From assembly GCA_017379935.1 (NCBI GenBank), contig JAFNVC010000011.1, forward strand, positions 1-51,302: a stretch of DNA of 51,302 nucleotides, in the 5' to 3' direction. Made by a program: the position numbers and the translations under genes. Shown here piece after piece: positions 1 through 51,302 of the stretch (its first letter is position 1; each line of letters begins with the position of its first letter). A model generated the notes under the pieces. The model worked only from the letters and a program-made list of their open reading frames with translations, was not told where the DNA came from and did not search any database. The DNA is from Clostridia bacterium. GTDB taxonomy: Bacteria > Bacillota > Clostridia > Oscillospirales > Acutalibacteraceae.

Positions 1-69
1 GTGTTCATCTATTATTTTTCTTACAACCTCTATCTTAAATTCAGCTGTATATATTCTGTTTTTTCTCAT
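1..69 (-). mobile_element. 5' end of an IS3-family transposase OrfA (partial, runs off the window)
   Basis: Reading leftwards from an ATG at 69-67, the 23 visible codons begin MRKNRIYTAEFKIEVV. This is the usual start of IS3-family OrfA proteins, which open with a basic stretch and the 'YT-EFK-xVV' motif of a helix-turn-helix. A good ribosome binding site (AGGAG, 77-81 region) precedes it. Only the N-terminus lies in the window, so whether the element is intact cannot be judged. The outer inverted repeat at 106-116 fits as its left end. The family call is from motif recognition only. Confidence 0.6.
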
Positions 70-105
70 GTTATCACTCCTTTGTTTTACTATATCACAA
101 AAAGA

Positions 106-135
106 AAAAGTAGACACTTTTTTGTGTCTACTTTT
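106..135. repeat. 12-bp perfect inverted repeat, possibly two abutted IS ends
   Basis: AAAAGTAGACAC at 106-117 is perfectly complementary to GTGTCTACTTTT at 124-135, with six T between. It could act as a hairpin terminator. Alternatively the tips read ...TAGACA / TGTCTA..., that is, TG/CA-tipped ends of the kind IS3 elements carry, placed back to back about 8 bp apart. The second reading would make it a junction of one IS end with a remnant of another. Confidence 0.5.
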
Positions 136-194
136 AGTTTAATCTTTCATTCAGAGTGGGCGTTTTTGTTTTTATAGGGTTGTTTGTAGATTTG

Positions 195-223
195 TTGAAA
201 TGTTAATATGAATATGTTATAAT
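195..223 (+). promoter_or_regulatory. Sigma-A promoter for the orphan membrane protein gene
   Basis: The -35 box TTGAAA (195-200) and -10 box TATAAT (218-223) are separated by 17 bp. The start codon follows at 256 with AGGAGG at 241-246. Confidence 0.75.
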
Positions 224-255
224 AAATTCATTAGTGAGCGAGGAGGATTAAAGTA

Positions 256-759
256 GTGGTAGTTTACGATATTTTATACGATAGTATTTTTGACGCCCCG
301 CGTTTAATGGATGCCGTTTCAGGTGTTGTTATGTGTGCATTGTTTTTGTTATTGTTATTTTCAACAAGAAAAAGTTTTAAGAATAAAAAGATATTTTTAG
401 GAACATTAGTTTTTCTTTCTGCAATAACCATCTTCCAAAGTGTAGGATTAATCGGAGAATGGTCAGAATATAAAAATAACGATTATTTATCCGTGTATAA
501 ATCTGGTGAATATGAAGTTGTTGAGGGAAAGGTTAGTATTTTTGATAAAGAGGAAGAAGATGGTCTTACCTTTTCAGTTAACGGTGTTGAGTTTAATACT
601 ATCTCTAATGGATATAACAACAGAGGTTTTCATACAGAAGATTATGATGAGTCATTTATAACGGATGATATTATTAAAGTGTATTATATCAATAAATTGG
701 AAACTTCATATCATAACCATGGTGATAAAACAATTGTCAAAATTGAAAAAATAAATTAG
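256..759 (+). CDS. Hypothetical membrane-anchored protein, AT-rich
   Basis: A 167-residue protein starting at GTG 256, chosen because AGGAGG sits 9 bases upstream. Two hydrophobic stretches (about residues 20-37 and 46-66) suggest two membrane segments. They are followed by an acidic soluble domain containing an 'EGKVSIFD...FSVNGVEF' strand pattern and ending in 'DIIKVYYI', resembling short beta-rich domains seen in unassigned Firmicutes and Bacteroidota proteins. No function can be assigned. Its base composition is visibly more AT-rich than the glycan genes further right. It lies between an IS end and a recombinase remnant, so it is probably cargo of a mobile element. It has its own promoter and terminator, hence is monocistronic. 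Confidence 0.75.
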   Translation: MVVYDILYDSIFDAPRLMDAVSGVVMCALFLLLLFSTRKSFKNKKIFLGTLVFLSAITIFQSVGLIGEWSEYKNNDYLSVYKSGEYEVVEGKVSIFDKEEEDGLTFSVNGVEFNTISNGYNNRGFHTEDYDESFITDDIIKVYYINKLETSYHNHGDKTIVKIEKIN

Positions 760-789
760 AAAATAAATACAAGGACACTTAAAGTCTCA

Positions 790-816
790 CTCCCCGTAGC
801 CACAAACTACGGGGAG
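790..816 (+). terminator. Hairpin terminator after the orphan gene
   Basis: CTCCCCGTAG (790-799) pairs perfectly with CTACGGGGAG (807-816) around a 7-nt loop. It is followed by a weakly T-rich tail. It may also serve the recombinase remnant converging from the right. Confidence 0.65.
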
Positions 817-827
817 CTATTGTTTAT

Positions 828-986
828 TTACGCTACTTTATCAATACCCACCATAAACTGCCCAAAGTCAATATTAAATTCAAACTTAAGCTTATACCCT
901 CTGCTGACCTCAACCCGTTTAATCAAGCAATTCACAATCATTTTCTTCTTTTCAATCCTATTAAACAGGCTATAAAAGAATTCAGT
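828..986 (-). pseudogene. C-terminal remnant of a large serine recombinase
   Basis: On the minus strand the frame ending with TAA at 828-830 encodes about 52 residues, including 'FNRIEKKKMIVNCLIKRVEV' followed by SRGYKLKFEFNIDF. This is the typical C-terminal tail of Tn916/phage-type large serine recombinases, where a 'LI--IEV--GYKL-F-FN' strand pattern follows the zinc-ribbon/coiled-coil region. An in-frame stop at 987-989 and the absence of any catalytic N-terminal domain show that only the tail survives. It is a deletion scar of an integrated element. Confidence is limited by the short length. Confidence 0.6.
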
Positions 987-1216
987 TTAACTCAAAAGAA
1001 CACTATACCAAATCTACTTAGCAAAGAGTATTCACTATAGATTATTATCAGGGGTGCGTTTTCACTTGTTTCGTGAGAGCGCTTGAAAGGCATTGGGGAG
1101 GTCAAGAGTTCGATCCCCACCGTATCTGCCCCAAAAACGCTTCGAAAGCGGCTTCCGGATTTATTAACTTGTAGAGTTGATGCTTTTGTATCCTTTGCGT
1201 TGTTGCTTCAGATTTA
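987..1216. other. Intergenic stretch with no gene seen
   Basis: Apart from the tRNA-like segment at 1051-1133, this stretch carries no convincing reading frame, terminator or structured element. 1134-1216 is plain leader sequence before the promoter of the beta-helix gene. Confidence 0.5.
1073..1133 (+). other. tRNA-like 3' segment, possible attachment-site scar
   Basis: The segment holds a plausible anticodon-arm-like piece (GCGCTTGAAAGGC, 1078-1090). A GAGTTCGATC T-loop-like motif at 1106-1115 follows, and it ends in GCCCCA at 1128-1133, as a CCA-ending tRNA 3' terminus would. The T-stem does not pair properly and there is no matching 5' acceptor half (expected to begin GGCAGAT) upstream, so it is not a functional tRNA. 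Such 3' fragments are commonly left as att duplications by integrating elements. The serine recombinase remnant alongside supports that reading, although serine recombinases do not usually target tRNA genes. Confidence 0.35.
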
Positions 1217-1245
1217 TTGAAAAGTTCATATGCTTCTGATATAAT
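1217..1245 (+). promoter_or_regulatory. Sigma-A promoter for the GH110-like gene
   Basis: TTGAAA (1217-1222) and TATAAT (1240-1245) are 17 bp apart. The ATG follows at 1281, preceded by AAAGGAAG. Confidence 0.8.
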
Positions 1246-1280
1246 TATCTCGATAAATGATAATTTGAAAGGAAGATTCT

Positions 1281-3140
1281 ATGCTTTTGAAAATAGTTTC
1301 GTTTATTGCTTCAATAGTGCTGCTGTTTACTTCTTCAGTAACGATGCCTGATAAATCCGAAGCGCTTGCAGAAGTGCTTGACAGCTTAAGTGAAAACAGA
1401 ACGGCGGATGAGATAAATGGTGCAGGCGGAACAAAATTCTATATTCTGCGACCGAAAAGTGCTTCGCTCAATGAGGTTAATGCAGCTGCATTTGGATTTT
1501 CGGAAAGCAACGAGGATAATTACGCCGCTTTTCAGAGTGCGCTTGACTACTGCTCACAACATCCTCAGACAAAACTTGTTATTGATACGGGAACATACTA
1601 TTTCAAAAACATCAACGGACTTGATGCCAATAATTGTACAGATTTGTTGATTGAAGGAAATGATGCGACATTTATTTTTTCATCAACCGGTTATAAATTT
1701 TTTATAAGAAACAGTGATTGTGTTGAAATCCGCGACCTTAATTTTGACTGGAACTGGAAGGAAAGCCCTCTGGCATCGGTTGTCACCGTTCAGAACAGCA
1801 ATGCCGATACTCACACGCTTGATCTCGTTTTCAAGGATGCGGAATACTGCGATGAGAATAACTGTCTGATGGCAATTACTCAATGTGACCCCGAAACATA
1901 TACATTCGGTGCTAAATATTCATCAAAAGAAAGTTATCTTTATCAGGATGCAACGAGCATAAAATCCGTTCAGAAGATTGCGGATAATACCCTGCGCGTT
2001 GCGCATAACGGCTGTATGGATAATTTCGGGAATGGTGAAACATACATACTCAGACATTTCGTCTATGACGGGACAATTTTCAGCATCAGAAATCATAGCA
2101 GGAATGTAACTTTTGACAATGTCAGCATTTACGGAAGTCCCGGTATGGCATATATTTGTGAGGATAATTGTTCGCATTTTCAGATTATCAACAGCTTTAT
2201 CGGCGTTAACCCTGAATACAAAGACAAAAGATGTGTATCCTTGACTGCTGATGCTATTCACATTGTTAATACCGATGGTTGCTTCAATATTTCGGGCTGT
2301 GACATAAGCGGAATGGGGGACGATGCGGTTAATGTTCATGACGGCCTTGGCTATGTTTCGGCAGTAAACGGTAACACTATCACTCTTATTGCTTCAGCGA
2401 TGAGATTAAGCGAAGGCGATGTTCTTGCATTTAAAAATAAAAAGTTTGAAAAAACAGAATTTACTGCGAAAATTGTTTCCGTGAAAGCACTTGAAGGAAT
2501 AACTAAAGAGGTTGTTGTTGAAAATTTACCTGAAGGTGTTTCGGAAGGCTTCGTAGCCTGCAGTACGGAATGTGACAGCAGCAATTATGTTATCAGAAAT
2601 AATTATTTTCACGAAAACAGAGCGAGAGGTTTGCTGCTTCAATCCTCAAACGGACTTTGCGAGAATAACCGATTTTATAAAACCATGGCACAGGCAATAA
2701 AGGTTGTTATGGATATTGAGCCCACTCTCTGGCAGGAGGGCACGGGAGTTGATAACCTGATAATCCGCAATAACACCTTTGAAAAGTGTAATTACAGCGA
2801 TTGGGGTTCTCTGATTGAAATCGGCACAAATATTGCAGGCAACAGTGCAGAAACAGCCGTTTTTACGAATGTTGAAATAAGTTCAAACAAGTTTACGGAT
2901 ATTTCGTCAACGCTGCTCAGAGCGGATAATATAAATGCTTTTGCTTTCTGTAATAACACGATTGACACAGGTGAATTCTTTGATAAAAATTCAATTCAGG
3001 GCAGAGTTCAGTTCGGAAAATATTGTTCAAACATAACCTATAAGGATAATACTTTTGTAAGCAGTGGATTTTTACGCTTCAAAGAAATTGCAAAAGCAGA
3101 TAATATTTATGTCTGGGCTCAAATCAATTCACAGCTCTGA
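1281..3140 (+). CDS. Exported right-handed beta-helix glycosidase, GH110-like
   Basis: 619 residues with an N-terminal hydrophobic signal/anchor (residues 3-20) and no sorting motif, so likely released or membrane-held outside the cell. The rest is a parallel beta-helix. Signature features of GH110 (exo-alpha-1,3-galactosidases acting on blood-group-B-type and linear alpha-Gal structures) are visible in order: 'DAIHIVNTDGC', the acidic GDDAVNVH (Asp347-Asp348), NRARGLLLQ (from Asn446), and a late 'FEKCNY' helix rung. GH110 is the best call from motifs. A generic NosD/pectate-lyase-like helix is the alternative, because overall identity cannot be measured here. Monocistronic with its own promoter. 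It has no adjacent transporter, and its downstream neighbour is a broken gene. Confidence 0.7.
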   Translation: MLLKIVSFIASIVLLFTSSVTMPDKSEALAEVLDSLSENRTADEINGAGGTKFYILRPKSASLNEVNAAAFGFSESNEDNYAAFQSALDYCSQHPQTKLVIDTGTYYFKNINGLDANNCTDLLIEGNDATFIFSSTGYKFFIRNSDCVEIRDLNFDWNWKESPLASVVTVQNSNADTHTLDLVFKDAEYCDENNCLMAITQCDPETYTFGAKYSSKESYLYQDATSIKSVQKIADNTLRVAHNGCMDNFGNGETYILRHFVYDGTIFSIRNHSRNVTFDNVSIYGSPGMAYICEDNCSHFQIINSFIGVNPEYKDKRCVSLTADAIHIVNTDGCFNISGCDISGMGDDAVNVHDGLGYVSAVNGNTITLIASAMRLSEGDVLAFKNKKFEKTEFTAKIVSVKALEGITKEVVVENLPEGVSEGFVACSTECDSSNYVIRNNYFHENRARGLLLQSSNGLCENNRFYKTMAQAIKVVMDIEPTLWQEGTGVDNLIIRNNTFEKCNYSDWGSLIEIGTNIAGNSAETAVFTNVEISSNKFTDISSTLLRADNINAFAFCNNTIDTGEFFDKNSIQGRVQFGKYCSNITYKDNTFVSSGFLRFKEIAKADNIYVWAQINSQL

Positions 3141-3170
3141 ACCAACATTTAATAAATTATAAAAAATTCA

Positions 3171-3377
3171 GCTGAAGAATAACCGTAAAACGATTGACGA
3201 AAAAAATCTTATGGTGCGGACTCGTGCCGATAATTATCCCGATTTCAGCGATGAACAGTATGCTTATACCGATGCTTGCGGCTCGCATATCATTACAACC
3301 GATTACCCGCCGCGCTCCGTAAGGCTCAGGAGCATACCTACGACTTTGACGGCTATACGGTTAAGCTTCTCAGATAA
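3171..3377 (+). pseudogene. C-terminal remnant of a Ca2+-dependent PI-PLC-like protein, frameshifted
   Basis: The frame from about 3171 reads 'DEKNLMVRTRADNYPDF' and then 'DACGSHIITTDYPPRSV', the C-terminal signature (RTRAD ... STDYP) of secreted calcium-dependent phosphatidylinositol phospholipase C-like proteins. Around 3325-3335 one base is missing. The continuation AQEHTYDFDGYTVKLLR, ending at TAA 3375-3377, lies in another frame. There is no N-terminal catalytic half upstream, so this is a truncated and frameshifted relic. It lost its 5' part, probably by replacement with the upstream gene or by deletion. Confidence 0.65.
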
Positions 3378-3383
3378 AAAACG

Positions 3384-3419
3384 ACACCCTTGTAAATCGA
3401 AAGTGATTTGCAAGGGTGT
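3384..3419. terminator. Bidirectional terminator between the PI-PLC relic and the vanY-like gene
   Basis: A 15-bp stem with one wobble pair (ACACCCTTG... 3384-3398 with GATTTGCAAGGGTGT 3405-3419). It is flanked by A-rich sequence on the left and T-rich on the right. It therefore works for the minus-strand operon that ends at 3429. Confidence 0.85.
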
Positions 3420-3428
3420 TTTTGCATT

Positions 3429-4118
3429 TTAATTCAGTTCTTCAATATATTCTTCGAGACAAATTCCTTTTTCGTACATTTCCGCCGCGGCGGACTTGCC
3501 GACGTAGCGATAGTGCCACGGCTCGTAGATTATGCCCGTGATTTCCGTTTTATCGGCAGGGTAGCGGTTGATAAAGCCGTATTTATGCGCGTTTTTTGCC
3601 AACCAACCGTAAACATCCTCCGCCTTGCATTTTTCCTCGTCAGCGTTGATGTCAACCGCGATGCCGAGCTGATGCTCGCTTGTTCCGGGAACGGCGACCC
3701 ACTTTTCGGCAAGCTCCTTTGCCTCCTCGGGGGATTTACCCTCGGCTTCGTAAGCCTTGCGCTTCTGCTCGGCAGAGGTTCTGTAGCCGTGTGCAACATA
3801 AAGTGCAAGACCCGTTGCACGCGCATCGTCGAACATCTGCTGCAGCTCGGGATAGATGCGCTCGTCAACCCTCTCGCCGTTGGAGAGCTTGAGGAGCGTT
3901 ACCTCGTAATCCTCGGGTATGTAGTGATCTCTGTTGACAAGAATCAGCTCCCACCCGTGCTCTGTCGTTGCATAGGTCCGGGTATCGGGCGTCTTGAACA
4001 GCCTCGGGAAAACCGCACCGCTCGCCGCTATAAGGAAGGTGACAACAAAAATGGTTATCACGAGCAGGACTGCGCGCAGGAATTTTCTGTTTTTCTTTTT
4101 ATTCTTAGCCATTCGCAT
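3429..4118 (-). CDS. VanY-like D-alanyl-D-alanine carboxypeptidase (peptidase M15)
   Basis: Membrane-anchored zinc carboxypeptidase that would trim the terminal D-Ala from peptidoglycan stem peptides outside the membrane. A basic N-terminus and one hydrophobic segment (about residues 12-31 from the MAKN methionine) anchor it. The M15B metal motif is complete: SEHQLGIAVDIN gives His147 and Asp154, and EPWHY gives Glu197 and His200 (same numbering). HGYRTSAEQ is also typical. The start is uncertain (GTG 4121, ATG 4118 or ATG 4112), with only weak ribosome-binding sequence. The start overlaps the stop of the upstream gene, so translation is probably coupled. Last gene of the GntR/ABC operon, which points to an envelope-stress role. 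Confidence 0.85.
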   Translation of the reverse strand: MRMAKNKKKNRKFLRAVLLVITIFVVTFLIAASGAVFPRLFKTPDTRTYATTEHGWELILVNRDHYIPEDYEVTLLKLSNGERVDERIYPELQQMFDDARATGLALYVAHGYRTSAEQKRKAYEAEGKSPEEAKELAEKWVAVPGTSEHQLGIAVDINADEEKCKAEDVYGWLAKNAHKYGFINRYPADKTEITGIIYEPWHYRYVGKSAAAEMYEKGICLEEYIEELN

Positions 4119-4674
4119 CACTCAAAGGTAAATAATCATAGTTGTTAACATCTTTCAGCAAAACCCGACATTCATAAGTGTCGGTGTGTGTTCTGCCCGA
4201 TTCGTCAACGTCGGGCTCGGTGATAACCTGCTTACAGTCCGCGTACCATTCTCCGTCAATTTTCAGAAAATCAATATAAATGTGCATATCGGTGATATGC
4301 CACCAGTTTGTATTGAAATAGTTGAATTTAAAATCAAAGGGCTCGAGTGCGAGGAAGATTTCATCATAATCCGCCATAATGTAAAGAGCCTTGGATCTGA
4401 CGATAAATCCGATGTCATATGTTCCGTATTTACTGCCGCGGATTTTGAATTTACCCCTATCCTTGCCCGGTACAACTGTTTTTTCGTCTTCATAACTGTA
4501 GTACCGCTCTTCACATCTGACCCGTTCGCCGTTATAGCTTACGGTATAATTCACAGTGAATCGGTCGAAGGGATAGACGCGGTAATATATCGGCTTGACC
4601 GTATACACAAGCACGCATACGATAAGCAACGCCGCCGCGGCAATTACTGATTTTTTGATTTTCTTCTTTTTCAT
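4105..4674 (-). CDS. Hypothetical single-pass exported protein
   Basis: About 189 residues. I chose ATG 4674 because GGTGG lies just upstream; an upstream GTG at 4686 is possible. A lysine-rich N-terminus and a hydrophobic segment (residues 8-26) place the aromatic, beta-rich remainder outside the membrane. I recognise no family. It lies between a large ABC permease (9 bp upstream of the longer start) and the vanY-like gene it overlaps, so it is cotranscribed and may be an accessory subunit of the exporter system. Confidence 0.7.
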   Translation of the reverse strand: MKKKKIKKSVIAAAALLIVCVLVYTVKPIYYRVYPFDRFTVNYTVSYNGERVRCEERYYSYEDEKTVVPGKDRGKFKIRGSKYGTYDIGFIVRSKALYIMADYDEIFLALEPFDFKFNYFNTNWWHITDMHIYIDFLKIDGEWYADCKQVITEPDVDESGRTHTDTYECRVLLKDVNNYDYLPLSDANG

Positions 4675-4694
4675 TCTTACCACCACAGAAGAGC

Positions 4695-7172
4695 TTATTT
4701 TGAATTCCGCACCATTACCGTCGCAACAGAGCCGTCGTTATATGTGATTTCCATAACCCTGCTGTCACTTGCACAATATCCGAAAACGACACCCTCACCG
4801 AGGAGCTTTTCTATCTGATTCTGATCCGTGATATCGTTATGAATCTGGTCGAAAAGACGGTAGTAATAAACCGGATCCTTATTATCCCTGATCCATTGTG
4901 CCATCTGCTCGCTCGTCCAGTATGCGCCGTAGAAAATCGGATAAACCGCAGAGTTTTCATAATTTCCGTCGCAAAGCTCTGCCATGGTTGCGAGCTTAAC
5001 GGATTTTACGTCCTTTGCCGTGAGTGTTCTTTCAAAGTGCTTGAGAAGATCGTGCTCAGTAAGGTAAGCGACGGTATTCTTCATTGCCTTTGTGACAACA
5101 ACCGTTTTGATGTCGAAGGAGTTTATGTTCCACGAGGTTTCGTGCGCAGTGCCGTCGGGCGCGTTAATGCTGTCGTCCTCTTCAATTATCTTATCATCCT
5201 CCACCGTAACTGATTCGATTCCGTTGAAAATATTTACATAATCACTCCACGATTCGTAATTTGAATCGCTCAGACCGAAGGATAAAATACCGATTTCGTC
5301 CTCAGCGGAATGGTTGAAATACTGGTTTGCGCTCATATTTTTGATGTCCGTGATGATAGCGTCGTAAAGCTCTCTGTCTATGTAGCCGAGCTTGTAGCCC
5401 TGGCTCATATCTGTCGGGAAGAGGTAGCACGGCTGCTGTGCAAGGTAGGAAAGCGTTTCGTTGGTATGGGTGAAGGCCTCGTTACCCTCGTAGTAAGGGT
5501 ATACCTGACCGTACACCTCGGTATAGCCGTCTATATCAAGATAGCCCTCCTCGTCTGCTCCGATAACCAGCTGCTGATTGTACTCGAAGCCTAAATCCCT
5601 GCTGAGGTAATTGAACAGCCTTTGATTGAATTCATCGCTGTCATTGAGAGTCAGAAGCTTAAGCGTCGTACCCTCCGTAGCCTCCGTGTAATAGCGGGTG
5701 AAGGTCTTTCCGTTCTTGAGTGTGTAAGAAATGATTATTTCAGAGGCGCAGGAATGTGCGCCGTTGTTCTTTATTTTACCGTCACGGATAAAACTCTCGT
5801 GAATTTCGAGCACCTTTTCGATATCCTGATAATCTGAATATATAATTTCGGGTATTCTGTATTCCCTTGCGTATATTGAACCGTCAATATCAGGGTAAAT
5901 AGCATCGTAATTTACTGAGGTGACCTTGAGTGCATATTCCGAGGAGCCTGAAAAGCTCTCGTCAAGGAATTTATAATAGGGTGAAGCGACCGAAACGCTT
6001 TTAATGTCATCAGCCTTCGGGAGTTTTGACGAATAGCCGAAAAGTCCGAAGCTGAATACCATAAACACGGCTGCGAGTGCCATAGCGTAGGCGGGGAAGC
6101 GGTTGAGTGATTGCTTGAGCTCCTTGCCGCGCTTGTAGCCGAAAACGAGCTTGAATATGATGTAAGCGGCAACGAAGGTGCACGCACACGCGAGATATGT
6201 CAGGAAATTTGCGTCGCCGTGACGTGTTCCGAGTATATAAAGCCCGATGATGTACGAGGCGTAAAAGCCGACAACAGCGCCGACGATTTCATTCATACCT
6301 CTTGCGCGTCCCCACGTACCGCAGATTTCGTTACGGCGCTTTTTAAAGCCGAGGTAACCCAGAGCAATGATAACTGCGGAATAAACCGCACACATAATAA
6401 TTCCCGACCAGTAGATAAAGCTGATTTTTTCGTTACTGCTTATCTCGAAATACGATGTCATAACGCTTTGATAGAGGTTTTTAAAAACCTCGAACGGATT
6501 TGCCCAGTTCCAGTCTGAGATAACCTCGTAATCAGAGCCGGGGATAGCAGCACCGTGTGTGAACTGCCAGAAGGTGTTTGCAAGAAAGGCCTTAAGCACC
6601 ATCGGGAAAAGTGCCAGAATAAAAGTGAAGAGGATTCCCTCGATAACGTTACCCGTGTTCGCCATAACGGCAGAGCTGAGCGTAAATGCGAGCACATAAA
6701 CCGCAAGGTAAGACAGCATCGTGAACGCCGCCATAACGAAGAAGCGTCCGTTGACAATGAAATTACCCGAAACGTTCGCGATCGTTTCGATAACTCCTGC
6801 AAGGGTTAATGAAACAGCCATCGGCACGATACCGCCGAGGATTCTTGCAAAGTAAATTTCGCTTTTCTTCATACCGAGCGAGAAAATAACGTTTGACTGC
6901 TTCTTGCTCCAGGCGAAGCTGAAGCACAGCACGGCGTTGAGCATACCGGCACCGAGGAATGCGAGGTTAGCGAAATCCTCAATACCGCCGGAGCGCAGAT
7001 CGTCGAAGAAGTGCGCTGTATCGTAAATGTAGTCCGGCTCGAAAGAAGCGTAGCCGAAAGCCGTAAAGAGCATAAAGCACAGGAATGCACATATCGCCAT
7101 AACCGATGACGGTAGCATCGTCTGGCGTAACATCGCCGTAAATTGCTTGCGGCTGTTAGGTTTAAGATTCAT
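4695..7172 (-). CDS. Large ABC-2-type permease, second of a tandem pair
   Basis: 825 residues. The N-terminal half has about six membrane segments and a conserved cytosolic loop 'FAWSKKQSNVIFSLGMKKSE'. A further set of segments lies between residues 265 and 375, followed by a roughly 430-residue extracytoplasmic C-terminal domain ending 'VFGYCASDSRVMEITYNDG'. It is clearly homologous along its whole length to the neighbouring 797-residue permease, so the two arose by duplication and may form a heterodimer served by the single ATPase. ATG 7172 is preceded by GGGAGGAAA. The architecture matches the large permeases that accompany YtrA-type GntR regulators in Clostridia. Substrate unknown; cell-envelope antibiotics or lipid-linked compounds are plausible. 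Confidence 0.85.
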   Translation of the reverse strand: MNLKPNSRKQFTAMLRQTMLPSSVMAICAFLCFMLFTAFGYASFEPDYIYDTAHFFDDLRSGGIEDFANLAFLGAGMLNAVLCFSFAWSKKQSNVIFSLGMKKSEIYFARILGGIVPMAVSLTLAGVIETIANVSGNFIVNGRFFVMAAFTMLSYLAVYVLAFTLSSAVMANTGNVIEGILFTFILALFPMVLKAFLANTFWQFTHGAAIPGSDYEVISDWNWANPFEVFKNLYQSVMTSYFEISSNEKISFIYWSGIIMCAVYSAVIIALGYLGFKKRRNEICGTWGRARGMNEIVGAVVGFYASYIIGLYILGTRHGDANFLTYLACACTFVAAYIIFKLVFGYKRGKELKQSLNRFPAYAMALAAVFMVFSFGLFGYSSKLPKADDIKSVSVASPYYKFLDESFSGSSEYALKVTSVNYDAIYPDIDGSIYAREYRIPEIIYSDYQDIEKVLEIHESFIRDGKIKNNGAHSCASEIIISYTLKNGKTFTRYYTEATEGTTLKLLTLNDSDEFNQRLFNYLSRDLGFEYNQQLVIGADEEGYLDIDGYTEVYGQVYPYYEGNEAFTHTNETLSYLAQQPCYLFPTDMSQGYKLGYIDRELYDAIITDIKNMSANQYFNHSAEDEIGILSFGLSDSNYESWSDYVNIFNGIESVTVEDDKIIEEDDSINAPDGTAHETSWNINSFDIKTVVVTKAMKNTVAYLTEHDLLKHFERTLTAKDVKSVKLATMAELCDGNYENSAVYPIFYGAYWTSEQMAQWIRDNKDPVYYYRLFDQIHNDITDQNQIEKLLGEGVVFGYCASDSRVMEITYNDGSVATVMVRNSK

Positions 7173-7192
7173 ATTTTTTCCTCCCTTGTGTT

Positions 7193-7246
7193 ACAGCCTT
7201 CCCCTTGAGGGGAAGGGGGACCGCTTGCGGTGGATGAGGTGGCAAA
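7193..7246. repeat. Double-hairpin intergenic repeat of a type common in Clostridia
   Basis: CCTTCCCC-TTGA-GGGGAAGG (7197-7216) is followed at once by ACCGC-TT-GCGGT (7220-7231) and then GGATGAGGTGGCAAA. I recognise this GC-rich 'CCTTCCCC...GGATGAGGTGG' arrangement as a dispersed, REP-like repeat of gut Firmicutes, but only one copy is in the window. It lies between the two permease genes and may influence mRNA stability there. Confidence 0.55.
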
Positions 7247-7302
7247 CTCCAATTTAATGAACTAACTTCGTCACGGCTTGCTCCCGTAAAATAATCGGAA
7301 TT

Positions 7303-9696
7303 TTATTCCGCTGTGCGCACCATCACCGTTGCAACGGCACCGTCGTTATATGTTATTTCTACAATTTTGCTGTCGTTTGAGCAATATCCGAAAAGCACAG
7401 CCTTATCAAGCAATGCCTGAATTTCAGCCTTATCCGTGATTTTTTCAGCATCAGTTTCCTTGAAATACGAGCGGTCAAAGCCCCTCGCGGCATCAACAAC
7501 ATCGTGGTTGAATGCGCCGTAGAACAGCGGAAGATTAAGATGCTTTTCTTCGCTGTCGTAAAGCTCGCTGAGCTTTTTCGTCTTCACATAGCTGATGTCG
7601 TCAACGGTGCGCACGTTTTTGAAATATTTCATCAGCCCGCTCTTTTCGAGATAGCTGACCGTGTTCGTCATATCCTTTGTTATAACAAAGCACTTTGCCG
7701 TTGTCGGGTTGATGTTCCAGCTCGTCGTTCTGTAATCATCGCCGAGCTTCTCGCTGAGCTTTTCGCTTTCCTCATTGTAATACGTGAATTCCGTATCGTA
7801 AATGTAGGTCAGCACGCCGAGCTCATCCTCGGCTGAATGGTGGTAGTATTCCTGCGCGCTCATAGCCTTGAGGTCCTCTTTGAGCGCGTTGAACAGCTCA
7901 TCATCCAAAGCGCCGATGTTATAGCCTGCTGACATATCCTTCGGGAATAAATAGCTGTAACAAGCGTAGAGATTGCTTGACTTATCCCTTACCTCTGCCA
8001 TCCATTCCTCATCATCATAGGGCTTGAGAAGGGTGTTTTCGTCATATTCGTCGTGAAAGCCGCCAAAGTAAAGGTCGATTTCGTTATCAACACTTTGCGT
8101 ATCATTGAGTGTCAGCAGCTTTTGTGCGGTCTCCTCAGTCGTGCGGAAATAGCTTCGTCTGACGTAAGTGCCGTCGTTGAGCCTGTATGTTATCAGAACG
8201 GACGTGCCCTGCGTATCCTCAGCCGAACTGCTGATGTGACCGTCCTTTATGAAGGCCTCGTGAACCTCTCTTACCTTGTCGATTTCATCGGTGGAATAGA
8301 AGGTTGCAACGCTGTTGGTGAACAGCTCGTAATATTCTTCCTCCGTGTACCAGATTCCCCAGAAGTCTGATGTGTAAAAATTATCCACTCTCTCGTCGAA
8401 CCTGTCACGCTGATTCATCATATAAGTGCCTCTGTTTGAGGAGCTTGAAAGCCTGTCGTCAAGACCCTTGTAAAAGGGCGTTGAAACGCTTGCATATACG
8501 ATATTGTCCGTCTCAGGTACGTATGAAGAATAACCGAAGCCGCCGAGGTAGCAGCAAAGCAAGCAGGCGAGGAGACCTGCCGTATATAACGGAACTCTTT
8601 TGAGCGAGCGCTTGAGCTCGCGCAGTCTCTTGTAGCCGAAAATCTGCTTGAATGTGAAATAGCCGAGGAAAAAGCACGGGATGCTCGGGAGAAATTCCGT
8701 GAACGTACCCTCGCCGAAGCTGACGAGATTGTTAAGCACACAAGCGATGAAAAGTCCTGCAACAACCGCGCAGAATTCCGTGAAGCCCCTTGTTCTGCCG
8801 AAGGTCGCCGCGTACTCGTTCTTCTTTCTTCTGAAGAGGTAAAAGCCGACTGTCACGGCAATCGCCGTGTAAATGACAGACATAATAACGCCCGACCAGT
8901 CGTAAATTGTGATTTGCTCAAGGCTGTCCGCGTGGAAATAGGGCTTGACCTCGCCGTAATTGTAATAATCGTCAAAAATGACCGAAAAATCGTGTATAAA
9001 CGGAACTGTCCAGTTCCAGCTTTGCGGAACACGGTTTGTGTTTAAAACGTCGAGGAATTTTTCAATATCCATATCGCTTGCGCCGAGCGTGTAAGCGCAG
9101 AAAAGCTTACCTAAAAATTTTCTGAGCACTGACGGTGCCAGCATTGTGATAAGGGTGAACACTCCGCCCTCAATCACGTTCGCCGTGTTTGCGATGACCG
9201 CCGAGCTGACACAGAAGCAAAGGATGTACGGCGTGATCGCGTTCAGAAAGATGAATGCCGCACCGATGAGATATCTTGCGCTGAGCTTGTAGCCCACAAA
9301 CAGATTCAGGGTGATTTCAAAGCCTGCCGCAATGCTCATCAGCACAATAAGCGGAAGAATACCTGCAAGCAGCTTTGCGGAATAAATCTGTGTTCTCGTC
9401 ATACCTAAAGAGAATAAAACATTCGTCTTTTTCTTGCTCCAGGCGAAGTTGAAAAGCAGCACCGCCGTGATTACCGCAAGAAAAGGTGAGAGTATCGGGA
9501 AGGATATCAGATTATCGGGGGAAAGATAACCGTCCCAGAAGTAGCCGATAAGATTTTCTTTTGGGATTGCCAACGGCCGATAGAATGTCGGAATAATTCT
9601 GCCGAAAAAAGCTATAAGAGGGAATATCGACGAAACCTTCAGAGATTGAAGAAACAATCCCCGATAAGGCTTACGAAAACAGCTTTTCAAAGTCAT
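7303..9696 (-). CDS. Large ABC-2-type permease, first of a tandem pair
   Basis: 797 residues from ATG 9696, preferred because GGAGG lies 9 bases upstream. It overlaps the end of the ATPase gene by 26 bp, so translation is coupled. The layout matches its downstream paralogue: N-terminal membrane bundle with 'FAWSKKKTNVLFSLGMTRTQ', a central set of membrane segments, then a large extracytoplasmic domain ending 'LFGYCSNDSKIVEITYNDG'. It is the membrane partner of the ATPase encoded just upstream. The long external domain suggests ligand sensing or binding rather than a simple drug pump. Confidence 0.85.
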   Translation of the reverse strand: MTLKSCFRKPYRGLFLQSLKVSSIFPLIAFFGRIIPTFYRPLAIPKENLIGYFWDGYLSPDNLISFPILSPFLAVITAVLLFNFAWSKKKTNVLFSLGMTRTQIYSAKLLAGILPLIVLMSIAAGFEITLNLFVGYKLSARYLIGAAFIFLNAITPYILCFCVSSAVIANTANVIEGGVFTLITMLAPSVLRKFLGKLFCAYTLGASDMDIEKFLDVLNTNRVPQSWNWTVPFIHDFSVIFDDYYNYGEVKPYFHADSLEQITIYDWSGVIMSVIYTAIAVTVGFYLFRRKKNEYAATFGRTRGFTEFCAVVAGLFIACVLNNLVSFGEGTFTEFLPSIPCFFLGYFTFKQIFGYKRLRELKRSLKRVPLYTAGLLACLLCCYLGGFGYSSYVPETDNIVYASVSTPFYKGLDDRLSSSSNRGTYMMNQRDRFDERVDNFYTSDFWGIWYTEEEYYELFTNSVATFYSTDEIDKVREVHEAFIKDGHISSSAEDTQGTSVLITYRLNDGTYVRRSYFRTTEETAQKLLTLNDTQSVDNEIDLYFGGFHDEYDENTLLKPYDDEEWMAEVRDKSSNLYACYSYLFPKDMSAGYNIGALDDELFNALKEDLKAMSAQEYYHHSAEDELGVLTYIYDTEFTYYNEESEKLSEKLGDDYRTTSWNINPTTAKCFVITKDMTNTVSYLEKSGLMKYFKNVRTVDDISYVKTKKLSELYDSEEKHLNLPLFYGAFNHDVVDAARGFDRSYFKETDAEKITDKAEIQALLDKAVLFGYCSNDSKIVEITYNDGAVATVMVRTAE

Positions 9697-10570
9697 AATC
9701 AGTGTCCTCCATTTCCTCAAGGAATATCTCTTCGAGAGATAACGGGAAACGCTCTGTCAGTACGGGATTTGATACGGCGATGATTCTTTCTGCTTCTTCA
9801 AGGTTCTTTGAAACGGTGAAGGAAACTATCTTGCCGTCAGCCTTATAGTTCTTATATTCGATGCCGTTGAACACATTGCGGTCAACGTTTTCGGTGTAGG
9901 CGAGTCTGAACTTACAGCGGCTGCCGTTCATATCGTCAACGGCACAGTCCATAGCGATGCTCTTGCCGTTCATCAGCGCAATGTGGTCGCACATATCAGC
10001 CAGCTCGTGCAGGTTGTGTGAGGAGATAAGAATTGAACATTCCTTGTCCGCCATATAGTCGAGAAGAAGCTTCTTCGTCAGATTTCTCTTTGCGGGGTCA
10101 AGTCCGTCGAAGGATTCGTCAAGAAGAATAACCTTCGGCAGGGTAGAGAGCCCGAGCACCATTTCAGCCTGTCTCTGCATTCCCTTTGAAAATCCCATAA
10201 TCTTCTTGTGTATATCGAGACCGAAAAGTCCTGCGAGCTTATGGAACGTCTCCATACAGAAGTTCGGGTAAAAGCTCTTATAGTAATTCGCCATACTCTT
10301 CATTGAGGATGCAAGTCCGAAGTAGAGATCATCGGGAACGTAGAAAAGCTCCTGCTTCTTTTCGGGATGCTTAAAAAGGTCAATTCCGTCCATCTCGACA
10401 GTACCGCTGTCGGGGACGTAAACGCCTGCAATAGTTTTAAGAAGCGTTGTCTTGCCTGCGCCGTTGTAGCCGACAAGTCCGTAAATAGAAGAGTTATTTA
10501 TCTCAAGCGAAAGGTTGTCAATTGCTGTAAAATCGTCAAAAGTCTTTGTAACGTTAGAAACCTTAATCAT
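9671..10570 (-). CDS. ABC transporter ATP-binding protein (YtrB-like)
   Basis: 299 residues from ATG 10570 (GGAGG 10 bases upstream; a TTG at 10576 is the alternative). Walker A GYNGAGKTT at residues 34-42, signature FSKGMQRQAE and Walker B KVILLDES are all present, followed by the SSHNLHEL H-loop. The C-terminal 80 residues are a regulatory extension typical of ABC-2 exporters. It starts within a few bases of the GntR gene's stop and overlaps the permease gene, so GntR, ATPase and permeases form one translationally coupled unit. Confidence 0.92.
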   Translation of the reverse strand: MIKVSNVTKTFDDFTAIDNLSLEINNSSIYGLVGYNGAGKTTLLKTIAGVYVPDSGTVEMDGIDLFKHPEKKQELFYVPDDLYFGLASSMKSMANYYKSFYPNFCMETFHKLAGLFGLDIHKKIMGFSKGMQRQAEMVLGLSTLPKVILLDESFDGLDPAKRNLTKKLLLDYMADKECSILISSHNLHELADMCDHIALMNGKSIAMDCAVDDMNGSRCKFRLAYTENVDRNVFNGIEYKNYKADGKIVSFTVSKNLEEAERIIAVSNPVLTERFPLSLEEIFLEEMEDTDYDFEKLFS

Positions 10571-10572
10571 AA

Positions 10573-10941
10573 TCAATCATCCTCCGAATAGATACTTTCA
10601 ATGAGCTTAATCAGATCGTTTTTGTCAACACCCTTTGATTTGATTGAGCGGATGTCGTGCTCAATTTCCCTGAGCGCCTTTTGTGCGATTGCCGTGTTTT
10701 CAATCGCACTTGAAGAGACAAAGCAACCCCTGCCGACGAGGGAATAGATAACCCCCTCGGCTTCGAGGTCGGCAAAAGCTCTTTTAACCGTATTCACGTT
10801 GATGCCCGTCTGCTGAGAAACCGCCCGTATCGACGGTAGCTGCTCGTCAGGCTTATAAACACCCATACGGATAAAGAGCAGAATCTGGTTTTTGATCTGC
10901 TCATAAATCGGTATACGGCTTCTCGAGTCGATTTCAAACAT
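10573..10941 (-). CDS. GntR-family transcriptional regulator, YtrA subfamily
   Basis: 122 residues, the short length typical of YtrA-type GntR regulators, which lack a large effector domain. The winged helix is seen in 'EQLPSIRAVSQQTGINVNTV' and 'DLEAEGVIYSLVGRGCFVS' (about residues 38-80), with a short C-terminal dimerisation helix pair. First gene of the ABC operon. A long palindrome sits on its promoter at 11054-11084, so autorepression with relief by an envelope-active compound is the likely mode, as for YtrA in Bacillus subtilis. Confidence 0.9.
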   Translation of the reverse strand: MFEIDSRSRIPIYEQIKNQILLFIRMGVYKPDEQLPSIRAVSQQTGINVNTVKRAFADLEAEGVIYSLVGRGCFVSSSAIENTAIAQKALREIEHDIRSIKSKGVDKNDLIKLIESIYSEDD

Positions 10942-11053
10942 CTTATCACCTTACTTTCGTTTAATGTCCGTTGGGGAATGTTAAAATATATGTAATCTTT
11001 CCCTTGATTTTTAAAAATGAACATTCCCACGACGGACTCTGCACACTGTGATA

Positions 11054-11084
11054 GCAAGTGTGATACCTGTGCTATCACACTTGC
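11054..11084. promoter_or_regulatory. Palindromic operator of the GntR/ABC operon
   Basis: GCAAGTGTGATA (11054-11065) and TATCACACTTGC (11073-11084) form a perfect 12-bp inverted repeat around a 7-bp spacer. Further half-site-like copies occur at 11047-11055 (TGTGATAGC) and 11092-11100 (CATATCACA). The palindrome directly abuts the -10 box and covers the start point of transcription. This is where a repressor would block the promoter. Confidence 0.8.
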
Positions 11085-11113
11085 ATAATAGCATATCACA
11101 CCCGCCTTGTCAA
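11085..11113 (-). promoter_or_regulatory. Near-consensus promoter of the GntR/ABC operon
   Basis: Read on the minus strand, TTGACA (11113-11108), a 17-bp spacer and TATTAT (11090-11085). The spacer contains GTGTGATATGC, a half site of the adjacent operator. Confidence 0.85.
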
Positions 11114-11172
11114 CAATATTTACCAAATTTTAATTTTTGATGCTCCGTGCGTGTTATAGGGATACAGATTGG

Positions 11173-11201
11173 TTGAGTTTTTGCATATTTTATGATAAAA
11201 T
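11173..11201 (+). promoter_or_regulatory. Sigma-A promoter for the secreted GH78-like gene
   Basis: TTGAGT (11173-11178), 17-bp spacer, TAAAAT (11196-11201). GGGAGG precedes ATG 11232. Confidence 0.7.
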
Positions 11202-11231
11202 GATAAAAACCGGTAATTACGGGAGGCTACT

Positions 11232-13553
11232 ATGAGAGTTATACAGACTATAATTTCATATCTCGCGATAGCGGCGGCGTTTCTTTCCTCGCTCTTTTCG
11301 TGGGGTGAGCCGTCATTGATACCGTATACCAACGATTATGAAATTCCTGAAACTATACCTGAATACAGCGTGATTTCCGCGGAAGAAAAAACCGACTGGT
11401 CTGCAAAGTGGATATGGGACGGGGAGAATATTGACGAGGAAAACGTCTGGATGTGCTTCAGAAAGACGGTGAGCCTCGATAAGGTACCTGCGGAGCTTAT
11501 CGCTCATATCTCTGCTGATTCAAAATACTGGCTTTACGTCAACGGCGAAACGGCTGTTTTCGAAGGCAGTGTAAAGCGCGGACCCGAGGAAAACGGCGGA
11601 TATTATGACAGCGTGGATATCGCACCGTTTCTCAGAGAGGGCGAAAACTCAATCTGCGCCTTGGTGTGGTACTGGGATGACGAAACAAGCTATTCCTATA
11701 ACTCAAGCGGTCAGGGCGGATTTATTTTCGAGGCAGTAAACGAAGATATCTGCATCGTATCCGACAAAAGCTGGAAGGTCAATAGAAATGAAGCTTATAT
11801 TGACAGTCCCTTTTACCCGCCGAATTACCGTCTTTCTGAATACAGCGTTTATTTCGATGCAAGAAAGGCTGCTGATTGGATAAGCGGGGGCTTTGATACC
11901 TCCTCGTGGAACAATGCAACCGAATATGCCCCGGGCGGTGAGGGGAGCTACGGCAGACTCTATCCGAGGGGAATACCCTTCCTTAAGGACTACGGGCTTA
12001 AGGATTATGAGAACTCAAGGGATTATGAAAACTACACCGTGAGCAAGCTTTTCGGCGAGAAAATCACCGTGGATGTTCCGTATAATGCACAGCTTACTCC
12101 TTATCTTAAGATCATTGCGCCTGCAGGCAAGAAAATCCGCATTACCACAGAAAATACCCTTATCGGCGCGGTTTCTTCAACCTATATTACAAGGGATGGC
12201 GAGCAGGAGTTTGAAGCCCCGGGCTGGTTTAACGGTGAGCATATTACCTATAAAATACCGAAGGGTGTCACGGTTGTTTCGCTTAAATACCGCGAAACGG
12301 GCTACGATAGCTCCTTCAGCGGTGATTTCAGCTGCGATGATGAGTTTTTGAATTCCCTGTGGCAGAAATCTCTTCGTACCCTTTACGTTACGATGCGCGA
12401 CAGCTTTATGGATTGTCCTGACAGAGAAAGAGCGCAATGGTGGGGCGATGTCACGAGCGAAATGATAATGACAATGTATTCAATGGACAGCAATTCATAC
12501 CTGCTTTATCAGAAGGGTGTGGAGGCGATGCTTTCGCACGTTGACGAAACAAAGGTGCTTCAGACCGTTGTACCTATAAGCGGTGACTATTTTGAGCTTC
12601 CCGTACAGCAGCTTGCAGGTATCATCGGCTTTCTTACCTACTATGAATACACGGGCGACAGGGCCTTTGTTGAAAAGGTTTATGACGCTTCTCTTGATTA
12701 TCTTAAGCTTTGGGAAATCGGCGGGGATAATCTCGTTGTTCACCGCGAGGGCTCGTGGGATTGGCCCGATTGGGGTAAAAAGGCGGATATGACGGCAATC
12801 GAAAACGCGTGGGTGTACTATGCTTTTTGTGCCGTGGAAGAAATGGCAGAGCTTTTGGAAAGAAATGCGGATATTCCTTTTATCGCTGAAAGAAAAGCTG
12901 TTATTGCAAGGGGCTATGAAGCTCTCTGGACGGAAAACGGCTTTAAAAGTAAGGATGTCAGAAAGCCTGATGACAGGGCCAATGCGCTTGCGGTTCTGGC
13001 GGGACTTGCTGACAAAGAACAGTACGGTATTATAAAAGCTGTGCTTACAACCACGCAGAATTCAAGTCCGTATATGGAATATTATGTCCTCGAGGCTCTC
13101 TGCAAAATGGGAGAATATGAAGCCGCGAATGACAGAATCAAGGAAAGATATGCGGATATGATGGGTGAGGATTATTCGACTCTCTGGGAATTTTGGGATT
13201 CCTGGCGCGGCACAAAAAACCACGCGTGGAGCGGCGGCCCCCTTGTTATAATGAGCAAGCACTTTGCAGGTATAACACCGCTTGAGGCGGGCTATGAGAA
13301 AATAAAAATTGATCCTCAGTACACCCTGTCCGATACAATGAGCTGTACTGTACCGAGCGTGAAGGGTCTGATTACCCTGAATTATGAAAAAACGGACGAT
13401 GAATATATCATTGACCTCACTCTCCCGCAGGGGGTAAGGACTCTCTTAGCTGTGCCGAAGGGTGCTTCTGTGAGCATCAATTCCGAACCGTATTACCAAA
13501 ACGGTGAATATGTAAGCGGTGAGACCGGAAATGTAGAGATAGCTGAAAAATAA
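11232..13553 (+). CDS. Exported alpha-L-rhamnosidase-like glycosidase (GH78-like)
   Basis: 773 residues: an N-terminal hydrophobic export segment (residues 4-22), beta-sandwich modules (about 45-370, beginning 'WSAKWIWDG'), the (alpha/alpha)6 catalytic domain (about 385-690) and a C-terminal beta-sandwich. The catalytic-domain hallmarks of GH78 are visible: DCPDRERAQWWGD from Asp394, 'GSWDWPDWG', and NHAWSGGP. It would cleave terminal L-rhamnose or a related sugar from glycans at the cell surface. It is a close paralogue of the gene at 44249, which lacks the export segment. Monocistronic, with its own promoter and terminator. Substrate within the GH78 range is unproven. Confidence 0.85.
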   Translation: MRVIQTIISYLAIAAAFLSSLFSWGEPSLIPYTNDYEIPETIPEYSVISAEEKTDWSAKWIWDGENIDEENVWMCFRKTVSLDKVPAELIAHISADSKYWLYVNGETAVFEGSVKRGPEENGGYYDSVDIAPFLREGENSICALVWYWDDETSYSYNSSGQGGFIFEAVNEDICIVSDKSWKVNRNEAYIDSPFYPPNYRLSEYSVYFDARKAADWISGGFDTSSWNNATEYAPGGEGSYGRLYPRGIPFLKDYGLKDYENSRDYENYTVSKLFGEKITVDVPYNAQLTPYLKIIAPAGKKIRITTENTLIGAVSSTYITRDGEQEFEAPGWFNGEHITYKIPKGVTVVSLKYRETGYDSSFSGDFSCDDEFLNSLWQKSLRTLYVTMRDSFMDCPDRERAQWWGDVTSEMIMTMYSMDSNSYLLYQKGVEAMLSHVDETKVLQTVVPISGDYFELPVQQLAGIIGFLTYYEYTGDRAFVEKVYDASLDYLKLWEIGGDNLVVHREGSWDWPDWGKKADMTAIENAWVYYAFCAVEEMAELLERNADIPFIAERKAVIARGYEALWTENGFKSKDVRKPDDRANALAVLAGLADKEQYGIIKAVLTTTQNSSPYMEYYVLEALCKMGEYEAANDRIKERYADMMGEDYSTLWEFWDSWRGTKNHAWSGGPLVIMSKHFAGITPLEAGYEKIKIDPQYTLSDTMSCTVPSVKGLITLNYEKTDDEYIIDLTLPQGVRTLLAVPKGASVSINSEPYYQNGEYVSGETGNVEIAEK

Positions 13554-13559
13554 ATCAGA

Positions 13560-13591
13560 AAGAGCAGAAAGACTTTTGTCCTTCTGCTCTT
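13560..13591. terminator. Bidirectional terminator between GH78-like and GH130 genes
   Basis: AAGAGCAGAAAGAC pairs with GTCCTTCTGCTCTT around TTTT, one mismatch. T-rich sequence follows on the plus strand. The converging GH130 gene ends 19 bp further on. Confidence 0.8.
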
Positions 13592-13609
13592 AGTTTTTGC
13601 TATTCTGAT

Positions 13610-14575
13610 TTATTCAAGGCAAAGCTTTATCAGATCATTGACATCAGCCGTTGCAAGGCACTCTACAGTGTCGGAAGCACCGTAGTAAATTTTAACCTCT
13701 CCGTTATCCTCTAAAATGTTACCGCAGGGGAATATAACGTCCTTTCGGAATCCGCCTTCAAGCTCATAATCCTTGTCGCATACGATAAGAGGCTTGTCAT
13801 ATTTACCGATAACCTTTGACGGGTCATTAAGGTCAAGGAGCATTATGCCGGCATAATACTGCTTCTTCCAGCTGTCCTCCCAACCGTTTTTACCTCTTGT
13901 AGGATCAAGCTCAACTGCGTGGAAGGTGGTCAGCCAGCCCTTGTCTGTTTTGATCGGCTGTGCTGCGGGTCCGATTTTATCATTCGCAAACGGAACGTGC
14001 TCAACGCCCATAACGAGTCTTGATTTTCCCCAATAAACAAGGTCGGGTGATTCCGAAAGCCAGATGTCAAATCTGTCCTTACCGTCACGGGAGTAGACTG
14101 GCATCGGTCTTTCAAGACGGACGAAATTGCCGTTGATTTTTTCGGGAAAAAGAACCATATTTCTGTTGTCGGGAACGGAAAGTGAGATAATGTCGAATTT
14201 ATCGAAATCGTCCGTTCTTGCGATACCGCCGCGCACACCATGCTTCGTACCTACTGCAAAGCAGACGTAGCAGACGCCGTCAATTACCGTTATACGCGGG
14301 TCGTAAACGCGGTTGATTTCCTCGTCGTTAAGCTCGAAGCAGGGCTTGTCCGATACATCCCAGTTGATGCCGTCATCACTTGTTGCAAATCCGATATTCG
14401 TACCCTCGAAGCTGGTGTTTCTGAACTCGCCGTAATCGTTTCTGAAAAGCATAACGTATTTTCCGTTATATTTTTCTACGGCAGCGTTGAATATCAGTGA
14501 GGCACTGTAGGGAATATCGTCTTTAGTGAGAACGGGCTTGTCGAGCTTTTTTATAATGTCACTTGTTTTATACAT
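13610..14575 (-). CDS. GH130-type glycoside phosphorylase
   Basis: 321 residues forming one five-bladed beta-propeller. Typical GH130 elements in order are 'NAAVEKYNGKYVMLFRND', SDDGINWD, VYDPRITVIDG, 'IGPAAQPIKTDKGWLTTFHA' and a final 'VKIYYGASDT'. Enzymes of this family phosphorolyse beta-mannosides (mannose-beta-1,4-glucose, mannan or N-glycan core oligosaccharides), producing mannose 1-phosphate; a few members hydrolyse instead. It has no signal sequence, so it acts in the cytoplasm. Last gene of a four-gene minus operon; its ATG overlaps the stop of the upstream gene. The precise acceptor sugar is not readable. Confidence 0.88.
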   Translation of the reverse strand: MYKTSDIIKKLDKPVLTKDDIPYSASLIFNAAVEKYNGKYVMLFRNDYGEFRNTSFEGTNIGFATSDDGINWDVSDKPCFELNDEEINRVYDPRITVIDGVCYVCFAVGTKHGVRGGIARTDDFDKFDIISLSVPDNRNMVLFPEKINGNFVRLERPMPVYSRDGKDRFDIWLSESPDLVYWGKSRLVMGVEHVPFANDKIGPAAQPIKTDKGWLTTFHAVELDPTRGKNGWEDSWKKQYYAGIMLLDLNDPSKVIGKYDKPLIVCDKDYELEGGFRKDVIFPCGNILEDNGEVKIYYGASDTVECLATADVNDLIKLCLE

Positions 14576-16680
14576 CAGTTGACACTCCTTTTTGCGTTTT
14601 TGAAATCGAGCAGCAGTCTGCTTTTACCGCTGTCAACAGCTATGATGCCGGGTTTTCTTTCGGCTGTGCAGAATTTGCAGTCATAGCGTGCGAATTCCTT
14701 TTCGGCAGGCTTGCCGTCAATGTTGAATTTACCGTCGTAGGATACTTCGAGCGTACCCGATGCGGTTGAATAATTAACACAGCCGCAGCCGAAATCAACG
14801 GTGTTGCTTCTGATTCGCGATTTGAACTCCTCGAAGGTTTCGGTGTCCGCGTCAGATAATTCAGTGATATAAATATGATAATCACCGCCGTAACGGCATA
14901 AATCAAATTCGTTTTCGAGCTTCAGCCCCTCGGGGAAGCTTCTTCCCTTGAGAAGACCGTTTGCGGAATTCTGATTGAACGGCCTGAATTGCATTTCACC
15001 GTTTGAAATCAAAGCGACGAAAACGCCGTTTTTTCTCGCGAAAACCCTGTTGCCGTCAAGCTCAAGCTCGTCGTAGAAAACTCTGGGCATATATGCGTGT
15101 GTCATTGATGCAATACCCGTTTCGCCGAGACGCTTTTTGTCGGGGATTTTATATATTGTCACGTTGACATTTTCGTTCTGAACGCTCATCGGCAGTCTGC
15201 CGTTGCCCACCCAGTAGCCGGGAGATGCACCGTATCTGCCGTTGCCGTCACCGGCGGGATGAGTTGTGAAGAGTGACAGCTCCTCTGCGATGCTCGCGCT
15301 CCATTCGTGATCCTGCGCTCCGCACATATCAACGCTTTTGCAGACGGCGGTTGACATTGAATAGTGAGCGTTGCGGTATGTGTAGATGTTGCCTCTGCCG
15401 AGCGCAATTCCGTGCGGCATAAGATTAAGCCTTGCCGCAGCCTTCTCCCAATTTACGGCTTTGAGTATGGTTAGATTAAGAAATTTAAAATAGCTTACAA
15501 ATGCATTGCGGTACATTTTGTTAGCCTTGAGATATCTGATTGTATTTTTGATAACTTCAGGATTCGTGAAGGTCTCTGCGCCCATCTGCGCCATAATCTG
15601 ATGCGGCTGCTGACCGACGAGTCCTTCTCTGACAAGATCCTCAGGTGAAAGACCGCAGCTCATTTTTGAAACGAATGCTTCCTTTGAAAGCGCAATATCC
15701 CTGATTGCCTGCGGAAGGGTATAGATTCCCTTTTTTACTATATCGTTAAAGCAAAGCACGATATAGTTCGGCTCCTTTTGGAGGGATGACTTAACAAGCT
15801 TCTTTTGAGCTTCGGAAAGGTGAGGGCTGTTAAGTACATCATCAGCGCCGTCAAATCCCCAGAGAATATTCATTGCAGCCTGAATGCTGTTGCCGATGCA
15901 GCTTGCCGCCTTGTTATTACCGTACATGCGCGAGCTGACGGCGGCAAAGCGGTTGTTTACGCTGTTGAGAGCAACGTCGAGCCAGAGAATATCCATTATA
16001 ATTTTCATCTGCTCAACAGATTTTTCGTCCTTTGAATACGCTATGTAATTTGCCATCGGAGCGATATCCTCGGCAAGATAGTTGTTGCTCAGATATTCCG
16101 AAAAGCCGTAGCTGAAGCGCTGCTGCATCCACGCGTCAATGCGCTCCTTCGCCTTTAACTGATGCTCCTTGCCCGTCATACCGTTGTTTGTAAAAATCTC
16201 ATCAGGCCATTCCTGACCTGCGAGATATTCACTGACAGCAAACAGAATAAGGTGGTTTTCCGACCAGTAGCACATACTGTCGTCGCCGGGCTCATCCATA
16301 AAATATTTAAAATCAAGAAAAGTTTTTCTGATAAGCGCTATGCACCTGTCGCTGAGGACCGCCGAACAGTCCTTATAAATTTTAAAAAGCATCTGTGCGC
16401 GGAAATCGGCACAGTCAAAACGCTTGCTCATATATTCCGACTGCTTAAGAAGCAGAGAATAAATCTCCTCCTCGGTAAAGGAAGGGGCTTGCTTTTCACC
16501 CGTAAGATGAAGATAAAGCGCATCGAAGCTTTTGCCGTTTACGTTAAGTGAGTATTTATCTGCGTCCGCCTTGTCCGGTGAATCGGGAACGGATTTTATC
16601 CGCATCAGATGCAGAAGCTCGAATACTGTCAGCAGCACCAAAAAAGCAGCAACGGCGCAGAGAGTATAAATAACAGCCAT
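14575..16680 (-). CDS. Membrane-anchored (alpha/alpha)-toroid plus beta-sandwich protein, possible polysaccharide lyase or hydrolase
   Basis: 701 residues from ATG 16680, which follows the upstream gene's stop at once and has GAGAGG upstream; a longer frame to 16740 exists. One N-terminal membrane segment (about residues 2-20) is followed by an all-alpha region with 'SENHLILFAVSEYLAGQ', then a beta-rich half containing AGDGNGRYGASPGYW and repeated strand motifs. The overall plan resembles heparinase/alginate-lyase-type enzymes, and SENH is suggestive of their Asn/His active sites, but I cannot place it in a named family. Operonic with GH130, a 2-hydroxyacid dehydrogenase and an isomerase. The anchor means the catalytic part is probably outside the membrane. 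Confidence 0.7.
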   Translation of the reverse strand: MAVIYTLCAVAAFLVLLTVFELLHLMRIKSVPDSPDKADADKYSLNVNGKSFDALYLHLTGEKQAPSFTEEEIYSLLLKQSEYMSKRFDCADFRAQMLFKIYKDCSAVLSDRCIALIRKTFLDFKYFMDEPGDDSMCYWSENHLILFAVSEYLAGQEWPDEIFTNNGMTGKEHQLKAKERIDAWMQQRFSYGFSEYLSNNYLAEDIAPMANYIAYSKDEKSVEQMKIIMDILWLDVALNSVNNRFAAVSSRMYGNNKAASCIGNSIQAAMNILWGFDGADDVLNSPHLSEAQKKLVKSSLQKEPNYIVLCFNDIVKKGIYTLPQAIRDIALSKEAFVSKMSCGLSPEDLVREGLVGQQPHQIMAQMGAETFTNPEVIKNTIRYLKANKMYRNAFVSYFKFLNLTILKAVNWEKAAARLNLMPHGIALGRGNIYTYRNAHYSMSTAVCKSVDMCGAQDHEWSASIAEELSLFTTHPAGDGNGRYGASPGYWVGNGRLPMSVQNENVNVTIYKIPDKKRLGETGIASMTHAYMPRVFYDELELDGNRVFARKNGVFVALISNGEMQFRPFNQNSANGLLKGRSFPEGLKLENEFDLCRYGGDYHIYITELSDADTETFEEFKSRIRSNTVDFGCGCVNYSTASGTLEVSYDGKFNIDGKPAEKEFARYDCKFCTAERKPGIIAVDSGKSRLLLDFKNAKRSVN

Positions 16681-16681
16681 C

Positions 16682-17677
16682 TTATGCCATCCTCTCAAGT
16701 GACTCAAGAGTAACCTCGTAATTTGTAGGCTCGCCTGCAAGCAGCTTTTCCATTTCTTCCATCATATAGTAAGCCATTCTCTGCGGCTCCTTGCCCGTAC
16801 TGCCTGCGATATGCGGAGTGAGGATTGCATTCGGAACCCAGAAAAGGGGACAGATGTAGGGGAAAAACTCTTTTTTTATAACATCAGCGACGAAGGTTCT
16901 CGACGGATGGCAGAGAAGCGACCACGCGAGCTGATATTCTGCAACCTGTGCGCCTCTGCCTGTGTTGATGAAGGTTGAACGCTTTTTCATTCTTTTGAAA
17001 AGCTTGCTGTTGAATATGTTTTCGAGCTCAGGCTTGTTAGCAAGATGGTTACTGATGATGTCACATTCGCTGAAAAGTGTTTCCATATCAACGAGCGTAA
17101 CACCGAGCTGCTTTGCCGTTTCCTCAGGGATGAACGGGTCGCAGGCATAAACCTCAACATCGAGTGCCTTAAGCCTTTCAGCTACCATTTTTCCTATCGC
17201 ACCGAGACCTACAAGACCGACCTTACAGCCGAAATTGCCTGTTGCGGAGTTGGCAAAGGCAAGAGCGCGGAGGGGAAGAAAACGGTAATTTTTTTCTGAC
17301 TGGAAATATCCCTTTGCCGCAAGTGTTATCTGTGCAAAGGTGTATTCCGCAACGGGAACGGCGTTAGCCGCAAAGGCGCTGAAAACCTTTATCCCGCTTT
17401 CAAGGAAGGGACGTGCAAAATACTGTACGGTACCTGCCGAATAAAAAACAGCCTTGAGCTTCGGCATATATTCCGCTATTTCTTCCTTTGTGAACTGAGG
17501 CATTCCCCAGGTCGAAAAAGCAATTTCGCAGTCCGTAAGAAAATCTGCATTTTCCTTGAGATTGCTCCGGTTGATTTTCTCTGAAAGCACACCGTATTCA
17601 CCGAGTTTTTTCAGAACCTCGGGAGTGTAAACCTTTGAAAACTGAAGCTGATTTGTACCGAAAAGTGCAATTTTCAT
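16682..17677 (-). CDS. D-isomer-specific 2-hydroxyacid dehydrogenase family protein
   Basis: 331 residues. NAD(P)-binding Rossmann motif GLVGLGAIG at residues 154-162. The catalytic triad is visible: Arg241 in NTGRGAQ, Glu270 in 'DVIKKEFFP', and His289 in LTPHIAGS. The pyridine-nucleotide specificity cannot be fixed. It would reversibly reduce a 2-keto acid or oxidise a related sugar-derived hydroxy acid in the cytoplasm. It sits between a TIM-barrel isomerase gene (TAATG stop-start overlap) and the toroid protein gene, so it belongs to a sugar route rather than to serine or lactate metabolism. Confidence 0.88.
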   Translation of the reverse strand: MKIALFGTNQLQFSKVYTPEVLKKLGEYGVLSEKINRSNLKENADFLTDCEIAFSTWGMPQFTKEEIAEYMPKLKAVFYSAGTVQYFARPFLESGIKVFSAFAANAVPVAEYTFAQITLAAKGYFQSEKNYRFLPLRALAFANSATGNFGCKVGLVGLGAIGKMVAERLKALDVEVYACDPFIPEETAKQLGVTLVDMETLFSECDIISNHLANKPELENIFNSKLFKRMKKRSTFINTGRGAQVAEYQLAWSLLCHPSRTFVADVIKKEFFPYICPLFWVPNAILTPHIAGSTGKEPQRMAYYMMEEMEKLLAGEPTNYEVTLESLERMA

Positions 17678-18435
17678 TATCTTTCACCTAACCTTGATTT
17701 AAACCTTGCAATATGTTTTTTCATGCACGACGGGAAGCCGTACAATCCGCAGGGGTATGTGTATTCGACGAGAATCAGGCCGTCGTAATTCAACGAGATT
17801 ATTTTATCAAGAAGAGCATCTATATATTTCGGCCTGAAGAAGGGGAACTGATCTCTCGACTGCTCGGAATATGAGATATGTATACATTGTATCAGAGGGA
17901 GCGTACGCTCAATTCTGTCAAGATCATATTCAGCCCTCTTGTATCGCGACTGAAAATATGTTCTGAAATTTTCACGGCCGATGTCATTGTGTATTTTCAG
18001 AAAAGCATCGGTATTGTTGTTGTATGTCCTGTCGTGACATTCCGGGCAGACGATGAGGCCGTATTCCTTTGCCGCGTCACAGATTGCCCTACCGTCTTCA
18101 ACGAGCTTTGTGTAGGTCGCTTCATCTGTTACCTCGCTGTCGGAGGTGCCGAGCCATACGCGGACAAAATCAGCACCCAGCGCAGAAGATATCTCGCAGA
18201 TTTGTTTCCATTCATCAGCCTTTTTGCTTCCTACACGGTAGTAGCTGCCGTAGGAGGAAATCGGGATTCCCGCATCGTCGCAGAGCTGTTTAGCCCTCCT
18301 TGCCGTCGGAACATCCTTTACGTGAATATCGCCGCCCCATTCGATGCAGTCCGCACCCGCTTCCGAAGCGATCCTGACTATTTTTTCAATGCTTTTTATC
18401 TGTCTGAAGGACGTTGATGTAAAACCGATTTTCAT
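17677..18435 (-). CDS. Sugar phosphate isomerase/epimerase-like TIM barrel (copy 1)
   Basis: 252 residues, a xylose-isomerase-like TIM barrel. Conserved features shared with copy 2 at 25726 are CIEWGGDIHV, 'ISSYGSYYRVG', 'VCPECHDRTYNNNTDAF', TYFQSRY and a late 'VEY' strand. The acidic and His residues are placed as the metal ligands of this fold usually are. Family members isomerise or epimerise sugars and sugar acids, and some relatives eliminate from 3-keto glycosides. First gene of the minus operon with a dehydrogenase, toroid protein and GH130. Its ribosome binding site (GGAGG, 18442-18446 region) lies directly after a long palindrome. Confidence 0.82.
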   Translation of the reverse strand: MKIGFTSTSFRQIKSIEKIVRIASEAGADCIEWGGDIHVKDVPTARRAKQLCDDAGIPISSYGSYYRVGSKKADEWKQICEISSALGADFVRVWLGTSDSEVTDEATYTKLVEDGRAICDAAKEYGLIVCPECHDRTYNNNTDAFLKIHNDIGRENFRTYFQSRYKRAEYDLDRIERTLPLIQCIHISYSEQSRDQFPFFRPKYIDALLDKIISLNYDGLILVEYTYPCGLYGFPSCMKKHIARFKSRLGER

Positions 18436-18448
18436 ATTCCGCCTCCGG

Positions 18449-18484
18449 ATGTGTTATACTTTAATTTAAAAAAGTATAACACAT
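18449..18484. promoter_or_regulatory. 36-bp palindromic operator in the divergent promoter region
   Basis: ATGTGTTATACTTT (18449-18462) and AAAGTATAACACAT (18471-18484) are exact inverted repeats around AATTTAAA. The right arm contains the minus-strand -10 box, so a bound repressor would occlude the promoter of the isomerase/GH130 operon. No regulator gene is adjacent. Confidence 0.75.
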
Positions 18485-18502
18485 ATTGTTTTAAAAAAGC
18501 AA
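18473..18502 (-). promoter_or_regulatory. Promoter of the isomerase-dehydrogenase-toroid-GH130 operon
   Basis: On the minus strand TTGCTT (18502-18497), 18-bp spacer, TATACT (18478-18473). The -10 box lies inside the palindrome. The -35 box is weak. Confidence 0.6.
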
Positions 18503-18510
18503 TAAAAAGA

Positions 18511-18539
18511 TTGTTTTGAAACGCTGTTTGTGTTAAAAT
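18511..18539 (+). promoter_or_regulatory. Promoter of the phosphoesterase-symporter-GH63 operon
   Basis: TTGTTT (18511-18516), 17-bp spacer, TAAAAT (18534-18539). It points right, back to back with the palindrome-controlled promoter. Confidence 0.65.
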
Positions 18540-18586
18540 GTCAGTAGACATACTATGTTTACTTCGAAGAAAAGGAAAGGTGAAAA

Positions 18587-19675
18587 ATGAAAAAGGCTTT
18601 AAAAATTATCCTTGCACTCGTTCTTGCGGTTATAATCGGCGTTGGCGGCTTTGTAGTGTTCAAAAGCACACAGGGTATTTCTTATGACATTGCTTCGGCA
18701 CAGAGGGTTGGCAGTGACGTCGAGATAATCAGCGAGGATGACGACAGCGTTACAATCAGAAAGAACAGCGACGGCGACTTCAGGGTTCTGATGTTCACGG
18801 ATACGCATATTAAGGGTGACAAGACGCTTGACAATATGACGGTATCGTATCTCGTTAAAAATATCAGTGAGCAAAAGCCCGATCTTGTTATTCTGGGCGG
18901 CGATAACGTTACATACGGCTTCAATAAAAAACGTAACGTTCAGCTTGCAGAGCTTTTTGAGCAGCTCGGTGTCTATTGGACAACCGTCCTCGGCAATCAC
19001 GAGGGTGACGGCTTCCTTTCTTATGACAGAGAAAATGTTATAAAGCTCTTTTCCTCCTACGACCATTGCCTTGTAAAAGAGGGTAAGGCTGACGTTGACG
19101 GCTACGGCAACAGCACCGTTAACATCCTTAATGCTGACGGCACGCTTAAAGAGGTTTTCTTCCTTATGGATACGGGTGATTATATGACCGCTGAAAGCAA
19201 GGCGGAATACGGCGTAACCGATGAAGACGATGTCTATGACGGTGTCAAGACCTCTCAGGTTGAATGGTATAAGGAAAAGCACGATGCAATCGAAGCTGAG
19301 TACGGTAAATTCAAGTCTGTTACTGTTGTTCATATCCCCATATATCAGGCGGAGCAGGAATATGCTGAGGATGCTTTCCTTTACGGCGAAAAGCGTGAGG
19401 GTGTCTGCGAATCGGGCTTTGATTCGGGTCTCTTCAGTGCTATGAAGGAAAAGGGAAGTGCACAGGCGGTTTACTTCGGCCATGACCACGTTAATAATTT
19501 CGGCGTAATGTATGACGGTATTCTTCTTTCCTACATTCAGCCGTCAGGCTACGGTGCGTATAATATGCAGAGCAAGTTCGATGCACCTGAAAGCGAGTGG
19601 ATTCAGGGCTGTACGCTTCTTAATATAAAAACGGACGGCACCTATACCGCTGAAAGAATATTCAATCATCAGTAA
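18587..19675 (+). CDS. Exported calcineurin-like metallophosphoesterase
   Basis: 362 residues with an N-terminal membrane/signal segment (residues 4-24). The two-metal phosphoesterase signature is complete and in order: FTDTHIKG (Asp72, His74), LGGDNV (Asp106), LGNHEGD, VHIPIY and FGHDHVNN. It would hydrolyse a phosphomonoester or diester outside the membrane. It is first in a three-gene operon with a sugar symporter (12 bp) and a GH63-like enzyme. The start ATG has AAGGTG upstream. One of three such phosphoesterases in the window, each beside glycan genes. Confidence 0.9.
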   Translation: MKKALKIILALVLAVIIGVGGFVVFKSTQGISYDIASAQRVGSDVEIISEDDDSVTIRKNSDGDFRVLMFTDTHIKGDKTLDNMTVSYLVKNISEQKPDLVILGGDNVTYGFNKKRNVQLAELFEQLGVYWTTVLGNHEGDGFLSYDRENVIKLFSSYDHCLVKEGKADVDGYGNSTVNILNADGTLKEVFFLMDTGDYMTAESKAEYGVTDEDDVYDGVKTSQVEWYKEKHDAIEAEYGKFKSVTVVHIPIYQAEQEYAEDAFLYGEKREGVCESGFDSGLFSAMKEKGSAQAVYFGHDHVNNFGVMYDGILLSYIQPSGYGAYNMQSKFDAPESEWIQGCTLLNIKTDGTYTAERIFNHQ

Positions 19676-19687
19676 GGAGGAAATCAG

Positions 19688-21157
19688 ATGGGTAAAATAA
19701 AAGATTTCTATCAGTCTATGAAAAATAATCCCGATGTTGCTCTCAAGGAGCAGGTAGGCTACGTTTCGGGTATCTTCGGCAACTGTATGGGTCAGGACTG
19801 CGTAGGTACATACACCGACCAGTTTATGTATGACTATATGGGTCTTGAGTCTAGGCACATTGTTGCGATGAAATCCGCAACTACGGGTGTCAATATCTTT
19901 ATTGCGCCTATTGTCGGTGCACTTCTCGATAACAACCGTTCGGGCAAGGGTAACGCGAGACGCTTTATGCTGGCATCGGCAATTCCGTTCACGCTCTCAT
20001 CAATCCTTCTTTTCATTGTTCCCTCGGCATCGCTTACCTTCAACGTGCTGTGGAGCTTCATTCTTTTTCTTACCTTCAATATTGCGGATACATTCTTCGA
20101 CGTTGCGCTGTCAACGCTTTCCGTACGAATGACACCCAATGCAAAATCAAGAAAGAATTTCTATACCGTTGCACAGATTGCATCAACCTTAGGCTCACTG
20201 CTTCCGGGCGGTCTTGTACCTATTATCATTGATGCTATGGACGGCGACTATAATTCGGAAAAATGGGCGTTCTTTACCGTTGCACTTCTTTTCGGCATCC
20301 TCGGTATGTTCACGATGCTTGTGCCGTGTATGACACTTAAGGAAAGAAATCTTGTTCTTCCTCCTAAGACTGAGAAAAAGGTCAGGCTTGACTTGAGGCT
20401 CATCCTTCTCAACAGACCGCTTCTTCTTCTTTCACTCAGCCAGTGTGTAGATTCGATCAGACAGGTCTGCTATAACGCTCTTCCCTTCTTCTACAAGCAG
20501 ACTCTTAATAAATATAGTATGAAGACTTTTGTTGAAGCAGGCTCAGCAACACTTTCTTACGGCTATCTTCTCTCAATCCCGTTTATCGGAAAGAAGCTTT
20601 CCTCGCGCGATATCGTTGTTATCAGCTATCTGCATACGGGTATATGCTATCTGCTTCTTGCTATCTTCGGTTATAAGAGTCTCTGGCTTGTCGGTATTCT
20701 CATTGCTCTGGGCGGTCTTCCGAATGCAGGTATGAATGCGGCAAGAAGAGTTCTTCTTGCTGACTCAACCGACTATATGGAATGGAAGAGCTATCAGAAA
20801 TACGGCGTTGCACAGCGTAATGAGGGTATGGTTTTTGCCTTCAATACGATGGTTTCAAGAATATCAGCTCTCTGGAAGGAGCTTCTCGTAAACGGCGGTC
20901 TTGCACTCATCGGCTATCAGAGCGCACAGAGAGTCAACGGTGTAATGGTTGAGGCTGTCCAGACTCCCGAAACTCTCCACGGAATTTTCCTTCTCGTTGT
21001 TATCCCCGGTATCATCGGCAATCTTCTTCCTGCGTTTATTATGATGTTCGATAACTTTACGGGTAAGCGTAAGGTAAAGATTATGGCAGAGCTTGAGGAA
21101 ATCAGAGCAGAGTCAAAGAAAAGACTCGAGGAAGCCGAAGCAATTGATGCTGAATAA
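19688..21157 (+). CDS. GPH-family (MFS) sugar:cation symporter
   Basis: 489 residues with about twelve membrane segments. Typical GPH/MelB traits are the early 'QVGYVSGIFGNCMGQD', the 'APIVGALLDNNRSGKGNARR' loop between helices 2 and 3, and long cytosolic termini, here ending in a charged helix (IRAESKKRLEEAEA). It would import an oligosaccharide or glycoside with Na+ or H+. AAGGAGG is 5 bases before the ATG. Its place between a phosphoesterase and a GH63-like enzyme suggests it imports the substrate of the latter. Confidence 0.9.
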   Translation: MGKIKDFYQSMKNNPDVALKEQVGYVSGIFGNCMGQDCVGTYTDQFMYDYMGLESRHIVAMKSATTGVNIFIAPIVGALLDNNRSGKGNARRFMLASAIPFTLSSILLFIVPSASLTFNVLWSFILFLTFNIADTFFDVALSTLSVRMTPNAKSRKNFYTVAQIASTLGSLLPGGLVPIIIDAMDGDYNSEKWAFFTVALLFGILGMFTMLVPCMTLKERNLVLPPKTEKKVRLDLRLILLNRPLLLLSLSQCVDSIRQVCYNALPFFYKQTLNKYSMKTFVEAGSATLSYGYLLSIPFIGKKLSSRDIVVISYLHTGICYLLLAIFGYKSLWLVGILIALGGLPNAGMNAARRVLLADSTDYMEWKSYQKYGVAQRNEGMVFAFNTMVSRISALWKELLVNGGLALIGYQSAQRVNGVMVEAVQTPETLHGIFLLVVIPGIIGNLLPAFIMMFDNFTGKRKVKIMAELEEIRAESKKRLEEAEAIDAE

Positions 21158-21170
21158 GGAGTAATTTGCA

Positions 21171-22823
21171 ATGCTACCGACAAAATGGGGACAGGGACAG
21201 CTTTTTGCGTTTTCTGCACTTGACGGCGAGTCCTTTTTCAGAGACGATTTCACAGGCACTCTCGCGGGTGATAAAATCGGCGTGATATTCCATACAAAAT
21301 GCCGCAGAACACTTTTCTTAACTGATGCAGCACATGATTTCAGCTGTGTTACTTCGGATATGCTTCTTTTGAAAAATGCAAGTGTGATTTTTGCCGGAAG
21401 ACACCTTGTTGTCGGCGAAATCGGCGGTGCAGCTAACGTTTTTGTGAGCGTTGACGGTGACTGTGAAATTATAAAAAAAGCCGATACGGAGATTCACGAC
21501 ACCTCTGACGGCGAGTTCACGGCTGTTTTAAAGAGAAACGGCAGATTTGCCTTCGCATTTGCGAAGGGTGCGGACGAAGCCGCTGAACTCTGCGAAAAGG
21601 GTATGTCGCTAGATCCTGAAAAGCTGAAAGCTCAGAAGAAAAAGCCGTATGAAGGCATTCCCGAGGACATGGAATATGCTGCGTTATATGCAAAATGTGT
21701 AAGCGTGATGAAAAGTCAGCTGTATTCGCCCGAGGGTAATATAAAAAGGATATGGTCAACACCTGACCGCCTTCCGCACAGGAATATGTGGCTGTGGGAT
21801 TCTGTTTTCCATGCAATCGGTCACAGACACCTTGATGCGAAGCTCGCAGAAAATCTTATTCTTGCACTTTTTGATGTGCAGCAGGACGGCTACATTCCGC
21901 ATATGGCAACTCCTGATTTTTGCTCGGGGGTAACTCAGCCTCCCGTCATCGCATGGGGCTCGTGGATGGTTTATGAAAAAAGCTCAGACAAGGAATTTCT
22001 GAAGACTGTCTTTGAAAAAAATAAGGCGTTTCTCCTGTGGTGCAGGTCGAACAGAAGAAAGAGTGCAAAGGAGCTCTATTCCTGGCACACAAAACCCGAG
22101 CTTAACAACCGCTGTGACGAATCGGGTATGGATAATTCACCGCGCTTTGATACTGCGAGCGACCTTTACGCGATCGACTTTTCCTGCTATATGGCGAATG
22201 AGACGCGCGCTATGCAGAAAATTGCATCAGAGCTTGGCGATAAAGACGGCGAGGCCTTCTTCGCAGAATGGAACGAAAAAATAAAAAGCGATATCAATGC
22301 CACTCTGTGGTGCGATGAGGACGGCTTTTATTACGATTATGATATTCAGAACGGCTGCTTCAATAAGGTGCAGTCTGTAGCATCCTTCCTGCCGGTTTTC
22401 GCGGGTGTATGTGATGAAAGGCAATGTGAAAGACTTGTTGCACATCTTGAAAATCCCGGAGAATTCGGGACGGAGCTTCCGATTCCCAGCATATCGAAAA
22501 AAGATGCGACCTTCGGCTCTGATATGTGGCGCGGTCCCGTCTGGATAAATTATAATTATATGATTTCAATGGGACTTAAGGAATACGGCTATTGCGGAAA
22601 AGCGGAAGAAATCGTAGCGAAAACGCTTGCGATTATCAACGAATGGTATAGTCTTACGGGTACTGTTTTTGAATTTTATGACAGTGAGAACCGAACACCG
22701 CCGTATTGCTTCAACCGTAAGGGTGAGATAGTTGAACCGTACGACTTCCGACTTAAATATCAATCAATCCGTGACTACGGCTGGACATCAACCCTCGCAC
22801 TCGATATGATTTGTGAAAAATAA
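21171..22823 (+). CDS. GH63/MGH-like (alpha/alpha)6 glycosidase
   Basis: 550 residues, no signal sequence, so cytoplasmic. A short N-terminal beta domain (about 1-150) precedes an (alpha/alpha)6 barrel. Diagnostic stretches are RNMWLWDSVFHAIG, QDGYIPHM, ESGMDNSPRFD and WRGPVWINYNYM, as in GH63 alpha-glucosidases and mannosylglycerate hydrolases. These carry acidic catalytic residues in the 'WDS' and 'GMDNSPR' regions. It probably cleaves an alpha-glucoside or alpha-mannoside brought in by the symporter encoded 13 bp upstream. AAGGAG precedes the ATG. The exact sugar specificity is not readable. Confidence 0.85.
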   Translation: MLPTKWGQGQLFAFSALDGESFFRDDFTGTLAGDKIGVIFHTKCRRTLFLTDAAHDFSCVTSDMLLLKNASVIFAGRHLVVGEIGGAANVFVSVDGDCEIIKKADTEIHDTSDGEFTAVLKRNGRFAFAFAKGADEAAELCEKGMSLDPEKLKAQKKKPYEGIPEDMEYAALYAKCVSVMKSQLYSPEGNIKRIWSTPDRLPHRNMWLWDSVFHAIGHRHLDAKLAENLILALFDVQQDGYIPHMATPDFCSGVTQPPVIAWGSWMVYEKSSDKEFLKTVFEKNKAFLLWCRSNRRKSAKELYSWHTKPELNNRCDESGMDNSPRFDTASDLYAIDFSCYMANETRAMQKIASELGDKDGEAFFAEWNEKIKSDINATLWCDEDGFYYDYDIQNGCFNKVQSVASFLPVFAGVCDERQCERLVAHLENPGEFGTELPIPSISKKDATFGSDMWRGPVWINYNYMISMGLKEYGYCGKAEEIVAKTLAIINEWYSLTGTVFEFYDSENRTPPYCFNRKGEIVEPYDFRLKYQSIRDYGWTSTLALDMICEK

Positions 22824-22837
22824 TTGCTTATATTATC

Positions 22838-22861
22838 AAAGCATCGCTTCGGCGATGCTTT
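22838..22861 (+). terminator. Terminator of the phosphoesterase-symporter-GH63 operon
   Basis: AAAGCATCGC-TTCG-GCGATGCTTT, a UUCG tetraloop stem followed by T residues. Confidence 0.93.
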
Positions 22862-22870
22862 TTTACCGCC

Positions 22871-22898
22871 TTGATTTTTTTACTTTATATGCTATAAT
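22871..22898 (+). promoter_or_regulatory. Promoter of the HAD phosphatase gene
   Basis: TTGATT (22871-22876), 16-bp spacer, TATAAT (22893-22898), with an ATGC directly before the -10 box. Confidence 0.75.
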
Positions 22899-22937
22899 TT
22901 TAATGTGAAATATTGAAAAATTGAAGGAGACTCACTA

Positions 22938-23744
22938 ATGCAGAAGAACGAATTGCTTCGCGGTAAGAAGCTGTATTTATTCGATATGGACGGTACGCTG
23001 TATCTCGGCAGTCAGCTCTATGATTTCACGCTCGAGCTGCTCGATACGCTGAAAAATACAGGCAGAAGATATCTTTTTATGACCAATAATTCCTCAAAGA
23101 GTGTTGACGATTATGTCAAAAAGCTTGCTTCGCTCGGCATTTCAGCCTGCCGTGAGGATTTTATGACGTCCTCACAGGCAACTGCTTATTATCTTCATAA
23201 GCATCACGAGGGACAGAAGCTCTATGTCTGCGGAACGCAGTCGTTAAAGGATGAGCTTATCCGTGAGGGCTTTACGGTCACGGCGGATGTTAACGAAACC
23301 GAGTGTATCGTTATGGGATTTGATACGGAGCTTACCTTTCAGAAGCTTCACGACGTCAGCTATATGCTCCTGACCCGTCCCGGACTTCCGTATATTGCGA
23401 CCAATCCTGATTATGTCTGCCCGACGGAATTCGGCTCAGTGCCCGATTGCGGAAGCGTGTGTGATATGATTTATAACGCGACAAAAAAACGTCCCGTGGT
23501 TATCGGCAAGCCGTCTCCGCTTATGCCGCAGCTTGCGATGGAGGCTATCGGTGTCTCCGTAGAGGAGACCTGTGTTGTGGGCGACCGCATCTACACGGAT
23601 ATCAAATCGGGTCTTAATGCAGGAATAACCTCAGTGCTTGTTCTCAGCGGAGAAACAACTCAGGAGATTCTGGACGAGAGCTCAGATAAGCCCCATCTTG
23701 TCCTTCAGGATGCAGGTGAAATTCTGGCGGCACTCAAGGAATAA
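22938..23744 (+). CDS. HAD-IIA family phosphatase (NagD-like)
   Basis: 268 residues. Motif I FDMDGTLYLG (nucleophile Asp16, acid/base Asp18), motif II TNNSSK, the lysine in 'VVIGKPSPLM' and motif III VGDRIYTDIKSG are all present. The intervening alpha/beta cap is of type IIA. Such enzymes dephosphorylate small phosphates (sugar phosphates, nucleotides, 4-nitrophenyl phosphate in assays) in the cytoplasm. It is followed after about 18 bp by a beta-helix protein gene in the same transcription unit. The physiological substrate is unknown. Confidence 0.9.
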   Translation: MQKNELLRGKKLYLFDMDGTLYLGSQLYDFTLELLDTLKNTGRRYLFMTNNSSKSVDDYVKKLASLGISACREDFMTSSQATAYYLHKHHEGQKLYVCGTQSLKDELIREGFTVTADVNETECIVMGFDTELTFQKLHDVSYMLLTRPGLPYIATNPDYVCPTEFGSVPDCGSVCDMIYNATKKRPVVIGKPSPLMPQLAMEAIGVSVEETCVVGDRIYTDIKSGLNAGITSVLVLSGETTQEILDESSDKPHLVLQDAGEILAALKE

Positions 23745-23762
23745 AATTTAAGGGTGATGAAA

Positions 23763-25685
23763 ATGTTTTCGCGTATAGCAGCCTTTCTGATAAGTGTTAT
23801 TTCTTTCCTGACAGCTCCGTTTTCTCAGGCTTTTATAAAGCTTGAGCTTAAAGACGAGCTGAAGGACGGCAATTATGAAAGTCCGTATATCGTGCGCCCC
23901 CTTGAAGAGATAACCGTAAACGGTGCTTCTGTTGACGGATATTGTATAGTAAATCCTGAGGGCGAGCTGTACGGCAATGCGGCAGAAGCTCTTTCAGACG
24001 AGCTTTACAAGGCTTGCGGTACGGAGCTTGAAATTTCTTCAGACGCGTCCGGAAAAGCGTTTATCATTGATTCAAGCCTTAATGAGGGCGACACCTTCAC
24101 CCTCAGGGTTGAAAACGGAAGCGTCTATATAAAGGGCGGTAAAAGCGTCGGTATTTCAAGAGGTATAGCCGCTTTTGCTGATGAGGTTATTCTGGCCTCT
24201 GACGGCAGCTATGATTTCAAGGACGGCTACGAATATACCAAAACCTTCACGGATTATGTAACATACGAGGATTTCGGTGCCGTTGGTGACGGTAAGACTG
24301 ACGATTTTGATGCAATTATCAAAGCACACGAATACGCCAACCTTAACGGCAAAGCAGTTTTTGCGAACGAAACCGCGACATACTATATCGGCGGTGCAGA
24401 TAAGACCGCATATATCAAAACTGATGTCAGCTGGTCTACAGCACGCTTCATTATTGATGATACCAATGTCGAAAACAGAAGCGCGTGGGTGTTCAATATT
24501 GCTCCGTCAGAGAGTGCATACAGTATAACGGACAAGGTCTCTCCGCTTAAGATTGATGCCGAAAATATCGGCACTGCGCTTGGCGAAAGGTGTCTCGTGG
24601 TGCTGACCGACTCCAACGTCAAGCGTTATATCCGCAAGGGTGCTAATCAAAATTCGGGCAGCAATCAGACCGACGTTATTATCGTTGATAAAAACGGAGG
24701 CATTGACCTTTCAGCTCCGCTTATCTGGGATTTTGATGCAATTACCTCTGCTACGGCGTATCCCATTGATACCGGGACGCTTACGGTAAAGGGCGGTGTG
24801 TTCACTACTCTTGCAAATAATGCCTCATCCGAATACAACTACTACACAAGAGGTATCCTTGTCAGACGCTCGAATACGGTAATTGATTCAATTTATCACG
24901 ATGTTAAAAACGAGGGCAAGACGGGCTCGCCGTATTCGGCATTCGTCAGTCTTTCGTGCTGTGCGGATGTAACTGTCAAAAATTCCACCTTTACGGGACA
25001 TAAGAAATATACTACAATCGGCTCTGCGGGCACGTCGGTCACAATGGGCACCTATGATATCGGTGCCGCAACGGTGGTCAATGCAAGCTTTGTCAACTGC
25101 AAGCAGACCAACGATATCACCGATAACGATTATTGGGGAATAGCAGGCACTAATTACTGTAAAAACCTCGTATACGACGGATGTGCATTCTCTCGCTTTG
25201 ATGCGCATCAGGGAGTTCTCAACGCGACCGTTATCAACTCCGTTCTCGGCCACCACGGAATCAAGCTTATCGGAAGCGGAACAGCTCTCATTGAGAATAC
25301 AACAGTTTTGTCCGACAGCTTTATCGATCTGCGTGCAGATTACGGCTCAACCTGGAACGGAGATTTGATTATCCGTAATTGCAAATTCTATCCTACGGGA
25401 GTATCAAGTCATATCATAAACGCGGAAAACACCGAAAATCACAATTTCGGCTATACCTGCTATCTTCCGCAGAAAATCGAAATTGACGGCTTATACGTCC
25501 ACAGACTCGGTACGAGCTACCTTTTCACAAAGGTCAATAAGGAGCATAAAAAGGATTCCTACAATGCTGAATATCCCGTCGTACCTCCTCAGGAGATAAC
25601 GGTTAAGAATTTCAGCGGACAGCTTTCGGATAACCTTAAGGTTTCAAAAAACAAGGCAATCTTCAAGGTTGAGATTACAAAATGA
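23763..25685 (+). CDS. Exported right-handed beta-helix protein (pectate-lyase superfamily)
   Basis: 640 residues from ATG 23763, chosen because AGGGTG sits 6 bases upstream; ATG 23757 is possible. The export segment (residues 3-20) ends ISFLTAPFSQ. A roughly 130-residue N-terminal alpha/beta domain follows, similar in position to the non-catalytic domains of some glycosidases. Then comes a parallel beta-helix opening with 'YEDFGAVGDGKTDDFDAI', the classic start of the Pectate_lyase_3/GH28-like fold. Many Asn/Cys-rich rungs follow. It likely acts on or binds polysaccharide outside the cell. Lyase or hydrolase activity cannot be decided from the residues visible. Confidence 0.8.
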   Translation: MFSRIAAFLISVISFLTAPFSQAFIKLELKDELKDGNYESPYIVRPLEEITVNGASVDGYCIVNPEGELYGNAAEALSDELYKACGTELEISSDASGKAFIIDSSLNEGDTFTLRVENGSVYIKGGKSVGISRGIAAFADEVILASDGSYDFKDGYEYTKTFTDYVTYEDFGAVGDGKTDDFDAIIKAHEYANLNGKAVFANETATYYIGGADKTAYIKTDVSWSTARFIIDDTNVENRSAWVFNIAPSESAYSITDKVSPLKIDAENIGTALGERCLVVLTDSNVKRYIRKGANQNSGSNQTDVIIVDKNGGIDLSAPLIWDFDAITSATAYPIDTGTLTVKGGVFTTLANNASSEYNYYTRGILVRRSNTVIDSIYHDVKNEGKTGSPYSAFVSLSCCADVTVKNSTFTGHKKYTTIGSAGTSVTMGTYDIGAATVVNASFVNCKQTNDITDNDYWGIAGTNYCKNLVYDGCAFSRFDAHQGVLNATVINSVLGHHGIKLIGSGTALIENTTVLSDSFIDLRADYGSTWNGDLIIRNCKFYPTGVSSHIINAENTENHNFGYTCYLPQKIEIDGLYVHRLGTSYLFTKVNKEHKKDSYNAEYPVVPPQEITVKNFSGQLSDNLKVSKNKAIFKVEITK

Positions 25686-25695
25686 AGAACAAAAA

Positions 25696-25721
25696 ACGAG
25701 GTCACAGCCGTGTGACCTCGT
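25696..25721. terminator. Bidirectional terminator
   Basis: ACGAGGTCACA-GCCG-TGTGACCTCGT with A-tract on the left and T-tract on the right. It serves the beta-helix gene and the converging redox operon that ends at 25726. Confidence 0.95.
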
Positions 25722-25725
25722 TTTT

Positions 25726-26469
25726 TTAATATTTCTTCAGTTTTTTTACGTCTCTGTAAAAAGCAAGCTCGCTGTTAAAGTCAACAAACTCAATCATAAC
25801 AATGCCGTCAAAGCCCTTGCAGTTAAGTTTTTTCAGAAGAGTATCGAGATATTGTCTGTCCTTCTTTCTGTGACGCTGTTCTTTTTTTAAGTCGCGGTAG
25901 GAAGCGTGCACATCCTTTATATAATCGAACGTTCTGTCGATGCGGTCAAGGTCATACTCCATACGGAAATATCTTGACTGAAAATAAGTGAGAAAATTAT
26001 CCCTTTGCAAATCCTTTTTAAAGCGAAGAAATGCGTCCGTGTTATTGTTGAACGTATTGTCGTGACATTCGGGACAGACGGCGAGACCGTAGCCTGCGGC
26101 AATGTCGCACATCTTTTTCGTGCTTTCGAGCAAGGTGCGGTATTCCTTTTCACTTGTTTCCTCGCTGTTCTTATTACCCAGCCAGATTCTGATTGAAGCG
26201 GCATCCATAATTTTTGCGATTTGGCAGATCTGCACCCAATTTTCCTCATTAAACTCATTGACTTTAAAATAACTGCCGTAGGAGCTGATTTTTATACCCT
26301 CGTTGTCACAAAGAGATTTTACTATGCGTGCCTCCTCGGTGTTGGTGACGTGGATATCTCCGCCCCATTCGATATAACGGATGCCTGCTTTTTTTGCAAT
26401 CAGCACCACCTGTGCGGCACTCTTTTTCCTGAAGGTTACACTGCAAAGACCGAGTTTAAAGCTGTTCAT
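25726..26469 (-). CDS. Sugar phosphate isomerase/epimerase-like TIM barrel (copy 2)
   Basis: 247 residues, paralogue of the gene at 17677. They share YIEWGGDIHV, ISSYGSYF, 'VCPECHDNTFNNNTDAF' and 'TYFQSRYFRMEYDLDRI', so the active site is probably the same in both. Last gene of a minus operon with an old-yellow-enzyme homologue, an SDR and an FAD oxidoreductase, whose stop it overlaps by 4 bp (ATGA). The repeated pairing of this isomerase type with redox genes suggests it handles an oxidised sugar intermediate (inference). Confidence 0.82.
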   Translation of the reverse strand: MNSFKLGLCSVTFRKKSAAQVVLIAKKAGIRYIEWGGDIHVTNTEEARIVKSLCDNEGIKISSYGSYFKVNEFNEENWVQICQIAKIMDAASIRIWLGNKNSEETSEKEYRTLLESTKKMCDIAAGYGLAVCPECHDNTFNNNTDAFLRFKKDLQRDNFLTYFQSRYFRMEYDLDRIDRTFDYIKDVHASYRDLKKEQRHRKKDRQYLDTLLKKLNCKGFDGIVMIEFVDFNSELAFYRDVKKLKKY

Positions 26470-28244
26470 AATACGTCCTCTTCGTTGATCATATTTAAAT
26501 AATGCTCAAAGCTTTTTTGCTCATACGGCACGGGGGAGACCTTGATAAATTCGACCTTTCCGTCCTTTGTAACGGTCAGATAATCCCTGTAGCATCTGTT
26601 TTCTGCTACCGCTTTTCCGTTTTTTACGAATATTGCACCGCCGCGGCTTCCTGTTTCGGGACATTCGGCAACGATAGCCTCAAGAAGTGCCTTCATGCTT
26701 GTGAGCATATCCTTATCACGATAATATTCCGCGAGGCTTCTGTGCTTTGGCGGATAGTCGGCAAGCACAGCGGATACCTCGACGAGAAGCGCAACACATC
26801 CCTCGTAATCTCTTTTGAAGGATGCCACCTGACTCATTTTCTTTCTGAAATGAGAATAGTCGGCATCGCTTTTCTCAAAATCGGGTTTGTCTGCATCAGA
26901 ATCGGGAATATTTAATCCGGCTGACGGCTTGCTTTTAATATGCCTTGCAGCCACAAGCCCGCCGACCTGCGTATCGTTAAGGGCAGATCCGCCGGGACGC
27001 GAAAGACCGAAGGAGCCGGATGCCTCTCCGATAACGTAAAGTCCCTTTATGTCGGTTTCAAAATTATTGTCCGTATATACACCGCCGTTGTTGTGCTGAG
27101 CGCAGACCGCGATGCGAAGCGGATCCTTATGCAAATCTATGCCTTGCCTTAAGTATACGTCAATAGCCTTACTGTTGAGCTTTTCAAGCCTTTCAATCGG
27201 TGTTTCGGCATAGCAGTCCGTGTTTTTAATATATTCTCTTGCCTCATCGCTTAATTTTTCAAAGTCGAATCCGAGCGGGTTCTTTGTATAATCGAGGTAA
27301 ACCGTTCTTCCGTTCAACATTTCGTTATGCACCGCAAGGTCGATTTTTGAGCTTTTATCGGCTCTGTCAGAGGAGAACGGCCACTGATATCCCTTGAGAA
27401 AAACAAGGCTGTATGCCTCGTGCAAATCGTCAAAATAATCGCCGAGGAATTCGTGCTCGTTGCCGTCTGTGTCCTTGCTGACAAGTCTCGGTACAACCTG
27501 CATAAAGCTTCCCGAAACATTCCAGCGGAAATCCACGGAGGCCATTCCGTACTGCCATTGGGAGAAATTGCACATCCGCACTCCCGCGTCGATAAGCATA
27601 CCCGTCATACCGTGCTGTGATTCGGGGTAAACGCTGTCCTCATATATGCAGGCGGGCGCACCCGTAGCGCAGATTACATTTTCGGCATAAATATTTTCTT
27701 CTGTATCATTATTAAGATTGAGCACCCTTACACCGCAGACAGCTTTGCCGTCTGTCAGAATTTTTGTAACGAGCATCTTGTCAAAAAGGGGAGTGCCGTT
27801 TTTTTCAAGAACGACCTGCTCCAACTTTTGAGTCATAGCTCTTGAGGTCAGCGGACCGACGGATGTTGCGCGCAGAGTGTTGTCGTGGTCGGTCTTATAG
27901 CCGGGATAACAGCCGTATTTATCAGTCGGGAAGCCGACGCCGTATTCGCAAAGGCGCAGGAAGCATTCGCGGCTGTTTACCGCTTCAATGTACATCCTTT
28001 CACCGTCGCACGAGCCGCCCGAAAACATATCGGATGCCATTTTGTACGGACTGTCAGGTGTGAAGCCGTCCATTGAAATTTTATAATATGTCTGCTTGTC
28101 ACTGCCCGTGTTTCTTGATGTTCCCGAAAGTCGGTCTTCAGTCACCACGGCGATATCTGTTATACCCTCGCGGTAAAGTCTGTCAGCGGCACCGTAAGCC
28201 GCGGCACCGCTGCCGATTATCAGGCATTTGTATATTTTTCTCAT
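26466..28244 (-). CDS. FAD-dependent oxidoreductase, fumarate reductase/succinate dehydrogenase flavoprotein type
   Basis: 592 residues. The N-terminal dinucleotide-binding GSGAAAYGAADRL (residues 10-22) and a late 'GLYVIGEASGSFGLSRPGGSALNDTQVGG' FAD motif define the family. The 'NTGSDKQTYYK' segment and a C-terminal helical domain are also consistent. There is no signal or Tat motif, so it is cytoplasmic. The C-terminus overlaps the isomerase gene and the start overlaps the SDR gene (ATGA), so it is tightly coupled. Substrate unknown; in this company a sugar-derived alcohol, enone or unsaturated acid is likely. Confidence 0.85.
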   Translation of the reverse strand: MRKIYKCLIIGSGAAAYGAADRLYREGITDIAVVTEDRLSGTSRNTGSDKQTYYKISMDGFTPDSPYKMASDMFSGGSCDGERMYIEAVNSRECFLRLCEYGVGFPTDKYGCYPGYKTDHDNTLRATSVGPLTSRAMTQKLEQVVLEKNGTPLFDKMLVTKILTDGKAVCGVRVLNLNNDTEENIYAENVICATGAPACIYEDSVYPESQHGMTGMLIDAGVRMCNFSQWQYGMASVDFRWNVSGSFMQVVPRLVSKDTDGNEHEFLGDYFDDLHEAYSLVFLKGYQWPFSSDRADKSSKIDLAVHNEMLNGRTVYLDYTKNPLGFDFEKLSDEAREYIKNTDCYAETPIERLEKLNSKAIDVYLRQGIDLHKDPLRIAVCAQHNNGGVYTDNNFETDIKGLYVIGEASGSFGLSRPGGSALNDTQVGGLVAARHIKSKPSAGLNIPDSDADKPDFEKSDADYSHFRKKMSQVASFKRDYEGCVALLVEVSAVLADYPPKHRSLAEYYRDKDMLTSMKALLEAIVAECPETGSRGGAIFVKNGKAVAENRCYRDYLTVTKDGKVEFIKVSPVPYEQKSFEHYLNMINEEDVL

Positions 28245-28978
28245 AAGCGCCTCACGTTGAATCCGCCGTCACAGTCAATAACCGTGCCGGTGCAGAAATC
28301 GAAATTACCCTGAGCTACCGAGGCTACACACTTTGCAACATCCTCGGGCAGTCCCATTCTGTTGATCGGTGTAATGCCTTCTGCGATGAGCTTTTCGTAT
28401 TTTTCTTTTACCTTCGAGGTCATATCCGTTTCAATTATACCGGGTCTTATTTCAATAACGCTTACTCCGTATTCGGCAAGTCTTGCTGCAAAAAGCTTTG
28501 TTATCATTGAAATTCCCGCCTTGGAGATGCAGTATTCGCCTCTGTTGACCGAAGCGGTATAAGCGGACATTGATGATATGTTAACGATTCGGGATTTTTC
28601 GTTTTCTGTGAGAAGGGGAGCAAGTGTCTGTGTGACGAAGAAAGTACCCTTGAGGTTGATATCTGTCAGAAAATCGAAATCCTCGGGCGTGATGTCAAGA
28701 ATATCCTTTCTCTCTCTCGGCGCAACACCTGCGTTGTTAACAAGCAGATCGAGCTTACCGAAATTATCCCTTGCAAAGCTGAAAAGTCCTTTTCTGTCCT
28801 CCTCGGACGAAATATCGCAGGGAAAGAAAAACACCTTGTCTGCAAAAGAAGTCTTCAGGCTCTTTATATCCTCACTTTCGTTTCTGGCTGTGATGATAAC
28901 CGTATAATTGATATTAAGCAGCGCCTCGGCTATAGCCTTACCGATTCCGCGGCTGCCTCCCGTAACGACAGCAACCAT
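28241..28978 (-). CDS. Short-chain dehydrogenase/reductase
   Basis: 245 residues. The NAD(P) motif TGGSRGIG is at residues 6-13, NNAG follows, and the catalytic Ser-Tyr-Lys appears in 'VNISSMSAY...EYCISKAG'. The end 'GTVIDCDGGF' matches 3-oxoacyl-ACP-reductase-like SDRs. It would interconvert a hydroxyl and a ketone on a small substrate. The gene has its own AAGGTGAG ribosome site 9 bp after the flavin oxidoreductase gene and overlaps the FAD oxidoreductase gene downstream. Confidence 0.9.
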   Translation of the reverse strand: MVAVVTGGSRGIGKAIAEALLNINYTVIITARNESEDIKSLKTSFADKVFFFPCDISSEEDRKGLFSFARDNFGKLDLLVNNAGVAPRERKDILDITPEDFDFLTDINLKGTFFVTQTLAPLLTENEKSRIVNISSMSAYTASVNRGEYCISKAGISMITKLFAARLAEYGVSVIEIRPGIIETDMTSKVKEKYEKLIAEGITPINRMGLPEDVAKCVASVAQGNFDFCTGTVIDCDGGFNVRRL

Positions 28979-28987
28979 AATCTCACC

Positions 28988-30211
28988 TTATTTCTTTAAT
29001 ACGAATTTGTTGTAATAGGGCAGATAAACCTCACTGTCTCTTATGACACAGCCGGAAACCGTACCTGCGCGCATAAGCTCGGAGCATTTACTGCACTTGA
29101 TGCAGACCTTTGATTTATCAAGAGTGCCGTTTTCTGTGTAATCTTTGTAGAAGGTCGGATACGCGAAGGTCATTCTGCCGAAGCCGGCAAGGTCACCGAT
29201 ACCCGCAGATATAAGCTCCTCGGCATAATTAACGGCATTTTCATCCTCGTATGACAGAGCGGAAACTGCAAATATAATATCAGGGAAGGCATCTGTAATT
29301 TCTTTTGTAACGTCGTAAACACGCTTCATTCCGATTCTGCCGTCCTCGGGAGATTTTACCGAATAAGGACGGTTGATATGCGGTATAAGATAGGGGTTGC
29401 CTATCGTAAGATTGATAAATTCAAGTCCCTTGTCACGAAGCATTGAGATAATCTGCTTCGTTTCCGTAAGGTCGATTTCCTCTTTTTCGTTAACGCCGAA
29501 GCCGTAACCATAGGGGAAGCAGTCGCAGGCGTTGAGTCTCGTTGTGATGAAGGCCTTTTCACCGACAGCCTCCTTTACCGCATCGATACAGTCAAGGTAG
29601 AGTCTTGTGCGGTTTCCGAGTGCTCCGCCGTAGCTTCCTTCACGCTCATAAGCGCTTAAAAGCTCGTTGAAAAGATAGCCGTGACAGCACTTGACATCCA
29701 TACCGTCGAAGCCTGCCTCAAGTGCAAGCTCGGCTGCCCTTTTGTACATTGAGGGGATGGAGGAAAGATATTCGTCCGTTGCAACGGTGAAGGGCTGATC
29801 CTCCTTGCCCTTCTCCCAGAGCGCGTTTCTGTATGCGACAATCGGCTCGGGTGTTCCGTTCGGCTTGCTGTAGCGTCCGCTGTGGGTGAGCTGAACTATC
29901 ATAATCGGCTCAAAGCCGTGAAGCTCACGCGATTTTGCTTTAACAGCACTGACAAGCTCTCTGAAGCTGCCGAGCGTGCTTTCGTTTATGTAAAGCTGAC
30001 GCGGATTTGCTCTGCCCTCGTTACAGACGGCAGTTGCTTCAAGCCATATAATTCCGGGCGCACCATCCGCAAAACGAAGATATCTGCGCTTTGTCAGCTC
30101 ATCAACAGCACCCTGAGCGGTACCGTCACAGCCCTCCATAGGCTGAAAGAGTATTCTGTTATGAGCTTTTCTGCCGTGAATTTCAATGGGTGTGTCAAGC
30201 AGATTTTTCAT
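28988..30211 (-). CDS. NADH:flavin oxidoreductase, old yellow enzyme / dienoyl-CoA reductase type
   Basis: 407 residues forming an FMN TIM barrel: 'NRILFQPMEG', 'GGWLEA'-like 'GIIWLEATAV', 'IVQLTHSGRYS' and DVKCCHGYLFNELLS (the substrate/FMN His region). The C-terminus has a cysteine cluster CIKCSKCSELMRAG plus a later Cys, reminiscent of the 4Fe-4S motif of 2,4-dienoyl-CoA-reductase relatives, but it lacks their second FAD/NAD domain. It would reduce a conjugated C=C. First gene of the redox operon, with a promoter at 30241-30269. Confidence 0.87.
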   Translation of the reverse strand: MKNLLDTPIEIHGRKAHNRILFQPMEGCDGTAQGAVDELTKRRYLRFADGAPGIIWLEATAVCNEGRANPRQLYINESTLGSFRELVSAVKAKSRELHGFEPIMIVQLTHSGRYSKPNGTPEPIVAYRNALWEKGKEDQPFTVATDEYLSSIPSMYKRAAELALEAGFDGMDVKCCHGYLFNELLSAYEREGSYGGALGNRTRLYLDCIDAVKEAVGEKAFITTRLNACDCFPYGYGFGVNEKEEIDLTETKQIISMLRDKGLEFINLTIGNPYLIPHINRPYSVKSPEDGRIGMKRVYDVTKEITDAFPDIIFAVSALSYEDENAVNYAEELISAGIGDLAGFGRMTFAYPTFYKDYTENGTLDKSKVCIKCSKCSELMRAGTVSGCVIRDSEVYLPYYNKFVLKK

Positions 30212-30240
30212 TTATCTCACCTCAAGTAATTTATGTATTT

Positions 30241-30269
30241 AATTTACCATTTTATCAATATAATTTCAA
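30241..30269 (-). promoter_or_regulatory. Promoter of the redox operon
   Basis: On the minus strand TTGAAA (30269-30264), 17-bp spacer, TAAATT (30246-30241). Confidence 0.65.
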
Positions 30270-30314
30270 GTGGTTTTGATAAAACAGGCTTATGACCTCC
30301 GTAGCCGTGTCATA

Positions 30315-30343
30315 TTGAAATCCCAGTGCAACTATGCTATACT
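30315..30343 (+). promoter_or_regulatory. Promoter of the symporter-dehydrogenase pair
   Basis: TTGAAA (30315-30320), 17-bp spacer ending ATGC, TATACT (30338-30343). AGGAGG at 30361-30366 and ATG 30377 follow. Confidence 0.85.
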
Positions 30344-30376
30344 GTCTATGCAAAATGTATAGGAGGTATCTTTATA

Positions 30377-31831
30377 ATGAGCAAGAAACAGCCTAAGCCG
30401 CAGAATCCTCTGTGGCAGACAACGAAGCCAGAAAGAAATAGCTACTACACCTATTTCTTCGGACAGAATATGATTTACAATATGATAGCAGGCTATCTTA
30501 CTACATTTCTTCTTCTTGTCGGAATAAACCCCGTCAAATCAGCGGCGGTTATGCTTGCCGTCAAGGTGTGGGATGCCGTCAACGATGCCATTTTCGGCGT
30601 TATTTTCGATAAGTTCAAGTTCAGGGGCGATAAGAAATATATCCCGTGGCTTAAAATTGCCTGTGCCGCAACACCGCTTGCGACCGTGGCAATCTTCATT
30701 ATCCCCACGGCGGCGAGCGAGACGGTCAAGCTTATATGGTTTGCACTCGCGTATATCATCTGGGATACCGCGTACACAATCTGCGATGTGCCTGCCTTCG
30801 GTATTATCACCGCAATGACAAGCAATATCGAGGAGCGTAACACGATTCTCTCTCTTAAGGGAATCACGGGCGGTGTCGGCTCGGCTCTTACAACCGTGCT
30901 CGTAACCCTTCTTATCAGCGAATTCGTCGGTCTCGGCTACGGCCCCGTTTCCGTCATTGTTGCGATTGTGGCTATGGCAACGATGTTTCCTGTCTGCAAG
31001 CACTGTCAGGAAAGAAACAAAACCGTTGACGACGAGCAGTTTACCGTCAGAAGAATGCTCAGATACGTTATCAGCAACAAGTATCTTCTCATTTATTATA
31101 TCGGCTATATCTTCTATTCGGGTGCACAGACCTATAACGCCCTTCATATGATTCTCGCATATTATATCTATAATAATTCAGTAGCATCCCTTATTACCGG
31201 TACCGTCGCGGCGCTTCCTCAGCTGTTTATGGCTCTTCTTGTGCCGAAAATTATCAGAAAAATCGACAAGACAAAGCTCTTTATGATAAGCACGGTTGCT
31301 ACCATTCTTCTTTCCTTCCTCATCCTTCCGACGAGAAGCAACTTCATCCTTTTCGTCATAACCTATATGCTTCGTTCAATCCCGCTCGGTATTATCGGCG
31401 TTCTTTCCTTTACCTTCACACCTGACTGTGCCGAATACGGTCAGTATACCACGGGCACGGAGGCAAAGGGCATCACCTTCGCTATCCAGACCTTTGCGGT
31501 CAAGCTTGCGGCTGCAATTTCGGGCTCAATGGGACTTGCTCTCCTCGGCTGGTTCGGCTTTAAGACGGAGTTTGAAATCGGCGGTGTAAAGCAGGAGGTC
31601 ACAAGCTTTGCTGACCTTGATGCAATCAACGCTATATCACAGCAGTCGGCAGAGGCTCTTGACGGATTGTGGTTCACCTATAATATCGTTCCGATTATCG
31701 GCATCGTGATTGCACTCATCATCTGGAGCTTCTATAAGCTCAACGATAAGGACGTGCAGGTAATGGCAGACTGCAATATCGGCAAAATTACAAGGACCGA
31801 GGCAGAAAAGCTTCTTTCAAGAAAGTATTGA
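30377..31831 (+). CDS. GPH-family (MFS) sugar:cation symporter
   Basis: 484 residues from ATG 30377 (AGGAGG 10 bases upstream; the open frame extends further but runs over the promoter). About twelve membrane segments. GPH features include 'YFFGQNMIYNMIAGYLTTFL' in helix 1, a conserved 'KVWDAVNDAIFGVIFDK' loop with its Asp residues in helix 2, and a charged C-terminal tail. It is followed after 14 bp by a Gfo/Idh/MocA dehydrogenase, so the imported compound is probably oxidised soon after entry. It belongs to the same family as, but is a different branch from, the symporters at 19688 and 40146. Confidence 0.9.
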   Translation: MSKKQPKPQNPLWQTTKPERNSYYTYFFGQNMIYNMIAGYLTTFLLLVGINPVKSAAVMLAVKVWDAVNDAIFGVIFDKFKFRGDKKYIPWLKIACAATPLATVAIFIIPTAASETVKLIWFALAYIIWDTAYTICDVPAFGIITAMTSNIEERNTILSLKGITGGVGSALTTVLVTLLISEFVGLGYGPVSVIVAIVAMATMFPVCKHCQERNKTVDDEQFTVRRMLRYVISNKYLLIYYIGYIFYSGAQTYNALHMILAYYIYNNSVASLITGTVAALPQLFMALLVPKIIRKIDKTKLFMISTVATILLSFLILPTRSNFILFVITYMLRSIPLGIIGVLSFTFTPDCAEYGQYTTGTEAKGITFAIQTFAVKLAAAISGSMGLALLGWFGFKTEFEIGGVKQEVTSFADLDAINAISQQSAEALDGLWFTYNIVPIIGIVIALIIWSFYKLNDKDVQVMADCNIGKITRTEAEKLLSRKY

Positions 31832-31845
31832 CAGGGGGCTTGATT

Positions 31846-32832
31846 ATGTCTGAAAAAATCAGATTCGGTATCGTCGGTACGGGAACAATCGCGCACCGCT
31901 TTGCCGAGGCAATAAAGAATGTCGATAACGCTCAGCTTGTTGCCGTTGCGTCCAGAACACGGGAAAATGCAGAAAAATTCGGCGATGAATTCAGTATTCC
32001 CGTGCGCTTTGACAGCTACGAAAAAATGGCTCAGTCCGATGTTATAGATGCCGCTTATATCGCTGTACCTCATTCGGGACATATTGACTGCTCGTGCCTT
32101 ATGATGAATAACGGAAAGCACGTTCTTTGCGAAAAACCGATGGCGGTCAACCTTGCCGAAGCGCAGGAAATGTTCCGATGTGCCGAGGAAAACAATGTCC
32201 TTCTTATGGAAGCTATGTGGGCAAGGCTTGTTCCGGGTACGCTGAAAATGCTTGAAATTGTCGATGAGGGAATCCTCGGCGATATCCTCGGTGTCGAAGG
32301 CAAATTCTGCTATACGATGGATGAGGACGAAATGGATCATCACGTTTTCAAGCCTGAAAACGGCGGAGGCTCTCTGCTCGATGTCGGCGTTTACGGACTC
32401 AATTTTGCGAGCTGGTATCTCGGCAAGGATGTTGTCGGAATTGATGCACAGTCCGATTTTTACAATGGCGTCGACAGCCACACCTGCGCCTTGCTTAAAT
32501 ACAAAAACGGCGCAATCGCTGATATTTCGAGCGCGATACTTTTAAGAAAACCGAACGAGGGATTTGTCTACGGCAGTAAGGGCTATGCTTATCTTCGCAG
32601 ATTCTACGCACCGCAGGAGATTGAGCTTCATCTGAATAACGGTGAAAATCAGACGATTTCCGTTCCGTATGCGGGCAACGGCTTTGAGGAGCAGATCACG
32701 CATTTCAGCGATTGTGTCCTCAACTCGCTTAAGGAAAGTCCGATTGTCACAAGAGCGCAAACGCTTTATATCACCCGACAGATGGACGAAATCCGCAGAA
32801 TCACGGGAATAAAATATCCGCAGGATAAATAA
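31846..32832 (+). CDS. Gfo/Idh/MocA-family oxidoreductase (copy 1)
   Basis: 328 residues from ATG 31846 (AGGGGG 7 bases upstream). Rossmann motif GIVGTGTIAHRF at the N-terminus, the EKPMAVN motif (catalytic Lys in 'CEKP'), and the C-terminal 'GGGSLLDVGVYGLNFASWYLG' dimer sheet with the substrate-site Asp/Tyr region. It uses NAD(P) to oxidise a ring hydroxyl, often C1, C3 or an inositol position. Its coupling to a GPH symporter gene suggests an imported glycoside or sugar as substrate. Confidence 0.92.
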   Translation: MSEKIRFGIVGTGTIAHRFAEAIKNVDNAQLVAVASRTRENAEKFGDEFSIPVRFDSYEKMAQSDVIDAAYIAVPHSGHIDCSCLMMNNGKHVLCEKPMAVNLAEAQEMFRCAEENNVLLMEAMWARLVPGTLKMLEIVDEGILGDILGVEGKFCYTMDEDEMDHHVFKPENGGGSLLDVGVYGLNFASWYLGKDVVGIDAQSDFYNGVDSHTCALLKYKNGAIADISSAILLRKPNEGFVYGSKGYAYLRRFYAPQEIELHLNNGENQTISVPYAGNGFEEQITHFSDCVLNSLKESPIVTRAQTLYITRQMDEIRRITGIKYPQDK

Positions 32833-32840
32833 GAACAAAA

Positions 32841-32877
32841 AAGTGTCTATAAAAACGAAAGGCTTTTACAGACACTT
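32841..32877. terminator. Bidirectional terminator between the two Gfo/Idh/MocA genes
   Basis: AAGTGTCTATAAAA (32841-32854) pairs with TTTTACAGACACTT (32864-32877), one mismatch, with A- and T-rich flanks. Confidence 0.85.
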
Positions 32878-32888
32878 AATTTTTATGT

Positions 32889-34118
32889 TTACTTCAGTTC
32901 ATCATAAAACTCGCTGAGATATACTCTGCGGTTTTCCTTCATCGAAATGTTTGCCGCCATACCGATACCGATTGACATCATGCCTGCGCGCGTGTCTGCC
33001 ATCTGTCCCAAGGGGTCGCTCGTGCAGCCGATGAAGAGGTTTTCTCTGATTTTTTCGTCGGAGCCGCCGTGTCCGCCGGGGAGATCCTGCGGTGCCTGAA
33101 TGGTGATCTTTTCACCAAGACGGTTGAAAATAACGATAGCGTTGTTCACACCCTGACCGAGCTCGGTGTATCTGCCGTCCATTTTGCAGAATTCGAGTCT
33201 GCCGTCCGTGCCGTTGAAGGCGATTTTCAGACCCTCGTAGGGTGAATGCGCCGTCAGTGAATAGCTCATTACAGCACCTCTTTTGTAAAGTACGTTGAGG
33301 CTTACCGTATCCTCAATGTCAATCTCCTCGGAGAAAATACAGCGGTCTCTGTAATATCCGTCCGCGTCCTCGCATTGAAGGTAAAGCTTGTCCATCGGCG
33401 GCTGATCAATATCGAGGTAATATTCGCATTTCTTCTTGTACGGGCAGGTCAGACAGCGCTCCGAGCGCTCCTCGCGTGTCGGGCCGTAGAATTTTCTTGA
33501 GCCGAAGGCATTGACCGCAACGGGGTCGTCCTCTAAAAACCAGTTGATTAAATCAAAGTGATGGGTCGATTTATGCACGAGCAGAGAGCCTGAATTTTCT
33601 CTTTGTCTGTGCCAACGGCGGAAATAGTCCGCACCGTGCTGCGTATCGAGCATCCATTCGTAATGCACGCTGAGAATCTCACCGATAACACCGCTTTTAA
33701 TAACCTCCTTGACCCTTGCAAAGAAAGGAAGATATCTGAGGTTGAAAACGACGGTAACGGTCTTGCCGGATTTCTCTTCTGCCGCCTTGATTGCGTTTGC
33801 CTTTTCGAAGGTGGTTGTCATCGGCTTTTCGACAATAACGTCACAGCCTGCCTCGAGCGCCTTGATAACGTAAAAATCGTGCATACAGTCCTTCGTAGTG
33901 ACGATAACCGTATCAGGCTTCGTCTCGCGGAACATTTTATCAAAATCGTCGTAAACGGGCACGTCTGTACCGCCGTAAAAGCTTACGAGCGCGGCACGCT
34001 TCGGATTGATATCATAAACACCGCAAAGCTCGATGTGCTCACTGAAATCCTTTAAAATAGGCTCGGCATAGCCCTCGATACCGCGGATTCCGCAGCCGAC
34101 CTGAACAAACTTTTTCAT
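32889..34118 (-). CDS. Gfo/Idh/MocA-family oxidoreductase (copy 2), Cys-containing
   Basis: 409 residues from ATG 34118 (GGGGTG upstream). N-terminal 'VQVGCGIRGIEGY' replaces the strict GxGxxG spacing. The 'VIVEKPMTTTFEKAN' catalytic Lys motif is present, as is 'SGSLLVHKSTHHFDLINWFL' for the substrate His. A CLTCPYKKKCEYY motif (four cysteines with the later 'YLQC' and 'RC') sits in the C-terminal domain. This insert, seen in a subset of this family, could bind zinc. It is longer than copy 1 and only distantly related to it. Monocistronic, convergent with copy 1. Confidence 0.9.
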   Translation of the reverse strand: MKKFVQVGCGIRGIEGYAEPILKDFSEHIELCGVYDINPKRAALVSFYGGTDVPVYDDFDKMFRETKPDTVIVTTKDCMHDFYVIKALEAGCDVIVEKPMTTTFEKANAIKAAEEKSGKTVTVVFNLRYLPFFARVKEVIKSGVIGEILSVHYEWMLDTQHGADYFRRWHRQRENSGSLLVHKSTHHFDLINWFLEDDPVAVNAFGSRKFYGPTREERSERCLTCPYKKKCEYYLDIDQPPMDKLYLQCEDADGYYRDRCIFSEEIDIEDTVSLNVLYKRGAVMSYSLTAHSPYEGLKIAFNGTDGRLEFCKMDGRYTELGQGVNNAIVIFNRLGEKITIQAPQDLPGGHGGSDEKIRENLFIGCTSDPLGQMADTRAGMMSIGIGMAANISMKENRRVYLSEFYDELK

Positions 34119-34141
34119 TACAAACACCCCTTTATATTGCT

Positions 34142-34170
34142 ATTTTAGCACAGTAAATCACTCAATTCAA
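34142..34170 (-). promoter_or_regulatory. Promoter of Gfo/Idh/MocA copy 2
   Basis: On the minus strand TTGAAT (34170-34165), 17-bp spacer, TAAAAT (34147-34142). Confidence 0.75.
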
Positions 34171-34211
34171 GATGTTTAAGCGGAAGCGGCGGTACGGTCG
34201 ATATACTTTTA

Positions 34212-34240
34212 TTGAAAAAAGCTTGAGTTTATGCTACAAT
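34212..34240 (+). promoter_or_regulatory. Promoter of the esterase-GH127 operon
   Basis: TTGAAA (34212-34217), 17-bp spacer ending ATGC, TACAAT (34235-34240). The 5' leader would be only about 10-12 nt before ATG 34258. Confidence 0.8.
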
Positions 34241-34257
34241 CTGTCCGGGTGATTTTT

Positions 34258-35073
34258 ATGAGCGACAGCATTACTTTCTTCAATGATATATCCTACGGCA
34301 GTCACGAAAGACAGGTTGTGGATCTTTTAATTCCCGAAAAGACGGAATCCGATAGAGGCATAATTCTCTTTATTCATGGCGGAGGCTGGCACAGCGGAGA
34401 TAAGTCCGCACACAGCGATGATGCACTTCATTTCTGCAGGCTCGGCTATGTCAGTGCGACGATGAATTATCGGTTTGTTTCCGAGGCTGTCAGCGTTTTT
34501 GATGAGCTGGACGATATAACCGCTGCTCTGAAATGTCTGAAAAATAAATGCGCAGAAAAAGGGATTAAAATAAATAAGGTGTTGCTTTCGGGTGCTTCCG
34601 CGGGCGCACATCTTGCACTTATGTATGCTTATACCAGAAAAAATCAGGCACCCGTTGCTCCTGTTGCGGTCTGTGCCTACTCTTCTCCGCTGAATTGCGC
34701 GGGTACGGATTTTCTTAATGGTATTTCGGACAAGTTTGATGATTGGAAATACGATCTGCTTTCAAAATGCAGCGGCTTTAAAATAAGCAAATCGGATGCT
34801 ATGAACGAGAAGCAGCAGGATGCACTGAGAAGAATTTCACCTGAAAAATATGTCACCGCGGATTGTGTTCCGACTGCAGTTTTTCACGGCAGATATGATG
34901 ATCTGTGTCCGGTTGAGCACAGCTATTCGTTTTTGGAGCTGTTGAAGACAAACGGAGTTGAAAACGATTTTCTGCTCTACGAAAACTCGGGACACACTCT
35001 TGATAAAGATCCCGATACCGCTTTGCGCTCAAAGGAAATTATGAGAATATATGCCGAAAAATATTTAAGGTAG
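34258..35073 (+). CDS. Alpha/beta-hydrolase, acetylesterase-like
   Basis: 271 residues from ATG 34258 (GGGTGA upstream). Oxyanion motif 'LFIHGGGWHSGDKS', nucleophile elbow SGASAGAHLAL, then 'GRYDDLCPVEHS' (Asp) and NSGHTLD (His) complete the triad of the BD-FAE/esterase-lipase branch. There is no signal sequence, so it acts inside the cell, probably removing acetyl or other acyl groups from imported oligosaccharides. It is 12 bp upstream of the GH127-like gene in the same operon, which fits debranching followed by glycosidic cleavage. Confidence 0.88.
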   Translation: MSDSITFFNDISYGSHERQVVDLLIPEKTESDRGIILFIHGGGWHSGDKSAHSDDALHFCRLGYVSATMNYRFVSEAVSVFDELDDITAALKCLKNKCAEKGIKINKVLLSGASAGAHLALMYAYTRKNQAPVAPVAVCAYSSPLNCAGTDFLNGISDKFDDWKYDLLSKCSGFKISKSDAMNEKQQDALRRISPEKYVTADCVPTAVFHGRYDDLCPVEHSYSFLELLKTNGVENDFLLYENSGHTLDKDPDTALRSKEIMRIYAEKYLR

Positions 35074-35085
35074 GGGAGACAGCTT

Positions 35086-36894
35086 ATGAAAAAATGGGAT
35101 TTATATACGACAAAGGAAATCAAGCCGGAGGGTTGGCTTAAGTGTCAGCTTCAGCTTCAGGCGGACGGACTTGGCGGAAATCTTCATAAAATATGGCCCG
35201 ATATCCGTGACAGCGCATGGATAGGCGGTAGCTGTGACGGCTGGGAGCGTGTGCCTTATTGGCTTGACGGCTTTATTCCGTTGGCTTACCTTCTTGAAAA
35301 CGAAGAAATGATCGCTGATGCAAAAAAATATATAGATGCCATTATCTCAAAGCAGGAGGAGGACGGCTGGATCTGTCCCTGCACGAAGGATAAAAGGGCA
35401 AATTACGATACCTGGGCAGTTCAGCTTATTACAAAAACGCTTAAGGTGTATTATGACTGCTCGGGTGACGAAAGAATACCTGATGTTATTTACAAAGCTC
35501 TGAAAAATTACTATGAGCTTCTTAAAAACGGCGAAATCAAGCTTTTTGATTGGGGTAAGCACCGTTGGTTTGAAACGTTTATCGCTCTGAATTTTATTGA
35601 CGAGAGATATGGTGACGAATGGATAGCAGAGCTCGCATCAATTCTCCGTGAGCAGGGATTTGACTATAATAAGGCGGTCAGACGCTGGAAAACGCCTCAC
35701 AAGATATGGCGCTTTGATACCCATATCGTCAATCTTGCAATGATGCTTAAATGGGAGGCAGTTTCCTGCGGACTTCTCGGTGAGACTTATACCGATAATG
35801 CGGAAAAGCTGCGCAGTATTCTTGATGAATATAACGGCACGGTATATGCGAGCTTTACGGGCGATGAGTGTCTTTCGGGTATAAGTCCCGTTCAGGGCAC
35901 GGAGCTGTGCGCTATCGTTGAGCAGATGTATTCATATGAGCTGCTCTATGCTTACACGGGTGACAGAAAATGGGCGGAATGGCTCGAAATTCTGGCTTTC
36001 AATGCCTTGCCCGCAACGATAAGCGAGGATATGTGGACTCATCAGTACGACCAGATGAGCAATCAGATTTCCTGCGAAAAATTCAATATTATTGCTCCCT
36101 TCGGCACGAACGGCCCCGAATCGATTATGTTCGGACTCGAGCCGAATTACGGCTGCTGCACCGCGAATTTCAGTCAGGGCTTCCCGAAGCTTGCAATTTC
36201 TGCATTTATGCACAGCGGCGATACCGTCATCAATTCCGTTATGCTTCCGTCTGTACTTGATACGGACGGTATCAGCATAAGACTTGAAACTGATTATCCC
36301 TTTGTCAACAAGATGAAGTACAGTATAAAAGCTGAAAGGGATTTTACTTTTATTATCCGCATCCCGTCCTTTGCGAAAAACCTTACCGTCAACGGCGAAA
36401 AAGCCGAAGCGAAGGATATCGAGCTTAATATCACAAAGGGAACAGCTCAGCTCAGCGTTGAGTTTGAAACCTCACCGTTTTTCAAGGAAAGACCGAACGG
36501 ACTTTATACGGTTCAGAACGGCTCATTGCTGTTTTCTCTGCCGATAAGCTATGAAAAGAAAATGCACGAATATGTGCGCGACGGTGTTGAACGCAAATTC
36601 CCTTACTGTGATTACGAGCTTATTCCGACGTCGGACTGGAATTATGCATATTGCCCGGATGAGCTTTCGGTTGAGCAGGTAGCGGTCGGAGAAGTTCCGT
36701 TTTCGCAGAGCAATCCTCCCGTGAAAATCAAAGCCCTTATGCAGAAAATAAAATGGGGCACACGTTACGGCTTTAAGACAGTCTGCGCAAAGGTTCCGAA
36801 GTCGCTTGAAGCTTCTTCAGAATCCGAACAGCACGAGCTGATTCCCTACGGCTGTGCAAGGCTGAGAATGACAGAAATGCCTTTGATTAAATAA
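35086..36894 (+). CDS. GH127-like (DUF1680) glycosidase, beta-L-arabinofuranosidase-type
   Basis: 602 residues, cytoplasmic. An (alpha/alpha)6 barrel (about 20-410) with 'WLDGFIPLAYLL' and 'NYDTWAVQLI', then two beta-sandwich domains. The zinc/thiolate centre of GH127 is recognisable: Glu273-Leu-Cys275 (in GTELCAI) and Cys357-Cys358 (in PNYGCCTAN), matching the Glu-x-Cys and Cys-Cys ligands of HypBA1. It would release a terminal beta-L-arabinofuranose or a similar sugar. 13 bp after the esterase gene, with GGGGAG before the ATG. Related families (GH137/142/146) are alternatives. Confidence 0.85.
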   Translation: MKKWDLYTTKEIKPEGWLKCQLQLQADGLGGNLHKIWPDIRDSAWIGGSCDGWERVPYWLDGFIPLAYLLENEEMIADAKKYIDAIISKQEEDGWICPCTKDKRANYDTWAVQLITKTLKVYYDCSGDERIPDVIYKALKNYYELLKNGEIKLFDWGKHRWFETFIALNFIDERYGDEWIAELASILREQGFDYNKAVRRWKTPHKIWRFDTHIVNLAMMLKWEAVSCGLLGETYTDNAEKLRSILDEYNGTVYASFTGDECLSGISPVQGTELCAIVEQMYSYELLYAYTGDRKWAEWLEILAFNALPATISEDMWTHQYDQMSNQISCEKFNIIAPFGTNGPESIMFGLEPNYGCCTANFSQGFPKLAISAFMHSGDTVINSVMLPSVLDTDGISIRLETDYPFVNKMKYSIKAERDFTFIIRIPSFAKNLTVNGEKAEAKDIELNITKGTAQLSVEFETSPFFKERPNGLYTVQNGSLLFSLPISYEKKMHEYVRDGVERKFPYCDYELIPTSDWNYAYCPDELSVEQVAVGEVPFSQSNPPVKIKALMQKIKWGTRYGFKTVCAKVPKSLEASSESEQHELIPYGCARLRMTEMPLIK

Positions 36895-36897
36895 CAC

Positions 36898-36926
36898 TTG
36901 ATTTTTGAATATTTAAATGCTAGAAT
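36898..36926 (+). promoter_or_regulatory. Promoter of the glycerophosphodiesterase gene
   Basis: TTGATT (36898-36903), 17-bp spacer ending ATGC, TAGAAT (36921-36926). Confidence 0.7.
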
Positions 36927-36957
36927 ACTTCCAATATAGAAAAAACGGAGGTATATT

Positions 36958-37974
36958 ATGATTGCAAAGCTTCTGACAATCTATTATCTTGTTATCAAAA
37001 GAGTTGTTCTGTTTGTTTTTGCGGCGCTTATGTGTATCAGCTCCTTCAACCCGCCCGCACCTCAGACACCGCAGTTTAAAAACGAAAATACGGGCAACTA
37101 TTTCCTGCCCGATTACGGCGAAACGCTCGTTTCATCTCACAGAAGCGGCAAGGGTGCCGCACCCGAAAACACGTTGAAGGCAGTTAAATCAAATCTCATT
37201 TATTCTGAGGATGACTCCGCTATAATTGAGATGGACGTTCAGCTGACAAAGGACGGCGTGGTAGTGCTATATCACAGCCTTTTCCTCGATGAGCTCAGCG
37301 ACAGCGCAGAATACTTCGGTAAAGAGAATACGGCAGTTTTTATGAAAACCTACGATGAGCTGCGCAACCTCAATATGGGTGAGCATTTCAAGTCAGGCGA
37401 CAGCTATCCCTACCGAGGCCTCAGGGGAGAGGAGATTCCCGACGATATCCGCATTACGGCACTTGAGGATGTTTTTGCCTGTGTCGAGGGTGAGGCTCCG
37501 GGAAAATACAGATACATAATCGAGGTTAAATATCCGCATCCGTGGGCACCGAAGATTGTTGACGGAATCTATGAGCTTATGACGGAATACGGACTTTCCG
37601 ACCGCGTGATCGTCGCAAGCTTCTGGCCTGACGTTTCGGCTTATATTGACAGTAAATACGAGGGTGAGATGAACAGATCGGCAAACCCGTTCGAAATTGT
37701 TGATCTTTACGGCTCGTTCACAAGAAATGAGGACCTTAGCGAGGCTGATATCAAATACACAGCCCTGCAGATTCCTTACTACTGGGATGACGGAATCCTT
37801 CTTATTGCCAACCTCGGCAGAACGGACTTTATCGATTACGCTCACAAGTACGGTATTTCGATGCAGTACTGGACGGTCAATAACGCCGATGATGCAAGAT
37901 ACCTCGCTGAGGCAGGCGCTGATCTTCTTATGACAGACTATCCCGAACGCATCCGCGACGCGCTCGCAGATTGA
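36958..37974 (+). CDS. Exported glycerophosphodiester phosphodiesterase (GDPD)
   Basis: 338 residues. A long N-terminal hydrophobic segment (residues 12-30) precedes a GDPD TIM barrel. Catalytic and metal residues are visible: HRSGKGAAPENT (His61, Glu70), 'EMDVQLTKDG' (Glu91, Asp93) and LYHS (His106). The end 'YWTVNNADDARYLAEAGAD' with MTDYP is typical. The Arg after His61 is kept, but the usual HRG is HRSG. It would cleave glycerophosphodiesters (deacylated lipids, teichoic-acid pieces) outside the membrane. CGGAGG precedes the ATG. Monocistronic. Confidence 0.93.
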   Translation: MIAKLLTIYYLVIKRVVLFVFAALMCISSFNPPAPQTPQFKNENTGNYFLPDYGETLVSSHRSGKGAAPENTLKAVKSNLIYSEDDSAIIEMDVQLTKDGVVVLYHSLFLDELSDSAEYFGKENTAVFMKTYDELRNLNMGEHFKSGDSYPYRGLRGEEIPDDIRITALEDVFACVEGEAPGKYRYIIEVKYPHPWAPKIVDGIYELMTEYGLSDRVIVASFWPDVSAYIDSKYEGEMNRSANPFEIVDLYGSFTRNEDLSEADIKYTALQIPYYWDDGILLIANLGRTDFIDYAHKYGISMQYWTVNNADDARYLAEAGADLLMTDYPERIRDALAD

Positions 37975-37982
37975 TAAAAATT

Positions 37983-38012
37983 AAACCGTGTAGTCATCCG
38001 ACTGCACGGTTT
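37983..38012. terminator. Bidirectional terminator after the GDPD gene
   Basis: AAACCGTGTAGTC (37983-37995) pairs with GACTGCACGGTTT (38000-38012), one wobble pair, followed by TT-rich sequence. Confidence 0.88.
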
Positions 38013-38024
38013 TTCTTCTGTATC

Positions 38025-38963
38025 TTATTCTGTGCCAATAATGATTTCTCTGTCAAATTTACCGACGAATACATTGTTTTTTGATGATATCACGGAGGGA
38101 TCAGTGTTCTCTGAAATTATTCCGAAGCAGGGCGAATCGGTATCCTCGGGTGCGAGGAAGACGTTGTTTTTTACGGTGATATTGTACACCATCGGTCTGA
38201 ATATGATATAGCCTCTGCTTTTGCCTTCTCTGCCCGAGGGGCCGTCAAAAATATTGTTTTCAATGAGTATGCCGTTGTGGTCGGTATCTCCGTGGTGTCC
38301 GATGGCAGGAAAACCGTCGCATTTGAAAATATTGTCTCTGATGGTAATGTTACGGCAGACAGTATCGTCGTTACAGAAATCAATAAGTTTTCCGTCACAG
38401 TCGTAAACGGGACCGTAAGAGCCGTAGCGGGATAAGTCGAGCTGAATCTGTTCGTTGAGCAGACCCTCGTGCTTATAGGTGTATGAAGGTCCGTCAAAAA
38501 TGCAGTTACGGATGGTTGCGTTCTGTGTTCCGTTGATTTCTATGCAATGCCAGTGCGCGCAATGCACAAAACGGCAGTTTTCGATTGTGATGTTACTGCA
38601 ATGCACGGTGTTGACGAGAGTTGTCCTTTCGTTAAGATTTTCATTACCGTCAAAGATACCGCCCGAAATCACAACATCGTGTGTACCGCTGTATCCGCTC
38701 CATTCGGGCTCGGAATAGGAGGCGAGAAGGTATCGCGTAACCGGCTCACTCTTATCGCTTCTGAGCATAACGGCTTTGTCCGAGAATTTAAGCGTCTGAT
38801 TCGAATAGAAAATCAGTGCACCCGAAAGAAGATATGTTCCGTCGGGGAAATATACCGTTCCGCCGTCTTTAACCTCATCGATACAGGCCTGCAGGGCTTT
38901 TGTGTCATCGTGAATACCGTCTGCATATACACCCTTGTCCCGTAATACATTAACAAAATTCAT
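38025..38963 (-). CDS. Cytosolic right-handed beta-helix protein (pectate-lyase_3/GH28-related)
   Basis: 312 residues without signal sequence. Opens with 'LRDKGVYADGIHDDTKALQA' and GGTVYFPDGTYLLSG, the standard start of the Pectate_lyase_3 fold. Regular rungs follow: NITIENCRF, ATIRNCIFDG, ITIRDNIF, ILIENNIFDG and ITVKNNVF. Its lack of export distinguishes it from the two exported beta-helix proteins here. It could hydrolyse or eliminate an imported oligouronide, or be an isomerase-type helix. Second gene of a minus operon after an alkaline-phosphatase-superfamily gene; AGAGGTAA precedes the ATG. Confidence 0.82.
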   Translation of the reverse strand: MNFVNVLRDKGVYADGIHDDTKALQACIDEVKDGGTVYFPDGTYLLSGALIFYSNQTLKFSDKAVMLRSDKSEPVTRYLLASYSEPEWSGYSGTHDVVISGGIFDGNENLNERTTLVNTVHCSNITIENCRFVHCAHWHCIEINGTQNATIRNCIFDGPSYTYKHEGLLNEQIQLDLSRYGSYGPVYDCDGKLIDFCNDDTVCRNITIRDNIFKCDGFPAIGHHGDTDHNGILIENNIFDGPSGREGKSRGYIIFRPMVYNITVKNNVFLAPEDTDSPCFGIISENTDPSVISSKNNVFVGKFDREIIIGTE

Positions 38964-38987
38964 ACAAGTTACCTCTAAATAGCAAAA

Positions 38988-39905
38988 TTAAATCAATTCT
39001 GATGTGTGTGCAATTCTGGAAATTCTCGGCTCTGCTCCCGTGAGATGCGAGATGTCGCGGTAAGCGGGAAGAGTGCCGTCATCAAAAATTCCTTCGGGAA
39101 TCTGCGAGGTCCAGCCGTTTTCATCGAATTCGGGAGCTTCGATACCGAAGGCATAAAGCACGATTGCAGCAAGGTCGCGGATGTTCATTGCATCAATTTC
39201 TGCGTTTCGTATGCTCTTGCCCGTTACTGCAAAAGTGACGTATTTTTCCTCGTCGGTCCATCCGCCGTGGCTTCCTCCGCCGTCAGCGGGGTTCGTACCG
39301 CCGTGATCAGCGATAACGATGAACAGCGTTTCATCAATAATACCTGCATCCTCTGATGCGCGGTGAATATCAGCTATCAGGGAGTCGACCTCGTGCAGAC
39401 GCTTTAAATGCTCGTTAGTTCCGTAGCCGTGCTTGTGTCCCGCGCCGTCAACACTGTCAAATTGTATGAACAGGAAATCGGGCTTTTTTTCACGGATATA
39501 ATCACAGATGATCGGTGTCAGCTCGTCATCTCTTGCCGTGTCGTGTGAAACACCGATGTTGTTTTCAACAATACCGTATGTAATCGGATCCCAGTCACAG
39601 TAAGAGCCGAGCTCAGCCTCAGGATAAGCCTCCCTTATCCTTCGGAAGAGAGACGGAAACTGTGAATCTTCAGGGTAGGGTGTTGATGAAACAAGCCCGT
39701 TCGTCAGCTTATGCACCTCGGGTCCGACACCGAGGAGCATCGAGCCCCAGCATTCCGCGCTGATGGTGGGATTAGATGCAAGAGCACTGTAGGTGACAGC
39801 ACCGTTTTTGAATATACTGTCAAATTCAGGTGTGTCCGCTGACTGAAAAAATGCGCCTGCGCCGTCGATTCCTGCTACGATAACGTGTGAGTATTTTCTT
39901 TCCAT
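38988..39905 (-). CDS. Alkaline phosphatase superfamily phosphodiesterase/phosphatase
   Basis: 305 residues, cytoplasmic by lack of signal. First metal Asp in VAGIDGAGA (Asp14), nucleophile Thr in 'SNPTISAECWGSML', then DSVDGAGHKHG and 'ADHGGTNPADGGGSHGGW' for the remaining Asp/His ligands. This is the nucleotide pyrophosphatase/phosphodiesterase and phosphoglycerate-mutase-like layout. It would cleave a phosphodiester or phosphomonoester. Paired in an operon with a cytosolic beta-helix protein, so the substrate may be a phosphorylated oligosaccharide (inference). Confidence 0.88.
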   Translation of the reverse strand: MERKYSHVIVAGIDGAGAFFQSADTPEFDSIFKNGAVTYSALASNPTISAECWGSMLLGVGPEVHKLTNGLVSSTPYPEDSQFPSLFRRIREAYPEAELGSYCDWDPITYGIVENNIGVSHDTARDDELTPIICDYIREKKPDFLFIQFDSVDGAGHKHGYGTNEHLKRLHEVDSLIADIHRASEDAGIIDETLFIVIADHGGTNPADGGGSHGGWTDEEKYVTFAVTGKSIRNAEIDAMNIRDLAAIVLYAFGIEAPEFDENGWTSQIPEGIFDDGTLPAYRDISHLTGAEPRISRIAHTSELI

Positions 39906-39935
39906 TCTGATTCTCCCGGATGATTATTTGTTACT

Positions 39936-39964
39936 ATTATAGTACTATAAGTTGCACAATACAA
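39936..39964 (-). promoter_or_regulatory. Promoter of the phosphodiesterase/beta-helix operon, with overlapping palindrome
   Basis: On the minus strand TTGTAT (39964-39959), 17-bp spacer, TATAAT (39941-39936). A contiguous palindrome TATAGTACTATA (39938-39949) overlaps the -10 box. Confidence 0.7.
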
Positions 39965-40067
39965 TATTATAGCGAGGAAACTTTTTGTTTATTTTTACTT
40001 TTTGAAATGGTATTTTTGTAAAAAGTGACAAAAAATCAACGCTTTAGTGATTTCAAGCGAAAAACAA

Positions 40068-40096
40068 TTGAAGTCGATAGAAATATATGTTATATT
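40068..40096 (+). promoter_or_regulatory. Promoter of the symporter operon starting at 40146
   Basis: TTGAAG (40068-40073), 17-bp spacer, TATATT (40091-40096). Confidence 0.75.
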
Positions 40097-40145
40097 TAGA
40101 ATAATATTGTGTCCGGTTTTGTTATCGGCAACAGGAGATGATTTG

Positions 40146-41663
40146 ATGAAGAAAAATAATTCTCTCACCAAAGCACCGGCAAATGCTTTGTCCCCGGAGC
40201 TCGGTAAGAACATCACAACGTTTGAATACGTCTGCCTTATGCTTGCGCGTATCGGCGGTATGTTCGGAACCACACTTACAGGAACACTTGCTACTGCATT
40301 CCTGCACGAGCTTTATTATGGTCCTGTAGGCGTTAATTCAAATGATATTGCAAGTATTCTTGCAGTTCAGACTACACTTACAACCGTTCTCGGTATCGTT
40401 GTCGGACTTGTTTCGGCTACCGTTGTTCAGAAGTGGAAAACTCGTTGGGGCAGATACCGTCAGTGGTATATCATCTGCCTGATTCCTATTTTCCTTCTTA
40501 CGGTATTCTATTTCTATGTTCCCGAAGGCTGGACTGTTCAGCAGATGACAATCTTCCGTTACGGTATTGCCTGCTGTCAGACAGTATTCAATGCATTTAA
40601 CAATCTCGGTCAGAACGTGGCTCAGGTTATTTCTCCCAATCCCAAGGAGAAGAAAACAGTTGCTACAATCTGGCAGCTTTCCTATTACATCGGTTACGGC
40701 GGAGCTTATATTGCAACCTTCATCTACGGTGAAATCAGCGACAATAAGAATCAGATGTATATGACACTCGGTATTGTTGCCGGTGCAGTTACATTGTTAG
40801 GTAATCTTATGTGCGGTCTTTTCTGTAAGGAAAGAATCGAGCTTCCGAAGAAAGAAAAGGTCAAGATTTCAAAGACTCTTTTCAGCCTCTTCAAATACAA
40901 AAACTACCGTGCTTATCAGTATATGGCGTGGGTTAACAACCTTGCTGTACTCGGTAAGATGTCTACATTACTTGCAGCTATTACTGTCGGATCTTCAAAG
41001 AACCTTCTTCTCACGCTTCCGACCGCTGTCGGTACGGTTGTCGGCAACCTTATAACAACGAAGCTTTCGAAAAAATATGAGCCGACAAAGCTTCTTAAAT
41101 TCTGCGGACCGTATTCACTCATTTCTGCAGGAATACTTTTTGCAATCTGCTTTGTTGAAGCTAAGATGGGACTTATGTTCTTCTCAGGCTGGAACAGTAT
41201 TTTCTTCTATGTATTCTACTTCCTCTTCGGTGTAGGTATCGGTGTTCAGGAGCTTTCAAAATCTCATTTTGATGTTGAATATTACGACTATCTTGAGTGG
41301 CAGACTGGTGACCGTATCGAAGCTATCCAGGGCGTTGTTCCCGGTTGGATCAATACTGCAATCAACTATGCAAGAGAATTGCTTATCCCGTTTATGATCG
41401 CATGGGTAGGCTATGAGTCATCAAGCCAGGGTAACCTCGTTGAGACAATGCAGGCAAAGCCCGATTATATGAATACCTGCCTGTGGATTCTCGGCTTCCT
41501 TCTCTTCGGCTACACTCTCAGCAACCTTCTCAAGGCTATAATCCTCAAGACAATGTATAATGTTGAGGGCGAGACCAAGGAGAAGATGTATAAGGATCTT
41601 GAAAAAATGCGTGAAGAGCGTCGCAAGGAAAACGAAAGAATTGAAGCGGAAAGCAAAATTTAA
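40146..41663 (+). CDS. GPH-family (MFS) sugar:cation symporter
   Basis: 505 residues from ATG 40146 (AGGAG 8 bases upstream; an in-frame extension to 40047 would run over the promoter). About twelve membrane segments. GPH features are 'YVCLMLARIGGMFGTTLTG' in helix 1, the 'VVQKWKTRWGRYRQW' loop after helix 2, and a long charged C-terminal helix (EGETKEKMYKDLEKMREERR). First of an apparent four-gene run with an OPA-type transporter (33 bp), phosphoesterase and GH78-like gene. It probably imports a rhamnose-containing oligosaccharide for the GH78-like enzyme (inference). Confidence 0.88.
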   Translation: MKKNNSLTKAPANALSPELGKNITTFEYVCLMLARIGGMFGTTLTGTLATAFLHELYYGPVGVNSNDIASILAVQTTLTTVLGIVVGLVSATVVQKWKTRWGRYRQWYIICLIPIFLLTVFYFYVPEGWTVQQMTIFRYGIACCQTVFNAFNNLGQNVAQVISPNPKEKKTVATIWQLSYYIGYGGAYIATFIYGEISDNKNQMYMTLGIVAGAVTLLGNLMCGLFCKERIELPKKEKVKISKTLFSLFKYKNYRAYQYMAWVNNLAVLGKMSTLLAAITVGSSKNLLLTLPTAVGTVVGNLITTKLSKKYEPTKLLKFCGPYSLISAGILFAICFVEAKMGLMFFSGWNSIFFYVFYFLFGVGIGVQELSKSHFDVEYYDYLEWQTGDRIEAIQGVVPGWINTAINYARELLIPFMIAWVGYESSSQGNLVETMQAKPDYMNTCLWILGFLLFGYTLSNLLKAIILKTMYNVEGETKEKMYKDLEKMREERRKENERIEAESKI

Positions 41664-41696
41664 GTTGGTTTAAGATAAACAGAAAGAAAGTATAAA

Positions 41697-42917
41697 ATGC
41701 ACAGTTCCTTAAGTAATAAAAAATCCAATTTTCTTATATTTCTATGCTGGGCGGCGTATACTGCGGCTTATGTGGCAAGGCTTAATTACAACGCCTCTAT
41801 GGTCGAGATACTCTCCCAGCTCGGCACAACAAAGGAAGCAGCAGGAGCGGTCAGCTCCTTCTTCTTCTTTGCTTACGGTGCGGGACAGCTTGTAAACGGT
41901 CTTCTTTCAAAAAGATATAATACGAAATATTCCGTGGCTCTCGCACTTGCGGCATCATGCATCATCAACCTGTCAATGACCTTCTGCGACGGTGTTGATG
42001 CGATGAAATACCTCTGGTTCTTCAACGGCGTGTTCCAGTCTGTACTCTGGTCATCGCTTATCAAAACCTTGTCCGACAATCTTGCGGACAACAAGCTTTC
42101 AAAAGCCGTAATGGTTATGAGTACGACCGTCGCATCGGGTACATTTACCGCTTATGGACTCGCGGCCCTTTTCTCTGCTCTTAAGATGAACTGGACGAGT
42201 ATTTTTTATATTGGGTCGGCCGTTGTAGGCGTTGTAGCTGTACTTTGGTTTGTCGGAATGAGTACTGTTCAGAAGGGTAAGCAGGAAGTCCGGACCGAAG
42301 AAAAGAAAGCGGGTAACAGGCTCAGCCTTACACCCGTTTTCATTGTTGCCGTTGTTGTTATCCTTATTTCTGCGGTGACCAACGGCTTCATCAAGGATGG
42401 TATTACAACATGGGTGCCGTCAATTCTCAAGGAGGAATTCGGCGTTCCGTCATCGCTTTCGATTATCGTAACGCTTCTTCTTCCCGTGCTGTCGATTTTC
42501 GGAGCGTCTCTTGTAAAGACACTTCACAAAAAGCAGAAGAATGAAAATGTCCTTAACGGCATTTTCTATTTTGCTGCGATGCTGCTGTCGGGTATGATTA
42601 TTGTTACGCTTAATCTCAAGTCAGTTCCGCTGACACTTGCACTGTTCGGCTCGATTGCCTGCCTTATGGCTGCAGTCAATAATGTCATCACAAGTGTTGT
42701 ACCGCTTTATTCGAGAGATAAAATCGACTCGGGACTCTCGGCGGGCCTGCTTAATACCTTCTGTTATGTCGGCAGTACGCTGAGTACATCTCTGCTCGGT
42801 AAAATTGCGGACACAAGAGGCTGGAATGATGTGTTTATCTGTATATTTATATTTACTGTAACTGCATTTGCGGTCTGTGCTGCTTCAGCATTTATCACAC
42901 GTAAAAAGAAAGGTTAA
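41697..42917 (+). CDS. MFS transporter, OPA-like (organophosphate/sugar-phosphate antiporter type)
   Basis: 406 residues, about twelve membrane segments. 'YTAAYVARLNYNASMVEIL' near helix 1 resembles the 'YxxRxNxS' region of UhpT/GlpT relatives. 'FFFAYGAGQLVNGLLSKRYN' after helix 2 is likewise typical of OPA members. It might exchange a phosphorylated compound for phosphate. It lies between a GPH symporter and a phosphoesterase gene (6 bp apart), consistent with phosphate-ester handling. Start context AGAAAGAAAG is weak. Confidence 0.8.
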   Translation: MHSSLSNKKSNFLIFLCWAAYTAAYVARLNYNASMVEILSQLGTTKEAAGAVSSFFFFAYGAGQLVNGLLSKRYNTKYSVALALAASCIINLSMTFCDGVDAMKYLWFFNGVFQSVLWSSLIKTLSDNLADNKLSKAVMVMSTTVASGTFTAYGLAALFSALKMNWTSIFYIGSAVVGVVAVLWFVGMSTVQKGKQEVRTEEKKAGNRLSLTPVFIVAVVVILISAVTNGFIKDGITTWVPSILKEEFGVPSSLSIIVTLLLPVLSIFGASLVKTLHKKQKNENVLNGIFYFAAMLLSGMIIVTLNLKSVPLTLALFGSIACLMAAVNNVITSVVPLYSRDKIDSGLSAGLLNTFCYVGSTLSTSLLGKIADTRGWNDVFICIFIFTVTAFAVCAASAFITRKKKG

Positions 42918-42923
42918 TTTCCT

Positions 42924-44252
42924 ATGAATAAAGTCAGTTTTTATCTTGTAACCGACACCCATTATTTTGAAAGAAGTCTTGGTGCCGAGGGCGCGGCGTT
43001 CGAAAATTACACCAGATGTGAGCAGTATTTTCTCAGGGAGAGCAGCAGTATAGTCTCTGCTGTCTTTGATCGGATTGCTCAGGATCAGGAGACTGATATC
43101 ATCATCCTTCCCGGCGATCTTTCAAAAAACGGAGAAAAAGAAAGTCATAAGAGCTTTGTCAAAGAGCTTTATAAGCTTAAGGAAAAGGGTAAAAAGATTT
43201 TCGTTCTGACTGCAGGCCATGATTATAACGAATATTCCCGCGCCTATAAGGATGATATGAGAATTGATGTTGAGGGAACAAGCTTTGACGAGCTTTACGA
43301 GTTCTATAAGGATTTCGGCTATTCTGAGGCTGTTGCTTTTCACCAAAGAACCCATTCCTATATGGCTCAGATTACCGACGGTGTCCGTATGCTTGCCATC
43401 AACTGCGACAGCTTCAACAATCCGAAGGGTACGATGGACGAGGAGCTTATGGCTTGGTCAAAGGTGCAGCTTGATAAGGCAAAGGAGGATAATTGCTCGG
43501 TTTTTGCAATCTGCCATTATCCGATTATTCCGGGTGTACCCGTGTTTGACCTTGTAGGTGATGCAAAAATAAAGGATTGGCGCACCGTTGCATCCTTCCT
43601 TGCTGATAACGGTGTTGAGCTTGCGCTGACGGGACATATGCACATCCAGAGTATAAACGAGTTTTACAGCGAAAAAGGCAACCGACTTATTGATATATGC
43701 ACCTCCTGTCTTGTCGGCAGTCCTGCAAAGTACCGTAAAATTACGGTTGACGACACATCTACTCTCAAGGTTGAAACAATCGATGTTGGTGATTTCGGTA
43801 TGGATCTCGGCGGACTCGAGTCGCAGGAATACTTTGACCGACAGTTCAGAAGGGCTATCATCAACCGTGTCTGCGATGCACTCAGAAGCGGTGACGGAAT
43901 ATCAAAATATTTTAAAAAGCTCGGTCTCAGCTTTGTCGAGAACGGTACGTTCGGCAATCTTTCAAACCTGCTTTTGCTGAAAATTGATAAAGAGCTTGCC
44001 AAGATCAGAATTATTGATTTCATCGGTGAGGTCGGAATCGGAATTTTCAAGGGTGATATGCCCTATGTCAAGGGTACAGCCGTATACAATGCCATTTCGA
44101 GTGTGCTCAAACGCTTTTCCTTTGTTATAAAAAGGGTTGAGCCGAAGCTTTCAAAGGGCGGCGATAAGATTGATCTTGAAAAAATGCTTCTCGACACAAT
44201 CGGCAACAATAAAGGCTTTTCTGATAATGATGCAGAATTTAAGCTCAGGTGA
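42924..44252 (+). CDS. Cytosolic calcineurin-like metallophosphoesterase
   Basis: 442 residues, no signal. Metal motifs in order: TDTHYFE (Asp11, His13), PGDLSKNG, AGHDYNEY (in place of GNHD), CHYPIIPG and TGHMHIQS. The C-terminal 140 residues are a helical extension of unknown role. The third motif carries 'GHD' where GNH is usual; a His replaces the Asn, so the family's canonical bridging Asn appears missing and activity should not be assumed. It overlaps the GH78-like gene by 4 bp and is coupled to it. Confidence 0.85.
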   Translation: MNKVSFYLVTDTHYFERSLGAEGAAFENYTRCEQYFLRESSSIVSAVFDRIAQDQETDIIILPGDLSKNGEKESHKSFVKELYKLKEKGKKIFVLTAGHDYNEYSRAYKDDMRIDVEGTSFDELYEFYKDFGYSEAVAFHQRTHSYMAQITDGVRMLAINCDSFNNPKGTMDEELMAWSKVQLDKAKEDNCSVFAICHYPIIPGVPVFDLVGDAKIKDWRTVASFLADNGVELALTGHMHIQSINEFYSEKGNRLIDICTSCLVGSPAKYRKITVDDTSTLKVETIDVGDFGMDLGGLESQEYFDRQFRRAIINRVCDALRSGDGISKYFKKLGLSFVENGTFGNLSNLLLLKIDKELAKIRIIDFIGEVGIGIFKGDMPYVKGTAVYNAISSVLKRFSFVIKRVEPKLSKGGDKIDLEKMLLDTIGNNKGFSDNDAEFKLR

Positions 44253-46417
44253 TCAATGTGGAATACAACAGAATACTCAAAAATGATTGGAAAGCCAGAT
44301 GGATATGGCTTGAAAGTGAAAAGTCAGGCAAAAATGCCTGGCTTTGCTTTAATAAAAAATTCAATGTGACCGATATTCCCGCCGTGCTCAATGCAAAAAT
44401 TGCGGCTGAAAATAAGTATTGGCTTTACATCAACGGCAGCTGTGTTGTCCGTGAGGGCGGTCTTAAAAGAGGACCTACTCCGACGGGCTGCTACTATGAT
44501 GAAGTTGATATTGCACCTTACCTTGTCCCCGGTGATAATCTTATCAGCGTGCTTGTATGGTATTGGGGCAATGAGGCTAGCTATTCAAGCACCGATGCAG
44601 GTCAGGGCGGTCTGCTGTTTGAAGCGGAGAGCGATGAGGTTTCCATTCTTTCTGACAGCAGCTGGAGCGTTATCAAAAACCCCGCCTTTAAAGAGGATAA
44701 GGGCAAGCTGCAGCCGAATTACAGAATCCCCGAGAGTAACGTTTATTACGATGCACGCGAGGAGCTCGCACATTGGAATAAATTCCGTTACGATTTCTCG
44801 TTATGGCAGAAGGCGGACGAATACGCGGTCGGCGGTGAGGGCTGTTGGGGCGAAACCTGGTCGAGAGATATTCCGCAGTTCAAGGACTTCGGACTGAAGG
44901 ATTATCTGAACAGTAATGATTACGAGGGTAAAAAATTCCGACTGAAAAAGAAAATTACTCTCGATATACCCTACAATGCACAGATAACGCCTTACCTCGA
45001 GGCTGAGGCTCCGGCAGGCAAGAAAATCGTTATCATAACGGAAAATACTCACATAGGTGCGATTCACAGCACTTATGTAACAAAGGACGGCTTGCAGTCC
45101 TTTGAATCTCCCGCGTGGTTCAATGGTGAGCATATAACCTATGAAATTCCGTCGGGTGTTAAAATAATCAGCCTTAAATACCGCGAAAGCGGCTATAATA
45201 CCGAATTCTGCGGAGCGTTCAGCTGTGAAAACAACTCAATGAATGTCCTCTGGCAGAAATCTCTGCGCACGCTTTATGTCACGATGCGCGATAACTTTAT
45301 GGATTGTCCCGACCGTGAGAGAGCGCAGTGGTGGGGTGACGTTACCAACGAAATGATGCTCACGATGTACAGCCTCGCGCCGTCATCATATAACCTTTAC
45401 CGCAAGGGCGTCAGCACGATGCTTTCCTATGTTGAATCCGCAACGAAGGTTCTGCAGACGGTAGTGCCGATTAAAAACGACTATTTCGAGCTTCCGTGTC
45501 AGCAGCTTGCAGGCATCTGCGGCTTCTGGACCTACTACAACTATACGGGCGATAAGGAGTTTATAAGGTCTGTATATGCATCAGCTGTTGATTATCTCAA
45601 TTTGTGGAGCGTTCAGGAAAACGGACTTCTCGTGCACAGACCCGGTTCGTGGGACTGGCAGGACTGGGGTGACAAAATTGACGTTGCGCCTCTCGAAAAT
45701 GCATGGTACTATTACGCGTTATCCTGCGTTAAAAATATGGCTGAGCTGCTTGGCAAGAATGAAGATGCAGTCGGCTATGAAAGTCGTCTGAAATCGCTTT
45801 ACACGGCATATCAGGCGCTTTGGACGGGTGAGGGATATAAGAGTCCCGAGAACGAGGGCTATGACGACAGAGGTAACGCTGTTGCCGTTCTGTCGGGTAT
45901 TTGTCCGAAAGAAAACTACGGCGCACTTAAAAATATTCTCTTCAACATAAGAAATGCAAGCCCTTATATGGAGTATTATGTTCTGGAATCACTTTGTGCT
46001 ATGGGTGAGTTTTCCTTGGCTGAACAGAGAATGTGTGAAAGATATAAAGAGATGATTGAAGAAAATTATTCAACCCTCTGGGAAAACTGGATAAAGAAGG
46101 ACGGTACCTCAAACCACGCGTGGACGGGCGGCCCGCTTGTAATTATGAGCAAGCATATCGCTGGCATCAGACCTCTTGCCGCAGGCTATGAGAAAATCGA
46201 AATCCGACCGCAGTACGGCTTGCATAAAAATATAACCTGCACCGTACCTGCGATTATCGGTGATATAAAGCTCAATATAACTGAGGCTGACGGTAAAACG
46301 AAGATCAATCTCGAATATCCTGAAAGTGCAGAGCTTGTCTTGTATCTTCCTGACAATGCTGATGTAACCGTAAACGGAAAAAGCGTTGAGACAGCTGAAA
46401 AAATTCTCGTTATATAA
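44249..46417 (+). CDS. Cytosolic alpha-L-rhamnosidase-like glycosidase (GH78-like), paralogue of 11232
   Basis: 722 residues from GTG 44249, which overlaps the upstream stop; GTG 44258 has a better spaced AGGTGA and is an alternative. It aligns with the 773-residue exported enzyme along almost its whole length ('DWKARWIWLES', 'LWQKSLRTLYVTMRDNFMDC' followed by PDRERAQWWGD from Asp352, 'GSWDWQDWG', SNHAWTGGP) but lacks the export segment. It would finish rhamnosidic bonds after import. Last gene of the symporter/OPA/phosphoesterase run. Confidence 0.86.
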   Translation: MINVEYNRILKNDWKARWIWLESEKSGKNAWLCFNKKFNVTDIPAVLNAKIAAENKYWLYINGSCVVREGGLKRGPTPTGCYYDEVDIAPYLVPGDNLISVLVWYWGNEASYSSTDAGQGGLLFEAESDEVSILSDSSWSVIKNPAFKEDKGKLQPNYRIPESNVYYDAREELAHWNKFRYDFSLWQKADEYAVGGEGCWGETWSRDIPQFKDFGLKDYLNSNDYEGKKFRLKKKITLDIPYNAQITPYLEAEAPAGKKIVIITENTHIGAIHSTYVTKDGLQSFESPAWFNGEHITYEIPSGVKIISLKYRESGYNTEFCGAFSCENNSMNVLWQKSLRTLYVTMRDNFMDCPDRERAQWWGDVTNEMMLTMYSLAPSSYNLYRKGVSTMLSYVESATKVLQTVVPIKNDYFELPCQQLAGICGFWTYYNYTGDKEFIRSVYASAVDYLNLWSVQENGLLVHRPGSWDWQDWGDKIDVAPLENAWYYYALSCVKNMAELLGKNEDAVGYESRLKSLYTAYQALWTGEGYKSPENEGYDDRGNAVAVLSGICPKENYGALKNILFNIRNASPYMEYYVLESLCAMGEFSLAEQRMCERYKEMIEENYSTLWENWIKKDGTSNHAWTGGPLVIMSKHIAGIRPLAAGYEKIEIRPQYGLHKNITCTVPAIIGDIKLNITEADGKTKINLEYPESAELVLYLPDNADVTVNGKSVETAEKILVI

Positions 46418-46421
46418 AAAT

Positions 46422-46447
46422 CACTCCGTGAAGTTTTTCACGGAGTG
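46422..46447. terminator. Bidirectional terminator
   Basis: CACTCCGTGAA (46422-46432) pairs exactly with TTCACGGAGTG (46437-46447). A-rich sequence precedes and T-rich follows, serving both converging genes. Confidence 0.9.
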
Positions 46448-46463
46448 TAATTCTTTTTACAGC

Positions 46464-47366
46464 TTAATATGCGAATGTATATTCGTAGCCCTCAACCCAT
46501 CGGCTGTCATCAAAATCGCGGAAGCGCAGAAGCACCTCGTTTTCATAAACCTCAACAACGGCACCGATACCCGCACCGTATTCCTCGCTGTAATTCTCTG
46601 TAGATCTCGGGATATTTACTGACTGAACACCGTTAATCTCGGAAACCGAGTAGGGAGTAAGCGGGAGATGTGTATGACCGCAGAAGAAAATTACATCCTC
46701 ATAGTCATCAAGGATACCTGAGAGCCTGTCATAGGCGCCGTATTCGATGTAATTTACCGGGTGGTGTGAGAATACGAAAATCGGCTTATTTCCTTGCGAT
46801 GCTTCGTCAAGAACGTTTTTCAGCCACCCGAGCTGTCCGTCGGAAATGTCGGCACCGTTGACCGTGTCGCTTTCGGTTGTAAGAACGATGAAATAACAGC
46901 CGTCAATCACCTTGTAATAGTAGTTGTTGTCAATGTCACAGCCTGCAAAATCAGCATAGCGGATAAAACGCTTTTCAAACTTTTCGTATTCACCGTTACC
47001 GTTGCCGTAGTCGTGGTTGCCGGGAGCTATTATAAGATTTTTTGTAGGCTTTGCGAATTTAAGCGCGGTGTAGAAGAAAATACTCTCGATGTCCTGACCG
47101 TTCATTGTATTGTCGCCGAGAAAAACGAGCGTATCGTTATCTCCTGCGCTGTGCACCTCACGCAGTATTTCGGAGTATTCCTGAAACGTCGGATAATTGT
47201 TGCCCTCAATGTGAATATCGGAAACAACGCTGAAGCTTGTTACAAGCTCATCGGGATTTTTTGCCTCGTAGCCGACCGAGGGAGCTGTAAGAAATGAAAT
47301 CGGAAGATAAAGTATCGCGAGAATGGTAGAAATAACGTGCTTTGCAAAATCAATGTAAACGTTCAT
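46464..47366 (-). CDS. Exported calcineurin-like metallophosphoesterase
   Basis: 300 residues. N-terminal hydrophobic segment (about residues 10-28, ending ISFLTAPSVG) then the phosphoesterase domain: VSDIHIEGN (Asp50, His52), LGDNTMNG, PGNHDYGNG, FSHHPVNY and CGHTHLPLTP, a full metal set. It would act at the outer face of the membrane. ATG preceded by AAGGAAGG. Divergent from the GH36 gene with non-overlapping promoters. Its N-terminus shares a short stretch with the unrelated exported beta-helix protein at 23763. Confidence 0.9.
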   Translation of the reverse strand: MNVYIDFAKHVISTILAILYLPISFLTAPSVGYEAKNPDELVTSFSVVSDIHIEGNNYPTFQEYSEILREVHSAGDNDTLVFLGDNTMNGQDIESIFFYTALKFAKPTKNLIIAPGNHDYGNGNGEYEKFEKRFIRYADFAGCDIDNNYYYKVIDGCYFIVLTTESDTVNGADISDGQLGWLKNVLDEASQGNKPIFVFSHHPVNYIEYGAYDRLSGILDDYEDVIFFCGHTHLPLTPYSVSEINGVQSVNIPRSTENYSEEYGAGIGAVVEVYENEVLLRFRDFDDSRWVEGYEYTFAY

Positions 47367-47401
47367 AAAAAGCCTTCCTTCATAATTTTATTGCCGTTTT
47401 C

Positions 47402-47430
47402 ATAATAACATAAAATAACGGAAAATGCAA
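47402..47430 (-). promoter_or_regulatory. Promoter of the exported phosphoesterase gene
   Basis: On the minus strand TTGCAT (47430-47425), 17-bp spacer, TATTAT (47407-47402). Confidence 0.65.
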
Positions 47431-47442
47431 AGAAATTTCAAG

Positions 47443-47471
47443 TTGCACCGATTGCGGATATGTGATAAAAT
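47443..47471 (+). promoter_or_regulatory. Promoter of the GH36 gene
   Basis: TTGCAC (47443-47448), 17-bp spacer, TAAAAT (47466-47471). AGAGGTG and ATG 47491 follow. Confidence 0.7.
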
Positions 47472-47490
47472 TTCAGCAGAGGTGTTATAT

Positions 47491-49629
47491 ATGTCACATA
47501 ACTATTTTGACGTTTATTATAAGTCGGGTGAAAATCCGACCTTCTGTTACCGCAGCGGAAATATGGTATATGAAGAGATGCTTCTTGACGGTGCGCTCGT
47601 TTCGAACGGCTTCAACGGTGCGGGTTATCCCTTGGATCTGCTTGCCTGTATGCCGACACGCCCCGAGCATAAGCGCTATCAGGAGCCGTTCGCCTTCAAT
47701 ATTGAGCTTGATGGCAGGAGTGTTGATTTCTGTCTCAGCTTTGCGGATTTTTATACCGAAAAGGATGAACATAAGCTTAAGGCAACACTTGTCCTCGAAA
47801 GTAAAATTAAGCCCGTTACAATTAAGATTATCACAATCCTCGACGGCACACAAATGCTTACAAGATATTATGAAATCGAAAACAACTCGGATTCTCCGAT
47901 GTGTCTGAGCCGTCTGACACTTCTCGGCGGTGCAATGGACGAAATGGAGACGGACCGCTTCACGCTTTCTCACGACGTTGAAAAGTATTATTCCGTCGGA
48001 TATTTTGCGGATGACCGTTGGGGGAATGAGGGTAAATTTGCGTGGTCTGACCTTAAACCCGAGGTTACAAGCATTGATTCGCGCTTCAACCGCGATCGCT
48101 TCCGACATCCGATGTGTATGCTTCGCAATAATCTTACGGGTAAAATCTGGTTTGCACAGCTCGGCTGGTCGGGTGGCTGCCGATTCACCTTTGACTATAA
48201 TGCGAAACCTGAAAATACAGATACATACCTTACCTTCAAGGCGGAAATTACCGCGCATAACCCGATGTACGTCATCGCTCCCGAAAAAAAATTCGTAACA
48301 CCCGAGCTTCATATCGGTATGGTGCAGGGCGATTTTGATGAAGCGGTCTATCAGATGCATTCCCATATCCGCAAATCTGTTCTCAATCTTCCCGAGGCTG
48401 ACCCGACGGCACTTCTTGTCGGCGCGGGAATGGGTGCCGAGCACGATATGTCCGTTGAAACGAGCAAGATTTATATCGACCGTATGTATGAAATGGGCGG
48501 TGAGATTTTCATCGTCGATGCAGGCTGGGAGTGTCCTCCCGACAAACAGACACAGTGGGGAGATTATACGGGTACTAATATTGCCAATCCCGACCGCTAC
48601 CCGAACGGAATAACGGAGCTTGCCGATTACTGCCACGCAAAGGGTATGAAATTCGGCCTGTGGTCGGATATCGAAAGTCTCGGCAGACTGTGTGCGGATT
48701 ATACCGCGCATCCCAAATGGCGCGCTGAGAACGTATACGGCAAAAAAGCGGACAGGTTTATCGATATTACAAACCCGCAGGCGGCTGAATATGTGGAAAC
48801 GACTCTCGCGCGTCTGATTGAGGATTACAAGCTCGACCTTCTGCGCATCGACTATAATACCGATTACAGGGAATATTTCAACGTCCGCGATACGGGCACT
48901 GGTATTCCCGAATGTCTTACGGTGCGCCATTTTAAAACGGTTTACGGCATTTACGAAAGGCTGAAAAAACGCTTCCCGAATGTTATTTTTGAAAATTGTG
49001 CGGGCGGAGGCGGACGTACCGATCTCGGAATGATGAAGAATTTCAACCATACATGGGTGTCGGATAATCAGTGCGCACCGCAGTCGGTTATGATAACCAA
49101 CGGAATGACGGTCGCTCTGCCTCCCGAGCGCGTTGACCGCCTTTTTGCGGGTATGAATTCGCACAAATTCGGCTCACTCGATCTGCAGATGCGCAATACA
49201 ATGCTTTCTCATATGTCGATCAATGTCATTTCACCCGTAACTGCCCCGATGAATGAAGCTCAGCTTGCTTTTGTAAAGCACAGTATCGGCATTTACAAGA
49301 ATTTTATAAGACCGTTTCTGTATAAAGCAAAAACCTTCCATCACACGCCCGATGTTACAGAATCCTTCACGGACGGCTTCTCTGCGCTCGAGATTGCTTC
49401 TCCCGAGGGAGAAAGGGGAGCGCTCGCGGCGTTTAACCTCGGAGCAACGAACGAAGCGGTGCGAAAAATCCGCCTGAAGGGCGCAGATGCCTCAAAACAA
49501 TATGAGGTGACACTTGATAACAATAACGAAAGGTTCGTTATTTCGGGCAGAGAGCTGAAATACGAGGGTATAAATATCTATATTCCGGCATCGCTCTCAT
49601 CCGAGCTCGTGCTTTATAAGGAGATATAA
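47491..49629 (+). CDS. GH36 alpha-galactosidase
   Basis: 712 residues from ATG 47491 (AGAGGTG 7 bases upstream; the frame is open further up but covers the promoter). N-terminal beta-supersandwich, then a TIM barrel with 'FIVDAGWE', 'AKGMKFGLWSDIESL', nucleophile Asp454 in LLRIDYNTD, ENCAGGGGRTDLGMM, and acid/base Asp525 in TWVSDNQ. A C-terminal beta domain follows. It hydrolyses terminal alpha-galactosides (raffinose-type, galactomannan side chains) in the cytoplasm. The usual 'KWDMN' around the nucleophile is RIDYN here, so specificity may differ slightly. Confidence 0.92.
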   Translation: MSHNYFDVYYKSGENPTFCYRSGNMVYEEMLLDGALVSNGFNGAGYPLDLLACMPTRPEHKRYQEPFAFNIELDGRSVDFCLSFADFYTEKDEHKLKATLVLESKIKPVTIKIITILDGTQMLTRYYEIENNSDSPMCLSRLTLLGGAMDEMETDRFTLSHDVEKYYSVGYFADDRWGNEGKFAWSDLKPEVTSIDSRFNRDRFRHPMCMLRNNLTGKIWFAQLGWSGGCRFTFDYNAKPENTDTYLTFKAEITAHNPMYVIAPEKKFVTPELHIGMVQGDFDEAVYQMHSHIRKSVLNLPEADPTALLVGAGMGAEHDMSVETSKIYIDRMYEMGGEIFIVDAGWECPPDKQTQWGDYTGTNIANPDRYPNGITELADYCHAKGMKFGLWSDIESLGRLCADYTAHPKWRAENVYGKKADRFIDITNPQAAEYVETTLARLIEDYKLDLLRIDYNTDYREYFNVRDTGTGIPECLTVRHFKTVYGIYERLKKRFPNVIFENCAGGGGRTDLGMMKNFNHTWVSDNQCAPQSVMITNGMTVALPPERVDRLFAGMNSHKFGSLDLQMRNTMLSHMSINVISPVTAPMNEAQLAFVKHSIGIYKNFIRPFLYKAKTFHHTPDVTESFTDGFSALEIASPEGERGALAAFNLGATNEAVRKIRLKGADASKQYEVTLDNNNERFVISGRELKYEGINIYIPASLSSELVLYKEI

Positions 49630-49635
49630 CAGAAA

Positions 49636-49661
49636 ACCCACAGATTTTTCAATCTGTGGGT
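49636..49661. terminator. Bidirectional terminator after the GH36 gene
   Basis: ACCCACAGATT-TTTC-AATCTGTGGGT, perfect 11-bp stem, with A-run before and T-run after. Confidence 0.92.
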
Positions 49662-49671
49662 AATTTTTGTT

Positions 49672-50562
49672 TTACGGTCTTGCCTTCGAATACTTCTTGC
49701 CGTTCTGCATCGTAACTCCGCGCGCTTCCATAAGCTCGGTAACCGTTACGAATTTATAGCCCTTCGCCATAAGCTCGGGGACGAATTTTGCAACGGCGTC
49801 AGCCGTCTGCGGATAAAGGTCGTGCATAAGAATAATACTTCCGTCGAAAACCGTGCTCATAACCGCATCGTAATTCTTCTGTACGTTACGGTTCTTCCAG
49901 TCCATAGAATCAACGCTCCACATAATCAGCGGATAGGGGACATTGTTCTTTACCGTATCGTTTGCCGCACCCTCGGGCGGACGTACAAGCGTAACCTTCT
50001 TGCCTGTAACAGCTTCAATCTTATTGACGGATTTATTTATTTCCTCAGCCATCTGAGCCACAGTCAGCTTTGAAAGGTTTTTGTGTGACCAGGTGTGTGA
50101 GGCGATCTCACAGCCGAGAGAGCTTGCGCGGCGTACTGTGCTTGCGTAATTATCAATTCTGTTACCTACGATAAAGAAGGTTGCCTTTGCACCGTGCTTC
50201 TCGAGAGTGTCGAGGATTTTGTTTGTAACAGGTGCATAGGGGCCGTCATCAAATGTCAGAGCAACGAGCTTTTCAACACTCGGATCGTCCTCACGGGGAT
50301 TTCTCGTTGTTGAGGTTGTTGTCGGATTTGTTGAGCTCGGCTGAGTAGGCTTAGCTGTAGTTGAGCTTGTAGTGGTAGTCGTCGTAGTTGTAGTAGTTGT
50401 TGTGGTAGTAGTAGATGTCGTTGTTGTAGTTGTAGTGGAGGTCGAAGAGGAGGTTGACTCTGTCTGTGAGTCAACAGGCTTATCGTTCACACATCCTGCC
50501 ATACCAAATAAAGAAAAGCACAGCGCTATGCTTATAATTTTTCTTAAAGCTGCTGATTTCAT
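49672..50562 (-). CDS. Lipoprotein polysaccharide (peptidoglycan) deacetylase, CE4
   Basis: 296 residues from ATG 50562, preferred over 50571 because AGGAG is 9 bases away rather than touching. Lipobox FGMAGC gives lipidated Cys24. A Thr/Ser linker (about residues 36-88, with runs of 7 and 15 Thr) spaces the enzyme from the membrane. The NodB domain starts near 98: TFDDGP (motif 1), SHTWSH (metal His pair), RPPEGA, 'WSVDSMDW' and ILMHD. It would remove N-acetyl groups from peptidoglycan or another amino-sugar polymer at the surface. Own promoter at 50585-50613. Confidence 0.92.
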   Translation of the reverse strand: MKSAALRKIISIALCFSLFGMAGCVNDKPVDSQTESTSSSTSTTTTTTTSTTTTTTTTTTTTTTTSSTTAKPTQPSSTNPTTTSTTRNPREDDPSVEKLVALTFDDGPYAPVTNKILDTLEKHGAKATFFIVGNRIDNYASTVRRASSLGCEIASHTWSHKNLSKLTVAQMAEEINKSVNKIEAVTGKKVTLVRPPEGAANDTVKNNVPYPLIMWSVDSMDWKNRNVQKNYDAVMSTVFDGSIILMHDLYPQTADAVAKFVPELMAKGYKFVTVTELMEARGVTMQNGKKYSKARP

Positions 50563-50584
50563 TTTTATCATCTCCTGAATTTAC

Positions 50585-50613
50585 ATTATAATCCCTTATG
50601 TTGAAAAAATCAA
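50585..50613 (-). promoter_or_regulatory. Promoter of the deacetylase gene
   Basis: On the minus strand TTGATT (50613-50608), 17-bp spacer, TATAAT (50590-50585). A short inverted repeat TGTTGA-AAAAA-TCAACA (50599-50615) overlaps the -35 box. Confidence 0.78.
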
Positions 50614-50711
50614 CAAGTTCTTACACTTTTTAAATAATATACGAAAATATATTCTTATTGTTTCGCGTTAAAAATGTTTTATAAATTATTGAAAATTTTT
50701 CAAAAAAGCTA

Positions 50712-50740
50712 TTGACATTTAAAAAACTATCGTATATAAT
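50712..50740 (+). promoter_or_regulatory. Consensus promoter of the tRNA cluster
   Basis: TTGACA (50712-50717), exactly 17 bp, TATAAT (50735-50740): a perfect sigma-A promoter, as expected for stable RNA. Confidence 0.95.
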
Positions 50741-50775
50741 AAGCAAGTCGTTTGGCGAGAGCCAAGGCGAAATAT

Positions 50776-50852
50776 GGCGGCATAGCTCAGTTGGCTAGAG
50801 TACTCGGTTCATACCCGATTGGTCGTAGGTTCGAATCCCACTGCCGCTACCA
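50776..50852 (+). tRNA. tRNA-Met (CAT)
   Basis: 77 nt with encoded CCA. Anticodon CAT at 50810-50812, D-loop AGTTGGCTAGAG, T-loop GTTCGAATC. The acceptor stem GGCGGCA/TGCCGCT ends in a G-T pair. The unmodified reading is elongator Met; an Ile-lysidine form is less likely from the body sequence. Confidence 0.95.
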
Positions 50853-50857
50853 TTTAT

Positions 50858-50932
50858 GGCCCGGTGGTCAAGAGGTTAAGACACCGCCCTTTCACGGCGG
50901 TAACACGAGTTCGATTCTCGTCCGGGTCACCA
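50858..50932 (+). tRNA. tRNA-Glu (TTC)
   Basis: 75 nt with encoded CCA. Anticodon TTC at 50891-50893 in loop CTTTCAC. Acceptor GGCCCGG pairs with CCGGGTC. Five bases separate it from tRNA-Met. Confidence 0.95.
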
Positions 50933-50953
50933 AGCCGAGCAAAAGCTCGGCTT
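50932..50953 (+). terminator. Hairpin between tRNA-Glu and tRNA-Gly
   Basis: AAGCCGAGC-AAAA-GCTCGGCTT, a 9-bp GC-rich stem followed by TATAATT, starting on the last base of tRNA-Glu. It may be a leaky terminator or a processing signal inside the tRNA transcript, because no separate promoter for tRNA-Gly is visible. Confidence 0.65.
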
Positions 50954-50961
50954 TATAATTT

Positions 50962-51037
50962 GCGGATGTAGCTCATCTGGTAGAGCGCCACCTTGCCAAG
51001 GTGGAGGTAGCGAGTTCGAGCCTCGTCATCCGCTCCA
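50962..51037 (+). tRNA. tRNA-Gly (GCC)
   Basis: 76 nt with encoded CCA. Anticodon GCC at 50995-50997. Acceptor GCGGATG pairs with CATCCGC, T-loop GTTCGAGCC. Confidence 0.96.
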
Positions 51038-51080
51038 GAAAAGAACCCACATTTGTCTACGACAAGTGTGGGTTCTTTTC
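51038..51080 (+). terminator. Strong terminator of the tRNA cluster
   Basis: A 20-bp stem with one wobble (GAAAAGAACCCACATTTGTC, loop TAC, and the complementary arm at 51061-51080) begins at the base after tRNA-Gly. Confidence 0.92.
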
Positions 51081-51083
51081 AAC

Positions 51084-51240
51084 TAAATCCGTCCTTGCAG
51101 ACGGGATAAATCCCACCTCAGTGGGATGAAATCACTTTATGATGAAATCCGACTTCGTCGGGATAAGGACGGATTTAATTTCATCTGCGTTAGCAGATTT
51201 CATCTGAGCTTGCTCGGATTTCATCGCGCTTTCGCGATTT
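51084..51240. repeat. Array of nested small hairpins with GATGAAAT/ATTTCATC linkers
   Basis: An outer 11-bp stem TAAATCCGTCC (51084-51094) / GGACGGATTTA (51167-51177) encloses ATCCCAC-CTCA-GTGGGAT (51110-51127) and a CCGAC-TTC-GTCGG hairpin near 51149-51161. Further hairpins follow at 51185-51200 (AAATCTGC-like, GCAGATTT) and around GAGCTTGCTC and CGCGCTTTCGCG (51206-51237). Linkers are GATGAAAT in the left half (51126-51133 and 51141-51148) and the complement ATTTCATC repeatedly in the right half (51178-51185, 51198-51205, 51218-51225). No coding frame. Confidence 0.7.
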
Positions 51241-51242
51241 CA

Positions 51243-51271
51243 TTGAAAAGTTTGCAAATGTGTGGTACAAT
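51243..51271 (+). promoter_or_regulatory. Promoter of the gene entering the right edge
   Basis: TTGAAA (51243-51248), 17-bp spacer, TACAAT (51266-51271). Confidence 0.8.
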
Positions 51272-51293
51272 CGGAGTAAATGAGGTGATAGTA

Positions 51294-51302
51294 TGGCTGA
51301 AA
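51294..51302 (+). CDS. Start of an unidentified gene (partial, runs off the window)
   Basis: ATG 51294 follows GAGGTGAT (51282-51289) and a good promoter. Only M-A-E is visible, so no product can be proposed. Confidence 0.6.

Follow-up and report, generated by a model that had tools for sequence, protein, structure and literature searches.

The genome studied here (G000, a Clostridia bacterium) carries two isomerase-like barrel genes among many genes for redox and glycoside-active enzymes, all within one window of 51,302 nucleotides, by which we mean the whole stretch of DNA analysed. The question is whether these genes serve one pathway, and which substrate such a pathway may take.

Gene content and operon layout

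Through open reading frames and Pfam matches, we confirmed every gene type named by an earlier sequence-only reading, each lying where that reading had placed it: two barrels (TIM_L and TIM_R), a D-2-hydroxyacid dehydrogenase (2HADH), an SDR, an FAD protein, an OYE-family protein, two Gfo/Idh/MocA oxidoreductases, two GPH symporters and GH130/GH63-like enzymes (Table 1). According to the ORF spacing, there are two tightly coupled operons: OYE-SDR-FAD-TIM_R with intergenic gaps of +9, -4 and -4 bp, and TIM_L-2HADH-U721-GH130 with gaps of -1, +1 and -1 bp. The two barrels are 49% identical over the aligned part and located 7.3 kb apart in separate operons. Both Gfo genes lie outside the core operons, together with HAD, beta-helix and phosphoesterase genes. 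The beta-helix gene was found again near the module in close relatives L004, L005, L012 and L013, and the HAD gene in L004, which also has a 90% identical GPH symporter gene, likewise divergent from the OYE operon; a Gfo1 counterpart (84% identical) is present in close relative L008. GH78 genes and a BD-FAE-like esterase are also found in the window.

Table 1. Features of the locus, with positions in the window
Feature	Position	Strand	Basis
GH130 phosphorylase-type enzyme	13610..14575	-	Pfam
U721, Pfam-less, 701 aa, start ATG at 16680	14575..16680	-	ORF call
2HADH, D-2-hydroxyacid dehydrogenase	16682..17677	-	Pfam 2-Hacid_dh_C
TIM_L, TIM_R paralogue	17677..18435	-	Pfam AP_endonuc_2
GPH-type symporter 1	19688..21157	+	Pfam MFS_2
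MGH1/GH63-like glycoside hydrolase	21171..22823	+	Pfam
TIM_R, AsbF-like xylose-isomerase-type barrel	25726..26469	-	Pfam AP_endonuc_2; closest solved structure AsbF
FAD protein, fumarate reductase / L-aspartate oxidase kin, own subfamily (GTSRNTGSDKQT)	26466..28244	-	Pfam FAD_binding_2; NadB/FrdA relatives
SDR, PRK12745 type, C-terminus GGFNVRRL	28241..28978	-	NF009386/PRK12745 match
OYE-family FMN protein, 407 aa, C-terminal 4Fe-4S-type Cys motif	28988..30211	-	Pfam Oxidored_FMN
GPH-type symporter, divergent from OYE operon	30326..31831	+	Pfam MFS_2
Gfo1, Gfo/Idh/MocA oxidoreductase, overlaps symporter gene, not core	31828..32832	+	Pfam
Gfo2, Gfo/Idh/MocA oxidoreductase, not core	32889..34127	-	Pfam

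U721 has a hydrophobic N-terminus resembling a membrane anchor, and showed no Pfam or NCBIfam match and no PDB profile match at E<=5. Eleven sequences of its family were aligned, and some of these relatives adjoin GPH or Gfo genes. Profile comparison, with thin alignments of 2 to 11 sequences, revealed no relation of U721 or a second Pfam-less family (c8) to DUF2264, of U721 to PL33, or of DUF2264 to PL33.

Conservation of the module across Clostridia

The set recurs in many Clostridia, often close to enzymes that cut plant sugars. The closest named relatives found were Clostridia MAGs, ten of eleven with a ruminant gut site in the title, and seven of these eleven keep the operon OYE-SDR-FAD-TIM. 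Through the FAD gene we collected 85 loci, which are not independent and include the eleven near relatives; they cover 46 of the 52 other genomes of the class in which the FAD match reaches E<=1e-40 (the six omitted had partial or fragmentary matches) and 24 of 25 further order genomes. L123-L125 are omitted from these locus counts, and together with L110 from the operon table, as no FAD gene was recognised in them. OYE, SDR and FAD genes occur together in 49 of the 85 loci (8/11 near relatives and 41/74 others), the barrel in 25 and 2HADH in 26; 20 of the 49 triad loci have neither barrel nor 2HADH. The FAD protein stands alone in 13 loci, of which five are near contig ends, three have the DHO_dh variant and two are rhizobial. 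At the same operon place, some loci have a DHO_dh plus Fer4 protein instead of OYE, or a Zn-ADH instead of SDR.

In the reverse test, starting from the barrel profile, the FAD protein was found in 25 of 36 barrel genomes where 6.6 were expected (p 2e-13). Because some of the barrels that entered this profile are FAD-linked, which biases it to that extent, we also left out the six source genomes (19/30, 4.9 expected, p 6e-10), and then taxonomic family f43 in addition (13/24, 3.3 expected, p 7e-7). Counted per taxonomic family with hand-tallied labels, the result was 16/21, where roughly 7 would be expected (p about 1e-5). In 13 of 30 loci, 2HADH was found in the region surrounding the barrel. 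The protein distance matrices also agree, with r between 0.43 and 0.95 and 0 of 999 permutations in each comparison. A barrel search with a single sequence in 199 phylum genomes gave three others at E<=1e-15, none with FAD, OYE, SDR or 2HADH nearby, and nothing about function emerged from barrel relatives L123-L125. The TIM and 2HADH pair is accompanied by DUF2264 in Sinorhizobium and Chelatococcus. In E. coli, FAD and SDR relatives adjoin a CoA-transferase and an enoyl-CoA hydratase, a setting that looks unlike sugar metabolism.

Considering the conserved order in relatives and the reverse co-occurrence test, the gene set is more than a chance neighbourhood, so the co-occurrence check did not refute the sequence-only reading. 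Of the genes listed by that reading, OYE, SDR, FAD and TIM, in part with 2HADH, are conserved as a set; the two Gfo genes fall outside. Our searches of open-licence PMC papers gave no description of the OYE/SDR/FAD/barrel set.

Active sites and comparison with known systems

In a single-sequence search of solved structures, TIM_R matched only AsbF (3-dehydroshikimate dehydratase, PDB 3DX5) at E<=0.01. The barrel family profile gave eight matches at E<=0.001, with AsbF first (6.3e-25), then IolI (8e-8) and D-tagatose 3-epimerase (1e-6). Thus the claim that the barrels are not a characterised sugar-acid isomerase stood as far as uronate isomerases are concerned, of which none appeared, and less firmly for the rest, since the IolI and D-tagatose 3-epimerase matches leave an inositol/epimerase link that is weak but not nil. 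In the alignment, AsbF Tyr70, Arg102, Glu142, His144 and His198 are kept in the barrels, and Lys200 is lost. Among the AsbF-type metal ligands Glu142, Asp172 and Glu253, Glu142 is kept, but at the place of Asp172, which was located by aligning the family with AsbF, all 17 aligned barrel sequences have Gln164. The barrel family keeps ExH, His188 and Glu227; the last is likely the counterpart of AsbF Glu253, which falls beyond the aligned stretch.

OYE contains Oxidored_FMN as its only Pfam domain, and no NAD(P)H/FAD domain was found. Its Cys motif C-x2-C-x2-C-x11-C (Cys370/373/376/388) is at least 90% conserved at each position in 51 sequences, and Lys174 occupies the alignment column of the first HxxHGYL His of two solved NADPH dehydrogenases. 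The SDR scores 298.7 bits with PRK12745 (NF009386; NCBIfam cut-off 250), and resembles KduD among many SDR models. The FAD protein has AQHNNGG where FrdA has AHYTMGG, with Gln on the FrdA His, so the fumarate reductase motif is absent; its Arg416 corresponds to the kept Arg of FrdA HGANRLGS. In FrdA, the AHYTMGG motif lies at the substrate site. In 2HADH, R241, E270 and H289, which we take to be the catalytic triad, reach at least 90% conservation among 21 sequences.

The first alternative, which we consider unlikely, is the known 3-keto-glycoside cleavage (DgpABC/AtOGE-like), where Gfo/Idh would oxidise C3, the barrels would eliminate the aglycone, and OYE and FAD would only process the aglycone. 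DgpA/DgpBC and AtOGE combine oxidation with metal-barrel elimination by an ExH (or HxH) catalytic His (PMC8563793, PMC10628242), and, as far as the accessible parts of these sources go, this logic would be shared by the module proposed here, and ExH is shared by its barrels. The ExH signature of the C-deglycosidase (E147-x-H149) and of AsbF is present in the barrel, Gfo relatives are present in 13 of 84 operons, and two long GMC-oxidoreductase-like reading frames, read from the sequence, adjoin the FAD gene in Rhizobium. However, none of the eight profile matches headed by AsbF is named deglycosidase, and neither DgpA/DgpBC nor AtOGE was matched among solved structures, a comparison made by sequence profile only. 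In the accessible parts of their descriptions, DgpBC consists of two distinct subunits with adjacent genes and has metal ligands Glu/Asp/His/Glu, whereas the barrels of the window do not adjoin as such a pair and have Gln at the Asp place; no OYE or FrdA-like counterpart was seen there (PMC8563793, PMC10628242). No Gfo belongs to the conserved operon of the window. Against the glycoside-3-dehydrogenase families BT_2158 and BT_2159 (NCBIfam cut-offs 750 and 650), Gfo1 reached 40.1 and 31.5 bits and Gfo2 33.6 and 33.1 bits. The sequence-only reading had linked the locus to these Gfo/Idh plus barrel C-/O-deglycosidase pathways; membership is unsupported, because the Gfo genes are outside the operons and under the cut-offs, the barrels are in separate operons, and Gln replaces Asp.

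A reductive cascade that acts on aglycones from plants, comparable to equol formation or the dehydroxylation of bile acids, is also improbable. Glycosidases, for which the GH78 genes could be considered, would free the aglycone, OYE would reduce C=C, SDR would reduce the ketone, and the FAD protein would remove oxygen. THDR of the equol pathway may be an FAD protein, but a review names it otherwise, so we rest no claim on it. A 4Fe-4S OYE and an SDR occur together in the equol set DZNR/DHDR/THDR (PMC10297411) as in the module, and the top OYE scores were with NamA, mycofactocin-OYE and BaiCD-type models, but bile_acid_BaiCD scored 84 against a cut-off of 825. In the accessible part of PMC10297411, DZNR has CX2CX3CX12C and NAD(P)H motifs, whereas the OYE of the window has CX2CX2CX11C. 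The lyase, KDG, UxaC and similar sugar-acid neighbours of the module in some relatives are also unlike the equol pathway as described in that part. For gut Clostridia, gene clusters with Fe-S flavoenzymes were reported with gutSMASH (80 predicted families, some putative saccharide clusters; PMC7371122), with OYE/4Fe-4S enzymes like that of the module; in the accessible part of this source, the flavoenzymes of its phylogeny combine Oxidored_FMN with Pyr_redox_2, which the OYE of the window does not contain. By their membership features, the DgpBC, AtOGE, equol and bai systems were rejected as home of the module.

Catabolism of hydroaromatic acids (quinate/shikimate type) seems quite unlikely. 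Here, dehydration of a ring like that of dehydroshikimate would fall to the AsbF-like barrel, and the redox enzymes would process this ring. AsbF is by far the closest solved relative, the window contains the esterase, CoA-transferase and hydratase genes adjoin the E. coli homologues, and Liv-type-looking ABC transporter genes were read by eye in L059 and L112. Against this are the Gln for Asp172, the loss of Lys200 and the sugar-acid neighbours in some relatives; AsbF itself is found in a siderophore gene context, in contrast to the sugar-related context of the barrels. Finally, that unrelated redox genes gathered in a glycan-degradation region by chance is hardly credible because of the conserved order, translational coupling and genome-wide barrel/FAD co-occurrence, even if the 20-kb stretch includes genes not conserved with the module.

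A candidate route for uronic-acid-type sugars

The KduI/KduD/KdgK/KdgA uronate route works with PL and GH88/GH105 enzymes and has no known role for OYE or FAD proteins. In some relatives, parts of this route adjoin the module. The operons of L045, L053, L054 and L073 include PL33-like lyases; L045 has a fused KDPG aldolase-PfkB kinase, L058 a PfkB kinase with KDPG aldolase, L117 a PfkB-cluster protein with GH4, and L101 and L105 have UxaC near the module. These neighbours point to uronic-acid glycans or glycosides. Among the matches listed, 7 of 128 lyase places lie within 10 kb of the module by hand tally where 1.2 were expected (p 2e-4, assumed genome fraction 0.009), a test which was devised after the operons were seen and is not to carry weight alone. 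Three of its seven genomes are of one family (f43), the alternative total is 138 places, and genomes G385 and G049, with 36 heparinase-family matches each, are left out. PL33-like genes are mostly elsewhere (3/55 places of the class sample within module operons), and the proximity is weak for KDPG aldolase (3/85, p 0.04) and UxaC (2/61, p 0.1). The window contains no recognised lyase. KduI and GH88/105 above cut-off were found neither in the window genome (85% complete) nor in three of the four PL33-operon genomes. Both are absent from 9 of 15 tested genomes, all of which carry the FAD gene, so that this count shows no association.

From sequence comparison, the module probably encodes a so far undescribed route that breaks down unusual sugar acids without oxygen. 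Quite possibly, though we say so tentatively, this conserved module serves the anaerobic catabolism of uronic-acid-type sugars, either as glycosides or as the ends of glycans, and feeds the KDG or glucuronate pathway. Three kinds of protein would make up its constant part: an alcohol dehydrogenase that depends on NAD(P) (SDR, in some loci Zn-ADH), a protein with FMN and 4Fe-4S (OYE, or at times a ferredoxin fusion resembling dihydroorotate dehydrogenase) and the fumarate-reductase-like FAD protein, with the AsbF-like metal barrel and the D-2-hydroxyacid dehydrogenase as frequent partners. We infer the substrate class, each reaction, and the order, chemistry and direction of the oxidise, eliminate and reduce steps, also suggested by the sequence-only reading, as follows. 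A ring hydroxyl would be oxidised to a ketone; the barrel would take the alpha proton and expel either the aglycone or a hydroxyl as beta substituent; the OYE and FAD flavoproteins would reduce or shift the C=C bonds so formed; 2HADH and SDR would adjust the hydroxy/keto acid to a product entering the KDG or glucuronate pathway.

We might even speculate, as a highly unlikely variant, on a redox route that circumvents GH88/KduI through a comenate-like pyrone, starting from a lyase-made 4,5-unsaturated uronide. Oxidation of its allylic C3 hydroxyl would give a product with C5 carboxylate, C4=C5, C3 ketone, C2-H and a C1 leaving group, which would correspond to 3-dehydroshikimate with an oxygen in the ring. 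From this product, the AsbF-like barrel would eliminate the C1 group to give the pyrone, and the FMN/4Fe-4S and FAD proteins, with SDR and 2HADH, would reduce this pyrone to a KDG-type acid. If true, anaerobic sugar breakdown would gain a new intermediate, a pseudo-aromatic pyrone.

The uronide reading gives a testable prediction for lyase-carrying species without GH88 and KduI. If the proposed route for uronic-acid-type sugars is true, functions could be given to four or five enzyme subfamilies, perhaps also to two Pfam-less families, and many Clostridia would process sugar acids through a flavoprotein route of oxidation, elimination and reduction instead of through hydrolases and isomerases.

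Operons of the window and its near relatives

By ORF calls and Pfam, we found all genes named in the sequence-only reading at the places it had assigned to them. The core genes form two coupled operons. One encodes an FMN/4Fe-4S old-yellow-enzyme homologue (OYE), a short-chain dehydrogenase (SDR), a fumarate-reductase-like FAD protein and an AsbF-like barrel (TIM_R); the other encodes the paralogous barrel TIM_L, a D-2-hydroxyacid dehydrogenase (2HADH), the Pfam-less protein U721 and GH130. The two barrels showed 49% identity over the aligned part. The source genome is 85% complete, in 36 contigs.

Features located in the window and, where a locus number is given, in other fetched loci
Feature	Position	Strand	Remark
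OYE-SDR-FAD-TIM_R operon	30211 to 25726	minus	gaps +9, -4, -4 bp
TIM_L-2HADH-U721-GH130 operon	18435 to 13610	minus	gaps -1, +1, -1 bp
U721	14575-16680		no Pfam or PDB relative
BD-FAE-like esterase, GH127-like protein, GDPD phosphodiesterase	34231-37974		consecutive (Pfam)
Two GH78-type rhamnosidase genes	11232-13553, 44249-46417		bracket the region
KDPG aldolase-PfkB kinase fusion	L045:349-1953		single reading frame
c8 family member	L054:13477-15177		Pfam-less, about 565 aa

Scanning named genomes once with the FAD protein yielded 11 near-relative loci, all from Clostridia/Oscillospiraceae MAGs, ten of which have titles that name a ruminant gut site. The grouping of barrel and redox genes, first drawn from the window alone, is kept in most of them: OYE-SDR-FAD-TIM_R occurred in seven of the 11 (L004, L005, L006, L007, L008, L010 and L013), with a symporter preceding TIM_R in L006, L007 and L010. 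Two loci (L009, L014) are truncated where their contigs stop, L011 contained only SDR-FAD, and in L012 the FAD gene is divergent from TIM_L-2HADH-symporter-U721. The 2HADH gene is directly behind TIM_R in L005 and L013, and in L007 and L010 it adjoins the OYE gene in divergent orientation. From these arrangements, the two window operons appear to be the halves of a single set that recurs.

Alignment of 11 U721 sequences revealed invariant D109, C110, D112, E161-N162-H163, R271, Q476, H494, H548 and Y550; GPH or Gfo/Idh/MocA (Gfo) genes adjoin U721 relatives in some cases. The second Pfam-less family, c8, was also found inside operons of L073, L077 and L083. L005 and L013 likewise have GDPD and esterase genes close to the module, and L004 has a GH78 relative there.

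Co-occurrence and replacement of the module genes

FAD-family loci were taken from class and order samples, plus plasmid and E. coli records. The 84 FAD-gene operons included OYE in 50, SDR in 55 and both in 46; a barrel was present in 21, 2HADH in 19, both in 13, and Gfo in 13. Counted anywhere in 85 loci, OYE was found in 61, SDR in 57, 2HADH in 26 and a barrel in 25. OYE, SDR and FAD genes came together in 49 loci (8/11 near relatives and 41/74 others), and the FAD gene stood alone in 13.

Because these loci were picked through the FAD gene, the reverse test started from the barrel, with a profile searched against 291 class genomes and the FAD protein counted at E<=1e-40. The profile matched 36 genomes and the FAD protein was present in 53; it occurred in 25 of the 36 (6.6 expected, p 2e-13). 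The profile contains barrels from six of the matched genomes, without which the count was 19/30 (4.9 expected, p 6e-10). Without these and the taxonomic family f43 it was 13/24 (3.3 expected, p 7e-7), and by family, with labels tallied by hand, 16/21 (about 7 expected, p about 1e-5). Co-occurrence with the FAD protein persists in six f43 genomes whose barrel gene has other neighbours. In 13 of 30 loci a 2HADH gene was close by, within the short stretch taken on either side of the barrel. Searching 199 phylum genomes with TIM_R as a single sequence gave three further matches at E<=1e-15; FAD, OYE, SDR and 2HADH genes were all absent near them. The agreement between distance matrices of the five proteins (r 0.43 to 0.95) was reached by 0/999 permutations; shared ancestry contributes to it.

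Some parts are replaced. A dihydroorotate-dehydrogenase-like protein occupies the OYE place in L060, L061 and L121; domain search of the L060 protein revealed DHO_dh and ferredoxin motifs. Seven operons (L060-L063, L102, L121 and L122) have a Zn-alcohol dehydrogenase and no SDR. The FAD proteins of these loci, L102 excepted, are distant (30-36% identity). L098-L100, L103 and L106 encode an OYE of 841-895 aa; by eye, the end looks like a nucleotide-binding reductase domain in the three tails inspected. What stays constant in the module is a trio: an FMN/Fe-S protein, a FAD protein of FrdA type and an NAD(P)-dependent alcohol dehydrogenase.

Redox proteins and barrels

Oxidored_FMN is the sole Pfam domain of the window OYE. 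Across 51 sequences, conservation of its Cys370, 373, 376 and 388 is 90% or higher; Lys174 replaces the first His of HxxHGYL of two aligned NADPH dehydrogenases. With no NAD(P)H domain recognised in it, the short OYE may receive electrons from another protein, perhaps from the FAD protein as its partner. The FAD protein is kin of fumarate reductase and aspartate oxidase; by its motifs it is a separate subfamily, with AQHNNGG in place of AHYTMGG of FrdA and the HGANRLGS Arg retained as Arg416. The 2HADH keeps Arg241, Glu270 and His289, which we take to be the usual catalytic residues. The window SDR exceeds the PRK12745 cut-off, as does the E. coli SDR adjoining the E. coli FAD relative.

The latter pair belongs to an island of TetR, SDR (PRK12745), TIM barrel, enoyl-CoA hydratase, CoA transferase, FAD protein and MFS/TRAP transporter, located between ytfB and rplI in strain SA186 (L072) and found also in L069 and L150. 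Its FAD protein showed 37% identity to that of the window; of 5426 complete E. coli genomes, 3117 carry this FAD gene. The Subdoligranulum variabile locus (L067, OY725857.1) has an SDR-FAD pair and a dehydratase of IlvD/EDD type, together with a LacI-like regulator and with ABC genes that, as a sequence impression, resemble the Liv type.

Seventeen barrels share invariant Tyr67, Arg94, Glu134-x-His136, Gln164, His188 and Glu227. Among solved proteins the barrel profile was nearest to AsbF (6.3e-25), followed by IolI (8e-8) and D-tagatose 3-epimerase (1.2e-6). Tyr67, Arg94, Glu134, His136 and His188 align with Tyr70, Arg102, Glu142, His144 and His198, given as active-centre residues of AsbF (PMC9324987), whereas Asp172 of AsbF is Gln164 in the barrels. 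The ExH, shared with AsbF and C-deglycosidases, supports a putative proton-abstraction and elimination chemistry. For C-deglycosidases, Glu147/Asp179/His269/Glu305 with catalytic His149 are given (PMC8563793), and for AtOGE His132/Asp163/His189/Glu233 with His134 (PMC10628242); the Asp-to-Gln change and the absent profile match speak against the barrels being members of either.

Substrate neighbours and a possible route

PL33-like heparinase-fold lyases were found within four operons (L045, L053, L054, L073), and their profile matched PDB 8R73, listed with a PL33 paper (PMC11848413), at 1.3e-140. The aldolase-kinase fusion of L045 comes immediately after SDR-FAD-lyase; L058 has separate PfkB kinase and KDPG aldolase genes, and L117 a GH4 with a protein of the same PfkB cluster. 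L101 and L105 have UxaC close to the FAD gene. Proximity to the module is statistically weak for both KDPG aldolase (3/85) and UxaC (2/61).

The lyase neighbours call for a cautious reading, as the class sample has 55 PL33-like places and only 3 of them fall inside module operons; the FAD protein nevertheless occurred in 20 of 44 PL33-like genomes, more than the 8.0 expected. KduI was found in 5/15 and GH88/105 above cut-off in 5/15 tested genomes, all FAD carriers and hence with no comparison group. Both were present in G198. Nine of the 15 had neither; the window genome is one of these, as are G080, G471 and G128, which account for three of the four genomes whose operon contains PL33.

Barrel and 2HADH come together again with LacI, components of an ABC transporter and DUF2264 (Sinorhizobium pSymB, Chelatococcus), and with an oligopeptide-type ABC system (Marinovum). 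In a haloarchaeon, heparinase II/III genes adjoin the barrel and a GH3 gene is 5 kb away.

The sequence-only reading had compared the barrels and redox enzymes with 3-keto-glycoside cleavage. A partial likeness to published elimination routes stood, while some defining features that were tested are lacking; likewise, the module is in part like the equol and bai reductive cascades and unlike them in tested defining features. Our searches of open-licence papers turned up no description of this gene set. The general idea is already in print, since many uncharacterised saccharide clusters with Fe-S flavoenzymes were predicted in Clostridia (PMC7371122).

In the route we consider, an alcohol would be oxidised by the SDR, Zn-alcohol dehydrogenase or Gfo, the AsbF-like barrel would perform an elimination, the FMN/Fe-S and FAD proteins would reduce or shift the C=C bond, and 2HADH would adjust the hydroxy or keto acid. 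Our preferred reading, with a chance that we put slightly short of even, is that the module acts anaerobically by such an oxidise-eliminate-reduce route on glycosides of uronic acids or on glycan ends, and would feed the KDG or glucuronate pathway.
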